A stretch of 62,000 bases of DNA from Zygnema cylindricum (lineage: Eukaryota > Streptophyta > Zygnematophyceae > Zygnematales > Zygnemataceae). The notes beneath the pieces are model-generated. The model worked only from the letters and a program-made list of their open reading frames with translations, was not told the origin of the DNA and did not search any database. The stretch's first letter is position 1, and each line of letters starts with the position of its first letter. This document shows positions 1-62,000 of the stretch, one piece after another. Position numbers and translations under genes: made by a program. The stretch covers positions 1-62,000 of the forward strand of contig JBBHKE010003160.1 of the NCBI GenBank assembly GCA_037447655.1, given 5' to 3'.

Positions 1-549
1 ACCTTTTCCATCGAAAAAAATATTGGACTAGAAGTCGTCTCTAATGTGTTTGTTTAAACACTATTTCGGTGGACGGTGCTTTCAAAACCCAATTAAATGT
101 GGAAGCTTAAAGCCGAAAGTAGTCGACAAAGTACAAAAGTGGGAGATGTCCTCCGTCAGGCTGTCCAAAGGGGAATCTTATGGCCATACAAGGAGCTTTT
201 CTTGTCATTAAAAGCGACCTTGAAAAGACAGTTTTGGGCCTAATGGGGTGTAACCCCAAGTTGCATGGGACATCGTGACAGTTTGAAGAAGCATAGGCTG
301 TGTGCAGTTGATGCACCACGGTTCTAAAGTGGGTCGTTTTGCTACAAGGGAACTTTTGTTCCCACACTACAAAACCCATATGATATGTGCATAGTTTAAC
401 AGGTCAACTGTAATACGGTGTCTATGGTCTTTTGACAAAGAGTTTAACCCGTTGGCCCACCTTCCTCACCTACACTTTCCCTCCCACCTATACTTTTGTC
501 TCATCGCTTCCACCTTTGACAGCAGCCTCATGGACATCCTCGAAACTTT

Positions 550-1660
550 TTTTTTGGGTCGTGGGAGCTTTTGATCGTGATTCTGGGCCTGCGGCTCGCA
601 TTTAGGTGTCCTGTCTCTACGGGAAGGATTAGGAGGATTAAGGTTTGGTATTTGCATCAACTGTGGCGGTTGCTAACTATGCCGCCCATCGTTATTAGTG
701 AAACGGAGTTATTGGTGTTAATGTAAAGTTAAGGTACAAGATATCACTTTCGTGCAAGGAGACGTGGCTGTTTTTGTTCCACTCAATTGTACTGTTCTTA
801 AGACTATTATATGACTTTCGGCCAGGAAAAAGTTGCAACCTAATTAGTGTTTTTAACTCTCAGTGTATTGGGGAGTTGGCACAATATTGCGTCCACACTC
901 GTCTCTCGTTTTTTGGCTCAGGATATTCTTGCTCTCGTTACCATCATCCCTCGTGCTTCGGACGGTGTCCCCTCCTTTCACTAGTTTCTTTCGGAGGAAA
1001 CATTTTCTATTCCGCCCCTTGCTTTAGCACATGTGTCGGTATTCTCCACACTTATACAAAGCCTACTATGTGCATCTCAAAAATTATTTTGATAAAGTTG
1101 TCGCAAGCATTCCATCCGAGCATTTCGGAGCTCTTCCCTTTGATTCTTTACGTGCCTGTTTTCACTCTTGAGGGCCATGCTTTTGGAGCTTGGCTATTGG
1201 CTACTCCTATTATATCCACTTCACATTTCACGCCTGCTCAATTCACCACTACTCTCAAGTTCACTCTTAGCCTCCCTCATCCACCTTCAGGCCAATTGTT
1301 GTCCATTTGCTTCTAAAGGGGGTGGTATTTTGTTTGTAGCGCATGTGACGCTATTTAGGAGAGTGATTATGCACACCTCAAAGTGATGAATGACTTTATT
1401 CCGATAGCGCTCAAAATACTTGGTTGTTTTGAAGTTGCTCTGGATGAGTTCCTCCAAACTTGGGGCCTTGGGAGCCCTCCTTCTCCAATCCTTAATTTTT
1501 TTTGTCGTCGACGTTAATCCAGTCGCTTTACAAGGAGTTGAAGCGTTTCTCCTCCCCCAATCTTCAATTATTGTTATGGATTGTCAATATCTTTTGTTAC
1601 GTTGGCCTACAAAAACTGTCGAACATGGAACCTCACAAAAGGAGCCAAAGTAAGAGTTGT
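550..1660 (+). pseudogene. LINE (non-LTR retrotransposon) 3' end, copy 1, decayed
   Basis: This is the degraded C-terminal part of a LINE reverse transcriptase ORF. It aligns by eye with the better copy that follows: the stretch near 565-630 matches 1,715-1,785, and 1,395-1,600 matches the end of copy 2 (an 'LKILGCFEVALDEFLQTW' reading against 'VKIFGCLGAALEEFLRT'). The frame is broken by many shifts and stops and part of the middle is missing. The tail motif (aliphatic-Gly-Cys/Ala, acidic, FLR, then SPP-rich and an RQR-like basic stretch) is what I know from the C-termini of LINE polyproteins. No poly(A) tail or target duplication is obvious. Confidence 0.6.
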
Positions 1661-1709
1661 GTTCTTCTTTCATACACACATAGATATAGGCACGAGAACA
1701 CCATCCCAT

Positions 1710-2970
1710 TTAAGTAGTGGAGCTTTCGATCGCGAGTCTGGGCCTTCGGTCCGCATTCAGGCATCCCTCCCTGTCTCTACGGGGGGATTGAGTCCATTAT
1801 CGACTGCACGTGTTGCTACCGCTGCCAATTTGGGAAGTTGGTGCCTTATTGCCTCCACTCTTGTTTCCCGCTTCTTGGCTAAGGACACCCCCGTTCTAGC
1901 AACCGTGGTACCTCGAGTTTATGACGGTGTGTTCGCCTTCCAACGGTTTGTATTGCACGCGTCACGCTCTCTTCCTCCTCGTGCCCTAGTGGATGTGCCG
2001 ATTCTTTCCACCCTTGTTACGAAATCCGTTCAGCGTATCCAGGAATCGATTTCCGATCGGGTTGTCGCCGCCATTAAATCCGAGCTTCTCGAGGCGCTTC
2101 CCTGTGATTCTTCGCGTGTCCGTCTTCTATCTTGTGGTGGACCTAGTTGTGGGTCTTGGCTATCGTTACACCTATTTTGTCCACTCTCCGATTCTCACCT
2201 GCTCAGTTCACCACCTCCATCCGGTTTCGCCTTAGTCTCCCCCATCCTCCTTTACTCGGCTCTCTAGTTTGCGCATTGGTCGTGTCTTAGGGCCCGATGG
2301 TATCCATTTGCTTCGTTGCTCCCATGTGGGAGAAATGATCCAGGCGCACGACACTATTCGCCGCGCCTTTGGGACAATCGCTTTGGAGGGAGGCTTTTCT
2401 GTGCGTCGAGAGGTTTCTCATATTATTTCCTCGCGCCCGATCGATGTTGTTTTGCTCGATGGTGCCCATCGCATCTTTGGTGATATTGTTTTGGCGATCC
2501 CTACTTCGTCTACAGTCGTTAATCAGTCGTTGGTCAAGTGGCTCTACCTGTTGGGGTGGCAACTCGTGATGCCGCTAAGGGGAAAGAGCGTGGTTATGCC
2601 CACTGGGATCCTATAGATAACTTTATTTCGATGGCGGTCAAGATCTTTGGTTGTTTAGGTGCTGCGTTGGAAGAGTTTCTTCGTACTTGTGCGCGACGCG
2701 CTATCGAGTGACGAGGAGCTGGGAGCCCTCCTCCTTCAGTCCTTACTTTTTTTTATCGTCAGCGTTTATCTGTGGCTTTACAGCAAGTGCGGGCTTCTAT
2801 TCTCCTTCGATCGGTTGTTGTGTTTATGGATCGTCTATGTGTACCGAAACTCTGTCAGCGTGCTCCCCCGGGCTGGGGGGACTTACGCGGTTGTTTTTCG
2901 TAGATATATAATTGAGTTGATGTTGGGGTTGTGGTTTTTGTTATGGGAGTTGCCTTGCTTTTCATTTTGA
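1710..2970 (+). pseudogene. LINE reverse transcriptase C-terminus, copy 2, frameshifted
   Basis: A decayed LINE polyprotein end. From about 1,737 the frame reads 'IQASLPVSTGGLSPLSTARV', then 'ANLGSWCLIASTLVSRFLA', which is the conserved block after the polymerase domain of many LINE RTs (Q-x-x-LP-x-x-x-GGLG-L-x-S followed by A-x-LGSW). A second open piece at 2,269-2,616 reads 'HDTIRRAFGTIALEGGFSV' and 'DVVLLDGAHRIFGDIVLAIP', matching the terminal nuclease-like segment ('RPDIVVxDG...DIxVxxP') of the same proteins. A third piece follows at 2,620-2,900. Frame changes and stops show it is not functional. Its unit lies about 1.16 kb from copy 1. Confidence 0.75.
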
Positions 2971-3146
2971 GTTTGGGTGCTTTTATTTTACTTTCCATTT
3001 TTATGTGTTCACGTTGCTTTCTTTGTTTTTTTTTTGGCCTGCTTGTAGTTTTTCAGTTTTGGCCATGCCACCCCTTTTGTACCCCCGGATTCAGATGGTT
3101 TACCATTGTGCTTTTTAAATTATCTATTGCAATTTCATTTGAGTAG

Positions 3147-5513
3147 TGGATAAGTTAGTAGATAAGTTATTTTCTATCCTTCCACATTGTAATATCTCGT
3201 GCCCTAGCTCCTTTGCTTGACCATTCTAATGTTACTTGAACCTGATCGAGATCAACCTCCGAAACAAGCACAAAAGTTAGAGGTTGTTATATCTACCTTA
3301 TGAAGACGTCACTCGGTTGTAGGTAGTATTCGTTTAATAGAGTAATTCTCTAGCTATTTATATTATAATAATTACGGCAAAAACTCTTTATCTCTAATAT
3401 CAATGGGCAGGGTATATATGAGTCCGTTCTTTACAACAATATTGTCATATTTCAGTGGAATTAGCGAAATGTTGAACAATTACGTACGATGTATGCGACT
3501 ATTAGAACGTTTAACGTTTCCATGTACATAAACAATATAATTTGAACAGTCAGTACAAAAATAGTTTTCATTTAAATAACAATATACTTGAAGTCATGTT
3601 ATTTTTAAATTCTTTAGTGGAATTGTGCACCACTAATTCAACTTTTGATCTCTGGATTGTGAACTTGAATAATTTAATTTTTTGTTATTAACTCGTACTA
3701 AACCGTCCTACTAAATAATTGAAGTGTTGTTAAATCATCAATTTTCATTTTGTGATATCGAGGGGGGTCCCGATCTTCATCAATATGATACTTTGTATCA
3801 CTCTTTTGGAAAATTGCGGTTACGAAAGTGTGATACATTTTTTTTTTGTTTCTAATTCACTGAATCACATCTTATCTTTTTTTTCCATCCTGTGTCTACT
3901 AACCTATTCATTCAATTCTTACGTTTTTTTTTGTTGCTCTTGTTAACCTTTTTAAGCTAATCGAAAACAGAAAACTAGGTAAACAAACTTTCAAATAACA
4001 ATTGCAAATAGGTGGAAGTAAAATATAAGCTTTTGCCCGAATAGTCTGGCGTGTAGATGAGAGGGATGCAGATTAGTTTATCATTAGGTCAACACAACAA
4101 ACCTAAAAGTGAAACTAAAAAAATCAGCAACATCGCGATGTATAAACGTGCCAAAATGAATGCTTATCATTTTATGACTAACTATGGCAAACTATTATAC
4201 TGATATCGAGTCGCCTAAAATCGAGTGTGAATAAACACGATATGTATCACCAAGGGGCTTGTTCGATTTCGCCTTACATCGACGGATTAACTTCTCTTCT
4301 TATATGCGTATTAATATCCTGCACTTGATCGAAGGGGCCGTGAGTAGGTTTGACACTGCATCCAAGGTCAACATCTCATTAAATGTACAATTGAGTTCTA
4401 GTCCGCCTATTGACCATGTATTGAAGTGATTAATCGAGACCTATGTCGACGATAGCCAACAAAAGCAGATACGTTGATCTAATACACTCGGGCACAATGG
4501 GATTGATATTGAGTGAGTTAGAGCTGACTACCCTGCCGTGTGCAATTGAAAACCACTATTGGGTGTCTTGTCTGGGTGGGCTAACTGCGCCATTGTGCCT
4601 GGAAGTGCACACCATTAAGACATGTCGAGCACTTTTGGTGAAGACTATCTTGGGTAGTTTCTATGTGCTCCATGAGACGAGGACGCTCATACTGAACCCT
4701 CTGTGTGGGCTATGAGGCTCATAACGTGACGAATTAATAACAACTACGTTGGATCTGGCCTGGTGTCACATGTGCCAAGTGACCTACTAAATGAGCGCCT
4801 GTCCGAGATAGTCACGCTTCTTTCACAGCTGCAGTACTACAACTCATGCGTGAGACACATGCCTTGTGAGTCCTTGAGCTACAATTGTAGACTGGACTGC
4901 ATGACCTACATAGCATGTTCAGGCCAAACAATAGACCTAGCCTCTCAGTTCACGTCAAGTACCAAGAGCACAGTGACCAAGATCACTATAGACGAGCTAC
5001 TGTTTGCCTAAATGTAACGTTCCAAGTTCAGTGCAACGGTGGTATTAAAACGACTCATGAGCATAGCTTACGAAGTACCATAGTCAGCACGACTACTAAA
5101 CATGGATGCAAACGTGATGCAGTTCATATCACGCTTGCGAGGCTGACAAATACAAGGTTAGTGGCTTTCTGATTGGCAAGGGTTTAGCACATACCCTCAG
5201 AGCTACAATGTCTCACTAAATGAAGTAATACCAAAACATAGTTAGATATCAACTTTGCTACCGAACTGCATTGTGTGGGATCATTTCTCGCATACAGCAA
5301 CAAACTAGACATGTGGAAATCTAGCCCAGACGAACTGCGGTGGAACGAGAAAGTTGCTGATACCGGTAAATCAGCTCCACGCAGGCAACAGACTCATTCG
5401 TCCAATGTACCAGCCGTTGACAACGACGACCCGAGCATAATCAAGAGGACGTTCGCATTGAATCAGACGTCATATAATCTAACAACAGGCTATGGGAACG
5501 TGAACATAGAGGG
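3147..5513. other. No recognisable gene
   Basis: AT-rich DNA between the LINE tails and the LTR of element A. Short open frames (for example 4,443-4,715, 4,763-5,011 and 5,275-5,670 on the plus strand) show no family motif I can name and have no consistent neighbours, so they are left unannotated. The part from about 4.4 to 5.5 kb is less AT-rich than 3.2-4.1 kb and may be a decayed mobile element, but no LTR, RT or transposase motif is visible. Confidence 0.4.
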
Positions 5514-6298
5514 TGAAATTATGTGGTCTCCATTGTCCCACAGAATGAGCAGCCTATGCAAAGCCTGTAGGATAATATTTTGCCCCTTCCACTTTCTCAC
5601 TAAACAGGTGCTTCCCAAGCACACCAAAACTCTGACCACCCTCACCCTTGTGAGAATAAGACTCCCCTAAGTCAAACGCAAAAAGAATCACTGATTTTGC
5701 TCCCCTGAGCAGATAAATTCAAAAGGTCACCTGGAGAGTGGCGCCTCAAACACGCTAAGTCCCTAAACTCCTACTCACAGCTACCTACTACTGTACCCTT
5801 GACTTATCAAAAGAGTGTATAGTATACGAAGGTATAGTGGCCGATTGTACTTTTTGTACGACCATTGTACAACATGTCCTTTTGGTTGACACTTGTCAAC
5901 CAGGGAGCCATCGTTCCTCCTCCCATTTTTTCCTGCGTCCAACGATGTGGCGCCAAGTGGCACAGCGCGCCGCTATGTCTGAAAGCCGCCAAAGATTCAC
6001 TCGGGTTTGGCGGCGGCGATGACATCCGTCCGATCGTATATTTTACACGGTAAGATTCGCGTCTGCGAGCGCCGTTGTCTATATGTGTTGTTGCGTCAAG
6101 TTGGTTCGTTTAAGTGAAAGTGACCTTGACTCGACGTTTTAAATAAATACCGAACCACATACGTGTATCGTTTCGTTAACGCCTTAATGGATAAGGCGTA
6201 CGTCTACATTTGTAGGCCACAGACGAATGATCATGTCCGGTCCAGACAACATTTTGGGCATCTTTCAGTCTGTCTGCCTATGTGGGCAGTCATAGTGA

Positions 6299-6379
<81 letters not shown>

Positions 6380-6420
6380 TACAGGTCTAAATAAAGGGAA
6401 TATTAATACTTTTTTCAACA
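5514..6420 (-). repeat. Copia element A, left LTR (3' LTR), 907 bp
   Basis: It begins TGAAATTATG and ends TTTCAACA. It matches the LTR at 10,611-11,609 over roughly its first 640 bp, including the GTAC-rich core near 5,848-5,880, and then diverges completely. The non-matching portion contains a tRNA-Arg-like D-arm (6,181-6,197), followed by a CT microsatellite (6,299-6,374). The bases next to it on the outside (GAGGG) are not repeated on the far side of the right LTR. Confidence 0.8.
6299..6374. repeat. CT microsatellite in the LTR of element A
   Basis: About 75 bases of nearly pure (CT)n. Absent from the partner LTR at 10,611-11,609, whose sequence differs altogether in this part. Confidence 0.95.
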
Positions 6421-9400
6421 CTCCTTAATTTTTGAAAGCTTTTATTTAAGTCACATTTTTCCTAATAAATCACCTTAGGGGGAGGCACTGTTTTGTCATC
6501 ATGTCTGCAATCATCTCTTGTCACTTTTGTGAACCAATTTAATTATTTTATTCTCAACCTTTCTTTGACAAAGCGGTTGTCATGTTTAGGAAGTGTTTTG
6601 GTTAGTTGCGATAGAGATAGGGCAGTTATCAAGACATTATGAGTCGGTTCATGAACTAAGTTTTCGATACGATTTTACCCACATCAATTCTTTGGTCTTT
6701 TAACCATGGACTCAGCCTCCATAATGGAATGAGCAACTACTTTCTGTTGTTTTCTACTCCAATAGCATGCACCAGATCCAATTTGTAACACATATCCAGT
6801 TGTACATCATCTTAAAGGCACATCTCCATAACTGGCATCACCCCAAGTGGTGATGTCAGTGTGCTCCCCTCCTAAATGTAACCAAAATTTCCTTATTCCC
6901 ACCAAATATCTTATCACTCTTTTGGCTGCTTCCTAGTCTCTTTTTCTGGGTTCATTTAGACTTCTACTGAGAATACCTACAGTTGCAGCTATGTCCGGAC
7001 GTGTAAAGTTCTTAAAGTAAATTAAGCTTCCTACAATTTGTCGATAAGGAATTCCTTCTATAAACCTCTTTTCTTTCTTATCCATCTCATCATTCAAAAT
7101 CAATATCCCTCCCTCTCCACTCCCCTCCGATACTTTTTTCAGATCCATGGTACTGGTACACCCATTTGCTTTTCCATTTAAAACTTTTCTAGCATAATAC
7201 CGATAGCTTCTTTCAGAGTGAGTCTTATAGTTTTATTCCCTCAATCCCTCTCCATTTGAATCCCCAAAATGTATTTTGCTTCGCTGAGATCTTATATGTT
7301 CCATTGTCGCGGGGCTTGTTTAAGGCTATAAAGTTATTTTATCAGTTTGAATACCTTGCTTTCTTCTCCACTTTCCACGAATCCTTTCGTTTGCCTCATC
7401 TAGATCTCTTCTTCAAACTCTCTGTGTAAAAAAGCGGTTTTGATATCCATTTGATGTATTTCCATATCCTCTTCTGCGGCTAAAATTAAGAGGATTCTGA
7501 CTGAGGGAAATCTGACTACAGGTGCAAAGGTTTTTTCATAGTCTATTCCTGCTTTCTGAGTATTACCTTTAACAACCAACCTAGCTTTATATCTTTCAAT
7601 GGTATTATATGGGTTTAGTTTAAGTTTAAAAACCCATTTACATCCAATCGGTTTTCTGTTCGGTGGACAATCTACCAACTCCCATTTATTGGCTTCCATG
7701 AGAGAGGCCATTTTTTCATTGATGGCACTGATCCATCGGCTGCTTTTTGGGGTATTTATGGCCTCTAAGTATGTTTGAGGTTATTTTGGGTGAGACATCT
7801 TTGTGAGTTTGTTTTTTACATGTCTTTTTTGAAGTCGTTTACTACTTTTTTTTTCCTTCTTCAAAATCTGACGCCGGTATGGAAGGCATCCTCGGGTTTC
7901 GTTTAAGAAGATTTTCATCACCCCTATCTTTTCAATTCTGGTGTTTGATCAAGTTCCTTGTCGGTTTCCACTTCGTATTGTGGTGATATCTCGGATGTTT
8001 TCCTTTCGTCCTTCTCTTTTGACACAACTGCAGATTTTTCTTTCTCCCCTTCTTCTTTCTCTTCATTTCCAAAGTCAAAGTCAAAATACTGACCCGATTC
8101 AAATCTGATTTTGACTTCTTTGCTATATTTGAATGGATCAATAGCCTTTACCTCATTCATCCCCAGTATGTGTTTTACCAAAATGATATCTCTATTTTTC
8201 AAGTCATACACTCGATATCCTTTTGTGCTCTTATCATATCTTTCAAGATATTTTGGTTTCCCTCTTCCCTCTAACTTCCATTTAGTCTAATCAGAATCCA
8301 AACTGTGTATTTGACTTCCGAACACTCTCAATCTAGACAAATCTGGTTTTCTTCCAGCACGCCTCTCATACGGAGTTTCCTCCTTATTTGCTGAAGTTAG
8401 GACTCTATTTCTGATGAAGTTAGCATAGTTCATAGACTCTGCCCAAAACTGCAAACGTATCCTTTTATCAGTTAGCATAATTTTGGACATATCTCCTAAA
8501 GTTATATTTACTCGTTCCGCTACTCCATTCTGTTCTGGATTATAAGGAATTGTTTTCTCATGATGGATTCCTTCTTCTTTTAAAAATTCTTCAAATTTCA
8601 ATGAGGTGTATTCTTTTCCATTATCACTTTTATCTCTTTTATTGAGGTTTCATGTAATTTTTCACCCCATACATTGAATTTTTTGAAACATCTTAGTATC
8701 TCCGACTTATGTCTAAGAAAGTATACCTTGGTGTATCTAGACCAATCATCTGTAATGGTTAGCATCCATCTTTTCCCCCAATGTGAAGCATGCCTAGCTG
8801 GTCCCCAAACATCAGTGTGAACAAGATATAACACTTCCTCTCTTCTAAATGTGGATGCCTTTGGGAATGGGAGTGTATGAATCTTCCCTTAGGCACATCC
8901 ACTACAATCATCTAAGATCTCATCAACTCAAAACTCAATTCCATTCACTATTCCCTTTTTCTTCATTTTCTTTAATCTATCTAGATGCACATGACCCAAC
9001 CTCTTGTGCCAAAGCATCATATCACTTTCACACGAGTAGAGAACACTCTTTTCATTGCAAATTACAATTCTAACCATTCCTTGACTACCTTTTACAACTA
9101 TGAAATGAACCTCATTATCAAAGCTAGTAGTGAATAGTCCTTTCTTAGTTCATGTTTCGAACTCTTTTTCATCTAAAACAGCCGTAAACACTAGATTCTT
9201 GCTACGCTTTGGAGTTTAAAAAACATATGAGAGTGTTAAAATTGAAGCCTTTCCATCAACTAGAATTTTTAAACCAACCGATCTAGCAAAACTTGTGGTT
9301 TACACTCTACCCTCTCCGTACTATATCTCAACTGTTGGAATTTTCCTCAATTTAGTAAACCACTTCTTATCCTTGCAAATATGCATTGAGGCCCCCGAGT

Positions 9401-10610
9401 CTATGGTCCACCTATCCTCAGGTGGATCCCTCTTACCTCCAAAAGCACACTTCTGTCACTTTGGAATGTCGGCATGCTTCTCAGATGTTTTCGGATTACG
9501 GAAAAGCTTCTCAAGCTCCTCTTCTGGTTTGGTTACTTCATCTTCTTCCTCGTCATGAACTTGAGTCATAAAAGCCTTTTTCTTTCCTCCATCTCTTAAG
9601 GAATCTTGTCCATATTTTAGTCAAATATCTGCAAGTTTGACACAATTTGCGATATAATGTCCCGGTTTCTTGTAGAAGTGACATAGTCCACCTTGGGGAG
9701 CTCCTCTCCCCTCTCGGTCAAATCTATTACCTTTTTCTCCTCCTTCTCCAAAGTTTTGATAGGGATCCTTTCCCTTTTCCTCATCACGCTTCCGCCAATC
9801 AGATCCTAGAGCCAATGCTTCAACACTCGGATTTCCTCTCCTAAGTTCTAAGGTACTATCCTTTACTAAAATCTCCCCATTGTATTATCCCAATTCCAAT
9901 TGCTATCATGTAGATCTTGCAACCGATTAATGATATTCTCATACTCTTCATGTAGCTTCATTATCAATGTATCTACTCTTTGTCCCACAGACCATGAGTT
10001 ATGTGCGCTCTCTAGTTCTCCAAATAATGCTCCTAAGTCAATGCAATAATCATCCATATTCCTCCCTTGGAAGTATAAGTTGGAATCTTATTTTCTGCCA
10101 GTTAATGCTGTTGCAATGACCCACTCCTATATTTGTTTAAAAGAGATACCCAAATCTGAGAGGAAGATCTAACATGCATAAGGGGAATGGCAATACCGTT
10201 CACTACACTATTGAGAATTATGTGCTTAACAACCTTGTCTTTATAGTTCCAATTTTCATTTTTTGAGCGTTCGGTCTGACTCCCTATCACCATTGCTAGT
10301 GGTGCTTGTGCCAGTATCGTCCTCGACAATGGAGTCCCTCGAGAAGCAACTCCTCCCTTTTATCCTTCTATGATTATTTCCTCCCCTTCCTCGTCATCGT
10401 TCATGATGGTGGCTAATGTTTTGGAAGATGTTGTGACGGAGGTGCCACAAAAACATGTTCCTTCAAACCCAGGTGGAGGTGGGCATCAAATTTGCCCATA
10501 AACTATGCCTTAGAGGTGCTTTTCAAAAAGTTCCCCCTCTATCATCATTTCTTAATAAAAAAAAGTCTAATCCATTGTCTATGGGCACCCTAGAGGGTGG
10601 GCCCATAACT
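6421..10610 (-). pseudogene. Copia element A internal region: gag-pol, decayed
   Basis: Minus-strand Ty1/copia polyprotein in the order gag, PR, IN, RT, RNase H. Gag runs from about 10,600 to 9,600 and ends in a zinc knuckle near 9,650-9,700 in which one cysteine is replaced by tyrosine ('CHFYKKPGHYIANC'). The protease motif is degraded near 9,390-9,420. Integrase is at 8,834-8,287, with 'NPEQNGVAERVN' close to the catalytic Glu. RT fingers are at 7,711-7,400 ('KPIGCKWVFKLKLNPYNTIE', then 'MDIKTAFLH'). Near 7,300-7,330 the reading jumps from 'LKQAPRQWN' to 'AKYILGIQ', so the YVDD active site is deleted. RNase H is at about 6,930-6,440. Several stops and shifts are present; it is not an intact coding sequence. 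Confidence 0.85.
10599..10610 (-). promoter_or_regulatory. Primer-binding site of element A (half tRNA-iMet type)
   Basis: The plus strand here reads GGGCCCATAACT directly against the LTR end at 10,611. That is the sense sequence of the anticodon arm of eukaryotic initiator tRNA-Met (GGGCCCAUAACC), so in element orientation it is a complementary primer-binding site with one mismatch at the end. The same 12-mer, with zero or one mismatch, sits at the same place in elements C, D, E and F. Confidence 0.7.
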
Positions 10611-11609
10611 TGAAATTTTGTGGTTTCCATTATCCCATAGAATGAGCAGCCTATGTAAAGCCTATAGGATAATATTTACCCCTTCCACTTTCCTGCTGAA
10701 AAGGTGCTGCCACCGCACACAAATACTTTGACCACCCTCACCACTGTGAGGTAAAGACTCCCTTGAGTCAAATCCAAAAAAAATCACTAAATTTGCTCCC
10801 CTGAGCAGTAAGTTATGGCTGGCAAAAGATGGCATAGAAATACAAAAGGTCACCTGGAGAGTGGCGCCTCAAACACGCTAAGTCCCTAAACTCCTACTCA
10901 AAGCAGCCTACTATTGTACCCTAGACCAATCAAAAGAGTGTATAGTATAAGAAGGTACAGTGCCCTGTTGTACTTATTGTACGTCCATAATACAACATGG
11001 TTTTTTGGTTGACACTTGTCAGCTTGGAAGCCATCCTTCCTTCTCCCGTCTTTTCGGCTTCCAATGATATGGCGCCACGTGGCACAACGGGCACTTATGT
11101 GCGAAAGTCGCCAAAGATTCACTCGGTTTTGGCGGCGGTGACGACGTCTGTCCGATCATATATTTTACACGATTAGATTCAGGTTCGCGAAAGTCGTTGT
11201 CTATATGTGTTATTTCGTCAATTTAGATTGTTTGAGTGAAAGTGGTGTTGAGTGATGTTTTGAATAAATATTGTACTGCAATTCCGTGTCCCCCATTTGA
11301 CTACTGAATTCACGAAGCCTCTTGGCAATTTTTGACTAACCCACTTTCAACTGAGACCAGTGCTACCCAAGCAGGCAAATAGACAATTTCGAATCCTACC
11401 GAACTCACATTTAGTTGAGAGTGACTTATGTCACTCTTTAGTCCTGCTTATGAAGCTGAGGCAGCCATGGCTCCACCACACTCTCTTTCTTCCACTGACT
11501 ACAACAAGTATAGGGGCTAGAGAGAGAAGGTGGAGGCAGGCTGCCTTGTCCCTTTTGTTTTAATCTATTCAGACCTAGAAAATACCCCCTAAATCTAGTG
11601 ATTTCAACA
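10611..11609 (-). repeat. Copia LTR shared by elements A and B, 999 bp
   Basis: It begins TGAAATTTTG and ends TTTCAACA. On its left it abuts the primer-binding site of element A, so it acts as A's 5' LTR. On its right it abuts CTCCCATTATTTTCTAG, the polypurine-tract side of another Copia element (B), so it is also B's 3' LTR. It contains the common core: GTAC palindromes around 10,975-10,995, a CACGTG G-box near 11,073, and a B-box-like TTCGAATCC at 11,388-11,396. One LTR between two internal regions is what homologous recombination between two elements leaves behind. Confidence 0.75.
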
Positions 11610-12797
11610 CTCCCATTATTTTCTAGTCTAATTTTAATATTTTTTCTAATCCACACTTTTCTCTACAATATCTTAACTTGGGTGAGGGCACAGGTTTGGT
11701 CATCATATCAACCACCATTTCCCCATGAGCTCTATACACAAGATTCACTATTTTGTTTTCAATCTTTTCCCTCACAAAACTCAATCTTATATCCATATGT
11801 TTAGCCTTAAAATGGTGTTTTGGATTGGCTGCAATTAGAATGGCAACCTAATAATCACAAAACACTTCATGCACTCTCTCCTTCATATACCCTAGTTCTT
11901 GCAGCAAAGACTTGACCCACATCAACTCTTTCACAGCAGAACAATTTGCCATGTATCCAGCCTCCATTGTGGACTGCGCAACCACCTTTTGTTGCTTGCT
12001 ACTTTAACAGCAAGCACCTTCTCCCACAAACAACACATACCCAGAAGTGCATCTTTTCATAGTTGCATCCCTATAACGAGCATCACTCCAAGTAGTGATG
12101 CCAGTGTGCTCCCTTTCAAAATGCTACCATAAATCCCTGGTTTTTATCAAATATCTCATGACTCTTTTGGCTGCCTTCAGTCTCTCTTCCTAGGATAATT
12201 AAGACTCCTACTGAGGACTCCAACTGTTGCCGCTATGTTCGGCCTAGTACAATTCATAAAGTAGATTAAACTTTATACAACCTGCCTGTAAGGAATAAAC
12301 TTCATAAAATGTCTCTTCTCTGATCTCAGCTGATCATCTAAGACTATCACTCTTCCTTCTGCACTTCCATCACTTGTTATATTCAAGTCCATGGGGGTGG
12401 TACAACTGTTTGCCTTTTCCATTTGGAACTTCTCACGTATATTCCCTATAACTTCTTTCTGAGTAAGTTTGATAATCTTCTTCCCCCTATCTCTCTCCAT
12501 TTGAATTCTTAGAATGTATCTTGCCTCCACTAAATCGTTCATGTCAAATATGCTTCTAAGATCTTTCTTTAACTTATTGATCTTTTCCATAGACTTACTT
12601 AACACCAGCAAATCATCCACATAAATTGCAATAAAAATAACACCGTTCTCATCCTCAAACATATAAATAGAATGGCCATAACTGATCCGGATATATCCCA
12701 TACTAGTGAGAAACTCATCAAGTTTCTTATTCCAATGTCTGGGAGCTTGCTTCAGTCAATATAACGACTTTATGAATATTCAGACTTTGCTCTCCTC
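11610..12797 (-). pseudogene. Copia element B fragment: RNase H and end of RT
   Basis: Minus-strand remnant of a second Ty1/copia polyprotein. From high to low coordinates: 'LKQAPRHWNKKLDEFL' near 12,690-12,750, the RT active-site box 'FIAIYVDDLLVLSKS' at about 12,590-12,640, the connection region 'YILRIQMERDRGKKIIKLTQ', then RNase H to about 11,640 and the polypurine side at 11,610. It has scattered stops, for example two in the segment before LKQAP. The upstream part is cut off exactly where the LTR of element C begins and does not resume on C's other side. Confidence 0.8.
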
Positions 12798-13768
12798 TGT
12801 TGAATTTAAAAGGTTTTCTTATGTATTTTCTAGGTTTCTTAAGTAATCTAGAATGAGGAAGGAAAAGCTGAGGCAGCCTGCTTCTAACTTCTCTCTCTAG
12901 CCCCATACTTGTCGTAGTCACTGGAGGCTAGAGAAAAAGCTATGCTCCTCTTAGAATCAGAAGGCAGTCCTTTGTTAAACTTACCAAAAAGGTTAACGGA
13001 CCCATGATTCGATCCTGGTACCTACCTTCCATCTGAATAGACCATCGTCGTTACCATGTAGCCTAGCACTTGTGTCGAGGTATATAGGGAACGATAGCTA
13101 CTTAAATATGTACAAATAGGAAAGTTCATTTAACTGACGAACGGACCACAATCACATAGATATAGTTAGATAGAATCACATCTAAAAGTACTGCTTGTAT
13201 TTTAACGACTATAAACTAAGGCCGGACGACGGAGAAAGAAGCCGCCATCGCGAAATAGACGTTTTGGCGGTTTGCGGCCCCAGCCACACCGGATGACACG
13301 TGGCAATATTACATTGGATAGCGGCATCATCGGGACATACCATGGCGAACTTGGAAATGGCGACGTCACCTTTTTGGCCATGTCGTACACTGGCCGTACA
13401 GAAAGTACTCAAGGCCAAGTACCTTTCTCTACTGTACACTTAATTAATTGGCTCCGTACTTTAGTAGTAGAGAGATAAGAGAGGGGTACAGGACTAAGAA
13501 AATGTTAGGGTAGCAGCCTCTCTCCCATAGTGCTTCTGTATAAAAGGTCATCTTTGACCATTGATAATTTACTGCTCAGGGGAGCAAATTCAAGGATTCT
13601 TTTTGTGGCAGACTCAAGGGAGTCACCTCTACCAAGGGGTGCAGTTTGGTCAGTCTGTATTATGTCAGGGTTCAACAATATTCAGACAAAGCTTGAACAA
13701 CTGAGGTTATTCTAGAGGCTTCTAGCAAGCTGCCTACTCTGAGTACCAATGGAGGTCTCAGAGTTGCA
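12798..13768 (+). repeat. Copia element C, 5' LTR, 971 bp
   Basis: Starts TGTTGAATTT and ends GAGTTGCA. A TATAAAAGG box lies at about 13,540. The GTAC-rich core and a CACGTG-containing G-box lie near 13,300-13,430, and a tRNA T-arm-like hairpin on the minus strand is at 13,002-13,018. It matches the LTR at 22,889-23,883 along its length with scattered differences. The gag ATG used by this family (13,749) lies within the last 20 bases of the LTR. Confidence 0.85.
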
Positions 13769-14034
13769 GGTTATGGGCTCACCCTCTAGGGTGCCCATAT
13801 TCAATGGGACTGGGTTCATCTACTGGGAGAGTATGATGATGGGAGCCCTATGTGAGGAAAGATTTTGGGAAATAGTGAGTGGGCGAGTAAAGTGCCTATC
13901 CGGTCCTGCTATTCCTCCAGGGTTTGGAGGAAGCAGATTTGGTAGGAAACCAGATCCACCGTCATCAGAGGACTCAGAAGACGGAGAAAGTATCGTGATG
14001 GAAAAAGGGAAAGAAAAAGAGAAAACCACATCTA
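13749..14034 (+). pseudogene. Gag N-terminus of element C, cut by the assembly gap
   Basis: Opens with 'MEVSELQVMGSPSRVPIFNG' and continues 'TGFIYWESMMMGALCEERFW', the Copia gag N-terminal region seen also in elements D and E. The start codon is in the LTR and the frame crosses the primer-binding site. The frame stays open to the run of ten N. The last 120 or so bases before the gap occur again in a diverged version at 14,284-14,445, so the gag sequence is duplicated across the gap. Confidence 0.75.
13769..13780 (+). promoter_or_regulatory. Primer-binding site of element C, inside the gag frame
   Basis: GGTTATGGGCTC begins right at the LTR end and is complementary, with one mismatch, to the anticodon arm of initiator tRNA-Met. 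The gag frame that starts at 13,749 in the LTR runs through it and encodes the residues VMG of the N-terminus. A primer site that is both internal to the tRNA and coding is unusual for plant Copia elements, which normally use the tRNA 3' end. Confidence 0.7.
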
Positions 14035-14044
14035 NNNNNNNNNN
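14035..14044. other. Assembly gap (10 N)
   Basis: Ten undetermined bases. Sequence on the right (14,045-14,280) does not continue the gag frame, and a second, slightly different copy of the gag stretch from before the gap follows it. This suggests that two related element copies were joined here by scaffolding, or that the true spacing is unknown. Confidence 0.95.
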
Positions 14045-14283
14045 TATAGAGATATTCGCGTAGGGTGTCTAGCTTACGGAAAAGGTAGACGTTTACTCAT
14101 GGACGCTCAGGAACACACTATACTCCCTCTTGGTTTACGAACCGGCGGTACAACAACATCAGGGTCCATAGCTACAGTAAGAGGAGTAAGGATCTTATCC
14201 TCTGTACTTTCGTTTAGGCCAACGATATCCACACCAAAAGAGAAAAAGAAAGGGGAAAAGGTAGTGCTACGTTTTGGGGAATA

Positions 14284-15922
14284 GTGAGTGGGCGAGTAAA
14301 GCGCCCATCTAGTCCTGCTATTCCTCCATGGTTTGGAGGAAGTAGATTTGGTAGGAAACCAGATCCACCGTCATCACAGGACTTAGAAGACAGAGAAAGC
14401 ATCGTGATGGAAAAGGGGAAAGAAAAAGAGAAAACCACACCTATAGCAACCGGATTTGCTTTCATGTCTCCTATTCTAGGAATGAGGAGAATGACATCGA
14501 TACCTGGGACTACAACAACATGGCGGCCAAGCATTTGGTTCTCCCTCATATCACACAAGGACTCGCAGGTACTCATTTGCAGATGGAAAAGGCATTCGAT
14601 CTGTGGGATGCGCTTATAGAGATATACCGAAGCGGTAGTATTCAGGAATAGAAACTAACGGATGAAAGGATCAATGGATATTTTCACAAAAGAGAGAAGA
14701 TGCTCGATTTTTGCAATGAGCTGGCTATACTCTTCATGGAGCTAGAGTGTGCCGGAAAAGTAGATACCGAGAAGGCAAAGATACATTGCTTACTCATGAA
14801 ACTACCCGATGAGTATGAGAACATTGTGAACCGGGTACAGGATCTGCCGGACTCCAGGTGGATATGGAATTCGGTAGCTGGTATGATTCTTGTCCGAGAG
14901 AATACAATCGAAATCGAAGGGGAGTTAACAATGGACACGCCTTGACGGCCGAAGCAAGTTGGAGAAACAAAGATTCACGGAAACCCCTTGGAAGTCATGA
15001 AGGGGAAGACTTCAAAAGTCAATCCCATGAGTTTGGAACAAGGGGACCAAAGGGGCTTTGTCATTTTTGCAAGAAACCCGGCCATTACATGGCAGAATGT
15101 ACCAAACTGACCGAGCTTCGGATAAAAGAGGGAAAGATCGGGGGTCAGCCACGAGGGATGAAAAAGGCATTTGTCACACAGGTACTCGAGGAGGAATCCG
15201 ATGAGGAGGACGACAAACTTCTTTTGGATGAGGAGTTGGAGGCGAAGACAGAAGTCGAAATTCCACGAAAGCAGAAATGTGCTTTCGGTGGACTGAAAGG
15301 TGAAGGAGGTTGGATTGTGGATTCAGGTGCCTCCATGCATCTGTGCAAGGATAAGAATTTGTTCACTAAGCTGAGAAAGATTCCTACAGTAGAGATTGAA
15401 TATGGGGATAGGAGGGTGGTTACCACTACTTATGCAAGATCGGTTGATCTGAAAGCTGTATTTGAGGGAAAAATCTCAATAGTTACGTTCTCCGATGTTT
15501 TATTTATTCCGGAGTTAAACAAAAACCTTATCTTTACATCTGTTTTAGATGATAAAGGATTTGAAACTAGCACCAGAAAAGGAGCTAGCTTTGAGGAAGA
15601 TGTGTACTTCACTGCTGAGAAAGTTAGCCAAGGAATTTTCAGGCTTGCTTTAAGTAATGAAAAACTCAAACTTTACTATGCTGTTGTGATTGATATTATG
15701 TTGTGGCATAAGAGACTAGGGCATGTGAATCTAGAAAAGCTAAAAGGAATGAAAAAGATGGGAGTAGTTGAAGGGATACGCTTTGGGGAAAATGATAATC
15801 TATGTGATTGCAGTGGGTGTGCTCAGGGTAAAACACACAATCTACCGTTTCCAAAGGAAGCAACTTATAAAGGAGAAAAAGTCCTTGATTTGGTACACAC
15901 GGACATTAGGGGATAGGCAAGA
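14284..15922 (+). pseudogene. Element C gag, zinc knuckle, protease and GAG-pre-integrase
   Basis: Gag continues in pieces to about 14,945. A long open stretch, 14,858-15,916, then carries a CCHC zinc knuckle ('CHFCKKPGHYMAEC', C-x2-C-x4-H-x4-C), the aspartic protease motif in 'WIVDSGASMHLC', and the GAG-pre-integrase domain with 'MLWHKRLGHVNLEKLKGM' and a C-x2-C pair ('CDCSGCAQGK'). The sequence just before the knuckle needs a frame change from the gag pieces. A TAG follows 'VHTDIRG' and cuts the frame before integrase. Confidence 0.85.
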
Positions 15923-16823
15923 GTGCCATCACCCGGAGGAAAAATATTTATGCTAACCATTCCCGATGATTGGTCTCGGTACTCCCCGGTATACTTTTTG
16001 AAAAACAAATCAGAAACTCTGGAGTATTTCAAACAATATAAAGCATGGGCCGAGAAGCTTCATGAGACCTCAATTAAAAGAGTAAGAAGTGACAATGGAG
16101 GGGAATATACCTCCAATCAGTTTGAGGAGTTCTTAAGAGAGGATGGTGTGCAACATCAAAAGACAGTTCCGGAAAACCCGGAACATAATGGTGTTGCCAA
16201 GAGATTGAATAAGACACTGAATGATTGTGCCCGGAGTATGTTGTCAGATAAAAGGATAGGAAAAAGATTTTGGGCCGAAGCTATGAATTGTGCTAATTAT
16301 TTGAGAAATAGAGTACTTACATCAGCGGTGAAAGACCAAACTCCATATGAGAGATGGACCGACCGAAAACCAAATCTATTTCACTTAAAGGTTTTCGGTA
16401 GTAAAGTCTTCAATTTAGATACAAACAGATCTATTTAGAAAACTAGATCCTAAAGGGAAATCTGGATACTTGCTAGGATATGATGAGGATGTAAAAGGGT
16501 ATAGAATGTATGATCTAAAAAGAGAAGATATAATTTTAGTAAAACACCTGGTAGGTATGGATGAAGAGAAGTCACTAGATCCTTTCAAATCCTCAAAGTC
16601 AGTTAGAATCAGATTTGCGTCCGACAATTCTGATGACTTTCACCTTCGTAACTATCCGAGTCTCCAAGAAGATGATACTCTTATAAAGTCAGACGATATC
16701 CTTTCAGGCTCAAAAAAGACCAAGAAATACTTGAAAACATCGGTGACACCTATACCTGAAGCGGAAGGCGTGGTGGAAACTGATATGGATCCGAAGGACA
16801 AAGGAGAAGCCGTGGTGATTTGA
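15923..16823 (+). pseudogene. Element C integrase and hinge region
   Basis: Integrase catalytic core: 'IPDDWSRYSPVYFLKNKSET' holds the first catalytic Asp region, 'VRSDNGGEYTSNQFEEFL' the second Asp, and 'NPEHNGVAKRLN' the place where the catalytic Glu is normally found (consensus GVAERLN). Here that Glu is Lys, so the integrase is probably dead even apart from the frame breaks. A stop ends the piece at 16,438 and the frame resumes at 16,470 ('YRMYDLKREDIILVKHLVGM') into the acidic linker before RT. Confidence 0.8.
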
Positions 16824-16964
16824 AAGAATCCACGAGAACCATCTATTCCGGCCGCAAATTTTGAGGGAGGAAGAAGAAGCAGCAAAAGGTTTCAAGAGAA
16901 ACAAGTTAACAACAAGGTAACTAAACTTTCTCATCCTGCTGAACTTCAAACATATGGAGAGGCA

Positions 16965-18173
16965 ATGAATTGCCTGGAGAGAGACCGATGGAAGAGAGCC
17001 ATCAATGAAGGAATGGCTTCAATCATGGCGGATGATACATGGGAATCGGTGGACTGTCCACGTGATCGCAAACCAATTGGATGTAAGTGGGTTTTCAAGT
17101 TAAAAATGAATCTTTACAATACTACTGAGCGATATAAGGCCCGGTTAGTGGCCAAAGGTTTTACTAAGAAAAAGGGAATAGACTACAAAGAAATCTCTGC
17201 TCCAGTCGTCAAATATCCCGCGTTCAACTGAAGAAGACATGGAAGTACACTAGATGGACATCAAAACTGCCTTCTTGCATGGAGAACTAAAGGAGGAGAT
17301 CTTCATGCAACAACCGGAAGGATTTGTGGAACAAAGAGAAAAAAGTAAGGTATACCGACTGATCAAATCTCTCTATGGTTTGAAACAAGCGCCAAGACAG
17401 TGGAACAAGAAACTTGATGAGTTCCTTACTGGCCTATGATATATTCGGATCAGTTCAAAACATTCAATTTATGTTTTTGGAGATGAGAAAGGAGTCATAT
17501 TTATTGCAATTTGCGTTGATGATTTGCTTTTTCTGAGTAAGTCAATGGAGAAAATCAATAAACTAAAAACAGATCTGAAAGGAAGATTTGAGATGAAAGA
17601 TATGGGGGAGGCAAGATATATTATGGGAATACAAGTAGAGAGAGAAAAAGAAAAGGGAATAATTAGACTAACTCAGAAAGAGGCAATTGGAAACATGTTG
17701 AAAAAATTTCAGATGGACAAAGCCAACAGTTGTACAACTCCCATGGATCTAAATAAGGGAAGTGAGGGGAATGAGGAAGGAGACATCCTAATTCTAGATG
17801 ATGAACTAGGTAAACAAGAGAGGAAGTTCATGCAGAGTATCCTATACAGACAGGTAGTGGGCAGTCTGATTTGTTTAATGAATTGTACCAGACCGTATTT
17901 GGGAGTAGCTGTAGGAGTCCTAAGAAGGAGTCTGAATGCTACTACCAAAAGGGATTGGGAAGTTGCTAAGAGGGTCCTCATATATCTCATAGGAACTATG
18001 GATCTATGATTGTATCTGAGTGGGGAAAATACTGACATCACCACTTGGAGTGATGCCAGCTATGGGGATGCTATGATGCGAAGATGTACATTTGGATATG
18101 TGTTGTATGTGGGGAATGGTGTTTGTTGCTAGAGAAGTAGAAGCAAAAGGTCATTTCTCTGTCCACTATAGAG
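16965..18173 (+). pseudogene. Element C reverse transcriptase and start of RNase H
   Basis: RT in several pieces: 'PIGCKWVFKLKMNLYNTTER' (about 17,080-17,140), a break near 17,231, 'DIKTAFLHGELKEEI', 'LIKSLYGLKQAPRQWNKKLD', then the active site read as 'FIAICVDDLLFLSKS' (Cys in place of the usual Tyr of YVDD) at about 17,500-17,540. The connection domain runs to 18,009. RNase H begins 'DITTWSDASYGDAMMRRC' and is broken at 18,178 by the insertion of element D. Confidence 0.85.
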
Positions 18174-18178
18174 GCTGA

Positions 18179-19369
18179 TGAAACTCTGAGACCTCCATTG
18201 GCCCTCAGAGTAAGCAGATCCAAAAAGAAGCTTATCTAGATAGTGCCGACTCCAAGTTGATATAAACCCAAATGACTAACCCCTTGAAAATCATAACCCA
18301 AATACAGATTCACCCCTGTGAAATAACACTTTCTCTGTGGTCAGTTCCACCACAGAATGCAAAGTTAGAATATGAGATTTGGACACATTCACCCACTTTG
18401 ACTTTCCCTTAGAAATACCGCCTCTTTGGCAGACAAAAACTATGATTGACTACACCCCTGTGTAGCTTGGACTCCCCTAAGTCCGCAGCAAAAAGAATCA
18501 CTGAAAATGGTCAAGTAAATTGATAGTTATGGCTGGCCAAAGTTTGCCATTTATACAAGGTGCTCTCTAGGAGAGGCAGCTACTTACCCAAAATTTTCTA
18601 AGTCCTATTCCCTCTCTAAAACTCTTTCTACTCAAGTACGGCACCAATCAAATTAGTGTGTCGTACACAAATGTACAGGTGCCGATGTACTTTTTGTACG
18701 GCCATTGTACAACATGGCCAAAATGTCGCACGTGTCATAGCCGGATTTGTTACCGCAATCTTCGGAGTCGCCGCAATCCAACATTGTAGCGCCACGTGTC
18801 ACATGACGTGGCGATGACTAAAAAATGCCAAAAGTACATAATCCGTGATCGCGGCGCCTATCGTGGTCGTCGGATCAAACGGGATAAAATTGTAGCCGTT
18901 GAAATTATAAGTGCGATTTTTGTTTCGCGTTCGAAACAAATGCGCGGTATCTGTTTCATAAAATAAATTAAATCGTACTCCGTACTATACAAAATTGTAT
19001 CTATGCATTTCGTATCTATTTCCGTTAGACGAACTAGTCTACGTGTACAAATATAAATATCTGTCAAACCTATTGTACTCTAGCACTGTATTTAGACTTG
19101 TTGGTTAAAGCGGACGGCTAGTTTGACGGACGGCAGGTACCAGGATTAAATCCTGGGTCCGTCACACCTTTTAGATAACTCTATTAAGAATTGCCTTCCT
19201 GTCCACTTTGGACAGCCTAGGTAGCCATGGATCTAACCCCTCTTCAAGTCTTAAGTGGTTGCGACAAGTGTGGGGACTTGAGTGAAGAGTTAGAGGTAGG
19301 TTGTCAGTGTCCCCTTTTTGCCTTTTTATTTTACAATCTCTAGACCTAGAAAAAACTTAAATTTCAACA
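18179..19369 (-). repeat. Element D left LTR (3' LTR)
   Basis: Begins TGAAACTCTG and ends TTTCAACA next to ACTCCCTTTATTTT, the polypurine side. It contains the GTAC core (about 18,685-18,720), a CCACGTGTCAC G-box (about 18,790) and a tRNA-like minihelix at 19,125-19,163: GACGGAC pairs with GTCCGTC, and inside it CCAGG pairs with CCTGG around a 7-base loop. Confidence 0.85.
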
Positions 19370-19407
19370 CTCCCTTTATTTTTTAGTCTACTTACTTTCA
19401 ACTCCCA

Positions 19408-21000
19408 TCAAAAAAAACAAATACATATATATATTTTCCTTTCATTTTTCATTTTTCCTTCATGAAGCTTCAAGCGATTACTTTTATATTTAAGAAAGTG
19501 TATTAGATGACCAAAAATAATTTCATCTTGTTGATCATACATTTTATTTTGCATGCCACTTTTCATAAATTCGATCAAAGATTTTATCCACCTTCTCCCC
19601 TTTTCATCCAACCAGAATTTACTTTCCTTTTTGCATTTCCAACAGTCAACCCCATCCCCAACCTGCAACACATACCCGGATGATAACCCTTTTACAGGCA
19701 CATCTTCACAAGCGACATCACACCAAGTAGTGATGTCAAATCCATCCAACCCTAAATATTCCCAAAAAACACTAGTCGTCACTAAGTTCCTCATAAGATC
19801 TACATCTTCTGTACTCATATTTTTATCCATGATAACTACCCTATTTTCTGAACTTCCCTCACTCTCTCCCATGGAATTCTTTCCACTATCACTTTCTATT
19901 TTAATTCCCAATAAATATTTTTTCTCCCCTAAACCTTTAGTCAAATATTTCTCTTCTCCCTTATCCTTTAAAACCCCCTCTAGAATTAATCCTCCCCTTT
20001 CTTCGGAATCCGTTGAAGTCTCCCTTTCCGACCAGTTTTGTGTTTCCAAAATATCTATGAAACTATCCTCAATATTTTGAACTCCCTCAAGTATCTCCTC
20101 TCTCTTTACTTCCCTTATACCTCCAAAAGCACATTGTTGCTTTCGTGGAATTTCTGTGTGCTTTTCTCTCTTCCCCATACTACTAATCCGGAGAAGCTCT
20201 AAAATATCTTCATCCTCTTTCTCCTCTTCCCCTTCTTCCTCCTCATCCACATTCCAACTTCTAAGTTTTTCCAAACAAAGGCATTCCTCCATATAATGAC
20301 CCGGTTCCCAGCAAAAGAAGCAAACCCCTTTTTTTAAAGCTCCCCTTTCTTTTCCTCTCCCTCTCTTTCCATCAAAGTTCCAATAAGGTTTAACTTTGAC
20401 TTTCTTTCTCTCATCACGCTTCCGCTCGTCACCACCGTTCCTCTCATCACGCTTCCGCTCGTCACCACCGTTCCTCTCATCACGCTTCCGCTCGTCACCG
20501 CCGTTCCTCTCATCACGCTTCCGCTCGTCACCGCCGTTCCTCTCATCACGCTTCCGCCAATCACCACCAGCTGAAAATGCATTGACCCTGTCCCTTCCCC
20601 TACGTAGCTCCAAAGTGCTTTCCCTTACAAGAATTATCCCCATGGTAAAGCTCCAAGTCCATGAGGAGCCATCCATTGTCTGCATACGACAAATAATGTT
20701 TTCGTACTCACTTGGGAGTTTTATAAGTAGTGTATTAATCTTACTCTCCTCAGATTCTACATATCCGGCACTAGCTAGCTCAACATATAATGCAGCAATA
20801 TCATTGCAAAACTCTATCATGCTACCGCCTTTATAAATGTAGGCATCTATTTCTTGTTTTACTAATTGCTGCCTCTGAATAGTCTCACTCTTATAAATCT
20901 GAATTAGTGCTTCCCATATCTTTAGACTTAAAAGAGTGATAGTTATCGACTTAGACACATATCTAAGTATGAGATGTTTTGCTATAGTGTTTTTGTATTC
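19408..21000 (-). CDS. Element D Gag fused to an RNase H remnant
   Basis: One open frame of about 530 codons, following a stop at 21,001-21,003. Order: Copia gag ('IYKSETIQRQQLVKQEIDAY', 'LLIKLPSEYENIICRMQ'); an 11-residue repeat (RKRDERNGGDE), four full units plus partial ones; a CCHC knuckle ('CFFCWEPGHYMEEC'); an acidic stretch; 'IPRKQQCAFGG', which in relatives precedes protease; then a jump to the RT tail ('SENRVVIMDKNMSTEDVDLM') and to RNase H-like 'DITTWCDVACEDVPVKGLSS', 'GYVLQVGDG' and 'YDQQDEI'. Compared with intact relatives, the part of RNase H with the catalytic Glu (MEAEYMA) is missing. Probably a structural Gag whose tail is a fossil or has a new use. Confidence 0.75.
   Translation of the reverse strand, partial: EYKNTIAKHLILRYVSKSITITLLSLKIWEALIQIYKSETIQRQQLVKQEIDAYIYKGGSMIEFCNDIAALYVELASAGYVESEESKINTLLIKLPSEYENIICRMQTMDGSSWTWSFTMGIILVRESTLELRRGRDRVNAFSAGGDWRKRDERNGGDERKRDERNGGDERKRDERNGGDERKRDERNGGDERKRDERKKVKVKPYWNFDGKRGRGKERGALKKGVCFFCWEPGHYMEECLCLEKLRSWNVDEEEEGEEEKEDEDILELLRISSMGKREKHTEIPRKQQCAFGGIREVKREEILEGVQNIEDSFIDILETQNWSERETSTDSEERGGLILEGVLKDKGEEKYLTKGLGEKKYLLGIKIESDSGKNSMGESEGSSENRVVIMDKNMSTEDVDLMRNLVTTSVFWEYLGLDGFDITTWCDVACEDVPVKGLSSGYVLQVGDGVDCWKCKKESKFWLDEKGRRWIKSLIEFMKSGMQNKMYDQQDEIIFGHLIHFLKYKSNRLKLHEGKMKNERKIYICICFF
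20407..20565 (-). repeat. 33-bp tandem repeat coding RKRDERNGGDE
   Basis: Nearly identical 33-bp units (plus-strand core TCATCACGCTTCCGCTCGTC) repeated head to tail inside the gag of element D, keeping the frame. They encode a strongly charged, arginine- and acid-rich linker just before the zinc knuckle. Element F has about two diverged units at 59,165-59,250, so the array expanded or contracted between copies. Confidence 0.85.
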
Positions 21001-21003
21001 CTA

Positions 21004-21349
21004 TATATTTCTGTCATTTTCTTCAGTTTTAATCCCTACATGAGGTACCATAGCTGAGAGCCTAGCTCCCCTCACCATAGGTGTCCCTTTTTCCTTCTCC
21101 CTTATTTCCCCATCCACGGAAAGATTTTTCCCTTCACCTTCCGTTGCATCTGAACTCCGGTTGATATTCTGGGCAGCCTCTGGTAAATCTCCATAGTAAG
21201 CTCCTCCAAAGCCAAGTGGCAGACATCTCACTTGTCCCGCAACAATTCCCCAAAAGTGCTTCTCGAAAAGCAATCCCTCCAATGTAAACGCCCAATAAGT
21301 GAAGCCTGTTCCATCAAACATAGTCACCCTAGATGGTGGGCCCATAACC
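21004..21349 (-). CDS. Element D Gag N-terminal segment
   Basis: Open frame reading 'MGPPSRVTMFDGTGFTYWAF' from 21,345, in frame with the Gag-RNase H ORF and separated from it by a single TAG at 21,001-21,003. In elements C and E the gag start lies upstream in the LTR; here that upstream start is cut off by a TAG just before the primer-binding site, so translation would have to begin at this internal Met or read through. Element F has a TAG at the same place as the 21,001 stop. Confidence 0.6.
21338..21349 (-). promoter_or_regulatory. Primer-binding site of element D
   Basis: Plus strand GGGCCCATAACC lies directly against the LTR end at 21,350 and is a perfect 12-base match to the sense anticodon-arm sequence of initiator tRNA-Met. 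In element orientation it is therefore the complement, a half-tRNA primer site. Confidence 0.75.
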
Positions 21350-22539
21350 TAAAACTCTGAGACCTTCATTGGCCCTCAGAGTAAGCAGATCCAAAAAGAA
21401 ACTTATATAGAGAGTGCCGACTCCAAGTTGATATAAACCAAAATGACTGACCCCTTGACAATCAGAACCCAAATATAGATTCACCCCTATAAAATAACAC
21501 TTACTGTGTGGTCAATTCCGCCACAGAATGCAAAGTTAGGAATATGAGATTTGGACACATTCACCCACTTTGTCTTTCCCTTAGAAATACCGCCACCCTG
21601 GCAGACAAAAACTCTTACTGACTACAACCCTGTGTAGCTTGGACCCCACTGAGTCCGCAGCAAAAAGAATCACTGAAAATGGTCAAGTAAATTGATAGTT
21701 ATGGCTAGCCAAAGTTTGCCATCTATACAAGGTGCTCTCTAGGAGAGGCAGCTAAGTCCTATTTTCTAAGTCCTATTTCCCTCTCTAAAACTCTTTCTAC
21801 TCAAGTACGGCACCAATCAAATTAGTGTGTCGTACAGAAATGTACAGGTGCCGGTGTACTTTTTGTACGGCCATTGTACAACATGGCCAAAATGTCGACA
21901 CGTGTCATAGCCGGATTTGTTACCACAATCTCCGGAGTGGCCGCAATCCAACATTGTCCCGCCATGTGTCACATGACGTGGCGATGACTAAAAAATGCCA
22001 AAAGTACATAATCCGTGATCGCGGCGCCTATCGTGGCTGTCCGATCAAACTAGATACAATTATAGCCGTTGAAAAAATATGTGCGATATTTGTTTCGCGT
22101 TCGAAACAAATGCGCGGTATCCGTTTCATAAAATACATTAAATCGGACTCCGTACTATACAAAACTGTATCTATGCATTTCGTATCTATTTCCGTTAGAC
22201 GAACTAGTCTACGTGTACAAATATAAATATTTGTCAAACCTATTGTACTCTAGCACTGTACTTAGACTTGTTGGTTAAAGCGAACGGCTAGTTTGACGGA
22301 CGGCAGGTACCAGGATCAAATCCTGGGTCCGTCACACCTTTTAGATAACTCTATTAAGAATTGCCTTCCTGTCCACTTTGGACAGCCTAGGCAGCCATGG
22401 ATCTAACCCCTCTTCAAGTCTTCAGTGACTGCAACAAGTGTGGGGACTTGAGTGAAGAGTTAGAGGTAGGTTGTCAGTGTCCCCTTTTTGACTTTTTATT
22501 TTACAATCTCTAGACCTAGAAAATACTTAAATTTCAATA
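21350..22539 (-). repeat. Element D right LTR (5' LTR)
   Basis: Near-identical partner of 18,179-19,369, starting TAAAACTCTG (G to A in the terminal TG) and ending TTTCAATA (C to T in the terminal CA). The tRNA-like minihelix is kept at 22,295-22,333 with loop ATCAAAT. The few differences from the left LTR suggest a fairly recent insertion. Confidence 0.85.
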
Positions 22540-22544
22540 GCTGA

Positions 22545-22888
22545 GTATATGGCATCTTGCTCTGCTATGAAGGAATTGATGTGGGTCAAATTCTTGCTTA
22601 GTGAATTTTGACATCTTAAGATTGGAATTCATAAAATATTCTGTGATAATCAAGCAGCAATTGCAATTGTTGCTAATCCTAAACATCGCTTCAAAGCAAA
22701 GCACATGGATATCAGACTTAGCTTTGTTAGGTAAAAGGTGGAGAACAAAATAAAAAGACTAGAATATAGACTAAACAGTGAAATGGTGGCAGACATGATG
22801 ACAAAGCTTGTGATTTCTCCTAAATTAATATTTTGCAGAGAGAAGTGTTGACTTCAACGAAAAGGTGACTAGAAAAAAAAGGAAGTCC
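22545..22888 (+). pseudogene. Element C RNase H, continued, and polypurine tract
   Basis: Picks up the frame interrupted at 18,178: 'AEYMASCSAMKELMWVKF' (with the catalytic Glu), then 'CDNQAAIAIVANPKHRFKAK' and 'HMDIRLSFV'. Read with the left part it makes a Copia RNase H. It ends in a purine-rich run, AGAAAAAAAAGGAAGTCC, directly before the LTR start at 22,889. Confidence 0.8.
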
Positions 22889-23883
22889 TGAAATTAAAAG
22901 GTTTTTTTATTTATTTTCTAGGTTTCTTAAGTAATCTAAAATCAGGAAGGAAAAGCACGACAGCCTGCTTCTAAATTCTTTCTCTAGCCCCATACTTGTC
23001 GTAGTCACTAGAGGTTGGAGAAGAAGCTAGAGCCATGGCTGCCTATGCTCCTCCTAGAATCACAAGGCATTCCTCTGTTAAAATTAACGAAAAGGTTAAC
23101 GTACCCAGGATCCGATCCTGGTACCTATCGTCCATCTGAATAGACTAGCGTCGTTTACCATGTAGCCTAGCACCTGTGTCGAGGTATATAGGGTATAATA
23201 GCTACTTAAAGATGTACAAATAGGAAAGTTCATTTAACTAACAAACGGACCACAATCACATTGATATAGTTAGATAGAATCACATCTAAAAGTACTGCTT
23301 GTATTTTAACGGCTATAAACTAAGGCTGATATCAATCGAACAACGGAGAAAGAATTCGACATCGCGGAATGGACATTTTGGCGGTTTACGGCCCCAGCTA
23401 TGAAAGATGACACGTGGCAACATTAAATTGAAAAGCGGTATCTCCAGGACATACCATGGCGAACCCGGAAGTGGCAGGGTCACCTTCTTGGCCATGTCGT
23501 ACATTGGCCGTACAGAAAGTACTCCGGGCTAAGTACCTTTCTGTACTGTACACTTAATTGATTGGCTCCGTTCTTTAGTAGTAGAGGGATAAGAGAGGTC
23601 TTCAGGACTTAGAAAATATTAGGGTAGTAGCCTCTCTCCCAGAGTGCTTCTCTATAAAAGGTCATCTTTGACCACTGATAATTTACTGCTCAGGGGGGCA
23701 AATTCAACGATTCGTTTTGTGGTAGACTCAAGGGAGTCAACTCCTCCAAGGGGTGCAGTTTGGTTAGTCTGTATTGTGTCAGGGTGTCAGCAATATTCAG
23801 ACAACGCCTAAACAACCGAGGTTATCCTATAGGCTTCTACCAAGCTGCCTACTCTGAGTACCAATGGAGGTCTCAGAGTTGCA
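22889..23883 (+). repeat. Copia element C, 3' LTR, 995 bp
   Basis: Begins TGAAATTAAAAGG and ends GAGTTGCA, aligned to the 5' LTR at 12,798-13,768. The tRNA T-arm-like hairpin is perfect here (CCAGG and CCTGG around a 7-base loop at 23,105-23,121, minus strand). The five bases after it (CTTCC) do not match the five before the 5' LTR (TCCTC), so no target duplication supports the two LTRs as one insertion. Confidence 0.8.
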
Positions 23884-24717
23884 CTTCCTTACTGCCACGA
23901 GGACGTGAATCTACCAACACCGAGGGGTCATATTCGACTTTTGGCCCTATGTATCTTGGATCGAGTATGAAAACCAATTTCTGGGAAGTGATCGAGAATG
24001 GCTCCTTATGAGCCAACCCTTTTTGGCGAGCAGTAGGAGACGACGACTTCCTTTCCTCGGCCTGGGTCCTGGCGGCCTCGGCCAAAGATGGGAACTGCTC
24101 AAAATTCAAGCTTAGAGGAGGTGGAAGAGCCGGTGCCCAAGATGGTTCCTTGACCCAATAATCAAAGATAGACTCCACTGGGACGGATTTCTCGGACAGT
24201 AGAGACCCTTCTTCCGATACAAACGTCTTCCCCCACCGTGCTCTCCGAATCCGATATTTGGAGTTCCCTTATCCTGAACTTCTCTGCTTCCCATTGAGTG
24301 ATGACTACCAAGAAGAGGACCTAACTAGAAATGGAAATCTTACTCTCTCATAAGAGTATTGTACAAAAACTAAAGTGCCTATCCCCCGTAATCCGAGGAG
24401 ACAGGTGGCTTTTAAGTACTGTGCTGATCCGTCTGAAGCATAACAAATGCTACTCAAAACCCCTCTAAACTTTTAGGAGATGCCAAAAATCCCCTCCGAC
24501 TTTAATACCTCCAAAGCAAAAAAGGACCCTCAGCGAGTTCACAGATGAGCTTCCATGCAAAAATATAATAAACAATCAAAATAATAAGTTGTTTCAAGTT
24601 TAACAATATCACCTTGCCCCAAAAAATAGAATATAAGGTACAATTATGAATAATGGCAAAGCAAGCTCAACATACCTCAGCAATAAACAATGACACAGAG
24701 CAGAGACCAACTCCCCT
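23884..24717. other. Unassigned sequence with a possible minus-strand coding remnant
   Basis: From about 24,290 down to 23,880 on the minus strand a frame reads 'ESIFDYWVKEPSWAPALPPP' and 'LNFEQFPSLAEAARTQAEER'. It is proline- and charge-rich and looks like a piece of a real protein, perhaps an ORF1 or gag-like protein of another retroelement, but I do not recognise the family. One TGA or TAG interrupts it upstream. The stretch 24,300-24,717 shows nothing. Confidence 0.3.
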
Positions 24718-25717
24718 TGTAATTTTGTTTTCTCCATTGGACCACATAATACAGGAAGCCTCTAGATAGTATTTAACTAACCCACTTCAAGCCACAACCA
24801 GTGTTGTCCAAAAAGGCACACTGACAGTTTGAATGCACCCCTGTGCAGCTTGGACTCCCCTCAGTCCGTAGCAAAAAGAATCACAAAAAACGGCCAGCCA
24901 GCCGATAAGTTATGAGGCAGTAAAAATGCCAATTTGTACAATCTCTCAAAGGGATAGGTGACTACCTACCAAAATTTTCTAAGTCCTGATTCCCTCTAAT
25001 AACTTCTATCTACTGAAGTACAGACCAATCACATTACCATACCATACCAAAAAGTACTATTGTCGTGGTACCTTTTGTACGGCCTATGTACGACAAGTCT
25101 ATTAAGTGGACGCGTGTCCGCTTTTCACTTGTTCGTACGTTCCTCGGAATTCTCATGACCGAATGTCATATCTCCACGTGACTCTAGGTCATGCCACCCC
25201 ATAAAAATCCAACTTGACCTTTCTGAGATCTCGACAAAAACGTAAAATGTTGGATAAGAACCGACATTATATATCGTCCATCGAAACAAATATCACATTC
25301 ATTTGTTTCGTGCGGGATCCAGTCCGCACTGAATTTAACCTGATCTATGATGTTACATTTACATTTCCGTTAATCGGTTTAGGGGACGTAACATAATTAA
25401 AATATCAATCGCACCCTATATACTCTAGCGAACATCTACGACATACTGGTTAGAGCAGACGGCTACGCCACGCTCTACCGGTCGCGGGTTCCAGTCTTGC
25501 TCGACTCAACCTTTTTGTAGAGAGTGACTTAAGGTCACTCTCTAACCCTGTCTATGGAGCTGAGGCAGCCATGGCTCCATCACTCTCTCTCTCTTTTTAA
25601 GTGACTACAACAAGTATGGGGGTAAGAGAGAAGAGATGAAGACAAGTTGCCTACATGTTTCTTTTTTCGCTAATATCTTAAGACCTTGAAAATAACCAAA
25701 AGCTATTTATTTCAACA
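24718..25717 (-). repeat. Lone Copia LTR, 1,000 bp
   Basis: Starts TGTAATTTTG and ends TTTCAACA. It shares the family core: GTACCTTTTGTACGG near 25,070, a CCACGTG box near 25,175 and the conserved end region near 25,565-25,620. It carries the most complete tRNA-like segment seen here: an A-box-like ACTGGTTAGAGCAGACGG at 25,445-25,462 and a B-box/T-arm-like GCGGGTTCCAGTCTTGC at 25,484-25,500. It is followed by TCCCCCTCAATGG, which reads on the minus strand as a polypurine tract, so it may be the 3' LTR of an element whose rest is lost. No 5-bp duplication is seen. Confidence 0.75.
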
Positions 25718-26870
25718 TCCCCCTCAATGGTACCGAAACCAGGTAAGATCCTCCTTAACCTCTCGGGTTCGACGGCTCGGATCCGGTATGACTCTTCTCA
25801 GTTTCAAGTAGCAAAAAGTCACAATTGCCATAAAAGGGGGAAATTGCCAACAACCTGCCCGAACTACAATTCCCATATAAAACACATATTCCAAAACAAA
25901 GATGCCAATAGAGCCTAAACACGCAAGCCAAAAGTTCTCCAATAGAAGATTTGCTTGGATATTCGTGGGGGTTTTCGCAGGAGACAGTATTGAAGAGCAA
26001 CCTGTCTCCTTTGGACCCAAATGCCTTATACATCAAAGTTTGTCCAATTTCAGGTTCTAAAGGTCAACGTTATGCTATTAGCCAGTTAGCGGGAAGCAAG
26101 TGTCATTGAACTGACATGAGAAAAAATAATCCGTATCACACTTGGGGCAAAAGTTCTACTCCGGACTGCGGCTAGATTCGCGGTGAGAAGTCATAATTTA
26201 TTCCACTATTATGAGACAAACTACTGAAAAGCACATGAAAATGCCAAACTTTGACCTAATGTAATTAATGGATCAAATGTCAGCAGAACGTGGACTGAAT
26301 TCCTCCTGACAGCTAATAGCAATCTAGATGACAATCCGAAAGAAAAGTGGCAACCCACAATATACCCCCCACGAGGGCTAGTGGCAATTGTACCTATGTG
26401 ACGGAATTGCAATCTTTGAGGCAAAATAGCTTGGTCGTTCGGCCTTTGTTAGGCGCGAAATAAAGTGCGTTCCGCTCAGTTGAGGAAATACAAGAATCTT
26501 GTCCAGTTTGGTGTTTCTCCTCCTGCGTACTCCGATGACCGTACAAGGTAGAAAGAGGCATTGAAATCCTTGGCAAATATAAAGGTGTGTCGAAAATGCA
26601 CACGAGCTTGACAGGTATGGTGAACCCGGTCTCTAAACCTAGACACGAATCCCTTTCCGCAAATTCTCGACATCCCCCCCCCTCCGATGTCACCGCACAT
26701 CCAACATGGTTTTTTATCTCGCTTGAGGATCGAGGTTTGACCTTTGCACACATAAGGCAATTTTATTTGACGGATCCCCGGCTAACGTGGGTTGTTTATG
26801 GGGAGGACGGTCTTTGGGTGAATGTTTTAGAGTTGTTACGTCATCATCATCCATGGGATCCCCGGCTATA
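25718..26870. other. Unassigned region between the lone LTR and the pogo-like element
   Basis: A minus-strand frame of 98 codons (25,724-26,020) stops right before the polypurine-like tract of the LTR, so it could be the 3' end of that element's ORF, but it has no motif I recognise. A plus-strand frame (26,587-26,871) is also unassigned. Nothing else is evident. Confidence 0.3.
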
Positions 26871-26971
26871 AAAAATCCTCAAATATTGTCGAGTAACTCC
26901 CGAGGTACTCGTTCTCTGAGATGCTCGTACGACGGTATTGCAAAAGTTTCGCAATGTCGAAGTGCGACGCT

Positions 26972-27159
26972 CTTGTTTATAGGAAATACAAAGGGTTCCG
27001 CCGCCGATTAGGCCCCCCTCACCACCGAGAGGAGAGGATTTGCCACTAATAATTGTGGCACTCACTCAACAACTAGCGGCCCAACAAGAACAAATGAGAG
27101 CGGATCGAGAGCACTTGATGAGACTCACACGAGAGTTGTCAAAAAAGAAAAAGCGGTAG
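26972..27159 (+). pseudogene. Unassigned charged C-terminal coding fragment
   Basis: After a TTTATAG that could be a splice acceptor, a frame reads 'EIQRVPPPIRPPSPPRGEDL', then 'ALTQQLAAQQEQMRADREHL', and ends in a basic 'ELSKKKKR' and TAG. It looks like a coiled-coil plus nuclear-localisation-type tail of a real protein. It sits just before the hairpin array that borders the pogo-like transposon, so it could be a separate accessory ORF or an unrelated relic. Family unknown. Confidence 0.3.
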
Positions 27160-27273
27160 TTGGTATGTATTTATGACTCCGGCAAAATTATCTCCTCCAC
27201 CACTCCATCACTTGCCATGTTTCACCCACTCACTTAAATTGTTTTTTTTTTCTCTCTTGTGGTTTGTTTAACA

Positions 27274-27465
27274 TAGCGACGACTTCACATCGTCGCTGAA
27301 CCAGCGTCGACTTTCTCTTGTCGTTGAATCTTGTATAGGCATCGGTAACCTGAACCAGCGATGACTTTCTATCGTCGCTGAATCTTGAAATGGCACCGGA
27401 TACCTGAACCAGCGATGACCAACATTCGTCGCTGAATTTAGCAATGATTGTTGGTCGTCGCTGAA
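27274..27465. repeat. Left hairpin array, 54-bp units
   Basis: Repeated imperfect palindromes of the form CAGCGAyGA, a short spacer, then TCGTCGCTG. AACCAGCG starts at 27,299, 27,353 and 27,407, a 54-bp period, with AATCTTG and GGCACCGG-like spacers conserved between units. Similar hairpins occur on the other side of the pogo-like coding region (36,682-37,134), suggesting subterminal repeats of one transposon. No spacer diversity or Cas gene: this is not CRISPR. Confidence 0.8.
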
Positions 27466-28290
27466 GTGCGTTTTCTTTGTAATACATATTTTTCCCTATA
27501 TGAATTAGGACATACATGTTCTTGTATTTTTTTTTCTTTCCTCTTGTTGCAGAATACCAAAAGGCAAGTCGGTGGTGGAAGGGCAGGGTTGCGACATTGT
27601 GAAACATATGTTGTTTTTAGAAAGCTTTAGTCCTCTTTATGCCTCAGCTGTGAGAGAGAGCTGTTCAGGACTTAAGCTATTTTTGGTTGAGTTCGGTTCA
27701 GTACTTACCGAAATTAGTGTGACAGTGAAGTTGGGAGTTCACGGTTCATTCACACTTGGGACACGTGTCGTCACTTGGGAGAATGCGTGAGTATGTCCTC
27801 CGTGGACGTACGGAAATTCGGCAGGACCACTGGACTTCGTAAAGTCAATTCTACGGTGCCAAATCCTCTAATCGGACCGCTGACAGCCGCCGCCAACAAA
27901 TAGTGACGAGGCGTGACTAGATCATTATCACTTTACGTTGTCTTAACTTCGGTGTAAATATTTGTGATAGAATGTTAGATGTACGGCTGGAATGCCTCCG
28001 TACAGCTTAGTGTAGTTTCGGTGTATAAAAGTAGGACTTAGTGAATTTGATTTTTAGGAACAAATGATATGAAAACTGTACACTCAGTTTTATGTAATTT
28101 CATTTATACATATCTCACAGATTTGTGAGCGGAATTGATTGAAATTTTGTGTGTGTGTTCCTTTGTATGTTAGCTACATTGTGGCAAATTTTCAGGACGC
28201 TAAAAGCGTTTTTCTGAAATTTATAGTCTGTCAAAGTTTCTGTTCAGCCATCGGTATTTGTGGAAGCTTCCTCTCTTGATTTGTTCTACG

Positions 28291-30048
28291 ATGACTACTG
28301 CTGCATCTTCTTCATCTTCAGTGCCAGTAATTGTGTCAGAACAACAACATACGGGCGACAACACACACCATGTCGTCTGCGGGATTTGGAAGAATGTGGT
28401 GACAAAGGCACTATGGGGAAGGGGGAGGAAGGAATTTCCGTGGGTCACAGCGGTGCACTCGGAGTTGGTGGAGGAGTTCTACCGGTTCAAAAAAGCGGGT
28501 ATGAAAATGTCTCAAACTATTGTGGGGACCATGGCAGTTCATATCATTAAACGTATGAAGGAAGATAATGTGAGTTTGTTTCTTGACAAATTGGGAAAAG
28601 AGATCAAAATGAAAATGAAAAAACGATGGACTCAACGGTTTTGCGAGAAACACAATATTGTGACGAGGGCTCAAAAAGGAAAGTTACAATTAAGCCCGGA
28701 GAACGAGGAGTACATCAAAAAAATGGTAGCATATCACATGGGAGAGTTAAAACGGGGATTTTTATTGGGTAAGCTTTTTGTGCTTTTATACAACTCATTG
28801 ATACTTGTTGTAATATATGTTACATCTATTATTTTTTATGTTTTTGTCGAGGGTTATAAATGCAAATACGCGAAAGAAAGTTGTTGCTCCTACCATCATG
28901 CTTATGTGTGTTGTTTTTTTTATTACATTTTTATATGTTATTGTGATATTAGGTCGTTACAACGAGGATCTAGTCGAGAACATGGACAAGAACCACGTTA
29001 TTGTAAATATGGATTACAAAAAGACGTTGGATTTTCGCGGGGACGAGGTGGTTAAATACGCGGATGTTGCCAGAGGTAGAGCGTCGATCACTTTCATTGT
29101 TCGACTCACGGGCGGTGTGAACGCCAGAATTTAATCTCCTATGTTAATCTTAGTCAACAAGCTTTGTAGTTTCTCAATAGAGGGCATCAACGATGATATA
29201 CCAGGTGCGTTTCCTTCCCTAAGTGTTTTTTTCCTCGTTAATATTGAAGTTATTATCTTCCTCATTCTCCTTTGTATACCACACCAAAAATATTAATTTT
29301 GAGGATTTGTGTTGTTAATAGTGCGTCTTCCTCGTTCCTTTCTCGCCCTCTCTCTACCTCCCTAACTCAATATCTTTCCCCCTCTCTCTCCCACTCCCTA
29401 CTGTACTTCTTGCCTCCTTCTCTCTCCCTTTCCCTCACCGTCCCACTCTCTTATTCTCCCTATGCCATATCCATCTCCCCTCCATGTAACTCCCTTCCTC
29501 GCTCTCTTTTATAGGATTTAGTTATCTTTTCGGGCCTAAAGGTAAGAACGACAAGACTGTCTTCCCGCAATGGATCGCTGAGCCGAGGTCGTACCAAGGA
29601 GATAGTGATGGGCAGGAAAAAGTTTTTTTCGTGGACAATTGTGGCGGGCACAATATGTTCGAGGAGTTGAACATCGCTCTCTTCGCAAAGAAAACAACCC
29701 TCCACATTTTTCTACCGTGTGCAACAAATTTAGTGCAACCCGTCGATTCATTTGTAATCTCAAAATAAAAGAGGTATGGTCAAGTAAATAGGATGATTGG
29801 AAAATGAAGGGGATAGAGAGCCCCAAGTGGTCCTTACCTAGGGGCCATAAATGGTCGGGTAAGTTAGTTGGATCGAGGAAATCATTTTTCTTCAAGTTGG
29901 CACGCGATTCAATTTGCGAGGTGAACAAAATGAAGGACAAGAATGGCGTGGGTATGCACTGAAGGTGATGATCCAATGTGGATTATCATTCAAGGATGGG
30001 AAATGGGAGGAGGCGACGAGGTGCCACCTCCTTCGGCTCGCGCACGGG
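28291..30048 (+). pseudogene. Pogo-like (Tc1/mariner superfamily) transposase, decayed
   Basis: Three exons: 28,291-28,768; 28,953 to about 29,198; and 29,515 onward, joined by GT-AG introns that keep frame. The N-terminal half has an HTH-like region ('KKRWTQRFCEKHNI'). The DDE catalytic domain follows: 'LVENMDKNHVIVNMDYKKTL' (first Asp), 'KVFFVDNCGGHNMFEEL' (second Asp) and 'VQPVDSFVISKIKEVW' (third Asp), as in the pogo-type DDE_1 family. An in-frame TAA at about 29,132 replaces what is Glu in relatives, and a TAG follows the third motif, so it is not translatable as is. Its C-terminal end is split by Copia element E. Confidence 0.8.
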
Positions 30049-30053
30049 ATTTA
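30049..30053. repeat. Target-site duplication of element E, left copy (ATTTA)
   Basis: ATTTA directly before the LTR start at 30,054 is repeated directly after the LTR end at 35,940-35,944. The flanks belong to the pogo-like transposase, so this proves a simple insertion. Confidence 0.9.
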
Positions 30054-31022
30054 TGTAATTCTGTGACCTCCATTCGTACACAGAATGTCCAGCTTATGTG
30101 AAGCCTCTAGGATATTATATGCAATTTTGACTTTGACAATGAATAAGTCCCACCCTGGGACGCAAAATCTCCGACCAACTACACCTGTGTGTAGCCTAGA
30201 CTCCCTTGAGTCCGCAACAAAAAAAATCACTAAATTTGCTCACCTGAGCATTAAGTTATGGTTGACAAAAGTTGGTCCATAAATACAAGTGCACTCTGGG
30301 AGAGAGGCTGGAAAACCAAAAATATTCTAAGTCCTAAGCTACCTCTCTAAGCCTATTACTAAGGTACTTCGACCAATCATAAGATTTTAAAGTAGAAGAA
30401 GGTACAGGTACCGCTGTACTTCTTGTACGGCCATAGTACGGCATGGCCGTTCCGCTGACGCGTGTCAGTTCCGGAGCCGTAGTTGCTCCTCCGTGATATC
30501 CGCTGTTCAATCATATGTTGCCACGTGTCATCCACCGACATCTGGTTCGCAAACCATCGAATGGCTATTCCGGTATTCCGGCTTCACTGTGAGCCGTTCG
30601 ATGAGATCTAGACATTTGATTTCGTCCGTCGAAATTAAATGTTAATTCGTATATTTCGTGTGGTCCCGATTTCGTGCGGACCGGTATGTTTCCATACATC
30701 AATCGTCCCGTAATTAGTTAAATGAAATGTCCGGCGCGGTATAGCTTTAAATAAATATCGCGCTATATGTATGTATCGATTTCTTCAAGACTTACTTGAT
30801 AAGGTGCACGGTTGGTCCGTACGGTGATCATCTAGAGGTCACTGGATCAAGTCCCACAAAAAGCAGTATATATTTTGCAAAAATATTGTCTTGAATGATC
30901 TGCCTGTCTCCTTTAGTTGCAGCAGGCAGCCATGGTTGTATGCAGGTCCTCGGTGAATACGACAAGTATGAGGGCTGTAGTAAGTCCAGAAGAAAGACTA
31001 CAAAATACCTCTCTTTTCAACA
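30054..31022 (-). repeat. Element E left LTR (3' LTR), 969 bp
   Basis: Starts TGTAATTCTG and ends TTTCAACA. GTAC core near 30,416-30,440, CCACGTGTCAT box near 30,522, D-arm-like ACTTGATAAGGTGC near 30,793 and B-box-like GGATCAAGTCC at 30,844-30,854, read antisense to the element. Confidence 0.9.
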
Positions 31023-31187
31023 CTCCCCTTATTTTCTAGTCAATCTTTTGCTTCAGTCCACACTTCTTCCTACAGAATATCATTTTAGGAGAAGGGACCG
31101 GTTTAGTCATCATATCTGCTACCATCTCTCCATCCGGTCTATATTCCAAACTAATTATTTTATTCTCAACCTTCTCTCAAACAAAGC

Positions 31188-31648
31188 TTAAACGAATATC
31201 ATATGATTTGCTTTAAAGTGATGCTTAGGGTTTGCTGCAATTGCAATCGCAGCTTGATTGTCACAAAATACTTTTTGCACTCCGCTCTTCATATATCCCC
31301 ATTCTTGAAGCGAAGATTTCACCCACATTAATTCTTTCACAGCACAACAAGAGGCCATATACTCAGCCTCCATGGTGGACTGAGCAATCACCTTTTGTTG
31401 CTTACTGTTCCAACAACAAGCCCCATTCCCAACATACAACACATATCCAGAAGTACACCTCCTCATCGGAGCATCCCCATAACTGGCATCACTCCAAGTA
31501 ATGATGTCAGTGTTATCCCCACCAAGATGCAACCACAAATCTCTTGTTCTTACAAAATACCGCATGACCCTTTTGGCCGCTTCCCAATCTTTCTTCCTAG
31601 GATCATTCAGACTCCTGCTTAATACTCCCACAGCTGCCGCTATATTCG
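31188..31648 (-). pseudogene. Element E RNase H
   Basis: Copia RNase H with its motifs: 'DIITWSDASYGDAPMRRCTS', 'GYVLYVGNGACCWNSKQQKV', 'TMEAEYMASCCAVKELMWVK' (catalytic Glu) and 'VFCDNQAAIAIAANPKHHFK'. The last catalytic region appears complete. The frame is fused upstream to a truncated RT: the sequence passes from 'KKLDEFLTTLGYIRI' directly to 'AAAVGVLSRSLNDPRKKDW', leaving out about 440 bp compared with element C. Confidence 0.85.
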
Positions 31649-33230
31649 GATATATCCCAAAGTTGTCAAAAACTCGTCCAACTTTTTGTTCCATTGGCGT
31701 GGAGCTTGCTTTAATCCATAAAGGGACTTTATGGATTAAAGCACGTTGCTTTCTTCTCCTTTCTCCACAAATCCTTCCGGTTGTCGCATGAAGATCTCTT
31801 CTTCCAATTCTTCGTGTAAGAAAGCGGTTTTGATTTCCATCTGGTGCACTTCCATGTCTTCCGCTGCCGCGAGACTAAGTAGAATCTGGACGGAGGGGAA
31901 TCTAACAACTGGAGCAAAAGTCTCCTCATAATCGATTCCCTCCTTCTGTGTGAATCTCTTTGCCACTAATCTTGCTTTGTATCGCTCGATAGTGTTATCT
32001 AGATTGAGCTTCAACTTAAACACCTACTTGCACCCTATTGGTTTTCTATCCAGAGGACAATCCACCAACTCCCAAGTGTTTGCTTCCATAATGGAAGCCA
32101 TCTCATCATTAATAGCCGTCACCCATCTACCACCTTCCGGACTATTAACTGCTTCTGAGTAAGTCTGGGGTTCGCTCTAATGTGATAGCTTAGTTACCTT
32201 GTTGTTCACTTGTCTCTCTTGAAGTCTCTTGCTGCTTCTTCTTCCTCTTTCAAATTATGACGCGGGAATCGAGGGTAATCTCGGGTTCCTCCAAACAACT
32301 TCACCTTCTCCCCTATCCGTGGGGTCCTTCTCCGGTCGTTCATCGTCAATTTCCCGTATTTCCTCGTTTTCTTCCTCGGTTTGAATCGGAAGGTGTGACT
32401 CCAAAAGCGGGTCACTCTCGGTCAGATTTTTCTCTTCCTCTACACGGTCAGGCTGAACCGGAGTTCGGTCAGTAGAATCTGCATCTAACTCACTTTCGGA
32501 TTCAATTCTAATTATGACCGGTTTAGTATACTTAAAGGGATCTATGGATTTTCCTTCATCCATAATTACCAAGTGTTTTACTAGAATTTTGTCTTCTCTA
32601 CCGAGATCATAAACTCTATACCCTTTTACGCTCTCATCATACCCAAGTAAGTATCCCGGCTTTCCTGTAGCATCTAACTTCCAATAAGATTTTTTTGTGT
32701 TTAAACTAAACACTTGACTTCCAAACACCTTTAAGTGTGATATGTTAGGTTTTCTCCCTTTCCATCTTTCATAGGGTGTTTGACCTTTTACAGCTGAGGT
32801 AAGGACTCTATTTTTGAGATAGTTAGCAGAATTCATAGCTTCTGCCAAAAAAGTTTTCCTTATCTTTTTATCCGTCAACATACTACGGGAACTATCACTT
32901 AATGTCCGATTAAGTCTCTCGGCTACACCATTTTGTTCCGGGTTCTTTGGGACAGTCTTTTGGTGTTGAACCCCTTCCTCTTTCAAGTAATCCTCAAACT
33001 CATTAAAAGTGAATTCCCCCCCCATTATCACTTCTTACTCTCTTTATAGGTGTCTCATGAAGCTTTTCACTCCATGATTTATATTCCTTAAAATAAGCCG
33101 AGGCCTCAGATTTGTTTTTCAAGAAATATACTCTACAGTATCTAGACCAATCATCAGTGATAGTAAGCATAAATCTTTTCCCTCCAACTGATGGCACTTT
33201 AGCCGGTCCCCATATGTCAGTGTGAATCAA
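31649..33230 (-). pseudogene. Element E integrase and truncated reverse transcriptase
   Basis: Integrase at 33,230-32,255: 'TITDDWSRYCRVYFLKNKSE' (first Asp region), 'VRSDNGG' (second Asp, at a frame junction near 33,010) and 'NPEQNGVAERLNRTL' with the catalytic Glu. A hinge region follows. RT fingers at 32,023-31,736 read 'MFKLKLNLDNTIERYKARLV' and 'MEIKTAFLHEELEEEI'. The palm with YVDD is missing at the 31,648 junction. The reading frame changes at least twice. Confidence 0.85.
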
Positions 33231-33251
33231 ATCTAAAACCTTTTCACCCTT

Positions 33252-34988
33252 TTATGATGCGGCATTTGGAAAAGGCAACCTGTGAGCTTTTCCTTGAGCA
33301 CACCCACTCCAATCATCCAAAGTCTCATCATCTCCAAAATGTATGCCCTCAACTACACCCATTTTCTTCATATCTTTTATTCTATCTAGATGCACATGTC
33401 CCAATCTTTTATGCCACATCATCAAATCACTTACACCAGCATAGTAAACTCCCGTCTTTCCATTACTCAAATTCAGCCTAAACATTCCTTGGCTACCCTT
33501 TTCAGCTGTGAAGTACACTTCATTCTCATACCTAACAACAAAGACTCCTTTCTTAGTACTAGTCTCAAAACCCTTATCATCTAAGACCGACGTAGAGATA
33601 AGATTCTTGTTCAACTTTGGGATAAAAAGAACATTAGAGAAAGTGACTATGGATGCCTTTCCATCAACCAAGACCCTCAGATCCACAAATCCCACTAAAT
33701 TAGTGGTGACTATTCTCCCATCCCTATACTCTATCTCTACAGTAGGGATCTTTGTCATTTTGGTAAACAATGGTTTTTCTCTGCACATATGCATAGAGGC
33801 TCCTGAATCAATAATCCATCCTTCTTCAGGCGGTTCTCTTACTCCACCGAAAGCACACTTTTGCCTCCTTGGTATCTCCGGCTCACCTTTCACCTCTAGC
33901 TCCTCGTTGAGGAGAAGTTCTCCATCGTCCTCATCGGAGTCCTCTCCGATGACTTGTGTTGCCACAAATGCCTTCTTTTTCTTTGCGGCTAGTTTTCCGA
34001 CCTATTCCTCCTTCAATCTCAACTCTGACAGTTTAGTACACTCCGCCAAAAAATGTCCCGGCTTCTTACAAAAGTGAAAAAGCCCCTTCGGAGGCCTCGA
34101 TCTCGATCATTCCGATTGATTTCCTCTTCCCCCTCCACCAAAGTTTCCATAAGGTTTCTTGGAATCCTTGTCTTCCCAATTAGTTCCAGCAGCCAATGCC
34201 TGAACACTCTTTCCTCCTCTACGAATCTCAATTGTGTTTTCCCGAACCAAAATCATTCCCACAACGGGGTTCCATATCCATCGATGATATGGCAAATCTT
34301 GAACCCTGTTAACAAAGTTTTCATAATCATCTGGGAGTTTCATCAACAAAGTATTCACCTTCACTTTCTCAGTCTCCCTTTTCCCTGCACTCTCTAACTC
34401 CATAAATAACCCGGCCAAGTCATTACAAAAATCTAACATTTTTCCCCCTTTGTACCCATAAGCATGTGCCTTCTGATCTGCCAACTTCTGCTGCTGAATT
34501 GTACCACTCTTGTAAATGTTGAGAAGTGCCTCCCACAACTTGTCCGCCTTGTCCACATGAAGATGGGGTGTAGCCACTACCTGGGTGAGACGCCCGAGAA
34601 TTAAATGAGTCGCCACGGTATTGTTGAAATCCCTGATTTCACTATCATTAGCCTCGGTTTTCTGAACATCTGCTGCCAAAACCGATCCAATAGGCATCGG
34701 TGTAAGTTTTTCCTTCCCCTTCTCCTTCCCTATGTCCGACACGATGCTCTCTCCAACATCCTCTTCCGCCTCTGCCCCCGCAGATCCTCCTGTGAACCGA
34801 GATCCTCCAAACCCTAGTGGAACTCCCAATTTTGCACATGGCCGACGCACACGACCACTCACAATGCCCAATAGCCGTTTTTCAACTAGTGCACCCTTTA
34901 TCATGGTTTCCCAATAAATGAACCCTGTTCCATTAAAAATGGGCACCCTAGAGGGTGGGCCCATAACTTGTAATTCTGTGACCATCAT
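33252..34988 (-). pseudogene. Element E Gag, protease and GAG-pre-integrase
   Basis: Gag is open from 34,988 (inside the LTR) to 34,107: 'MMVTELQVMGPPSRVPIFNG', later 'LLMKLPDDYENFVNRVQDLP'. The zinc knuckle, near 34,050-34,090, reads 'GLFHFCKKPGHFLAECTKL', with Phe in place of the first Cys. Then protease in 'EGWIIDSGASMHMC' and GAG-pre-integrase in 33,965-33,252 ('MMWHKRLGHVHLDRIKDMKK'), where the first Cys of the last pair is Trp ('DDWSGCAQGK'). There is a frame change between gag and protease. Confidence 0.85.
34957..34968 (-). promoter_or_regulatory. Primer-binding site of element E
   Basis: Plus-strand GGGCCCATAACT abuts the LTR at 34,969. It equals the anticodon-arm sequence of initiator tRNA-Met except for the last base. 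The gag frame, which starts 20 bases inside the LTR, runs through it as VMGPP. Confidence 0.7.
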
Positions 34989-35939
34989 TGGTACACAGAA
35001 TGTCCAGCTTATGTGAAGCCTCTAGGATAGTATATGCACTTTTGACTTTGACAATGAATACGTCCCACCCTGGGACACAAAATCTCTCACCAACTACACC
35101 CCTGTGTAGCCTGGACTCCCGTGAGTCCGCAGCAAAAAGAAATCACTAAATTTGCTCACCTGAGCATTAAGTTATGGCTGACCAAAGTTGGTCCATAAAT
35201 ACAAGTGCACTCTGGGAGAGAGGCTGGAAAACCAAAAATATTCTAAGTCTTAAGCTACCTCTCTAAGCCTACTACTAAGGTACTTGGACCAATCATAAGA
35301 CTGTAAAGTACAAGAAGGTACAGGTACCGCTGTACTTCTTGTACGGCCATAGTACAGCATGGCCGTTCCGTTGACGCGTGTCATTTTCGGAGCCGTAGTT
35401 GCTCCTCCCGTGATATCCGCTGTTCAACCATATGTTGCCACGTGTCATCCACCGACATCTGGTCCGCAAACCACCAAATGGCTATTTCGGTATTCCGGCT
35501 CCACTGTGAGCCGTTCGATGAGATCTAGACATTTGATTTCGTCCGTCGAAATTAAATGTTAATTCGTATATTTCGTGTGGTCCCGATTTCGTGCGGACCG
35601 GTATGTTTCCATGCATAAATCGTCCCGTAATTAGTTAAATGAAATGTCCGGCGCGGTATAGCTTTAAATAAATATCGCGCTATATGTATGTATCGATTTC
35701 TTCAAGACTTACTGGATAAGGTGCACGGTTGGTCCGTACGGTGATCATCCAGAGGTCACTGTATCAAGTCCCACAAAGAGCAGTATATATTTTGCAAAAA
35801 AACTGTCCTGAATGATCTGCTTGTCTCCTTTAGCTGCAGCAGGTAGCCATGGCTGTATGCAGGTCCTCAGTGACTACGACAAGTATGAGGGTTACAGTAA
35901 GTCCACAAGAAAGACTACAAAATACATCTCTTTTCAACA
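34969..35939 (-). repeat. Element E right LTR (5' LTR), 971 bp
   Basis: Partner of 30,054-31,022. The gag initiator ATG pair (34,983-34,988 on the minus strand) lies within it. Its last part (from 35,843) is included in a 338-bp tandem duplication. Confidence 0.9.
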
Positions 35940-36520
35940 ATTTACTCCAACTCCTCTCAGAGGTCGACATTCAAGTGGATGAAACTAGTCATGACGAAGA
36001 ATTAGAGGAAACTGTGATTTTGAGGCACTTTATAGAGAGGTGGTTTAATTAGGAAGGTGATAAAATGGATATTGAGCGTTTACAAAAAAAATTAATTATG
36101 GTGTGGATTTATTTGCCTTTTTTTGTTGTTTTTTTTTTATAGGTTGATATTTTTTCTTTTCTTTGACTGCAGTATGTAGTATAGCCATGGCTGTATGCAG
36201 GTCCTCAGTGACTACGACAAGTATGAGGGTTACAGTAAGTCCACAAGAAAGACTACAAAATACATCTCTTTTCAACAATTTACTCCAACTCCTCTCAGAG
36301 GTCGACATTCAAGTGGATGAAACTAGTCATGACGAAGAATTAGAGGAAACTGTGATTTTGAGGCACTTTATAGAGAGGTGGTTTAATTAGGAAGGTGATA
36401 AAATGGATATTGAGCGTTTACAAAAAAAATTAATTATGGTGTGGATTTATTTGCCTTTTTTTGTTGTTTTTTTTTTATAGGTTGATATTTTTTCTTTTCT
36501 TTGACTGCAGTATGTAGTAT
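35843..36520. repeat. 338-bp tandem duplication across the LTR-pogo junction
   Basis: The sequence from about 35,845 (AGCCATGGCTGTATGCAGG) to 36,182 is repeated without visible change from 36,183 to about 36,520. Each copy holds the last 95 bases of the LTR of element E, the ATTTA target site and about 240 bases of the pogo-like end. The duplication therefore occurred after element E inserted. The breakpoints share only TA or TAGCC. Confidence 0.9.
35945..36051 (+). pseudogene. End of the pogo-like transposase frame
   Basis: On the far side of element E an open frame reads 'LLQLLSEVDIQVDETSHDEE', then 'TVILRHFIERWFN' and TAG. It continues the host transposon sequence broken at 30,053, but in a different frame from 'CHLLRLAHG' on the left, so either a frameshift lies near the junction or the upstream frame is the other one. 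A second copy lies in the tandem duplication at 36,283-36,389. Confidence 0.5.
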
Positions 36521-36681
36521 ACATTGTATTTTTTTCTTTGACATTGAATATTATATATCCCTCTTTGTTTGTTTGTTTTCACATTTTGTCTGCGCAAGTT
36601 GAATGGCCAAAACAATGGATGAAATGTATTTGTAGTGATGGTGTAAAAACGCATCCTAAATTGGAGTATCATGCTGCCTTT

Positions 36682-37135
36682 CAGCGACGACACATTGTCG
36701 TCGCCGATTGGCCGAATATAAAATATACCATTCAGCGACGACATAACATCGTCGCTGGATGGCAGAAGTTATAGAATGGCATAAAGATAACAAGGGTATG
36801 AGCATGAGAACTATAAACTAGAGAGACTACGTGAGAGGAAGGGACAGAAAAATAAATAAAGAATGGGATAGTAAAAGATAGGAAAAGAGAGAACGAAAAG
36901 GATGGATTTTGAGGATGTTAAAAAAAAAAAAAAAAAAAAAAATCAAGTTGGAGAATATGAGGACTAGAGGGAAGGATAGTGTTGTTAAGTTCAATATTAA
37001 CAGAGATGGAAAATAAGAGAAAAATAACCATGGGATGGAGAAATGGGTTTCGACTCCTTGTGTTGACACAGTGTCGGTGCTGAATGGTGAAAAATTAAAA
37101 TTGCCATTTAGCGACGATACAGTATCGTCGTTGAG
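36682..37135. repeat. Right hairpin array
   Basis: Palindromes like those at 27,274-27,465: CAGCGACGACACATTGTCG at 36,682, CAGCGACGACATAACATCG at 36,733 and TAGCGACGATACAGTATCG at 37,109, plus a weaker one near 37,064-37,085. Each is a stem of about 9-11 bp with a 4-8 base loop. They lie beyond the end of the pogo-like coding region, on the opposite side from the first array. Confidence 0.75.
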
Positions 37136-39199
37136 TACAATAAGGGAGAGAGAGGCAGACAAAATAAAAAATGAGATCGACTAAGATAAAATAAAAACTA
37201 AAATTAAAATAGGGTGACAAAAACAAAAATAGAGAGAGAGAGAGAGAAAACAATCAAATGTGCGACAAGCAAAATACTTAACAATGCCCACACACTTCCT
37301 CACATGTATCGCTTAACATTTACAAAACATGGATAAATAAAATAAGAGCAACCGTGATTGCAACAACATCAAAATGAATTACAATTATAAAAATATTACA
37401 ATAACACACTTAGAAATAAATTCAATCTTTTTCACCTAGGAATCACAAAGTGGTTCACCGCAAAAAAACTACGATATGTACAACCAAATTACTAATTTTA
37501 AACGTAAACAAAATTTTCGTCTACATGAACAAAAAGTACATCGCCCATAAAAATTCTCCTTTGTAGCAGATGATAATCTATTAACCTTCTCTATGTACAA
37601 CTTTTTAGAGTCCTAATATTAAATGGAGTAAAACTGATGACGTCCCCAATCCATCCGGTGTTCCGCCATGACGTCGACTCTTTGAATGAAATCCCAGTAT
37701 ATCAAGAAAAATAATGGAGGCGAACGAAAGCGAGTTTAGGTGAAAATGGAGAGGAGAAAAGGGAATGTAAGATTTAGTGGGGAATGGAGGAAGATAGATC
37801 TGGAAGATCGTGGGGAAAATCGAAAGAGCGAAATCAGAATAAATCTTGGAAATCCGCATGGCGTCAGAATCCGTCAATCGAAAATCATCGTCAATCGATC
37901 ATCCAGCAGATCTTTGCGAAGAATCATCGGATCGGGAAATCAGGCTGGCATCCCATCGGCGCGCTGCAGATTCAATTTCAAATCATCGCGAAAACATATC
38001 AGACAAAATCGATCCATCCATCAATGAGAGGAATCAATTCAAAAAGTCAGCATATCAAGATCGAGAATCGAACAAAATCTTTTTGGAGAGAAAAGGAGAA
38101 GGAGAGGGAAAGGGAGACGGTAAGGGAGAGGGAGAAGGGAGAGAAAGGGAGAAGGAATGGAGATACATTGAGAGGGAGAGAGAGAGGTAAAGAGAGAAGA
38201 CATAAAGGAGAGGGAGCACATATTAGAAAACCCTCAAAAATAAAAGATGGAGATCAACATAAGTAGATTCGGGAGAAAATGAAGTGTGAAAGAGGGGCGG
38301 AGGCAATTTAGAGGGAAACGGAGGGACGCGACATATGTAGAGGGAGAAGGAGCCGCCACATGCGACTTTGAATCCATGATTCGCCTGCTTCCTCATGAAA
38401 CGAAAGAGATGAAACGAAGGAGATCTGTCTGTTTGCCAAATTGACGGCGCAACGTCAGATCCCTAATATATATATATATATATTGGATGGAGGTGATTTG
38501 TCCAAAAATGGATCCATTTTTTTTCTGTGGATAGTCCGCATTTGGCGTTAATTCAACCCAAATATCACCAACGGCAAATGCTGTATTTTTATTCTATTTA
38601 TTTTAACCCATTAATTATAATCTGTGGTCCATTGTCACTTCGACCCCTTATTAACGTATACATTAATTATAATTCATGGTGAAATCACATCTAAACACCA
38701 TATTAGAATAAACATTTACGGTAAATACGTTCGTTTGCACCAAAATAGGGTGAATATTGACGCTAATTGGACAAAATACATGTTATAGTGTTTATATAAA
38801 CTGAACACGAAAAAATCACATAAAGTAAGAGTACATAGTTTCAAGACGTTGTATGTGGGCGCGTAAATACACAGAGTTCACATCTTTAACTATAAGATCA
38901 TGACTTCCCACATGCGAACATATCTTATGTTCACACTGCAAAAGAGGCGATTGTAGGAGATCGTGTGCGAACGTGGTTTTTGGCAACAAGGTTTATCCCA
39001 TTTTTTTAGCGCACGTTCATATGCATGCGCGTATAACTTATAATTTACTTTTTAGAATTTAAACTAAAAAGGTACATTGATGTACGGTCTGGCATCAACC
39101 GTACACCACACTAATTATATATTAGTGTACTTTTGGTCTTTACGCTATTTTGTACGGTACCTCAATTAAGTGGAAAAGAAAAAATAAAATCATGTATAC
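37136..39199. other. Intergenic, GA-rich, no gene recognised
   Basis: 37.2-37.6 kb is AT-rich. 37.74-38.25 kb has a purine-biased open frame whose translation is low-complexity (Arg, Glu, Lys), coming from the (GAGAGG)n tract at about 38,090-38,200. A short (TA)n tract sits at about 38,467-38,483. Nothing here matches a protein family. Confidence 0.5.
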
Positions 39200-39419
39200 T
39201 ACACCGCCAATCGTTATTAGCGTGTACGCTTTTTTAGCGTATACGAATAATTAGCGTGGTTTACGCTAATTGGGAATTTGAATATTTTCGAAGAAATCGT
39301 CTATTCTAATTAGGAATTAGGGTTTATTTAAATAGTGTGGATAATTATATTTGAGAATAAAATAAAAAAAAAACGGGACGGAATTAACGTACACAACGCT
39401 AATAACGATTGGCGGTGTA
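39200..39419. mobile_element. Small MITE, about 220 bp, TA-flanked
   Basis: Perfect terminal inverted repeats of 24 bases starting TACACCGCCAATCG, at 39,200-39,223 and in reverse at 39,396-39,419. If the outermost TA on each side is counted as the target duplication, the repeat itself starts CACCGCC, which fits a Tc1/mariner-type (Stowaway-like) MITE. The interior is AT-rich and non-coding. It lies about 0.6 kb upstream of the haspin gene. Confidence 0.75.
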
Positions 39420-39852
39420 TTAAAAAATTTAAAATTTAAGAACCCAAATTAGTGACTTTGACTTTTTTCAGCATAGATGTCCTATGCGCATAAAACGCAC
39501 GGAGTAAAGTAACGAATACGACATGCATCAAACGATTTTGAGAGGTTAATAAAAATCGTACCTTACTGTGATCCGTACATTCTTCGTACATTTCCGTATA
39601 GCCCTATAATCGATATATCGAAAAGCTCAATATCTCGAAATTTGCCGATGCTTCAGATGGTCGATATATCGATATCGAATTTATCGCGATGGTAGTATTC
39701 CCGATACACAACACTGTTAATGATATCTCAGGGCTAAATGACGATTCATGGTTTACCGTACACATCAGATTCAAAATTCAAACTGTGAGAACAGTGGAAA
39801 CCTGCCAACGGTTCTACCAGGAAATGTGCACTGCAATTACTGCCGGAAAGCA

Positions 39853-39938
39853 CGAGCTTGGTTGTAACACGTTCTTGACAACCCTAAGTTAGTCTCGAGC
39901 TTGGTTGTAACACGTTCTTGACAACCCTAAGTTAGTCT
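39853..39938. repeat. 43-bp tandem duplication
   Basis: The 43 bases starting CGAGCTTGGTTGTAACACG at 39,853 are repeated exactly at 39,896-39,938, just before the first recognisable coding exon of the haspin gene. It may lie in the 5' UTR or the first intron. Confidence 0.9.
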
Positions 39939-39998
39939 CTTGTACAATTGCATCACTCATGTTCTTATTTTTTTTTAGCTATGGCATGGAAATCTTAG

Positions 39999-42900
39999 AC
40001 GACGTATAAGGAAAATCTATATGGAATAAATAGACCATTGTCAGCTGGCTTTTCGGATGTTGATTGCTTGAGAGAAAGATATCAATATTGTAGTAAAAGG
40101 ATGTCGAATTCCTTCACGGGGCCAAGAGAGGGCGCTAAAGACGATTCTCGATCATCCTCAGTAGTTTGTCAATCTAACCATATGAACGTTCTCCAATCCA
40201 TAGACGACAATGTCAGAGAACACGGCAACTATTCCGGATTTGTTGGAGCAAACTCATATCACGAGCCGGCTGAGACTTCAGAAGCTAGAGAAAACCAAGA
40301 TAAAATGTCAAAGTCGCTGCCAAATGATACTGTTTCTGTCTATCAAAGAAAGAGAAGAAATAAGTCAAAGCTGTCAACACATGCGAGTAACCCAGGAGTG
40401 GTTGTCGAGGCTGCCATTAACATCCCCGCAGCGTCTCAATGGTACGGAAATGATTCTGTGAGAGGCTACTTAACGTTGCAGCTGGCTGCTTTTGCTCTGA
40501 GTTTGAAACCCAGTGTGGCTATTTGCATGCATCTGTTACTCCTCCAGATTACGGAAACAGTATATTTGAAGTTCCTGACATCTAATTCATCTTGCAGGGG
40601 CAAAGCTGTGCACAAGGACGCCAGGCGTTCGAGCTGGGTAGGTCGTTCCTTGTCATCAAGGTACAGCTTTGTTTTTCAATTTTCAATTTTGAAAACTTCA
40701 GTCTTTGCGTTCAGAAGGCAACAACTTGAAAGCAATGGATTGACCACTGGATGAAAATAAAATTATTGTTGTTCTTGAGATAGTCAGAAATGAGCAAGTT
40801 TAGCAGCAATTGCACCAAATGCTGTTGTATCCTTCTGGCAGGGGAAGGCGCATGAGTTTTCTGCTTGATCTTTTTAATTTCAAGAAAGAACATAACTTGG
40901 AGGAATCAGACTGCGACTGGGAACCACTGGCTGCAAAATCGGGAGATAATCTCCTTGAAATTCAACAAATAAGTAAAAACTGCAAAGTGAGTTAGCTGCC
41001 TGCTTCATACTTCCAGATCACCAGATGTAATTTCTCAGTGTACGCCATACATATTTTTTTAGGGAAAACGTTTGTAGGTTTGCATTTCTCAGGGAGGAAT
41101 CTGTCAGTCACTGTTTATGAGTTTGAAGCTTTTACCCTAGCACGCTTGCTTTATTTTTTGCAATACTGGAAGGATTTTACATTCAAATCGACTGTGCTGG
41201 GTTTGGAACAACCCAAACCAGTCTAGAGTGAATTACTGTTCTGCATTGTGTCACTTTTTATCACAATGTCTAAATGATACCCGCCTGTCAAATTTTGCAG
41301 AAGGGAAAACCGCGTTTTAAAAACAAGCCAAATTTACCAGTAGAGTTTGTCCTCCAGCAACAACAATTTTTTGCTGACATTGATTCGTTTGAACTGGAGG
41401 AAGAGAGTCCTCAGCAGAACAGGCCTGAAAAATTTGACACGTATACGGCTTCCGACCATCAAGAAAATTTCCTGGAAACATCGACATCATATAAGGATCC
41501 TGTTGCTTTCCATTTGGAATCTGTTCTTGAGGAAGTAGAAAAGGTGAACCAGCCTTCTCTATCACCGGCGTCCTCTATGAATCCATCTATTACACCGTCG
41601 ACTACAGTGAACTCAGTGGAGGGAGAAAAACATCGACTGAGATCTCCAACGAGTTCATACATAAATCCAGAAATAAATTTACTTAAGAGTGGTGGAAACC
41701 TCGAGGTAGCACATCATGCACAGAGAATAATGTCAACTTCTCAGTACAATGGTCTGCGTCCTCAAAGGGAACGGCGAATTTCTCTGCAAGAAGCTCATTT
41801 GAATACGAAGACAACCTTGGACCAGGGAATTTGGGATGGACCCAGCAATGTTGTCGCAATAGACTCTGACTTCACGACGTTGCATTCATCACGATTAATT
41901 TGTAAACATGTTCACTCGACGATTGACGTTGCAGTTTCAGAGATCACAACCAAACTGGAGAGGCTTAATCCGCAGGCAGATAAGCGCGTTGATCAAAAAC
42001 TTGGACCTCTCATATGCCAATCAAACTGTGCCTCTCGACCAAGAAACATAGATGATTGTCAAGAATTCCTTTCCGCCCCTCGAAGTTCAACACAGTGTAG
42101 GCCATCACACCATGAAGCAAGTGAAGCAGGGGATCATCCAGCGGGTATTTTGAATGAGCTTGCTAACGAGCCTTCAGCTGTCCATTTTTCACATGAGAGT
42201 GCTGGAGATTCAAGAGCGGCCCATATCATCTCCCACTATGGGAGGAGAAAGTCAACCTCCCAGTATGAAGGTCAGGATCCTCAAATTGACCGACGGTTTT
42301 CTTTGCAGAATCACTTTCCTGAAAAAATGCAAACCATGAGCCATACTTCCAGTCTGATCGGCAGTAACAAATTAGAGTTTGCCAGGATAATCCCTGAAGT
42401 TTGCAAGCGTAGGTTTGTCCTCAAGGAAGATCACTTGCAAACTCCAAAATTGTTCTTCGATAAACATGTGGACACGACAATTGCAGTTCCAGAAGTAGGC
42501 ATTACAGCAGAAAGGGAGGATTTACATTCTCATTTAGACGAGGACCTTCATCAAGGTTACTCGACTCCCAACGGTCGATCAGACGATTCTCTGGAAATGC
42601 AGGTTCCAATTAAACCTCTGAATGCTATTCCTACATTTGAGAATCTGCTACGCGAATGTAACCAGGAGGCTCCTGTCAGCCTTGGAGATGCACTGTCCAA
42701 ATTCTGGTATTCAATCCAGTTCCTGCCTGCTTCAGTGTTCTCATTATTTCCTGCATATTATACTTGTGTCTCACAAAACTTGCTTACCTGTGTATAAACT
42801 TGACTAACTATTACTCTTTAGACCATGGTGGACATAGGTCAGTCCATCAGATGGCTATCCTGTCTTAGTGGCTGATTGGCACAAGGTGTAATTAGACACA

Positions 42901-45900
42901 GACTTACCATACCTTCCATGTTCTTTGGTGACAGCAATCTGAGCCAAGTCAAAAAGCTTGGTGAAGGGACATACGGAGAGGCTTTTCAAGGCGACAAATT
43001 TTGTTTTAAAATTGTTCCCATGGATGGTGATATTTTAGTGAATGGAGAGCATCAAAAGGTAAAAGACTCTAATTTAAAGCTTGATGACAAGTAGACAACT
43101 TCTTTCTTTTGCAATATTATAGAAAGTAGCAATGTCTTTTGGCCCTTCTGATTCTTAACGTGCTTCATGTTTAAAACACAATAAGTAAGGTCAATCGAAC
43201 CATTCTGTCTAATTTATCCTGTTTGTTTGAACACACCTTGATGGAAACAATGGTCGCAGAAGATAAAATACCATATTTTTGCTGCCGCTGGTGCCTCAAC
43301 TTTCTTGGAAGTTGAGGAAGAAAATTTATGGGATAAATATATGAGAGAGAGGTGGACAAAATTAGGCAAGTTGTAAGGTATTCGGAAACGCCAAAGGCTG
43401 AAGTTCTTTCATTCAAGTATCCCTACTACCTTAACATCAATTGAGGTGGTTGCTCGCTTGTCTCGACGCTTGCAAAAGTGCTATCCAAAAAGCTTGTCAT
43501 TTTGGATAAAAGTAATGGACTCATTGCTGCTTGAATCTTCTTCTTGCTGTTTGTTTAAGTTAGTTGTTCCTGATTTCTCCATTTTATTCTTGATGCACCA
43601 GCATCCTCGTGTGCCTCATCCATCATCTTTATTTTCAATGCTGGTGATTGTTGTTTTTTAACCTCAAACATATGTTATGCCATTAAAGTTCCATAATCAC
43701 TTTCAAAAAACAAATGTTTTCCATCGTTTTGTTCAAGGATCCCATTTATATTTTATGCCCAACTACGAAACACGATTAAGCTCATCTGGTGGCTTCATTT
43801 ATCACTTGAACTCCAGAATTTGGTGGATATCTCATATTCAATGTCCTAGCCTTTGCAGTCAAGGTGGAAAAATGCACATAGATCTGCATAGAATTTCTGG
43901 TATAGCACTTCCATTTAGAACCGCTGGACATATTTTGGCTTTTACAATGTGACCCCCTGTAGTAAAATCTGAAAAAAAATTGGCAAAATGTGACATGCAG
44001 ACAACGGATGAAATGCTCAGCGAGGTATTGGTGACAAAGGCAGTTAGCCAGCTTCGTGAAGAGGGTGCTGCAAATGTCTGTTACAACTTCATTGAAACAA
44101 AAGGGTAAGGCATCTCCCTATTCACATCATGAGGAATTTGAAGTCCACGTGCAGGATGTGGGCAAAACTTTTCTCTTAAAAAACTTGTTTTCATGCTTTC
44201 CAAGGCAAGTACAGGTCTAATAGGGTAAGTGAATCTGACGAAAATACTGGCCATCGTTTTACCTCAGTTTTTGCGATGCACAGACACTGGCATTGCTAGA
44301 GATATCGGCGTTACTCTTATTTTTTTTTGCTTTGTTGTTTTTTACAAAGCTGTTACCTAGCTTGGGTTCATTTTCGATTTTTCGCGCTATTGGTATTTTA
44401 GCAATTATTTCACATTAAAAAGGTTAGAAACCTATGTCAAATATTAAGGATTTGATGCTACGCAGGATTCAATACGGTTGTACATCATGCTGTTTATGTA
44501 AAAAAACGACAAAGCACTTTCAGCTTTGCCGTTCTTTTTGTGTTTTATCAATTTTCAAACAAGCGAAGTACATTCATATTTCGTACTCGATTGGAAGTCA
44601 ACTCCACAATATTTGTCATATGCAATTACCCTGTAAGGTTTTGCAATGCTCCACAATTCACAAGTTAAATTTGATGAATGAAATCAAACTTTATTTACCA
44701 GCTCTTCTATTGGTGTCACCTTAGGCTAAAAAATGGCCGAATTTCCATGGGTTTCTGCCCTGCGAGATCTTTCTCTGATATCTCTTACTGTTGTTGATCG
44801 AGTTTATATCCACATCCTGCTCAGATTTTTTAAAGCCTCCTGTTTCTGGCAAATCTAATACTTGATGTGGCAGATGTTAGCGTGCATGGCTCATCTTTCC
44901 CCCTTCCCTCACATAGAGACTGTTGTTCGTAAACCTGAATCATTAACTGCTCCGCAAATGCCTTATGTGTGTGGATCCCCAACCGTAGCAGCTAGGTTTT
45001 CTGGCTTTCTGGGCAATTGCAAAAGTATCCTGGAAATTTGCGCTGACCTTCTTGAATGCGTCCATTTTAGCTTTCATTTTCTCCTTGCCTGTTGTGCATT
45101 CTTATATCTTATCAAAAGGTTAACTTTTGCGGTGGTTGGATGTTGTCATTATGGGAGCAGAGTTTGGGTTTGCAAAGGGCAATATGAACCTTGGCTGATT
45201 AAGGCTTGGGAGGATTGGGACAAGGAAAACAAATCAGAAAATGACCACCCAAAACTTTTCTTGCAAGACCAGGTATGAACACTAAGTTTAAAGTGTTTTT
45301 GCGATGAATGTTGTATCAGTATTAAGTGGTCCATTACCTACTATCATATGTACGCTTTCAGCTTTCTTACTTGAAGAAAAAAACGTATTTCTAGATTTTA
45401 TTATGTACGAACTTGGTCCTTAAACCACGTTTGCCATGTCTTTTATGTTTTCTAATTCACCAGCCATGTACATCATCTTGAGTGACATGAGAAACAGTTC
45501 ACACGTAAACAGTTGTCTCCTTAGCTTTTATTTAACATTAACCTTCCTACACATCCATGCTACCTTGAAGATGTTAAACCCAATTTATTTGTGAAAATAC
45601 ATTTGGCCCTTGACGAGTGACAGCCTAAGAACTTTGTCGTTTCACATTTGTAAATGCAACTTTAGAAACGGCTCAACCATGCTTTGCTGAGTAATGCACT
45701 TTTTAAAGTGAGTTACAGCTCTGCAAAGCTTTTGCCTGACCTTGCATCAACTCTCCTTTCTTTGAACACCTGAGCTTCTATTCCTGTCTTACTTTAATCA
45801 AAAGCAGCTTTCAGTCCGACTCAGTGACAGATTTTTGGATGTTTTTGCAGCTCTATACTGTTTTTGTTTTGTCTAATGGAGGAAAAGACTTGGAGCATTA

Positions 45901-48900
45901 TGAAGTGGAAAGCTTCGAGGAGGTTCAGAGTATTCTTGTGCAGGTGCGATTTCTGAAGCAGCTAACTTCTGGTCCTTAAGCTGTCCATCGGTTGGTCCCT
46001 ACATCATATGGAAAATCTGTTGAGCAAAAGGATAAAATCTCATGCTTTTCAATTCCATGTTACTTTGAGGATCTTAACCACGTGACAATATCGTGATGTG
46101 TCTGATTGTACTTGCTGGTCAAGTTATCGATGTAAATTTCTAAAATTGAGCATAAAATGTAGTACCTCAGAAGAGTCAATTCTTGATACAAAATAAAAGA
46201 AAACAAAAAAAAGTAAAGCTAAACAAAAAAATCATCAAGCTCCCTGCGGAACTGTGGCACGTAAGTTTTAGCCTGTTTACCCATAAGCGAAGTGTTTATG
46301 TGTCATTCGGATTTTCAACTTCATGACTTTCCAACCAACTGAATGTGCCTCGCAGTTTCATTTTTTGAGGGAAGGGCATAAGCGTGAATCTGATAAAATC
46401 TGTGAGGCTGTTTGACAGCTGGAATGCAGTACTGCACCATCATCCTGACAATTAATGTTTGGCACTAATTTCGAGTTCAGTTCACTGGAGGGATGGTCCA
46501 GGTTGTATTAGCCCTTGCAACAGCAGAGAATGCCTGTGCATTTGAACATAGAGATCTCCACTGGTAAGCTAAAGAACACTTAACAAAATATTTTATAACC
46601 ATTCAAATCCATCAAATTACTGACATTTGTCTGGTAGCACTTTGGAGCCAACACCTGGTGTTCTTCATTTATTTCGACTATTGAATCACAAGACTAGCTG
46701 TTGACTTCATCTGTTAGCTGTTGGTGAAAGCATTTGTCATTTAGTCTCTAACGGAAATCAGGATAGTGGTATATACTTAGTCCTGAAATGCAAACATTCA
46801 CAAGCCAGGCAAGTTTACATTTGTGGTTTTGAAACGGCATCACATAGATGAGTTGTCAATGTCATCTCTCTCCTATTGTCAAGAACTGTCGTATATACCT
46901 CTACAGTGACACAACTCTTGCTAATGTCTTATTGTATAGGTTATAAAATAAGCCAGATACTTGCCTTTTCTTTTGGATAGGGGATCCTCTAGCTTCCTTG
47001 CCTGGACTATTTACTTACACCTTCCTTTGGACTTCAAAAAAGAAGCCAGTTTGTGTTTCCTGCAATCCGTTGACGTTAAAGGTGTCATTTTTCTCCTCAG
47101 GGGAAACCTTTTGATCAGCAAAGCTGATGATGATGGGCAAAAGTATCGTTTGAATGGAAAAGACCTTCGCATTAAGACATATGGCCTCAACATTTCCCTG
47201 ATTGACTTCACACTATCACGTTTAGAGGAAGGTGTGTGATCCTTTCCCACGATCGGAATACTTTAATGTTTTTCTGTCTTTAATTATGGATTGGAATGCT
47301 CAAATATTTTTTGGCTGGTTTTTCTGATCGAAATGTTGTTTCTGCAAATTAACCTGTTGTATGTGAGAAACTTGTTTATGATATTCTTCATCCCGTTCAC
47401 CTTGTTATGAACAGCATATTGCATTTTTGTCAAAGAAAATATGAATTCTTGCGATTTCCTCGGAATATTGCAATTGGATTCTGGATAAATTTTATTTCCT
47501 GAGACAATTAGTCATGTAATTACAAACACGTGAGATCCATTTCCCAACTTCGTTCGTTTTTCATTCTTTTTATCTCCAAATTCTGCAGATGCTTCAGATG
47601 ATTTGCGTTCTCTGTTGAGGCCCTGCCTCGTTCACCTCTTTTTATTTTACTTTTGAATGCAGCAAAACTCCAAAAAGCCGGAAAAACTGGAGGACTGACC
47701 AGCTTCAAAAGTGTTGGTTTTGCCCAATTTTCCAGGTTCCCGAGTGCTCTTTTTTGACTTGTCCTCAGATCCTGAAATTTTCATGGGACCAGCACGTGAT
47801 GTCCAGGTACATTGTTTACAACCATAAAACTGGCTCCATTTTTTTCTCGCCTGGAAAAATTCCCGATTGACTAGAATGAAAATTTGATGCACGCACATTC
47901 TCAAGCAAGAACCTACATTTCTTCAAGCTAAAAGGTTAACGTCTTCTTGAAATTGTTGTGCCAGTGTAGAAAAAATGTTTTGTGAAAAAATAAATAAAAT
48001 GTATTAACTTGTTATTCTTGCCTGGCTATTAGGGCATATCTGAGGTGAACTGTAGCTATTTTCACGTAATTTAAGATTTTTTTTTCCAAGGACTTCTGCA
48101 TGTCCAGAAGCCTCTCTCTCCTTTCCTATTCTCTTATTCTCTTCATCTCTCTCTCTCCTCTCTCCTCTCCGTCTCTCTCCTCCTCTCCCTCCTCTCTTCT
48201 TCTCTCTCTCTCTCTCTCTCTCCCTCTCTCTCTCTATCTCTCTCTCTCTCTTCTCTCCTCTCTCCCTCTCCCTCTCTCCTCTCCTTATCCTCTTTCTGTC
48301 CTCTCTCTCCTCTCTCTCTCATCTCTCTCTCTCTCTCTCTCTCACACATACTTTTTTTTTTTTGGCAGTTTGAAACATACAGGAGAATGCGAACAGTCAC
48401 TGGGGGAGAGTGGGAGAAAAGGTGTGCCGACGTTGAATACCCTTTTTTGTGTGAAACTTGACTTGTGAGCAGTAAATTGATTTAAAATTGAGTCTCAAAC
48501 AGAAACCTCCAAAAACAAAAATGTATGGCCATGAAGGCTAGGAATTGGGAATGTAGTTCCTCAATGGAAGCATGAATAATACGGAGAATCTCACCCGGAC
48601 ATGGAATAGTAGGAGAAGAACGAAAATAAATAAGAATTTTTATACTCTTGCACAGATTTGAACACATGCTATACATAAATTTCTATAAGGTTGTTCCTCA
48701 GAGTTTGTAATCTTCGTAGACACATTTTCGTTTCTCCTTACTTGTTTTGTTTTTTGCTTGGATACACTTTTGGCACAGGTTTCCGAAGACAAACAGTTTA
48801 TGGATTCACTACATAACTGATATCCTGTTAAATGCAAAAACAAAATATGTAAGTGGTGTGTATTCTCTTGGACTTTTGGAAATGTGGAGCATTCGCTTGT

Positions 48901-49593
48901 ATAAACAGTTTGACAGTAAATTTTGGATCCGTTATATTGGAGAAATCTATATTAGAGTAGTTCGGAATGCTCTCAGTAATGCCGGTACACCGCTCTTCGT
49001 TTCAGTGTTAAAGTTTTTTTTGACACTTTAAACATCTTTTCTCAGTGCACCCTTGTCAATCGGAGACCGCCAATAGGAAGGTGAGAATCTTTCCTTCCAG
49101 TAGCAACCATCGGATTGACAATCCGTCAAGTGTGCATAAAGAAAAGATGTTTTAAGTGGCAAAAAAAACTTTAACTCTAAAACCGTGAGCGTTGTAGTTA
49201 TGTGAACGATAATTTCTTCTGTTTCAGTGGTTTCCCGCAAGTACCTCATACATTTCAATTATTGAAAACCAGAGGGAATAAAATTATACCATTGTCATGT
49301 AAACTCCCAAGGTCGGTCAAGATAACGCGACCAATAATAGAAAGAAATCATAGCAATAAACTTCACCCGATGGACTCTTGACATCCTTAGTGAGTTATTT
49401 ATCTCTGGAAATTGATGTAAGAGCCACATGGGAGAAGTAATTGTTCACTGACCGTATTGCCTTTTTGCAGTCATGTACAAAGGGAAACAAGTACCAATTG
49501 AGGTCCTTTCGTAAGAGGATTTTGACATACGATTCAGCCACAGCAGCAGTAAACGACGAATTCTTCAAAGATCTTTGGTTGACGGGTCCCTAA
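39999..49593 (+). CDS. haspin: Haspin-type serine/threonine kinase, at least 13 exons
   Basis: Haspin phosphorylates histone H3 Thr3 in mitosis. Exons, in phase throughout: about 39,999-40,385 (end uncertain); 40,598-40,637; 40,842-40,986; 41,301-42,706; 42,935-43,058; 44,001-44,104; 45,161-45,272; 45,851-45,943; 46,481-46,563; 47,101-47,231; 47,736-47,806; 48,369-48,421; 48,779-48,848; 49,471-49,593 (TAA). The first two are less certain; no start codon is fixed. From 40,842 it codes 837 residues. Motifs: Gly loop 'KKLGEGTYGEAFQG', Lys in 'CFKIVPMDGD', Glu in 'EMLSEVLVTKAV', HRD loop 'EHRDLHWGN', and the haspin hallmark 'SLIDFTLSR' in place of DFG. The haspin C-lobe follows ('FFDLSSDPEIF', 'LWIHYITDILL', 'DEFFKDLW'). 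The long N-terminal region is poorly conserved, as in other haspins. Confidence 0.9.
41733..42560 (+). other. Degenerate internal duplication in the haspin N-terminal region
   Basis: Within the large exon, 'STSQYNGLRPQRERRISLQ' (from 41,733) recurs as 'STSQYEGQDPQIDRRFSLQ' (from 42,252), and 'KHVHSTIDVAVSEITTKLER' (about 41,903) recurs as 'KHVDTTIAVPEVGITAERED' (about 42,462). The two units are about 173-186 residues apart. It appears to be an old duplication of roughly 0.5 kb in the non-catalytic part. Confidence 0.65.
48107..48350. repeat. CT microsatellite in a haspin intron
   Basis: About 240 bases of imperfect (CTCT/CTCC)n just upstream of the acceptor at 48,368, where it may act as an extended polypyrimidine tract. 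Open frames read across it are low complexity and not genes. Confidence 0.95.
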
Positions 49594-50839
49594 AGTTTTT
49601 CGCCACTAGTAAGATTTCACGGTGAGGCAATAAATCTGGTGTAGAAGATAAAAGTTGGATTCCCTTTCCAACTCGGAAACTGTATGCAGCTTTTAAAAAT
49701 ATCTTGATAAATTTCCTGATAAAACCGGTAGTAGCCAGTTAAAAATTTGTTTTTTTGCTCTAGGTCGCTCAGAAAATATGACCATATTAAGAAGGCACAA
49801 TAAAGCAGTGAAGCCCCATTGAACCTTTTGGCTAATTTGGAGTGAATTGGAGTGAAACACGTACACAAAAATAAATTTATTCATTTAAATAATCGTTTAC
49901 TTTTTTACTTCATGTTTAGATTGTTTTTTCATTATTTTAAAGTGGAGATTGAGAGGCCTGTGTGGTCTTACACCATTGTCATGGTATCTTGTTCAGCTGG
50001 AGGCCAAAAAGTCCATAGTTATCTTTTGTTCGTGTTTGTTTGTCATGGACATGACAAAGAAACACGAACAAAAGGTAACTGCTGAGCGTAAGTGAGAATA
50101 TGACTCGTCTTTGTGATGTTTGTGATTATGACCATAGGCCATACGTAGAAGATGAGCACAAGAGCTTCATGATTTGAATCGGAGAGATGTTGGGCACTTT
50201 GAAATAACATCATCTTGCTGGGAATATTATTTGGTAATATCAACTTATAGATTCTACGTGCAAAATGTGTGTTCACTAAACTTACAATGACAAAACAAAA
50301 GATTGATGAAGAAGACAATGAAGGTCGGAATAATGTTGCCAAAATAATGATAACATGTTCAAAAAAGAGTAACTAGACATTTTGTGTCAAATCCTACAAA
50401 ATATAACTTTGTTAAATTCCAAAATCTATCCTGACAAGCTTTTTGACTACAGCTGTGAATCTCTACAAATATATAATATTTTGAATTGCTTTTAGATCGT
50501 CATGAAACCTATACATCAATCTCCAGACCTGAAAACTATATTGTTTTTACGTTTAACGTGGTAAAAACATCTCTTCTATGTCTTTTTTCACATAGCTTTA
50601 TTTCACTACCTTGGGAAAAGACACTAATCCCAAGATGATGCAAGAAACCCCAACTAAATAATCGCCCCACCACTTGGCTCACGAGCCAAAACAATCGCAT
50701 CATAATTACCAGCTGAAAATTTGCCCCATCAAAGAAAATATGCTCACCATAGTCTCATACCTTCAGTAATAAACGGCCACTAATCGGATTTTTTTTCTTT
50801 TTAATCCGGTCAGGAAACCTTTGGCCTTTGGCAAAGAAA
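49594..50839. other. Convergent 3' intergenic space, haspin to sideroflexin
   Basis: About 1.25 kb of AT-rich DNA between the two stop codons. AATAAA occurs at 49,278 and at 49,869, and TTTATT-type minus-strand signals are also present, but none can be assigned as a poly(A) site. No open frame with a recognisable product. Confidence 0.5.
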
Positions 50840-53800
50840 CTAAATCCCCTTATTGTAAGTAACTTGCTTTATTGGAAGTCCCTGACTGTCCACAAGATGG
50901 TGAAACTGATCCTCCAAAGAGTCAACATCTGCCTCGGCTTGTTGCTTGAACATCCCAAAAAAAAGTGGCACACACACTTGAATGCTCACACCAATAAGTC
51001 CCATCAACGTGGCGGTTTTAAGCCACGGTCGTTTCAAAAAAATTGGTGAATTTTCAAGCCTGCAAAATCATGCCGACTTATTGTTAAACTAAGCACAAGC
51101 TTACTCCAAAAGTAAAACACAAGAGACCGTTAGCAGTAGAGAAGCATTTCGCGGAGAAACAATCCTCGATATAATATTACTCAAATAGTGAAAAAGTAAA
51201 GGCATAGAAGTACAACATCGACAATAACATTGGTGGATCATACAATTTCACATTGTATTCGATGAAGTTTTAGTTTTTGAGGTTCAAAGTACACCTGTCT
51301 ATAGATTACCATAAACAGGTATAATGCGGAAAAGTACAGAATACATGTACTTCATGAAGTATATAGTGCATCAAGTATCGCGAAACATCTCGTGGATTTC
51401 AATAACGTATTTTTACAATAAACTTCTGTTCTACGATGCGATACACTACAGCCCTGTAGTGTTAGAAAAATATAGTGAGTTTTGCAATACAATGTGTCAC
51501 TCTAATTAGAAGACTATAAAGCATTTTCCGTTAAGATGCAAAATCCACACTCACTTTGCCATTCCCTACTTCTCCCATACACTCTCCTGCCAGATCTCTC
51601 CTTCTCTAAACTCTCGCTTTCTCCCCCCTCTCCTGCCACCTCTCCTCCCACCTCCCCTCTCTCTCTTCTCTCTCTCCCCCTCCCCCTCCCTCCCGTTCCC
51701 TCTCCCTCTCCCTCACCTGTGCAGCAGCAGTGGCGGGCCAATAAGAATGGGCGCGGCGGCGGCAATCCTCCCTCCAATACACGCTCCCACCGCATAGGCA
51801 CCCGCCACTCGACTCTTGCCGAGCTCCTCGCCATCAGGCCCCGACACGCGCACTCCCTCCAGGAACTCGTTTTTGCGCATGATGCCGAGGTTCAGAACGT
51901 CAGCGGCCGCCACGGCGCAGAAAGGGACTAAACGACGGACAATTGGAGCCCTGGAAAAACCGGCAGCGGAGGAGGAGGAGGAGAAGAAGAAGAATGGCAA
52001 AGATTTCACAAAAGAAGAGCATTGTAAGGCCTTGCGTCTTCCGCAATTTGCAGAAAAAAAAAAGGAAAAAGTCTTCTCACAGTTCAGTTCAGTTCAGTTC
52101 AATGCAATGCACCAGTCCAGTTTCTCTTTTTCTCTTTTGATAGGTTTTAAGTTTTTATGCACAAGATAAACCGACACAGGTTTTCAGGCCCACCTACCAT
52201 CTCCTGCCAGGTGGCACTTTGTCGAGCATCGAGTTGAGTCCAACTGCCACGGCCACGGAGCCACCTGTCGCTCCAAGATAGGCTTGAAAAATCTCATAAG
52301 AATCTTCTGAATTTGTCGCATTCCGGTTTGCGTAATAGTGGAGAGAGTTGTAAGTCTGGCCCCCCAAAACAAGTTGTATTCCATTCTTATTTATTTCGAC
52401 AAAAACATTATTTTGGAACACGGGTTATTTCTGCACACATGCAGCGAGAGAATCACAACTAAAGTTTTGCTACAAAAAACAAGTTGCCCAAACAAACTTA
52501 TTTTCTTTTACTTCAATTGCTATTGAAACATTTATATGATATCATACCATACAGAATCATACCTTTACCAATCAAAGAAGAGAACCCCACACTCTCTCTC
52601 TCTCCCCCTCTCACTCTTTTTACTTCAATTGCTATTGAAACATTTATATGATATCACACCATACAGAATCATACCTCCACCAATCAAAGAAGAGAACCCC
52701 ACACTCTCTCTCTCTCCCTCTCTCTCCCTCTCTCCCTCTCTCCCCCTCTCCCCTCTCCCTCTCTCACTCTCTCCCTCCCTCCCTCTCTCCCCCCCCCTTT
52801 CTCACCCTCTCTCCCTATCTCCCTCTCCCTCCATCGCTCTCGATTACCTGATTAAGCCACTGGGCTCCGATGTTTTGAAATCGGCCTCGGGCAGAAATCA
52901 TGAGAGTATCCAGAATAAGGTTACAGGGAACAATAAAAGAAAGTCGTAGGGGAAGAAAAATTTTCTCGCCAGTATCTGTTGCACAGCCGATCCCAAGCCT
53001 GCCCAAAACTAAACTTTCTTTACACTACAAAGCTTTAAAGAAGCAATTCAAATTTTTAAATTTTAATGGGAGCATGAAAAAACGGAAAGAAAAGGAGTTT
53101 GTGTTAAAAAGAAACCATTTTGGTCTTTTGTTGAAAGGAAAAAGAATCACTCTGGTTTTTTGTTGAAATGAAATGAAATTGGAACGCGACTTACAAGTTT
53201 TTGTCTAAATTAGTACACTCAAATAACGAAGCGTCAAAATCACAAATTGTCCTGTTCTTGACTAGTTATTTGTCTTTAATGTGAATTTTCTTGTCCATTT
53301 TCTTCCTTACCAGATGCAAGCTTGTCCAATTTGTCTTTTTCTGGATCCATTTTTGTCCTGTTGTTGTCTTGTTCCCAAGTATTCTTTCTCCGAATTAAAG
53401 TTCCACCTTTTATTCTACTGCTGACCCAACATTGAATAATTCTTGTCCATTAACATTTCACATTGATTGCTTTTTCCTAGTCTTACATTTGTCACATTTT
53501 TATCTCGATTATGAGGAAGTCCAATCTTTCTCTTGTACATGGAAAACACGTAATTGGACAAATTTATCTTTTAGTCACTCACATCCCAATAAATAGTTTA
53601 ACGCATTTTTCACCTATATTGTCTCATTCTTGTCTTATTATCTATCTAAGATGACTTCGTCCCATCCATTAACGCTTAGACATCGCTTCAATTCTAAATT
53701 TTGACTAATCAAAACCTTAACACTTTTCAATTTCTTGTTCCATAAATGTTCTATGCTTGTCCCATTTTCCATTCAGCTTTGTTCTAGGCAGAAACCATTT

Positions 53801-54249
53801 CCCACACCCTCCCATTCTACGCCTCAGAAACGACAGCTAAGTGGCCCTGAAGGAAATACACATTTGATATCCGCTTAAAAATAAACCTCATTGCATACAT
53901 TTGTTGTGGGGTTCCAAGCGTATCTCTACCGTACTTACCACTCTAGTTACAGAATTCAAACGGAGAAAATCCACACTTGCCAATTCCAGGCAAATCCCAC
54001 GTCAGCGTGACGTCCCTTCACGTAAATTCCGTACACTTGTGGTTTTTCGAGCTTACCGGGATGCGTGGTGGCGTTGACGACGCGACAGGCTGTGTGGACG
54101 TCCGCTTCTGCGAGTGATGCGTCTCCGCCAGCTGTCCGCTTCAGAACGTCCTGCGCTCCCGCAATTTGCGCGTCGGTCACGAAGGCCGTACGGATATCCA
54201 TCATGGCGGCAATCCTCCGAACACGAGCCCAATAGCTCCCCTCGTCCAT
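50840..54249 (-). CDS. SFXN: Sideroflexin (mitochondrial inner-membrane carrier), 5 exons, 310 aa
   Basis: Exons on the minus strand: 54,249-54,057; 52,975-52,848; 52,355-52,198; 51,950-51,717; 51,059-50,840 (stop TAG at 50,842-50,840). All have GT-AG borders and the phases fit, giving 310 residues, close to the usual 320 or so. Family motifs in order: 'SYWARVRRIAAMMDIRTAFV', 'HPDTGEKIFLPLRLSF' (split by intron 1), 'AQWLNQTYNSLHYYANRNAT', 'AYLGATGGSVAVAVGLN', 'RRLVPFCAVAAADVLNLGIM', 'RKNEFLEGVRV' and 'FLKRPWLKTATLMGLIGVSI'. Known family role: sideroflexins are multi-pass proteins of the mitochondrial inner membrane, with serine import shown for animal SFXN1; the substrate here is unknown. The Met chosen is the first in frame before the conserved block. 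Confidence 0.93.
51600..51716. repeat. Pyrimidine-rich tract at a sideroflexin splice donor
   Basis: A CT/CCCTC-rich stretch on the plus strand, meaning a GA-rich stretch in the transcript, begins immediately after the donor of exon 4 (51,716). Low complexity; frames across it are not genes. Confidence 0.8.
52505..52728. repeat. 112-bp tandem duplication in sideroflexin intron 2
   Basis: TACTTCAATTGCTATTGAAAC begins at 52,509 and again at 52,621, and the following 100 bases match with only a few changes. Each copy ends in a (CT)n run, and the second expands into a longer CT/CCCTC tract to about 52,835. Confidence 0.9.
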
Positions 54250-54363
54250 CGCGCCGACACTGGGATGGAGGAGGAGGGAGAGGCGGGAAAGGCTGCTGTG
54301 CTACAAAACGACGGCCGAGTACGATAGACGCAATTGCTCCTGGTTTGTTCGTACAGGGCGGTT
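54250..54363. promoter_or_regulatory. Upstream region of sideroflexin
   Basis: GC-rich stretch directly upstream of the chosen start codon, with GGCGGGAA (an E2F-like octamer) at about 54,280. No clear TATA box. The promoter role is inferred only from position. Confidence 0.25.
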
Positions 54364-54550
54364 GTCATCGTCAAATGTCGGTGGTACGTACGCGCAGGCT
54401 GCAGTCCAAAACGTATTTTACTATTTATAATGTGCGGTAAAGTATGGAAACACTACATGGAGCAAGTCATCGTCGAGTGTCGGTGGCACGTACGCGCAGG
54501 CTGCAGCACAAACCGTATTCTACTATTTTTTATGTGCGGTAAAGTATTAA
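54364..54550. repeat. 102-bp diverged tandem duplication
   Basis: GTCATCGTCAAATGTCGGTGG at 54,364 recurs as GTCATCGTCGAGTGTCGGTGG at 54,466, followed by matching ACGTACGCGCAGGCTGCAG and TATGTGCGGTAAAGTAT segments. Two copies, roughly 85-90 percent alike by eye. Confidence 0.85.
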
Positions 54551-56064
54551 AAGTTTAAACTTTAAAACCATAGTTGTTCAAATCGCGCGATTTTTTCCTT
54601 TTTTCCCATTGAAACGTATAACTCGTGACTTTTGAAAAAATCGTAAAAAAACGTGTACTGTAAACTGAAACTGAAATTTTACGGAAACCTGTAAACAAAA
54701 ATTACTGTAACTGTACATTTTTGTACGGATATATACGGAATAAAACGGGAAATATGCGTCGTACTTATTGGTACATGCTGTTCAGTTACTGAACACGGGA
54801 ATACCACGGAAGTTGTATGTTATATAATCGAAAATGTACGGACATTTTTGAAAAGAGACGTTGAACGTCACAATAATTTCGCGCGTTCAGTTTGAAATTT
54901 GTACGGGCGTCTTCTTCATTTTTTTTTGAAAGAAGACGCCATGGAACATTGAAAACGAAACCGCCGGGAAGCCGCTTCCCCATATCCTACACTTCTCCCT
55001 CCCAAGCTTTTTACTATCCTCGTCTCCAGACTTCGACAAAAGCAATCATGCCCAAAAACAGAGGAGAGGAGTGGGAGCACGTGAAGGCTGCAGACGGTGG
55101 GATTCTTCTGGCAAACCGATTATGCATCTGTATTTATTATTAGGCTCGGACAGACGAAATTTCATAAAATTTTACCTTCGTGGCATTCGAACCCGGGTAC
55201 GTCAAGTGCGTAGCGTACCCTAAGGTGACCGATTGGACTACCAGTTGGTGAAAAAGTTCCGATACCAACAAGGAGTGTGATAAAAATATAAAGAGTTTAT
55301 TGTTTTACCGCTCATTTAACGGAAAAAACTTGCAAACTGCGTTATATGTAATAGTTTTTGTTTTTTTATGTACGGAATAGTACAGAAGGAAATTCATTAA
55401 CGATTTTTTGCGATTTGATCAAAAGGTTCAATGCGTTTGTTACGTATAATTCGTCGAGTACGGTACGTTAGCACTAATCGCCGTGAACATCTATGTTTAA
55501 AACCATAGTCGTTCAAAATGCATTTTACGCACGATTGAAACGCTTGTACAATACGTAGAAACCGGAGAGGTCGCTTTGAAAAAATCGTAAAAATCGTTAA
55601 TGAATATATGTCCGTACAATTCCGTACATGTAGAAAAGATTGAACATGTACCACAGTTTGTTCAAGTTTTCATGGCGGCTTCTTTGGAAAAAAATTGAAG
55701 AAGACCGTTCGTACACATTTCAAACTTACCGCACGCAAATAGTGTGACGCTACAACGTCTCTTTTCGAAATTGTCCGTACAAGAACAATAAAATTCCGTA
55801 CATTATCCGTGGAATTTCTGTTCAGATTACCAAACAGAAAGTACTAATACGTGCAACGAATCTTTTCGTCAAATTCCGTACAAACCGTAAAAAACCGCAC
55901 AGTTACCGTAAATCACCGTACAGTTCCCGTAAATTGTCCGTTAAGTTTACTGGACATAAAGTACATCACGTTTTTTTGCAATTTTTTCAAAAGTCACGCA
56001 CAATACGCAAAAACTGGAAAAAATGAAAAAATCGCGCGATTTGAATAACTAGGTTTAAAATACT
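54543..56064. mobile_element. Fold-back (long inverted-repeat) element, about 1.5 kb
   Basis: Left arm: TTCAAATCGCGCGATTTTTT at about 54,577, then a GACTTTTGAAAAAATCG block, a GAAAAGAGACGTTGAACGTC block and an AAGAAGACGCCATGG block to about 54,955. The right arm has these in reverse order and orientation from about 55,670 (CATGGCGGCTTC, AACGTCTCTTTTC) to 56,041 (AAAAAATCGCGCGATTTGAA). A further half copy lies near 55,495-55,600. The arms are about 400 bp and imperfect. No transposase is visible. Long arms of this kind occur in fold-back and Mutator-like non-autonomous elements; the class is not certain. Confidence 0.65.
55178..55243 (-). other. tRNA-like segment inside the fold-back element
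   Basis: On the minus strand: an A-box-like TGGTAGTCCAATCGG, then a perfect 7-bp stem (GGGTACG with CGTACCC) around a 12-base loop, then a B-box-like GGTTCGAATGCC. An ordinary cloverleaf with proper T and acceptor stems does not form by eye, so it is more likely a tRNA-derived SINE-like or LTR-like remnant than a working tRNA gene. Confidence 0.35.
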
Positions 56065-56214
56065 ATATGGAGCTACGTGGACTATACCGTCTGCTTATTC
56101 TATATATGAAAACCGTAAAATACGTAGAAATATGCGTAACATATACCGTACTACGATCTACAGTACTGTACAATACTATACTGTATCGTACAGTACAACA
56201 GTTAGGTGGTACTT

Positions 56215-56600
56215 CTTTTATCAACCAGGTGGTTAAGGATTCGTTGTTGGAGGATCTTTCTCATAGCGACAGTCTCCCTAAGCTGTCGGACGCACCAGTG
56301 GCATTTTCAATCTTGATCCGTTGTTTTGCTGAGCGCCCTTATTATCTTACGCGGACTTTACCACCTATGACTTTTTTTTTGTCTTCCCTTAAAGATTTTG
56401 ACAACAACTTTTGGGTGTGCTTCACCACCTCGTTGGTCATGGGATTTTTGATTGTTCGGAGGTGCCACTCGCTTGTCTACAAGCCAACCTCCCTATTCCC
56501 AGCGACGGTTTAGGTTTGATTTCCGTGGCCAAAGTTGAGCCAGCCGCGCATTTGGGTAGTTGGGCTTTGGTGGTATCGTGCATGTGGCAAAGAAGATGGT
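56215..56600 (+). pseudogene. LINE reverse transcriptase fragment
   Basis: Reads, through at least one frame change, to 'HHLVGHGIFDCSEVPLACLQ' and 'ANLPIPSDGLGLISVAKVEP', then 'AAHLGSWALVVS'. This is the same post-polymerase block as in the LINE copies at 0.5-3 kb (Q-x-x-LP, G-L, A-x-LGSW). It is cut near 56,575 where other sequence begins. Confidence 0.7.
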
Positions 56601-56786
56601 AAACATGCAACACAATCAGCTGCAAAATAAAGAGTAAAGAAATAAGCAAGAAGGTCATGAACATATCAGAAAACAAGTGAAATAAGTTAGTACAAGCAGA
56701 AAGCAATAATTAAGCATATCACAAGATAAAAGAGGTAGGGTGAGGGAGGAAGTTAGGAGGCTCAGTTTATTCCCCCACCCAGCTCT

Positions 56787-56883
56787 TTAGCTTGCCAAAG
56801 AGTTGGCCAATACGACTGGTAACTCTCGGTAGCCGTAACAAAACCAGTGGCCCTCTGAAACTGCTGTTAATGGAGGGACTAAA
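56787..56883 (-). pseudogene. Gypsy polyprotein, last ~30 codons, beyond element F
   Basis: The minus-strand frame reads 'PPLTAVSEGHWFCYGYRELP', then ends 'VVLANSLAS' with TAA at 56,789-56,787. It joins in frame to the segment ending at 61,251 if element F and one copy of its 5-bp target duplication are removed. It supplies the last part of a PHD-finger-like domain (W-x-C). The final Cys expected two residues further on is Tyr. Confidence 0.6.
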
Positions 56884-58065
56884 TGTAATTCTATGGGCTC
56901 CATTGCCACACAGAATTCACAGGTCCAAAGAAGCTTATCTAGATAGTGCCGACTCCAAGTTGATAAAAACCCAAATGACTGACACCCTGAAAGTGAAAAC
57001 CCCAATACAGCTTCACCTCCGTGAAATAATACTTTCTGTGTGCTCAGCTCCACCACAGAAAGCAAAGTTAGAATATGAGTTTTAGACACATTCACCCACT
57101 TTGACTTTCCCTTAGAAATGTAGCCACGCTGGCAAGCAAAAACTCTAACCAACTACACCCCTATGTAGCTTAGACTCCATTGAGTCCACAGCAAAAAGAA
57201 TCACTGAAAATGGTCCCCTGAATGAGTTGTAATTAAATGGCAAAGTTTGCCTATTTATACAGGTGCTCTGTGGAAGAGAGGCGATTACCAACCAAAATTA
57301 TTCTAAGTCCTAAAACCCCTCTCTAAGCCCCCAAGTACTAAGGTACGGACCAATCGTAAGATTGTACCGTACAAGAAAGTACAGGTAACAGCGTACTTTC
57401 TTTACGATCCATGAACGACATCGCCATAATATGATATTTGTCACATCTGGAATTGTATCATCGCGTTTTGGAGATCTCGCGATCCTCTCGGATATTGCCA
57501 CGTGTTATTCAGAGTGGCGGTGTCCGAAAACGCCATGTTGCCCGCTCCAAAATCTCGGCTCGCACCATGACCTTTCGATGAAGACCGACATTTAAAGTTG
57601 GTTGTCTAAATAATTGCACGGTATTTGTTTCACATTTGAAACAAATGCGCGATATCCGTTTCGAGATAATCCGTAGTCCGTACAATACAAGTTGTATCTA
57701 TATTTTACTATCGCGTTAAATGAATTAGTCTAAATGTCTGTTTATATATTTATCGTACCCTATATGTCGTGGCATTGGTCATAGAATACATGATAAAGCT
57801 ATCGGTTATGGATTCTTGACGGACGGCAGGTACCTGGATCAAGTCCTAGGTCCGTCAAGATAATTTTGGTAAACCTACCAAGTACTTCATCTTGTCTCTC
57901 TGTGTGGGCGACATGGGCAGCTATGGCTCTGGCTTCCTCTCCAACCTTCAAAGACTATGACATCTGTGGGGGTTTGGAGAGTGGTGCGAGAGGCAGGCTG
58001 CTTTTGTTGACTTCTTCTTATTGGTTTTCCTTTATTCAGACCTAGAAAATACATATATTTCAACA
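56884..58065 (-). repeat. Element F left LTR (3' LTR)
   Basis: Starts TGTAATTCTATG and ends TTTCAACA. It contains the common core and, at 57,815-57,859, a perfect 10-bp stem (CTTGACGGAC with GTCCGTCAAG) enclosing GGCAGGTA and a B-box-like GGATCAAGTCC. Confidence 0.85.
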
Positions 58066-58101
58066 CTCCCCTTATTTTCTAGTCTACTTTCCTTTCAGCT
58101 A

Positions 58102-59596
58102 CTACCAAATGCATTTTTGTTTTCTTTTTCTTCTTTCTTTTCTTCTCATAAAAATATGGAAGGAAATAACCTCATATTCAAAAAGGTCTGCTAGATGAGC
58201 TGAAATAAACATTCCATCTTGTTGATTACACATTTTATTAAGCATCACAATTTTCATAAATCTGAAAAAAGATTTTATCCACCTCATCTATTTTCCATCC
58301 AGACAAAATCCAATTTTTCTCTTGCAATTCAAACAGCCAGCCCCAACTCCATTCTGCAACACATACTTAGATGCTAACCCTTTTACAGGCACACATTCAT
58401 AGATGGCATCACTCCCATTAGTGATGTCAAAACCACTACTCCCCAAATTTATCCTTAAATCAAAAGTCCCCACTAAATTCCTCATAAAATCTAAATCTTC
58501 CGAACTCATGTTTTTATCCATGATAATTACCCTATTTTCTGAACTTTCCTCACTCTCTCTTATGGAATTCTTTTCACTATCACTTTCTTTTTTTATGCTC
58601 AAAATATATTTCTTCCTTAAACCTTTCATTAAATATTCATTTTCTCCCATTTTCTTCAAAACCCTTTTTAGATTTACTACTCCCTTTTCCTCAGAATCCA
58701 TTAAAGTCCCTTTTTCCGACCAATTTTCTGTTTCCAAATTATTTATGAAATTATCCTCATTATTTTTATTTTTCCCCTTTTCAATTATGGATCCTAGATC
58801 TGACTTTCTCATTTCAAAGTCATACACTCTACACTCATTGACATCCTCAAGTACCTCCTCTCTCTTTACTTCCTTAGACTTCCAAAAGCACATTGTTGCT
58901 TTCATGGAATTTATGTGGTTTGCTATCTTCTCCATTCTACCGATGTGAAGAAGCTCCAAAATATCTTCATCCTCTTTCTCCTCTTCCCCTTCTTCCTCCT
59001 CGTTCACATTCCCATTTCTTAGTTCTTCATAACAAGGACACTCCTCCATATAGTGACCCGGTTTTCCTACAAGCAAAGCAAACCCTTTTTTTCAAAGCTC
59101 CCTTTTCTTTTACTCTCCCTCTCTTTCCACCGAATTTCCGATAAGGTTTACCTTTTTCTTTCTTTCTCTCATCACGCTTCTGCTTGTCACCGTCATTTCT
59201 CTTATCACGTTTTCGCTCGTCACCGCCGTTCCTCTCATCACGCTTTCGCCAGTCAACACCAGCTGTCAATGCATTCACTCTGTCACTTCCCCTACAAAGC
59301 TCCAAATTGCTTTCCCTCACAAGTATCATCCCCATGGTAATGCTCCAAGTCCATGAGGAGCAATCCATTGCTTGCATACGGTAAATTATGTCTTCGTACT
59401 CATCTGGAAGTTTTAAGATTAGTGTGTTAATCTTTCCCACCCCAGATTCTACATAACCTGCACTAGCAAACTCAACATATAATGCATCAATATCATTGCA
59501 AAGCTCTATCATGCTACTGCCTTTATAAACATAGGCCTCTATTTCCTGTTTTACTAATTGTTGCCTCTGTATCGTCTCACTCTTATAAATCTGCAT
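58102..59596 (-). pseudogene. Element F Gag and RNase H remnant, frameshifted
   Basis: Gag at 59,596-59,027 ('IYKSETIQRQQLVKQEIEAY', 'LPDEYEDIIYRMQAM'). The frame is lost inside the zinc knuckle ('CFACRKTG' in one frame, 'KPGHYMEECPCYEEL' in the next), then open again to 58,288 with an acidic linker, 'ENRVIIMDKNMSSEDLDFMR' and 'DITNGSDAIYECVPVKGLAS'. A stop is followed by 'RWIKSFFRFMKIVML' and 'NQQDGMFI' at 58,287-58,102. The parts correspond one to one with the ORF of element D, including the missing catalytic-Glu segment. Confidence 0.75.
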
Positions 59597-59599
59597 TAG

Positions 59600-60065
59600 T
59601 ATTTCCCAAATTTATAAAGACTTGGTTAGATTTAAAAGAGTGATAGCTATGGACTTAGACACATTTCTAAGTATGAGATGTTTTGCTATAGTGTTTTTAT
59701 AATCCTAATTTTTTTTGTCATTTTCTTCAGTTTTGGGTTCGGTTATAATCCCCACAAGTTGAACCGTAGCCGAGAGCCTAGCTCCCCTCACCATTGGTGT
59801 CCCTTTATCCTTCTCCACTTTTCCCCCTTCCATGGTTATGATTTTCCCTTCACCTTTCGTTGCATCTGAACTGCGGTTGGTTTTCTGGGAAGCCCCAGAT
59901 GAATCTCCAAAGTGAGTTCAACCAAGGCCGAATGGCAGACACCTCACTTGTCCCGAGACAATTCCCCATAAGTGCTTTTTGAAAAGCAATCCCTTCATCG
60001 TGAATTCCTAATAAGTGAAGTCTGTTCCATCAAACATAGGCACCCTAGATGGTGGGCCCATAACC
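59600..60065 (-). pseudogene. Element F Gag N-terminus and primer-binding site
   Basis: GGGCCCATAACC at 60,054-60,065 is the half-tRNA primer site next to the LTR. The gag N-terminus follows with stops (one in place of Trp in 'FTYW'), and carries a TAG just before 'DYKNTIAKHLIL', at the same place as the TAG at 21,001-21,003 in element D. An insertion near 59,620-59,635 adds another stop. Confidence 0.7.
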
Positions 60066-61250
60066 TGTAATTACGTGGGCTCTTTTGCCAAACAAAATTC
60101 GCAGGTCCAAATAAGCTTATCTAGATAGTGCCGACTCCAAGTTGATTCAAACCCAAATGACTGACACCCTGAAAGTCAAAACACCAATACAGCTTCACCC
60201 TTGTAAAATAATACTTTCTGTGTGCTCAGTTCCACCACAGAATGGAAAGTTAGAATATGAGTTTTGGACACATTCACCCACTTTAACTTTCCCTTAGAAA
60301 TGCAGCCACTGTGGCAAGCAAAAACTCTAACCGACTACACCCTTGTGTAGCTTATACTCCTTTGAGTCTGCAAAAAAAAGAATCACTGAAAATGGTCCAC
60401 AGAGTGAGTTGTAATTAAATGGCAAAGTTTGCCTATTTATACAAGTGCTCTGTAGGAGAGAGGCGGCTACCTACCAAAATTATTCTAAGTTCCAAAACCC
60501 CTCTCTAAGCCCCCTAGTAGTAAGGTACACACCAATTGTAAGGCTGTACTGTATAAGAAAGTATAGGTATCGTCGTACTTTTTGTACGGTCCATGTACGA
60601 CATTGCCATAATGTGACAATTGTCACCTTTGGAATTATCATCTCGTGTTCCGGAGATCTCGCGATCCTCCCGGATTTTTGCCACGTGTTATCTGCGGTGG
60701 CGGTGCCCGAAAACGCCAAGTCACCCACTTTTGATTCTTTGCTTACACCACGGTTCTTCGATGGAGACCGACATTTAAAATTGGCCGTCTAAATAATTGT
60801 GCGATATTTGTTTCACATTTGAAACAAATGCGCAATATCCGTTTTGAGATAATCCGTAGTCCGTACAATACAAACTGTATCTATGTCTTACTATCCCGTT
60901 AAATGAATTAGTCTAAATGTTCCTGTTTATATATTTATCGTACCCTATATGTCGTAGCATTGGTCCTAGATTACAGGATAAAGCTATCGGCTATGGATTA
61001 TTTACGGACGGCAGGTACTAGGATCAAGTCCTGGGTCCGTCAAGATAATTTTGGTAAACCTACCAAATACTTTAGCCTGTCTCTTTGTGTGGGTAGCATG
61101 GGCATCCACTGCTCTGGCTTCCTCTCCAACCTTCAGTGATTGCGACAAGTGTGGGGGTTTGGAGAGTGGTGCGAGAGGCAGGCTGCCTTTGCTGACTTCC
61201 TCTTATTGATTTTCCTTTATTCAAACCTAGAAAATACATATATTTCAACA
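60066..61250 (-). repeat. Element F right LTR (5' LTR)
   Basis: Partner of 56,884-58,065. Here the tRNA-like stem is shorter (ACGGAC at 61,004-61,009 with GTCCGT at 61,035-61,040) but the T-arm-like CTAGG/CCTGG stem with loop ATCAAGT is better preserved. Confidence 0.85.
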
Positions 61251-62000
61251 CCAAACAATCCATGTGAAATCCATGGTAGCAATGGTCGCATAGATGCATA
61301 GATGTTTGTTTGTCAGCTTGGTTGCAAAGTGTGCATTCTGTAGCCTCAGGGATAGGCATACGCATAGGGTCCATGTCTTGGGAGAGACGCGGTAAATAAC
61401 ATGGAGCATAGTTTTTTGAATGCTCATGAAAGGTTCGCGTATTTTCTCCTTTAAGTCCCAACATGCCATTAGTGTCGACCTCGATAACTCGGAGAGTATG
61501 AGCGGAGACGTTCGTGTCCAGGGTATCGAAGGATTGTCACCGCAAGTAGACGTAATCCCCCACACGATAAGCCTTCCGCTGGGGCCAATAACTGTCGTTG
61601 CGTGTCGTTGCAAATTCTAAAGTATCTTGATGATGGGCGTTATCAAAAGCCTGCAGGTTATCAAAAGCCATGGGCATCTCTCGGGCAAAAAGCAACGCTT
61701 GGTTAGTCAGTTCTTCTAGAAAAACTGCGTCAAACAACAAGGGAAGCGGAAATCTTGCAGCTTTCTAGATATTCCTTCCCAACAAGGGATGACACCAAAA
61801 TAAGACATAGTATGGACTCAAATTAGCAAGGCTCGCCTATACCGTCATTCGATACCCCATGGCAATGTAGCCAAGTGTCTCGTCGAATACAGTTACACGT
61901 TTCTCCAAGCAGTGCATGCGTAATGCTTGCTTGAAAGTTTGAAACGCTCGTTCCGCCAATCCATCAGCCTGTGGATGATCTCGGATGGTTCGACGGTGGT
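61251..62000 (-). pseudogene. Ty3/gypsy integrase C-terminus with PHD-finger-like tail
   Basis: Minus-strand pol gene running in from beyond the window. It starts 'RDHPQADGLAERAFQTFKQA', the integrase region around the catalytic Glu, then a TAG and 'LSPYYVLFW' of the post-core conserved block. The C-terminal integrase segment contains 'YWPQRKAYRVGDYVYLR'. After about 75 more codons comes 'CTLCNQADKQTSMHLCDHCY' and 'HGFHMDCL', a C-x2-C, C-x2-C, H-x2-C pattern typical of a PHD finger, cut by element F at 61,251. At least one stop and one frame change are present, so this copy is inactive. Confidence 0.7.

Follow-up and report, generated by a model that had tools for sequence, protein, structure and literature searches.

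The window, here meaning the whole 62,000-nt stretch of Zygnema cylindricum DNA that was analysed (contig JBBHKE010003160.1), contains several Copia elements and a lone LTR, with LTRs of 0.97-1.19 kb each in elements C to F. Copia gag/pol domains are found in element E on the - strand between 32255 and 34988, and also in element C. The earlier note had placed B-box/T-arm-like blocks within these LTRs, and they lie where it put them. The features are as follows, with the strand of the tRNA-like sequence given for modules and primer-binding sites (PBS) and "pairs" denoting stem base pairs.

6183-6205, +: tRNA-Arg-like D-arm (A-box region) in the A left LTR, with no B box detected
10596-10610: PBS of B, one mismatch to the anticodon arm of initiator tRNA-Met (iMet)
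11386-11396, +: B-box-like block in the B right LTR (8/10, within chance)
12995-13033, -: 39-nt unit in the C left LTR (10/12 pairs, two G-U), B box 13005-13015 (9/10); element C lies on +
13769-13783, -: PBS of C, one mismatch to the iMet anticodon arm
18181-19367, -: D left LTR, paired with 21352-22537
19102-19172, +: module of the D left LTR, with A-box-like 19102-19113, B box 19143-19153 (9/10) and T-run 19169-19172
19125-19163, +: 39-nt acceptor- and T-arm-like unit of the D left LTR (12/12 pairs)
21335-21349, +: PBS of D, an exact 15-nt copy of the iMet anticodon arm on the tRNA-like strand, adjoining the 5′ LTR
22272-22342, +: module of the D right LTR, with A-box-like 22272-22283, B box 22313-22323 (10/10) and T-run 22339-22342
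22295-22333, +: 39-nt unit of the D right LTR (12/12 pairs; Rfam tRNA score under the cut-off)
23098-23136, -: 39-nt unit in the C right LTR (11/12 pairs, two G-U), B box 23108-23118 (9/10)
25447-25516, +: module of the lone LTR (family G), with D-arm/A-box region 25447-25462, B box 25487-25497 (8/10) and T-run from 25512
30054-31022, -: E left LTR, paired with 34969-35939
30793-30876, +: module of the E left LTR, with A-box-like 30793-30804, B box 30844-30854 (10/10) and T-run 30873-30876
34954-34968: PBS of E, one mismatch to the iMet anticodon arm
35710-35793, +: module of the E right LTR, with A-box-like 35710-35721, B box 35761-35771 (9/10) and T-run 35790-35793
57818-57867, +: F left LTR, 39-nt unit 57818-57856 (10/12 pairs), B box 57836-57846 (10/10), T-run 57864-57867
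60051-60065, +: PBS of F, 15 nt of the iMet anticodon arm, no mismatches
61003-61052, +: F right LTR, 39-nt unit 61003-61041 (11/12 pairs, one G-U), B box 61021-61031 (10/10), T-run 61049-61052

In all five elements the PBS thus corresponds to the iMet anticodon arm, with 0-1 mismatches in 15 positions, and is complementary to that arm and adjoins the 5′ LTR as in the half-tRNA type of Copia priming. The host genome holds two genes that match the 72-nt iMet query at 100% identity, and a copy of the iMet primer is present in L147.

The modules follow the layout of a Pol III type-2 gene, with an A box, a B box and a T-run at tRNA-gene spacing, the A box being degenerate. In a combined scan for the two boxes and a run of four T, such a unit exceeds shuffles on the antisense strand of 9 of the 11 window LTRs (p≤0.040), at 168-231 nt from the U3 edge and with 36-69 nt from the A-box region to the B box, start to start, and none of the 11 sense strands does so (minimum p 0.109). 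The pattern GGWTCRANTCC, in which A at position 3 was allowed only after the window had been seen, gives four perfect matches when both strands of the window are searched (22313, 30844, 57836 and 61021), all of them modules on the antisense strand. The strict GGTTCRANTCC has no perfect match on either strand, and modules make up 4 of its 10 nine-of-ten matches. At a score of at least 16, five of the seven places in the whole-window box scan are modules; a place outside the LTRs, at 55183 (-), scores 17, equal to D.

That the boxes lie antisense in every Copia LTR holds, in the scan and in the genomic U3 copies alike, for all LTRs that have them, but is weak for A and B. The block at 11,388 in the B right LTR gives p 0.607 in the box scan and nothing above the null in the host-tRNA profile, whereas the A left LTR does have the tRNA-Arg-like D-arm (p 0.003; 7.5 bits in the host-tRNA profile) but no B box, so that the original observation is confirmed in part only. 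The opposite orientation of C had been offered as extra support; since the module is inherited with the LTR, it provides no independent evidence, and "always antisense" is a single inherited fact.

The pattern was followed in 125 U3 copies from families C, D, E, F and G, nine of which come from the window. Genomic loci were taken for D and F (28 each, of 40 near-full places each) and for G, E and C (20 of 40 each). Each query had 559-11199 candidates, of which no more than 40 were scored and the nearest used, so the diversity of the families is under-sampled; some pairs are the two LTRs of one element, contig C2216 is possibly an allele of the window, and L002 was left out as a 100% match to L001, the D right LTR. 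An antisense B box of at least 9/10 is found in 103 of the 125 copies (D 25/30, F 22/30, G 18/21, E 21/22, C 17/22) and in none on the sense strand, the strict GGTTCRANTCC being perfect on the antisense strand in 9 of the 21 G copies, and a T-run follows 14-18 nt past the B box in 115 of 125.

A relationship to the tRNAs of the host is evident on the same strand. Antisense matches to the host-tRNA profile exceed the 99% null level in all 22 E and all 21 G copies, in 9/30 of D, 1/30 of F and 0/22 of C, and in one of the two A left and B right LTRs; on the sense strand none of 127 does, and a single one (G) exceeds the 95% level. The best E and G copies are colinear with tRNA positions 11-71 and 16-69, respectively. 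With a profile of 25 host tRNAs the top three places in the window are 30830-30857 in the E left LTR, 6183-6205 in the A left LTR and 25447-25500 in the lone LTR, and antisense modules occupy six of the top eight, although single window matches are weak (best E-value 0.076). When the 11 window modules were compared with 24 plant tRNAs, the antisense p values ranged from 0.003 to 0.146 (below 0.05 in 6/11), and the sense strand was significant only for the lone LTR (p 0.003), which has tRNA-like matches on both strands.

None of the modules is a tRNA gene in the strict sense, a candidate rejected because the cloverleaf never reaches the family cut-off: ARAGORN calls no tRNA, the Rfam tRNA model (RF00005) finds none at the gathering score (best D right LTR, 17.7 bits against a cut-off of 29), and 14 copies from E, G and C gave no tRNA-model match. 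The D units have exactly the 7-bp stem, 8-nt linker, 5-bp stem and 7-nt loop earlier described for them. The compensatory changes proposed as a check of such a fold do not exceed chance, however, with no two-sided changes in the six window rows, and nine Watson-Crick two-sided changes against 6.9 expected in 82 copies, where 460 of 2000 shuffles are as high. Proof of the fold by covariation is rejected accordingly, as the changes lie within chance, a null that bears on copies that are probably mostly decayed more than on active lineages. RNAalifold gives no consensus pairs at the U3 5′ end; in D the predicted fold favours a CCAGGAT/ATCCTGG hairpin over the acceptor-like pairing, and in F it includes the outer stem. 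In the E left LTR only two of five T-arm pairs are left while E retains the B box and the T-run, which fits a promoter rather than a fold. Of the earlier interpretation, the host tRNAs and the 125 copies bear out the tRNA origin, the antisense strand and the Pol III-like boxes followed by a T-run, but a conserved RNA fold is not supported.

Conservation is pronounced between families C, D and F, where the 39-nt unit ranks first for conservation among the 270 stretches of that length in the compared U3, with a net divergence of 0.035 as against 0.257 and 37/39 positions in agreement versus a 56% background, and where the edges of the conserved block fall within a base of the stem ends. For D and F alone the unit ranks 3/270, and with all five families together only 74/270. 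The A-box half is degenerate, with a net divergence between C, D and F of 0.41 at 22270-22289. Within families the module is no more conserved than its surroundings, ranking 1073/1147 in D and diverging by 0.169 vs 0.141 in F and 0.083 vs 0.081 in G.

These features are probably best accounted for by a tRNA-derived promoter for Pol III (TFIIIC) that entered an ancestral U3 in antisense orientation and has been retained. An ancestral Copia element would have taken up, reversed in its U3, either a tRNA gene or a SINE head of tRNA origin, and the descendant families would have inherited the piece in what may have been a single capture. The retained part would be the type-2 layout of D-arm/A-box region, B box and a T-run 14-18 nt after it. 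TFIIIC would presumably bind the B box, and Pol III could produce a short antisense U3 RNA of roughly 80-100 nt ending at the T-run within the LTR, beside the element's own sense promoter; selection may keep the TFIIIC occupancy, the antisense RNA, or both, to some benefit of the element. The near absence of C (0/22) and F (1/30) above the 99% level of the host-tRNA profile speaks against a promoter, as do the non-LTR place at 55183, the poorly conserved A-box half, the rank of only 74/270 across all five families and the unreduced variation of the module within families, and a pure B-box role leaves the near-invariant linker and outer stem of C, D and F unexplained. In a more elaborate and distinctly improbable version, the C/D/F unit would be a working tRNA minihelix, an acceptor stem on a T-arm with 8 nt replacing the D and anticodon arms, which ends the antisense Pol III RNA and is trimmed by the tRNA 3′-end machinery to a stable tRNA-tailed small RNA opposite U3; a full-size retrotransposon would then bring its own antisense, tRNA-tailed regulator.

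As an unlikely alternative to a captured promoter, the module could serve the element's own Pol II promoter as a DNA-binding site. The U3 palindrome CCAGGATCAAATCCTGG would bind a transcription factor and the tRNA look would be secondary, which is in line with the nearly palindromic unit and the hairpin preferred by the predicted D fold, with the AT-rich, TATA-like sequence downstream of the unit in the sense direction (by eye), and with conservation in the absence of covariation, as fits a DNA site. Such a site does not, however, explain the colinear match to host tRNAs that spans 54-61 profile positions in the best copies of E and G, the persistence of B box and T-run in E with most of the T-arm stem gone, or the outer stem held in the predicted F fold. 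A functionless tRNA or SINE fossil carried along in the LTR would agree with the unreduced variation within families and the lack of excess compensatory changes, but its chances appear slim, as the C/D/F module is far more conserved than the remaining U3 with edges at the stem ends, and a selection signal is not expected in decayed copies.

LTR elements ordinarily exchange sequence between co-packaged RNAs, and recent recombination that swapped a short stretch of U3 between C, D and F could by itself, with no selection, have given the near-identical 39 nt, of which 37 agree; the block nevertheless stops at both stem ends and not at arbitrary points, and the B box and T-run are common to E and G too, exchange being as poor a prospect as the fossil. 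The least probable of the readings is a second primer-binding segment, in which the 3′ U3 of the sense RNA would pair with the iMet T-arm and the PBS with the anticodon arm, bridging the RNA ends. Ty3 has a comparable U3 segment (PMC5371799), all five PBS match the anticodon arm of iMet, of which the host has two gene copies, the D right core agrees with iMet nt 40-72 at 24/33 positions, and the window sites with at least 21/33 are exactly the six C/D/F cores. The complementarity is interrupted, though, with longest perfect runs of 8 nt in the D right and 11 nt in the C left LTR (by eye), 22/33 is reached in one of six shuffled windows (one strand each), the G T loop is of the elongator type, and priming relies on the 5′ half of iMet, where there is no T-arm. 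As the main reading, this segment was rejected on the interrupted 24/33 complementarity.

Among known systems, Cassandra, earlier named as the closest parallel, gives way to Helenus, in which tRNA-derived sequence within LTRs is already documented. Cassandra likewise carries a Pol III gene fragment in its LTRs, but this is 5S rRNA, in which transcription of a small non-coding element both starts and ends (PMC10886601); no Rfam 5S rRNA match was found in the window. Helenus elements (TRIMp3; Kojima 2024) are small and non-autonomous, 311-1263 bp, with tRNA-derived LTR sequence that conserves A and B boxes, mostly without a predicted functional tRNA, and most of the fungal ones have PBSs for a tRNA anticodon loop, foremost iMet, and are thought to depend on Copia (PMC10886601; summarized again in PMC12859917). 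The promoter they carry is suggested to drive transcription of the element, and the weak processivity of Pol III is argued to make the arrangement unsuitable for long elements; autonomous partners, it is reasoned, would have to rely on Pol II and are therefore unlikely to have a long stretch of LTR in common with them (PMC10886601). The modules described here share the tRNA-derived A and B boxes, of which B is strong and A degenerate, but in C to F the LTRs alone measure 0.97-1.19 kb, as against whole elements of about 1 kb or less, and C and E have gag/pol; the boxes also lie on the opposite strand in every LTR having them, unlike the element-transcribing promoter inferred from PMC10886601, the main text of which does not contain the word "antisense". 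Among the titles and abstract openings listed from an open-licence library, none dealt with a Pol III unit placed antisense in LTRs. None of the viral contigs scanned had the core pattern, and none of the 19 stretches matched in viral contigs with Copia protein was confirmed; one protein search returned two proteins.

The other likenesses are more partial. The bipartite PBS of Ty3 also involves a U3 related to initiator tRNA arms and complementary in the sense RNA, but in Ty3 priming starts at the 3′ end of a complete tRNA (PMC5371799), whereas the elements here use a 5′ half and their complementarity is interrupted. Osser, Bryco and part of Gymco-II share a PBS for half of tRNA-Met, but the passages considered from PMC6317226 do not mention an antisense tRNA-like module. 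In tRNA-derived SINE heads the A and B boxes likewise outlast the cloverleaf (PMC10886601), but the module here lies within an LTR and not at a SINE 5′ end. An antisense placement in protein-coding Copia families would avoid the problem of weak Pol III processivity and hints at a different role, either through a short antisense RNA or as a site bound by TFIIIC beside the element's Pol II promoter, with a possible bearing on LTR silencing and self-regulation; the module is also a source of tRNA-like repeats. While tRNA-derived Pol III promoters in the LTRs of small non-autonomous elements are known already (PMC10886601), the copy described here lies antisense in the ~1-kb LTRs of Copia families, some with gag/pol.

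The earlier note placed a tRNA-like module in every LTR of the Copia elements (A to F), always antisense to the element. The consensus sequences of the A and B boxes and the behaviour of TFIIIC are general knowledge. When each LTR was scanned jointly for an A box, a B box and a run of four T at tRNA-gene spacing, against dinucleotide shuffles of the same LTR, 9 of the 11 window LTRs were significant on the antisense strand (p 0.005–0.040), the two exceptions being the left LTR of A and the right LTR of B. On the sense strand none of the 11 LTRs was significant, with a minimum p of 0.109. The left LTR of A does contain the tRNA-Arg-like D-arm proposed for it, as seen both in the tRNA comparison and with the host-tRNA profile. 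If A or T is allowed at position 3, the B-box pattern matches perfectly at four places, counted over the two strands of the window, and each of these places is an antisense module; the strict pattern has no perfect match in the window, and modules make up 4 of its 10 nine-of-ten matches. Across the whole window, five of the seven places scoring at least 16 in the joint scan are modules. A place outside the LTRs, at 55183 on the minus strand, scores the same as the D modules; it has a T-run and the B-box-like GGTTCGAATGC, which is preceded at a distance of 47 nt by an A-box-like stretch.

U3 copies of five families were collected from the window's own assembly (352.8 Mb), namely 30 of D, 30 of F, 21 of G, the family of the lone LTR, 22 of E and 22 of C, with 9 of them from the window. 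A B box matching in at least 9 of 10 positions is present antisense in 103 of the 125 copies and sense in none, and the T-run starts 14–18 nt past the B box in 115 of them, although the copies are interrelated and partly LTR pairs, so these figures are counts and not independent trials. A perfect GGTTCRANTCC occurs in 9 of the 21 G copies, some of which are more tRNA-like than the window's lone LTR. The module occupies a common U3 position across the families, which we take as shared descent, and its antisense orientation accordingly represents one event, not eleven or 125.

A profile made from 25 tRNA genes of the assembly, with 1016 shuffled strands as the null, scored above the 99% level antisense in all 22 E and all 21 G copies, in 9 of 30 D, 1 of 30 F and none of 22 C copies, and in one of the two A/B modules (the left LTR of A); on the sense strand none of 127 reached this level and one reached the 95% level. 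The best E and G copies are colinear with profile positions 11–71 and 16–69, a span that starts in the D-arm, includes the variable loop and reaches the T-arm, while in another G copy the alignment is limited to positions 41–69. Run across the window, the profile has modules at six of its top eight places, all six antisense, with no individual match significant in 124 kb of sequence. The cut-off of the Rfam tRNA model was reached neither in the window nor in the genomic copies searched. Given the profile matches, the colinear alignments and the sub-cut-off Rfam scores, the module sequence is tRNA-derived and retains promoter parts but not the cloverleaf.

The Copia-type elements of the window are nested, and their LTR partners, paired by self-comparison of the window, are 80–94% identical. 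Pfam domains comprise the Pol beta-barrel and pre-integrase domains in C (14858–15916, plus strand), the Copia gag, Pol beta-barrel, pre-integrase and an SH3-like domain in E (32255–34988, minus strand) and the Copia gag on the minus strand in D; F has no Pfam domain in the single frame examined, and its orientation is therefore based on its LTRs and primer-binding site (PBS). The right E LTR has at its edge (35844–36521) a tandem repeat of a 340-bp stretch with 100% identity. Elsewhere in the assembly, pieces of D and C LTRs 100% identical to those of the window are found in contig C2216 (115270–116455 and 116807–117118), which may be an uncollapsed allele of the window or a recent duplication.

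For two initiator tRNA-Met (iMet) genes of the assembly, identity to a plant initiator tRNA is 100% across 72 nt. The sequence adjoining the 5′ LTR corresponds to the iMet anticodon arm in all five of five elements, with 0–1 mismatches in 15. In L147, a genomic copy of this Copia group, iMet nucleotides 1–39, with one mismatch, separate the Copia internal region from its LTR; this stretch is the trace of a 5′ half-tRNA primer that was copied into DNA. Nucleotides 1–39 are found in L147 and L148 (97%) and nucleotides 8–39 in L149 (100%), and all three stretches end at ...CCCATAACC. Priming by a 5′ half-tRNA agrees with the half-tRNA Copia lineages in the available part of PMC6317226, and the anticodon-arm PBS with the anticodon-loop PBSs that the available part of PMC10886601 gives for fungal Helenus, small non-autonomous LTR elements with tRNA-derived promoters. 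A second PBS segment, for which the available part of PMC5371799 holds a precedent in Ty3, would account for the relatedness of the antisense core to iMet, the two agreeing in 24 of 33 positions over nucleotides 40–72; however, the complementarity of the core to iMet is too interrupted and the T loop of G differs, and this reading is for both reasons ranked low.

The D blocks match exactly the anatomy claimed for them, a 7-bp stem, an 8-base linker and a 5-bp stem with a 7-base loop. When between-family divergence minus within-family variation was compared in 39-nt windows along the U3 stretch, this 39-nt unit, which resembles an acceptor stem with a T-arm, was the most conserved of the 270 windows between C, D and F (0.035, the mean being 0.257), with 37 of 39 positions in agreement against a background of 56%. 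When only D and F are compared, it ranks 3 of 270. The conserved block opens with the 7-bp stem's first base and closes at most one base from its last. Among all five families the B box remains conspicuous (0.107 vs 0.343, rank 23 of 298), but the 39-nt window ranks 74 of 270. By contrast, conservation within families is no higher in the module than around it (D rank 1073 of 1147; F 0.169 vs 0.141; G 0.083 vs 0.081). CHG sites have the highest transition frequency in the U3 copies (0.068–0.173; CG 0.041–0.070, CHH 0.016–0.061), and CHG comes top in all five families C to G (in D, 0.072, with 0.044 for CG and 0.018 for CHH), which suggests strong CHG methylation and, together with the plant-identical initiator tRNA, is read as plant-like. 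To judge from these frequencies, the GC-rich CHG and CG sites of the module would fit methylation-driven decay of dead copies.

Pairing is standard in 66 of 72 pair cells of the six window copies, and no pair is altered on both sides. Among 82 copies, 13 cells are altered on both sides, 9 of them still Watson-Crick, where within-family shuffles give a mean of 6.9 such changes and at least 9 in 460 of 2000; there is thus no excess of the compensatory changes that the earlier note proposed as a check. Single-sequence fold energies of nine stretches have z-scores of −3.1 and −3.05 for D, −2.5 and −3.2 for F, −0.1 and −1.0 for C, −1.8 for the lone LTR, −2.5 for the left LTR of E and −2.6 for that of A. 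The predicted fold of D favours a palindromic hairpin over the acceptor-like pairing, and that of F includes the outer stem, complete in the left LTR and partial in the right, while the left LTR of E retains the B box with only 2 of 5 T-arm pairs. Considering the lack of compensation, the fold predictions and this LTR, a promoter accounts best for E and G. The sharp 39-nt block of C, D and F is incompletely explained by a promoter, so that a minihelix or a palindrome bound by a protein may be involved there; tRNA 3′-end processing of minihelices is general knowledge.

C, B, F, D and the lone LTR could form a long hairpin in the first ~170 nt of U3, around a conserved stretch with the sequence CATACTTGTCGTAGTCACT or a variant of it. 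For this region, the z-scores from ten LTRs, each taken on both strands, lie between −4.0 and +1.7, and no consensus came out of RNAalifold. Its places in the window, which have partners in addition, are:
12801–12960, possible U3 hairpin
22889–23055, possible U3 hairpin
11430–11612, possible U3 hairpin
19205–19370, possible U3 hairpin
57900–58066, possible U3 hairpin

Retention of promoter parts without a cloverleaf is likewise seen in SINE heads and in Helenus. The available part of PMC10886601 describes tRNA-derived LTRs with conserved boxes A and B in TRIMs from fungi, animals and Selaginella, states that not a few Repbase LTRs include sequence resembling part of a tRNA, and argues that autonomous partners need a Pol II promoter; the word 'antisense' is absent from its main text. 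As far as that account of Helenus goes, the Copia modules differ from it in orientation, LTR length and coding capacity, and we file these Copia families as a variant of the known tRNA-derived LTRs, not as Helenus members.
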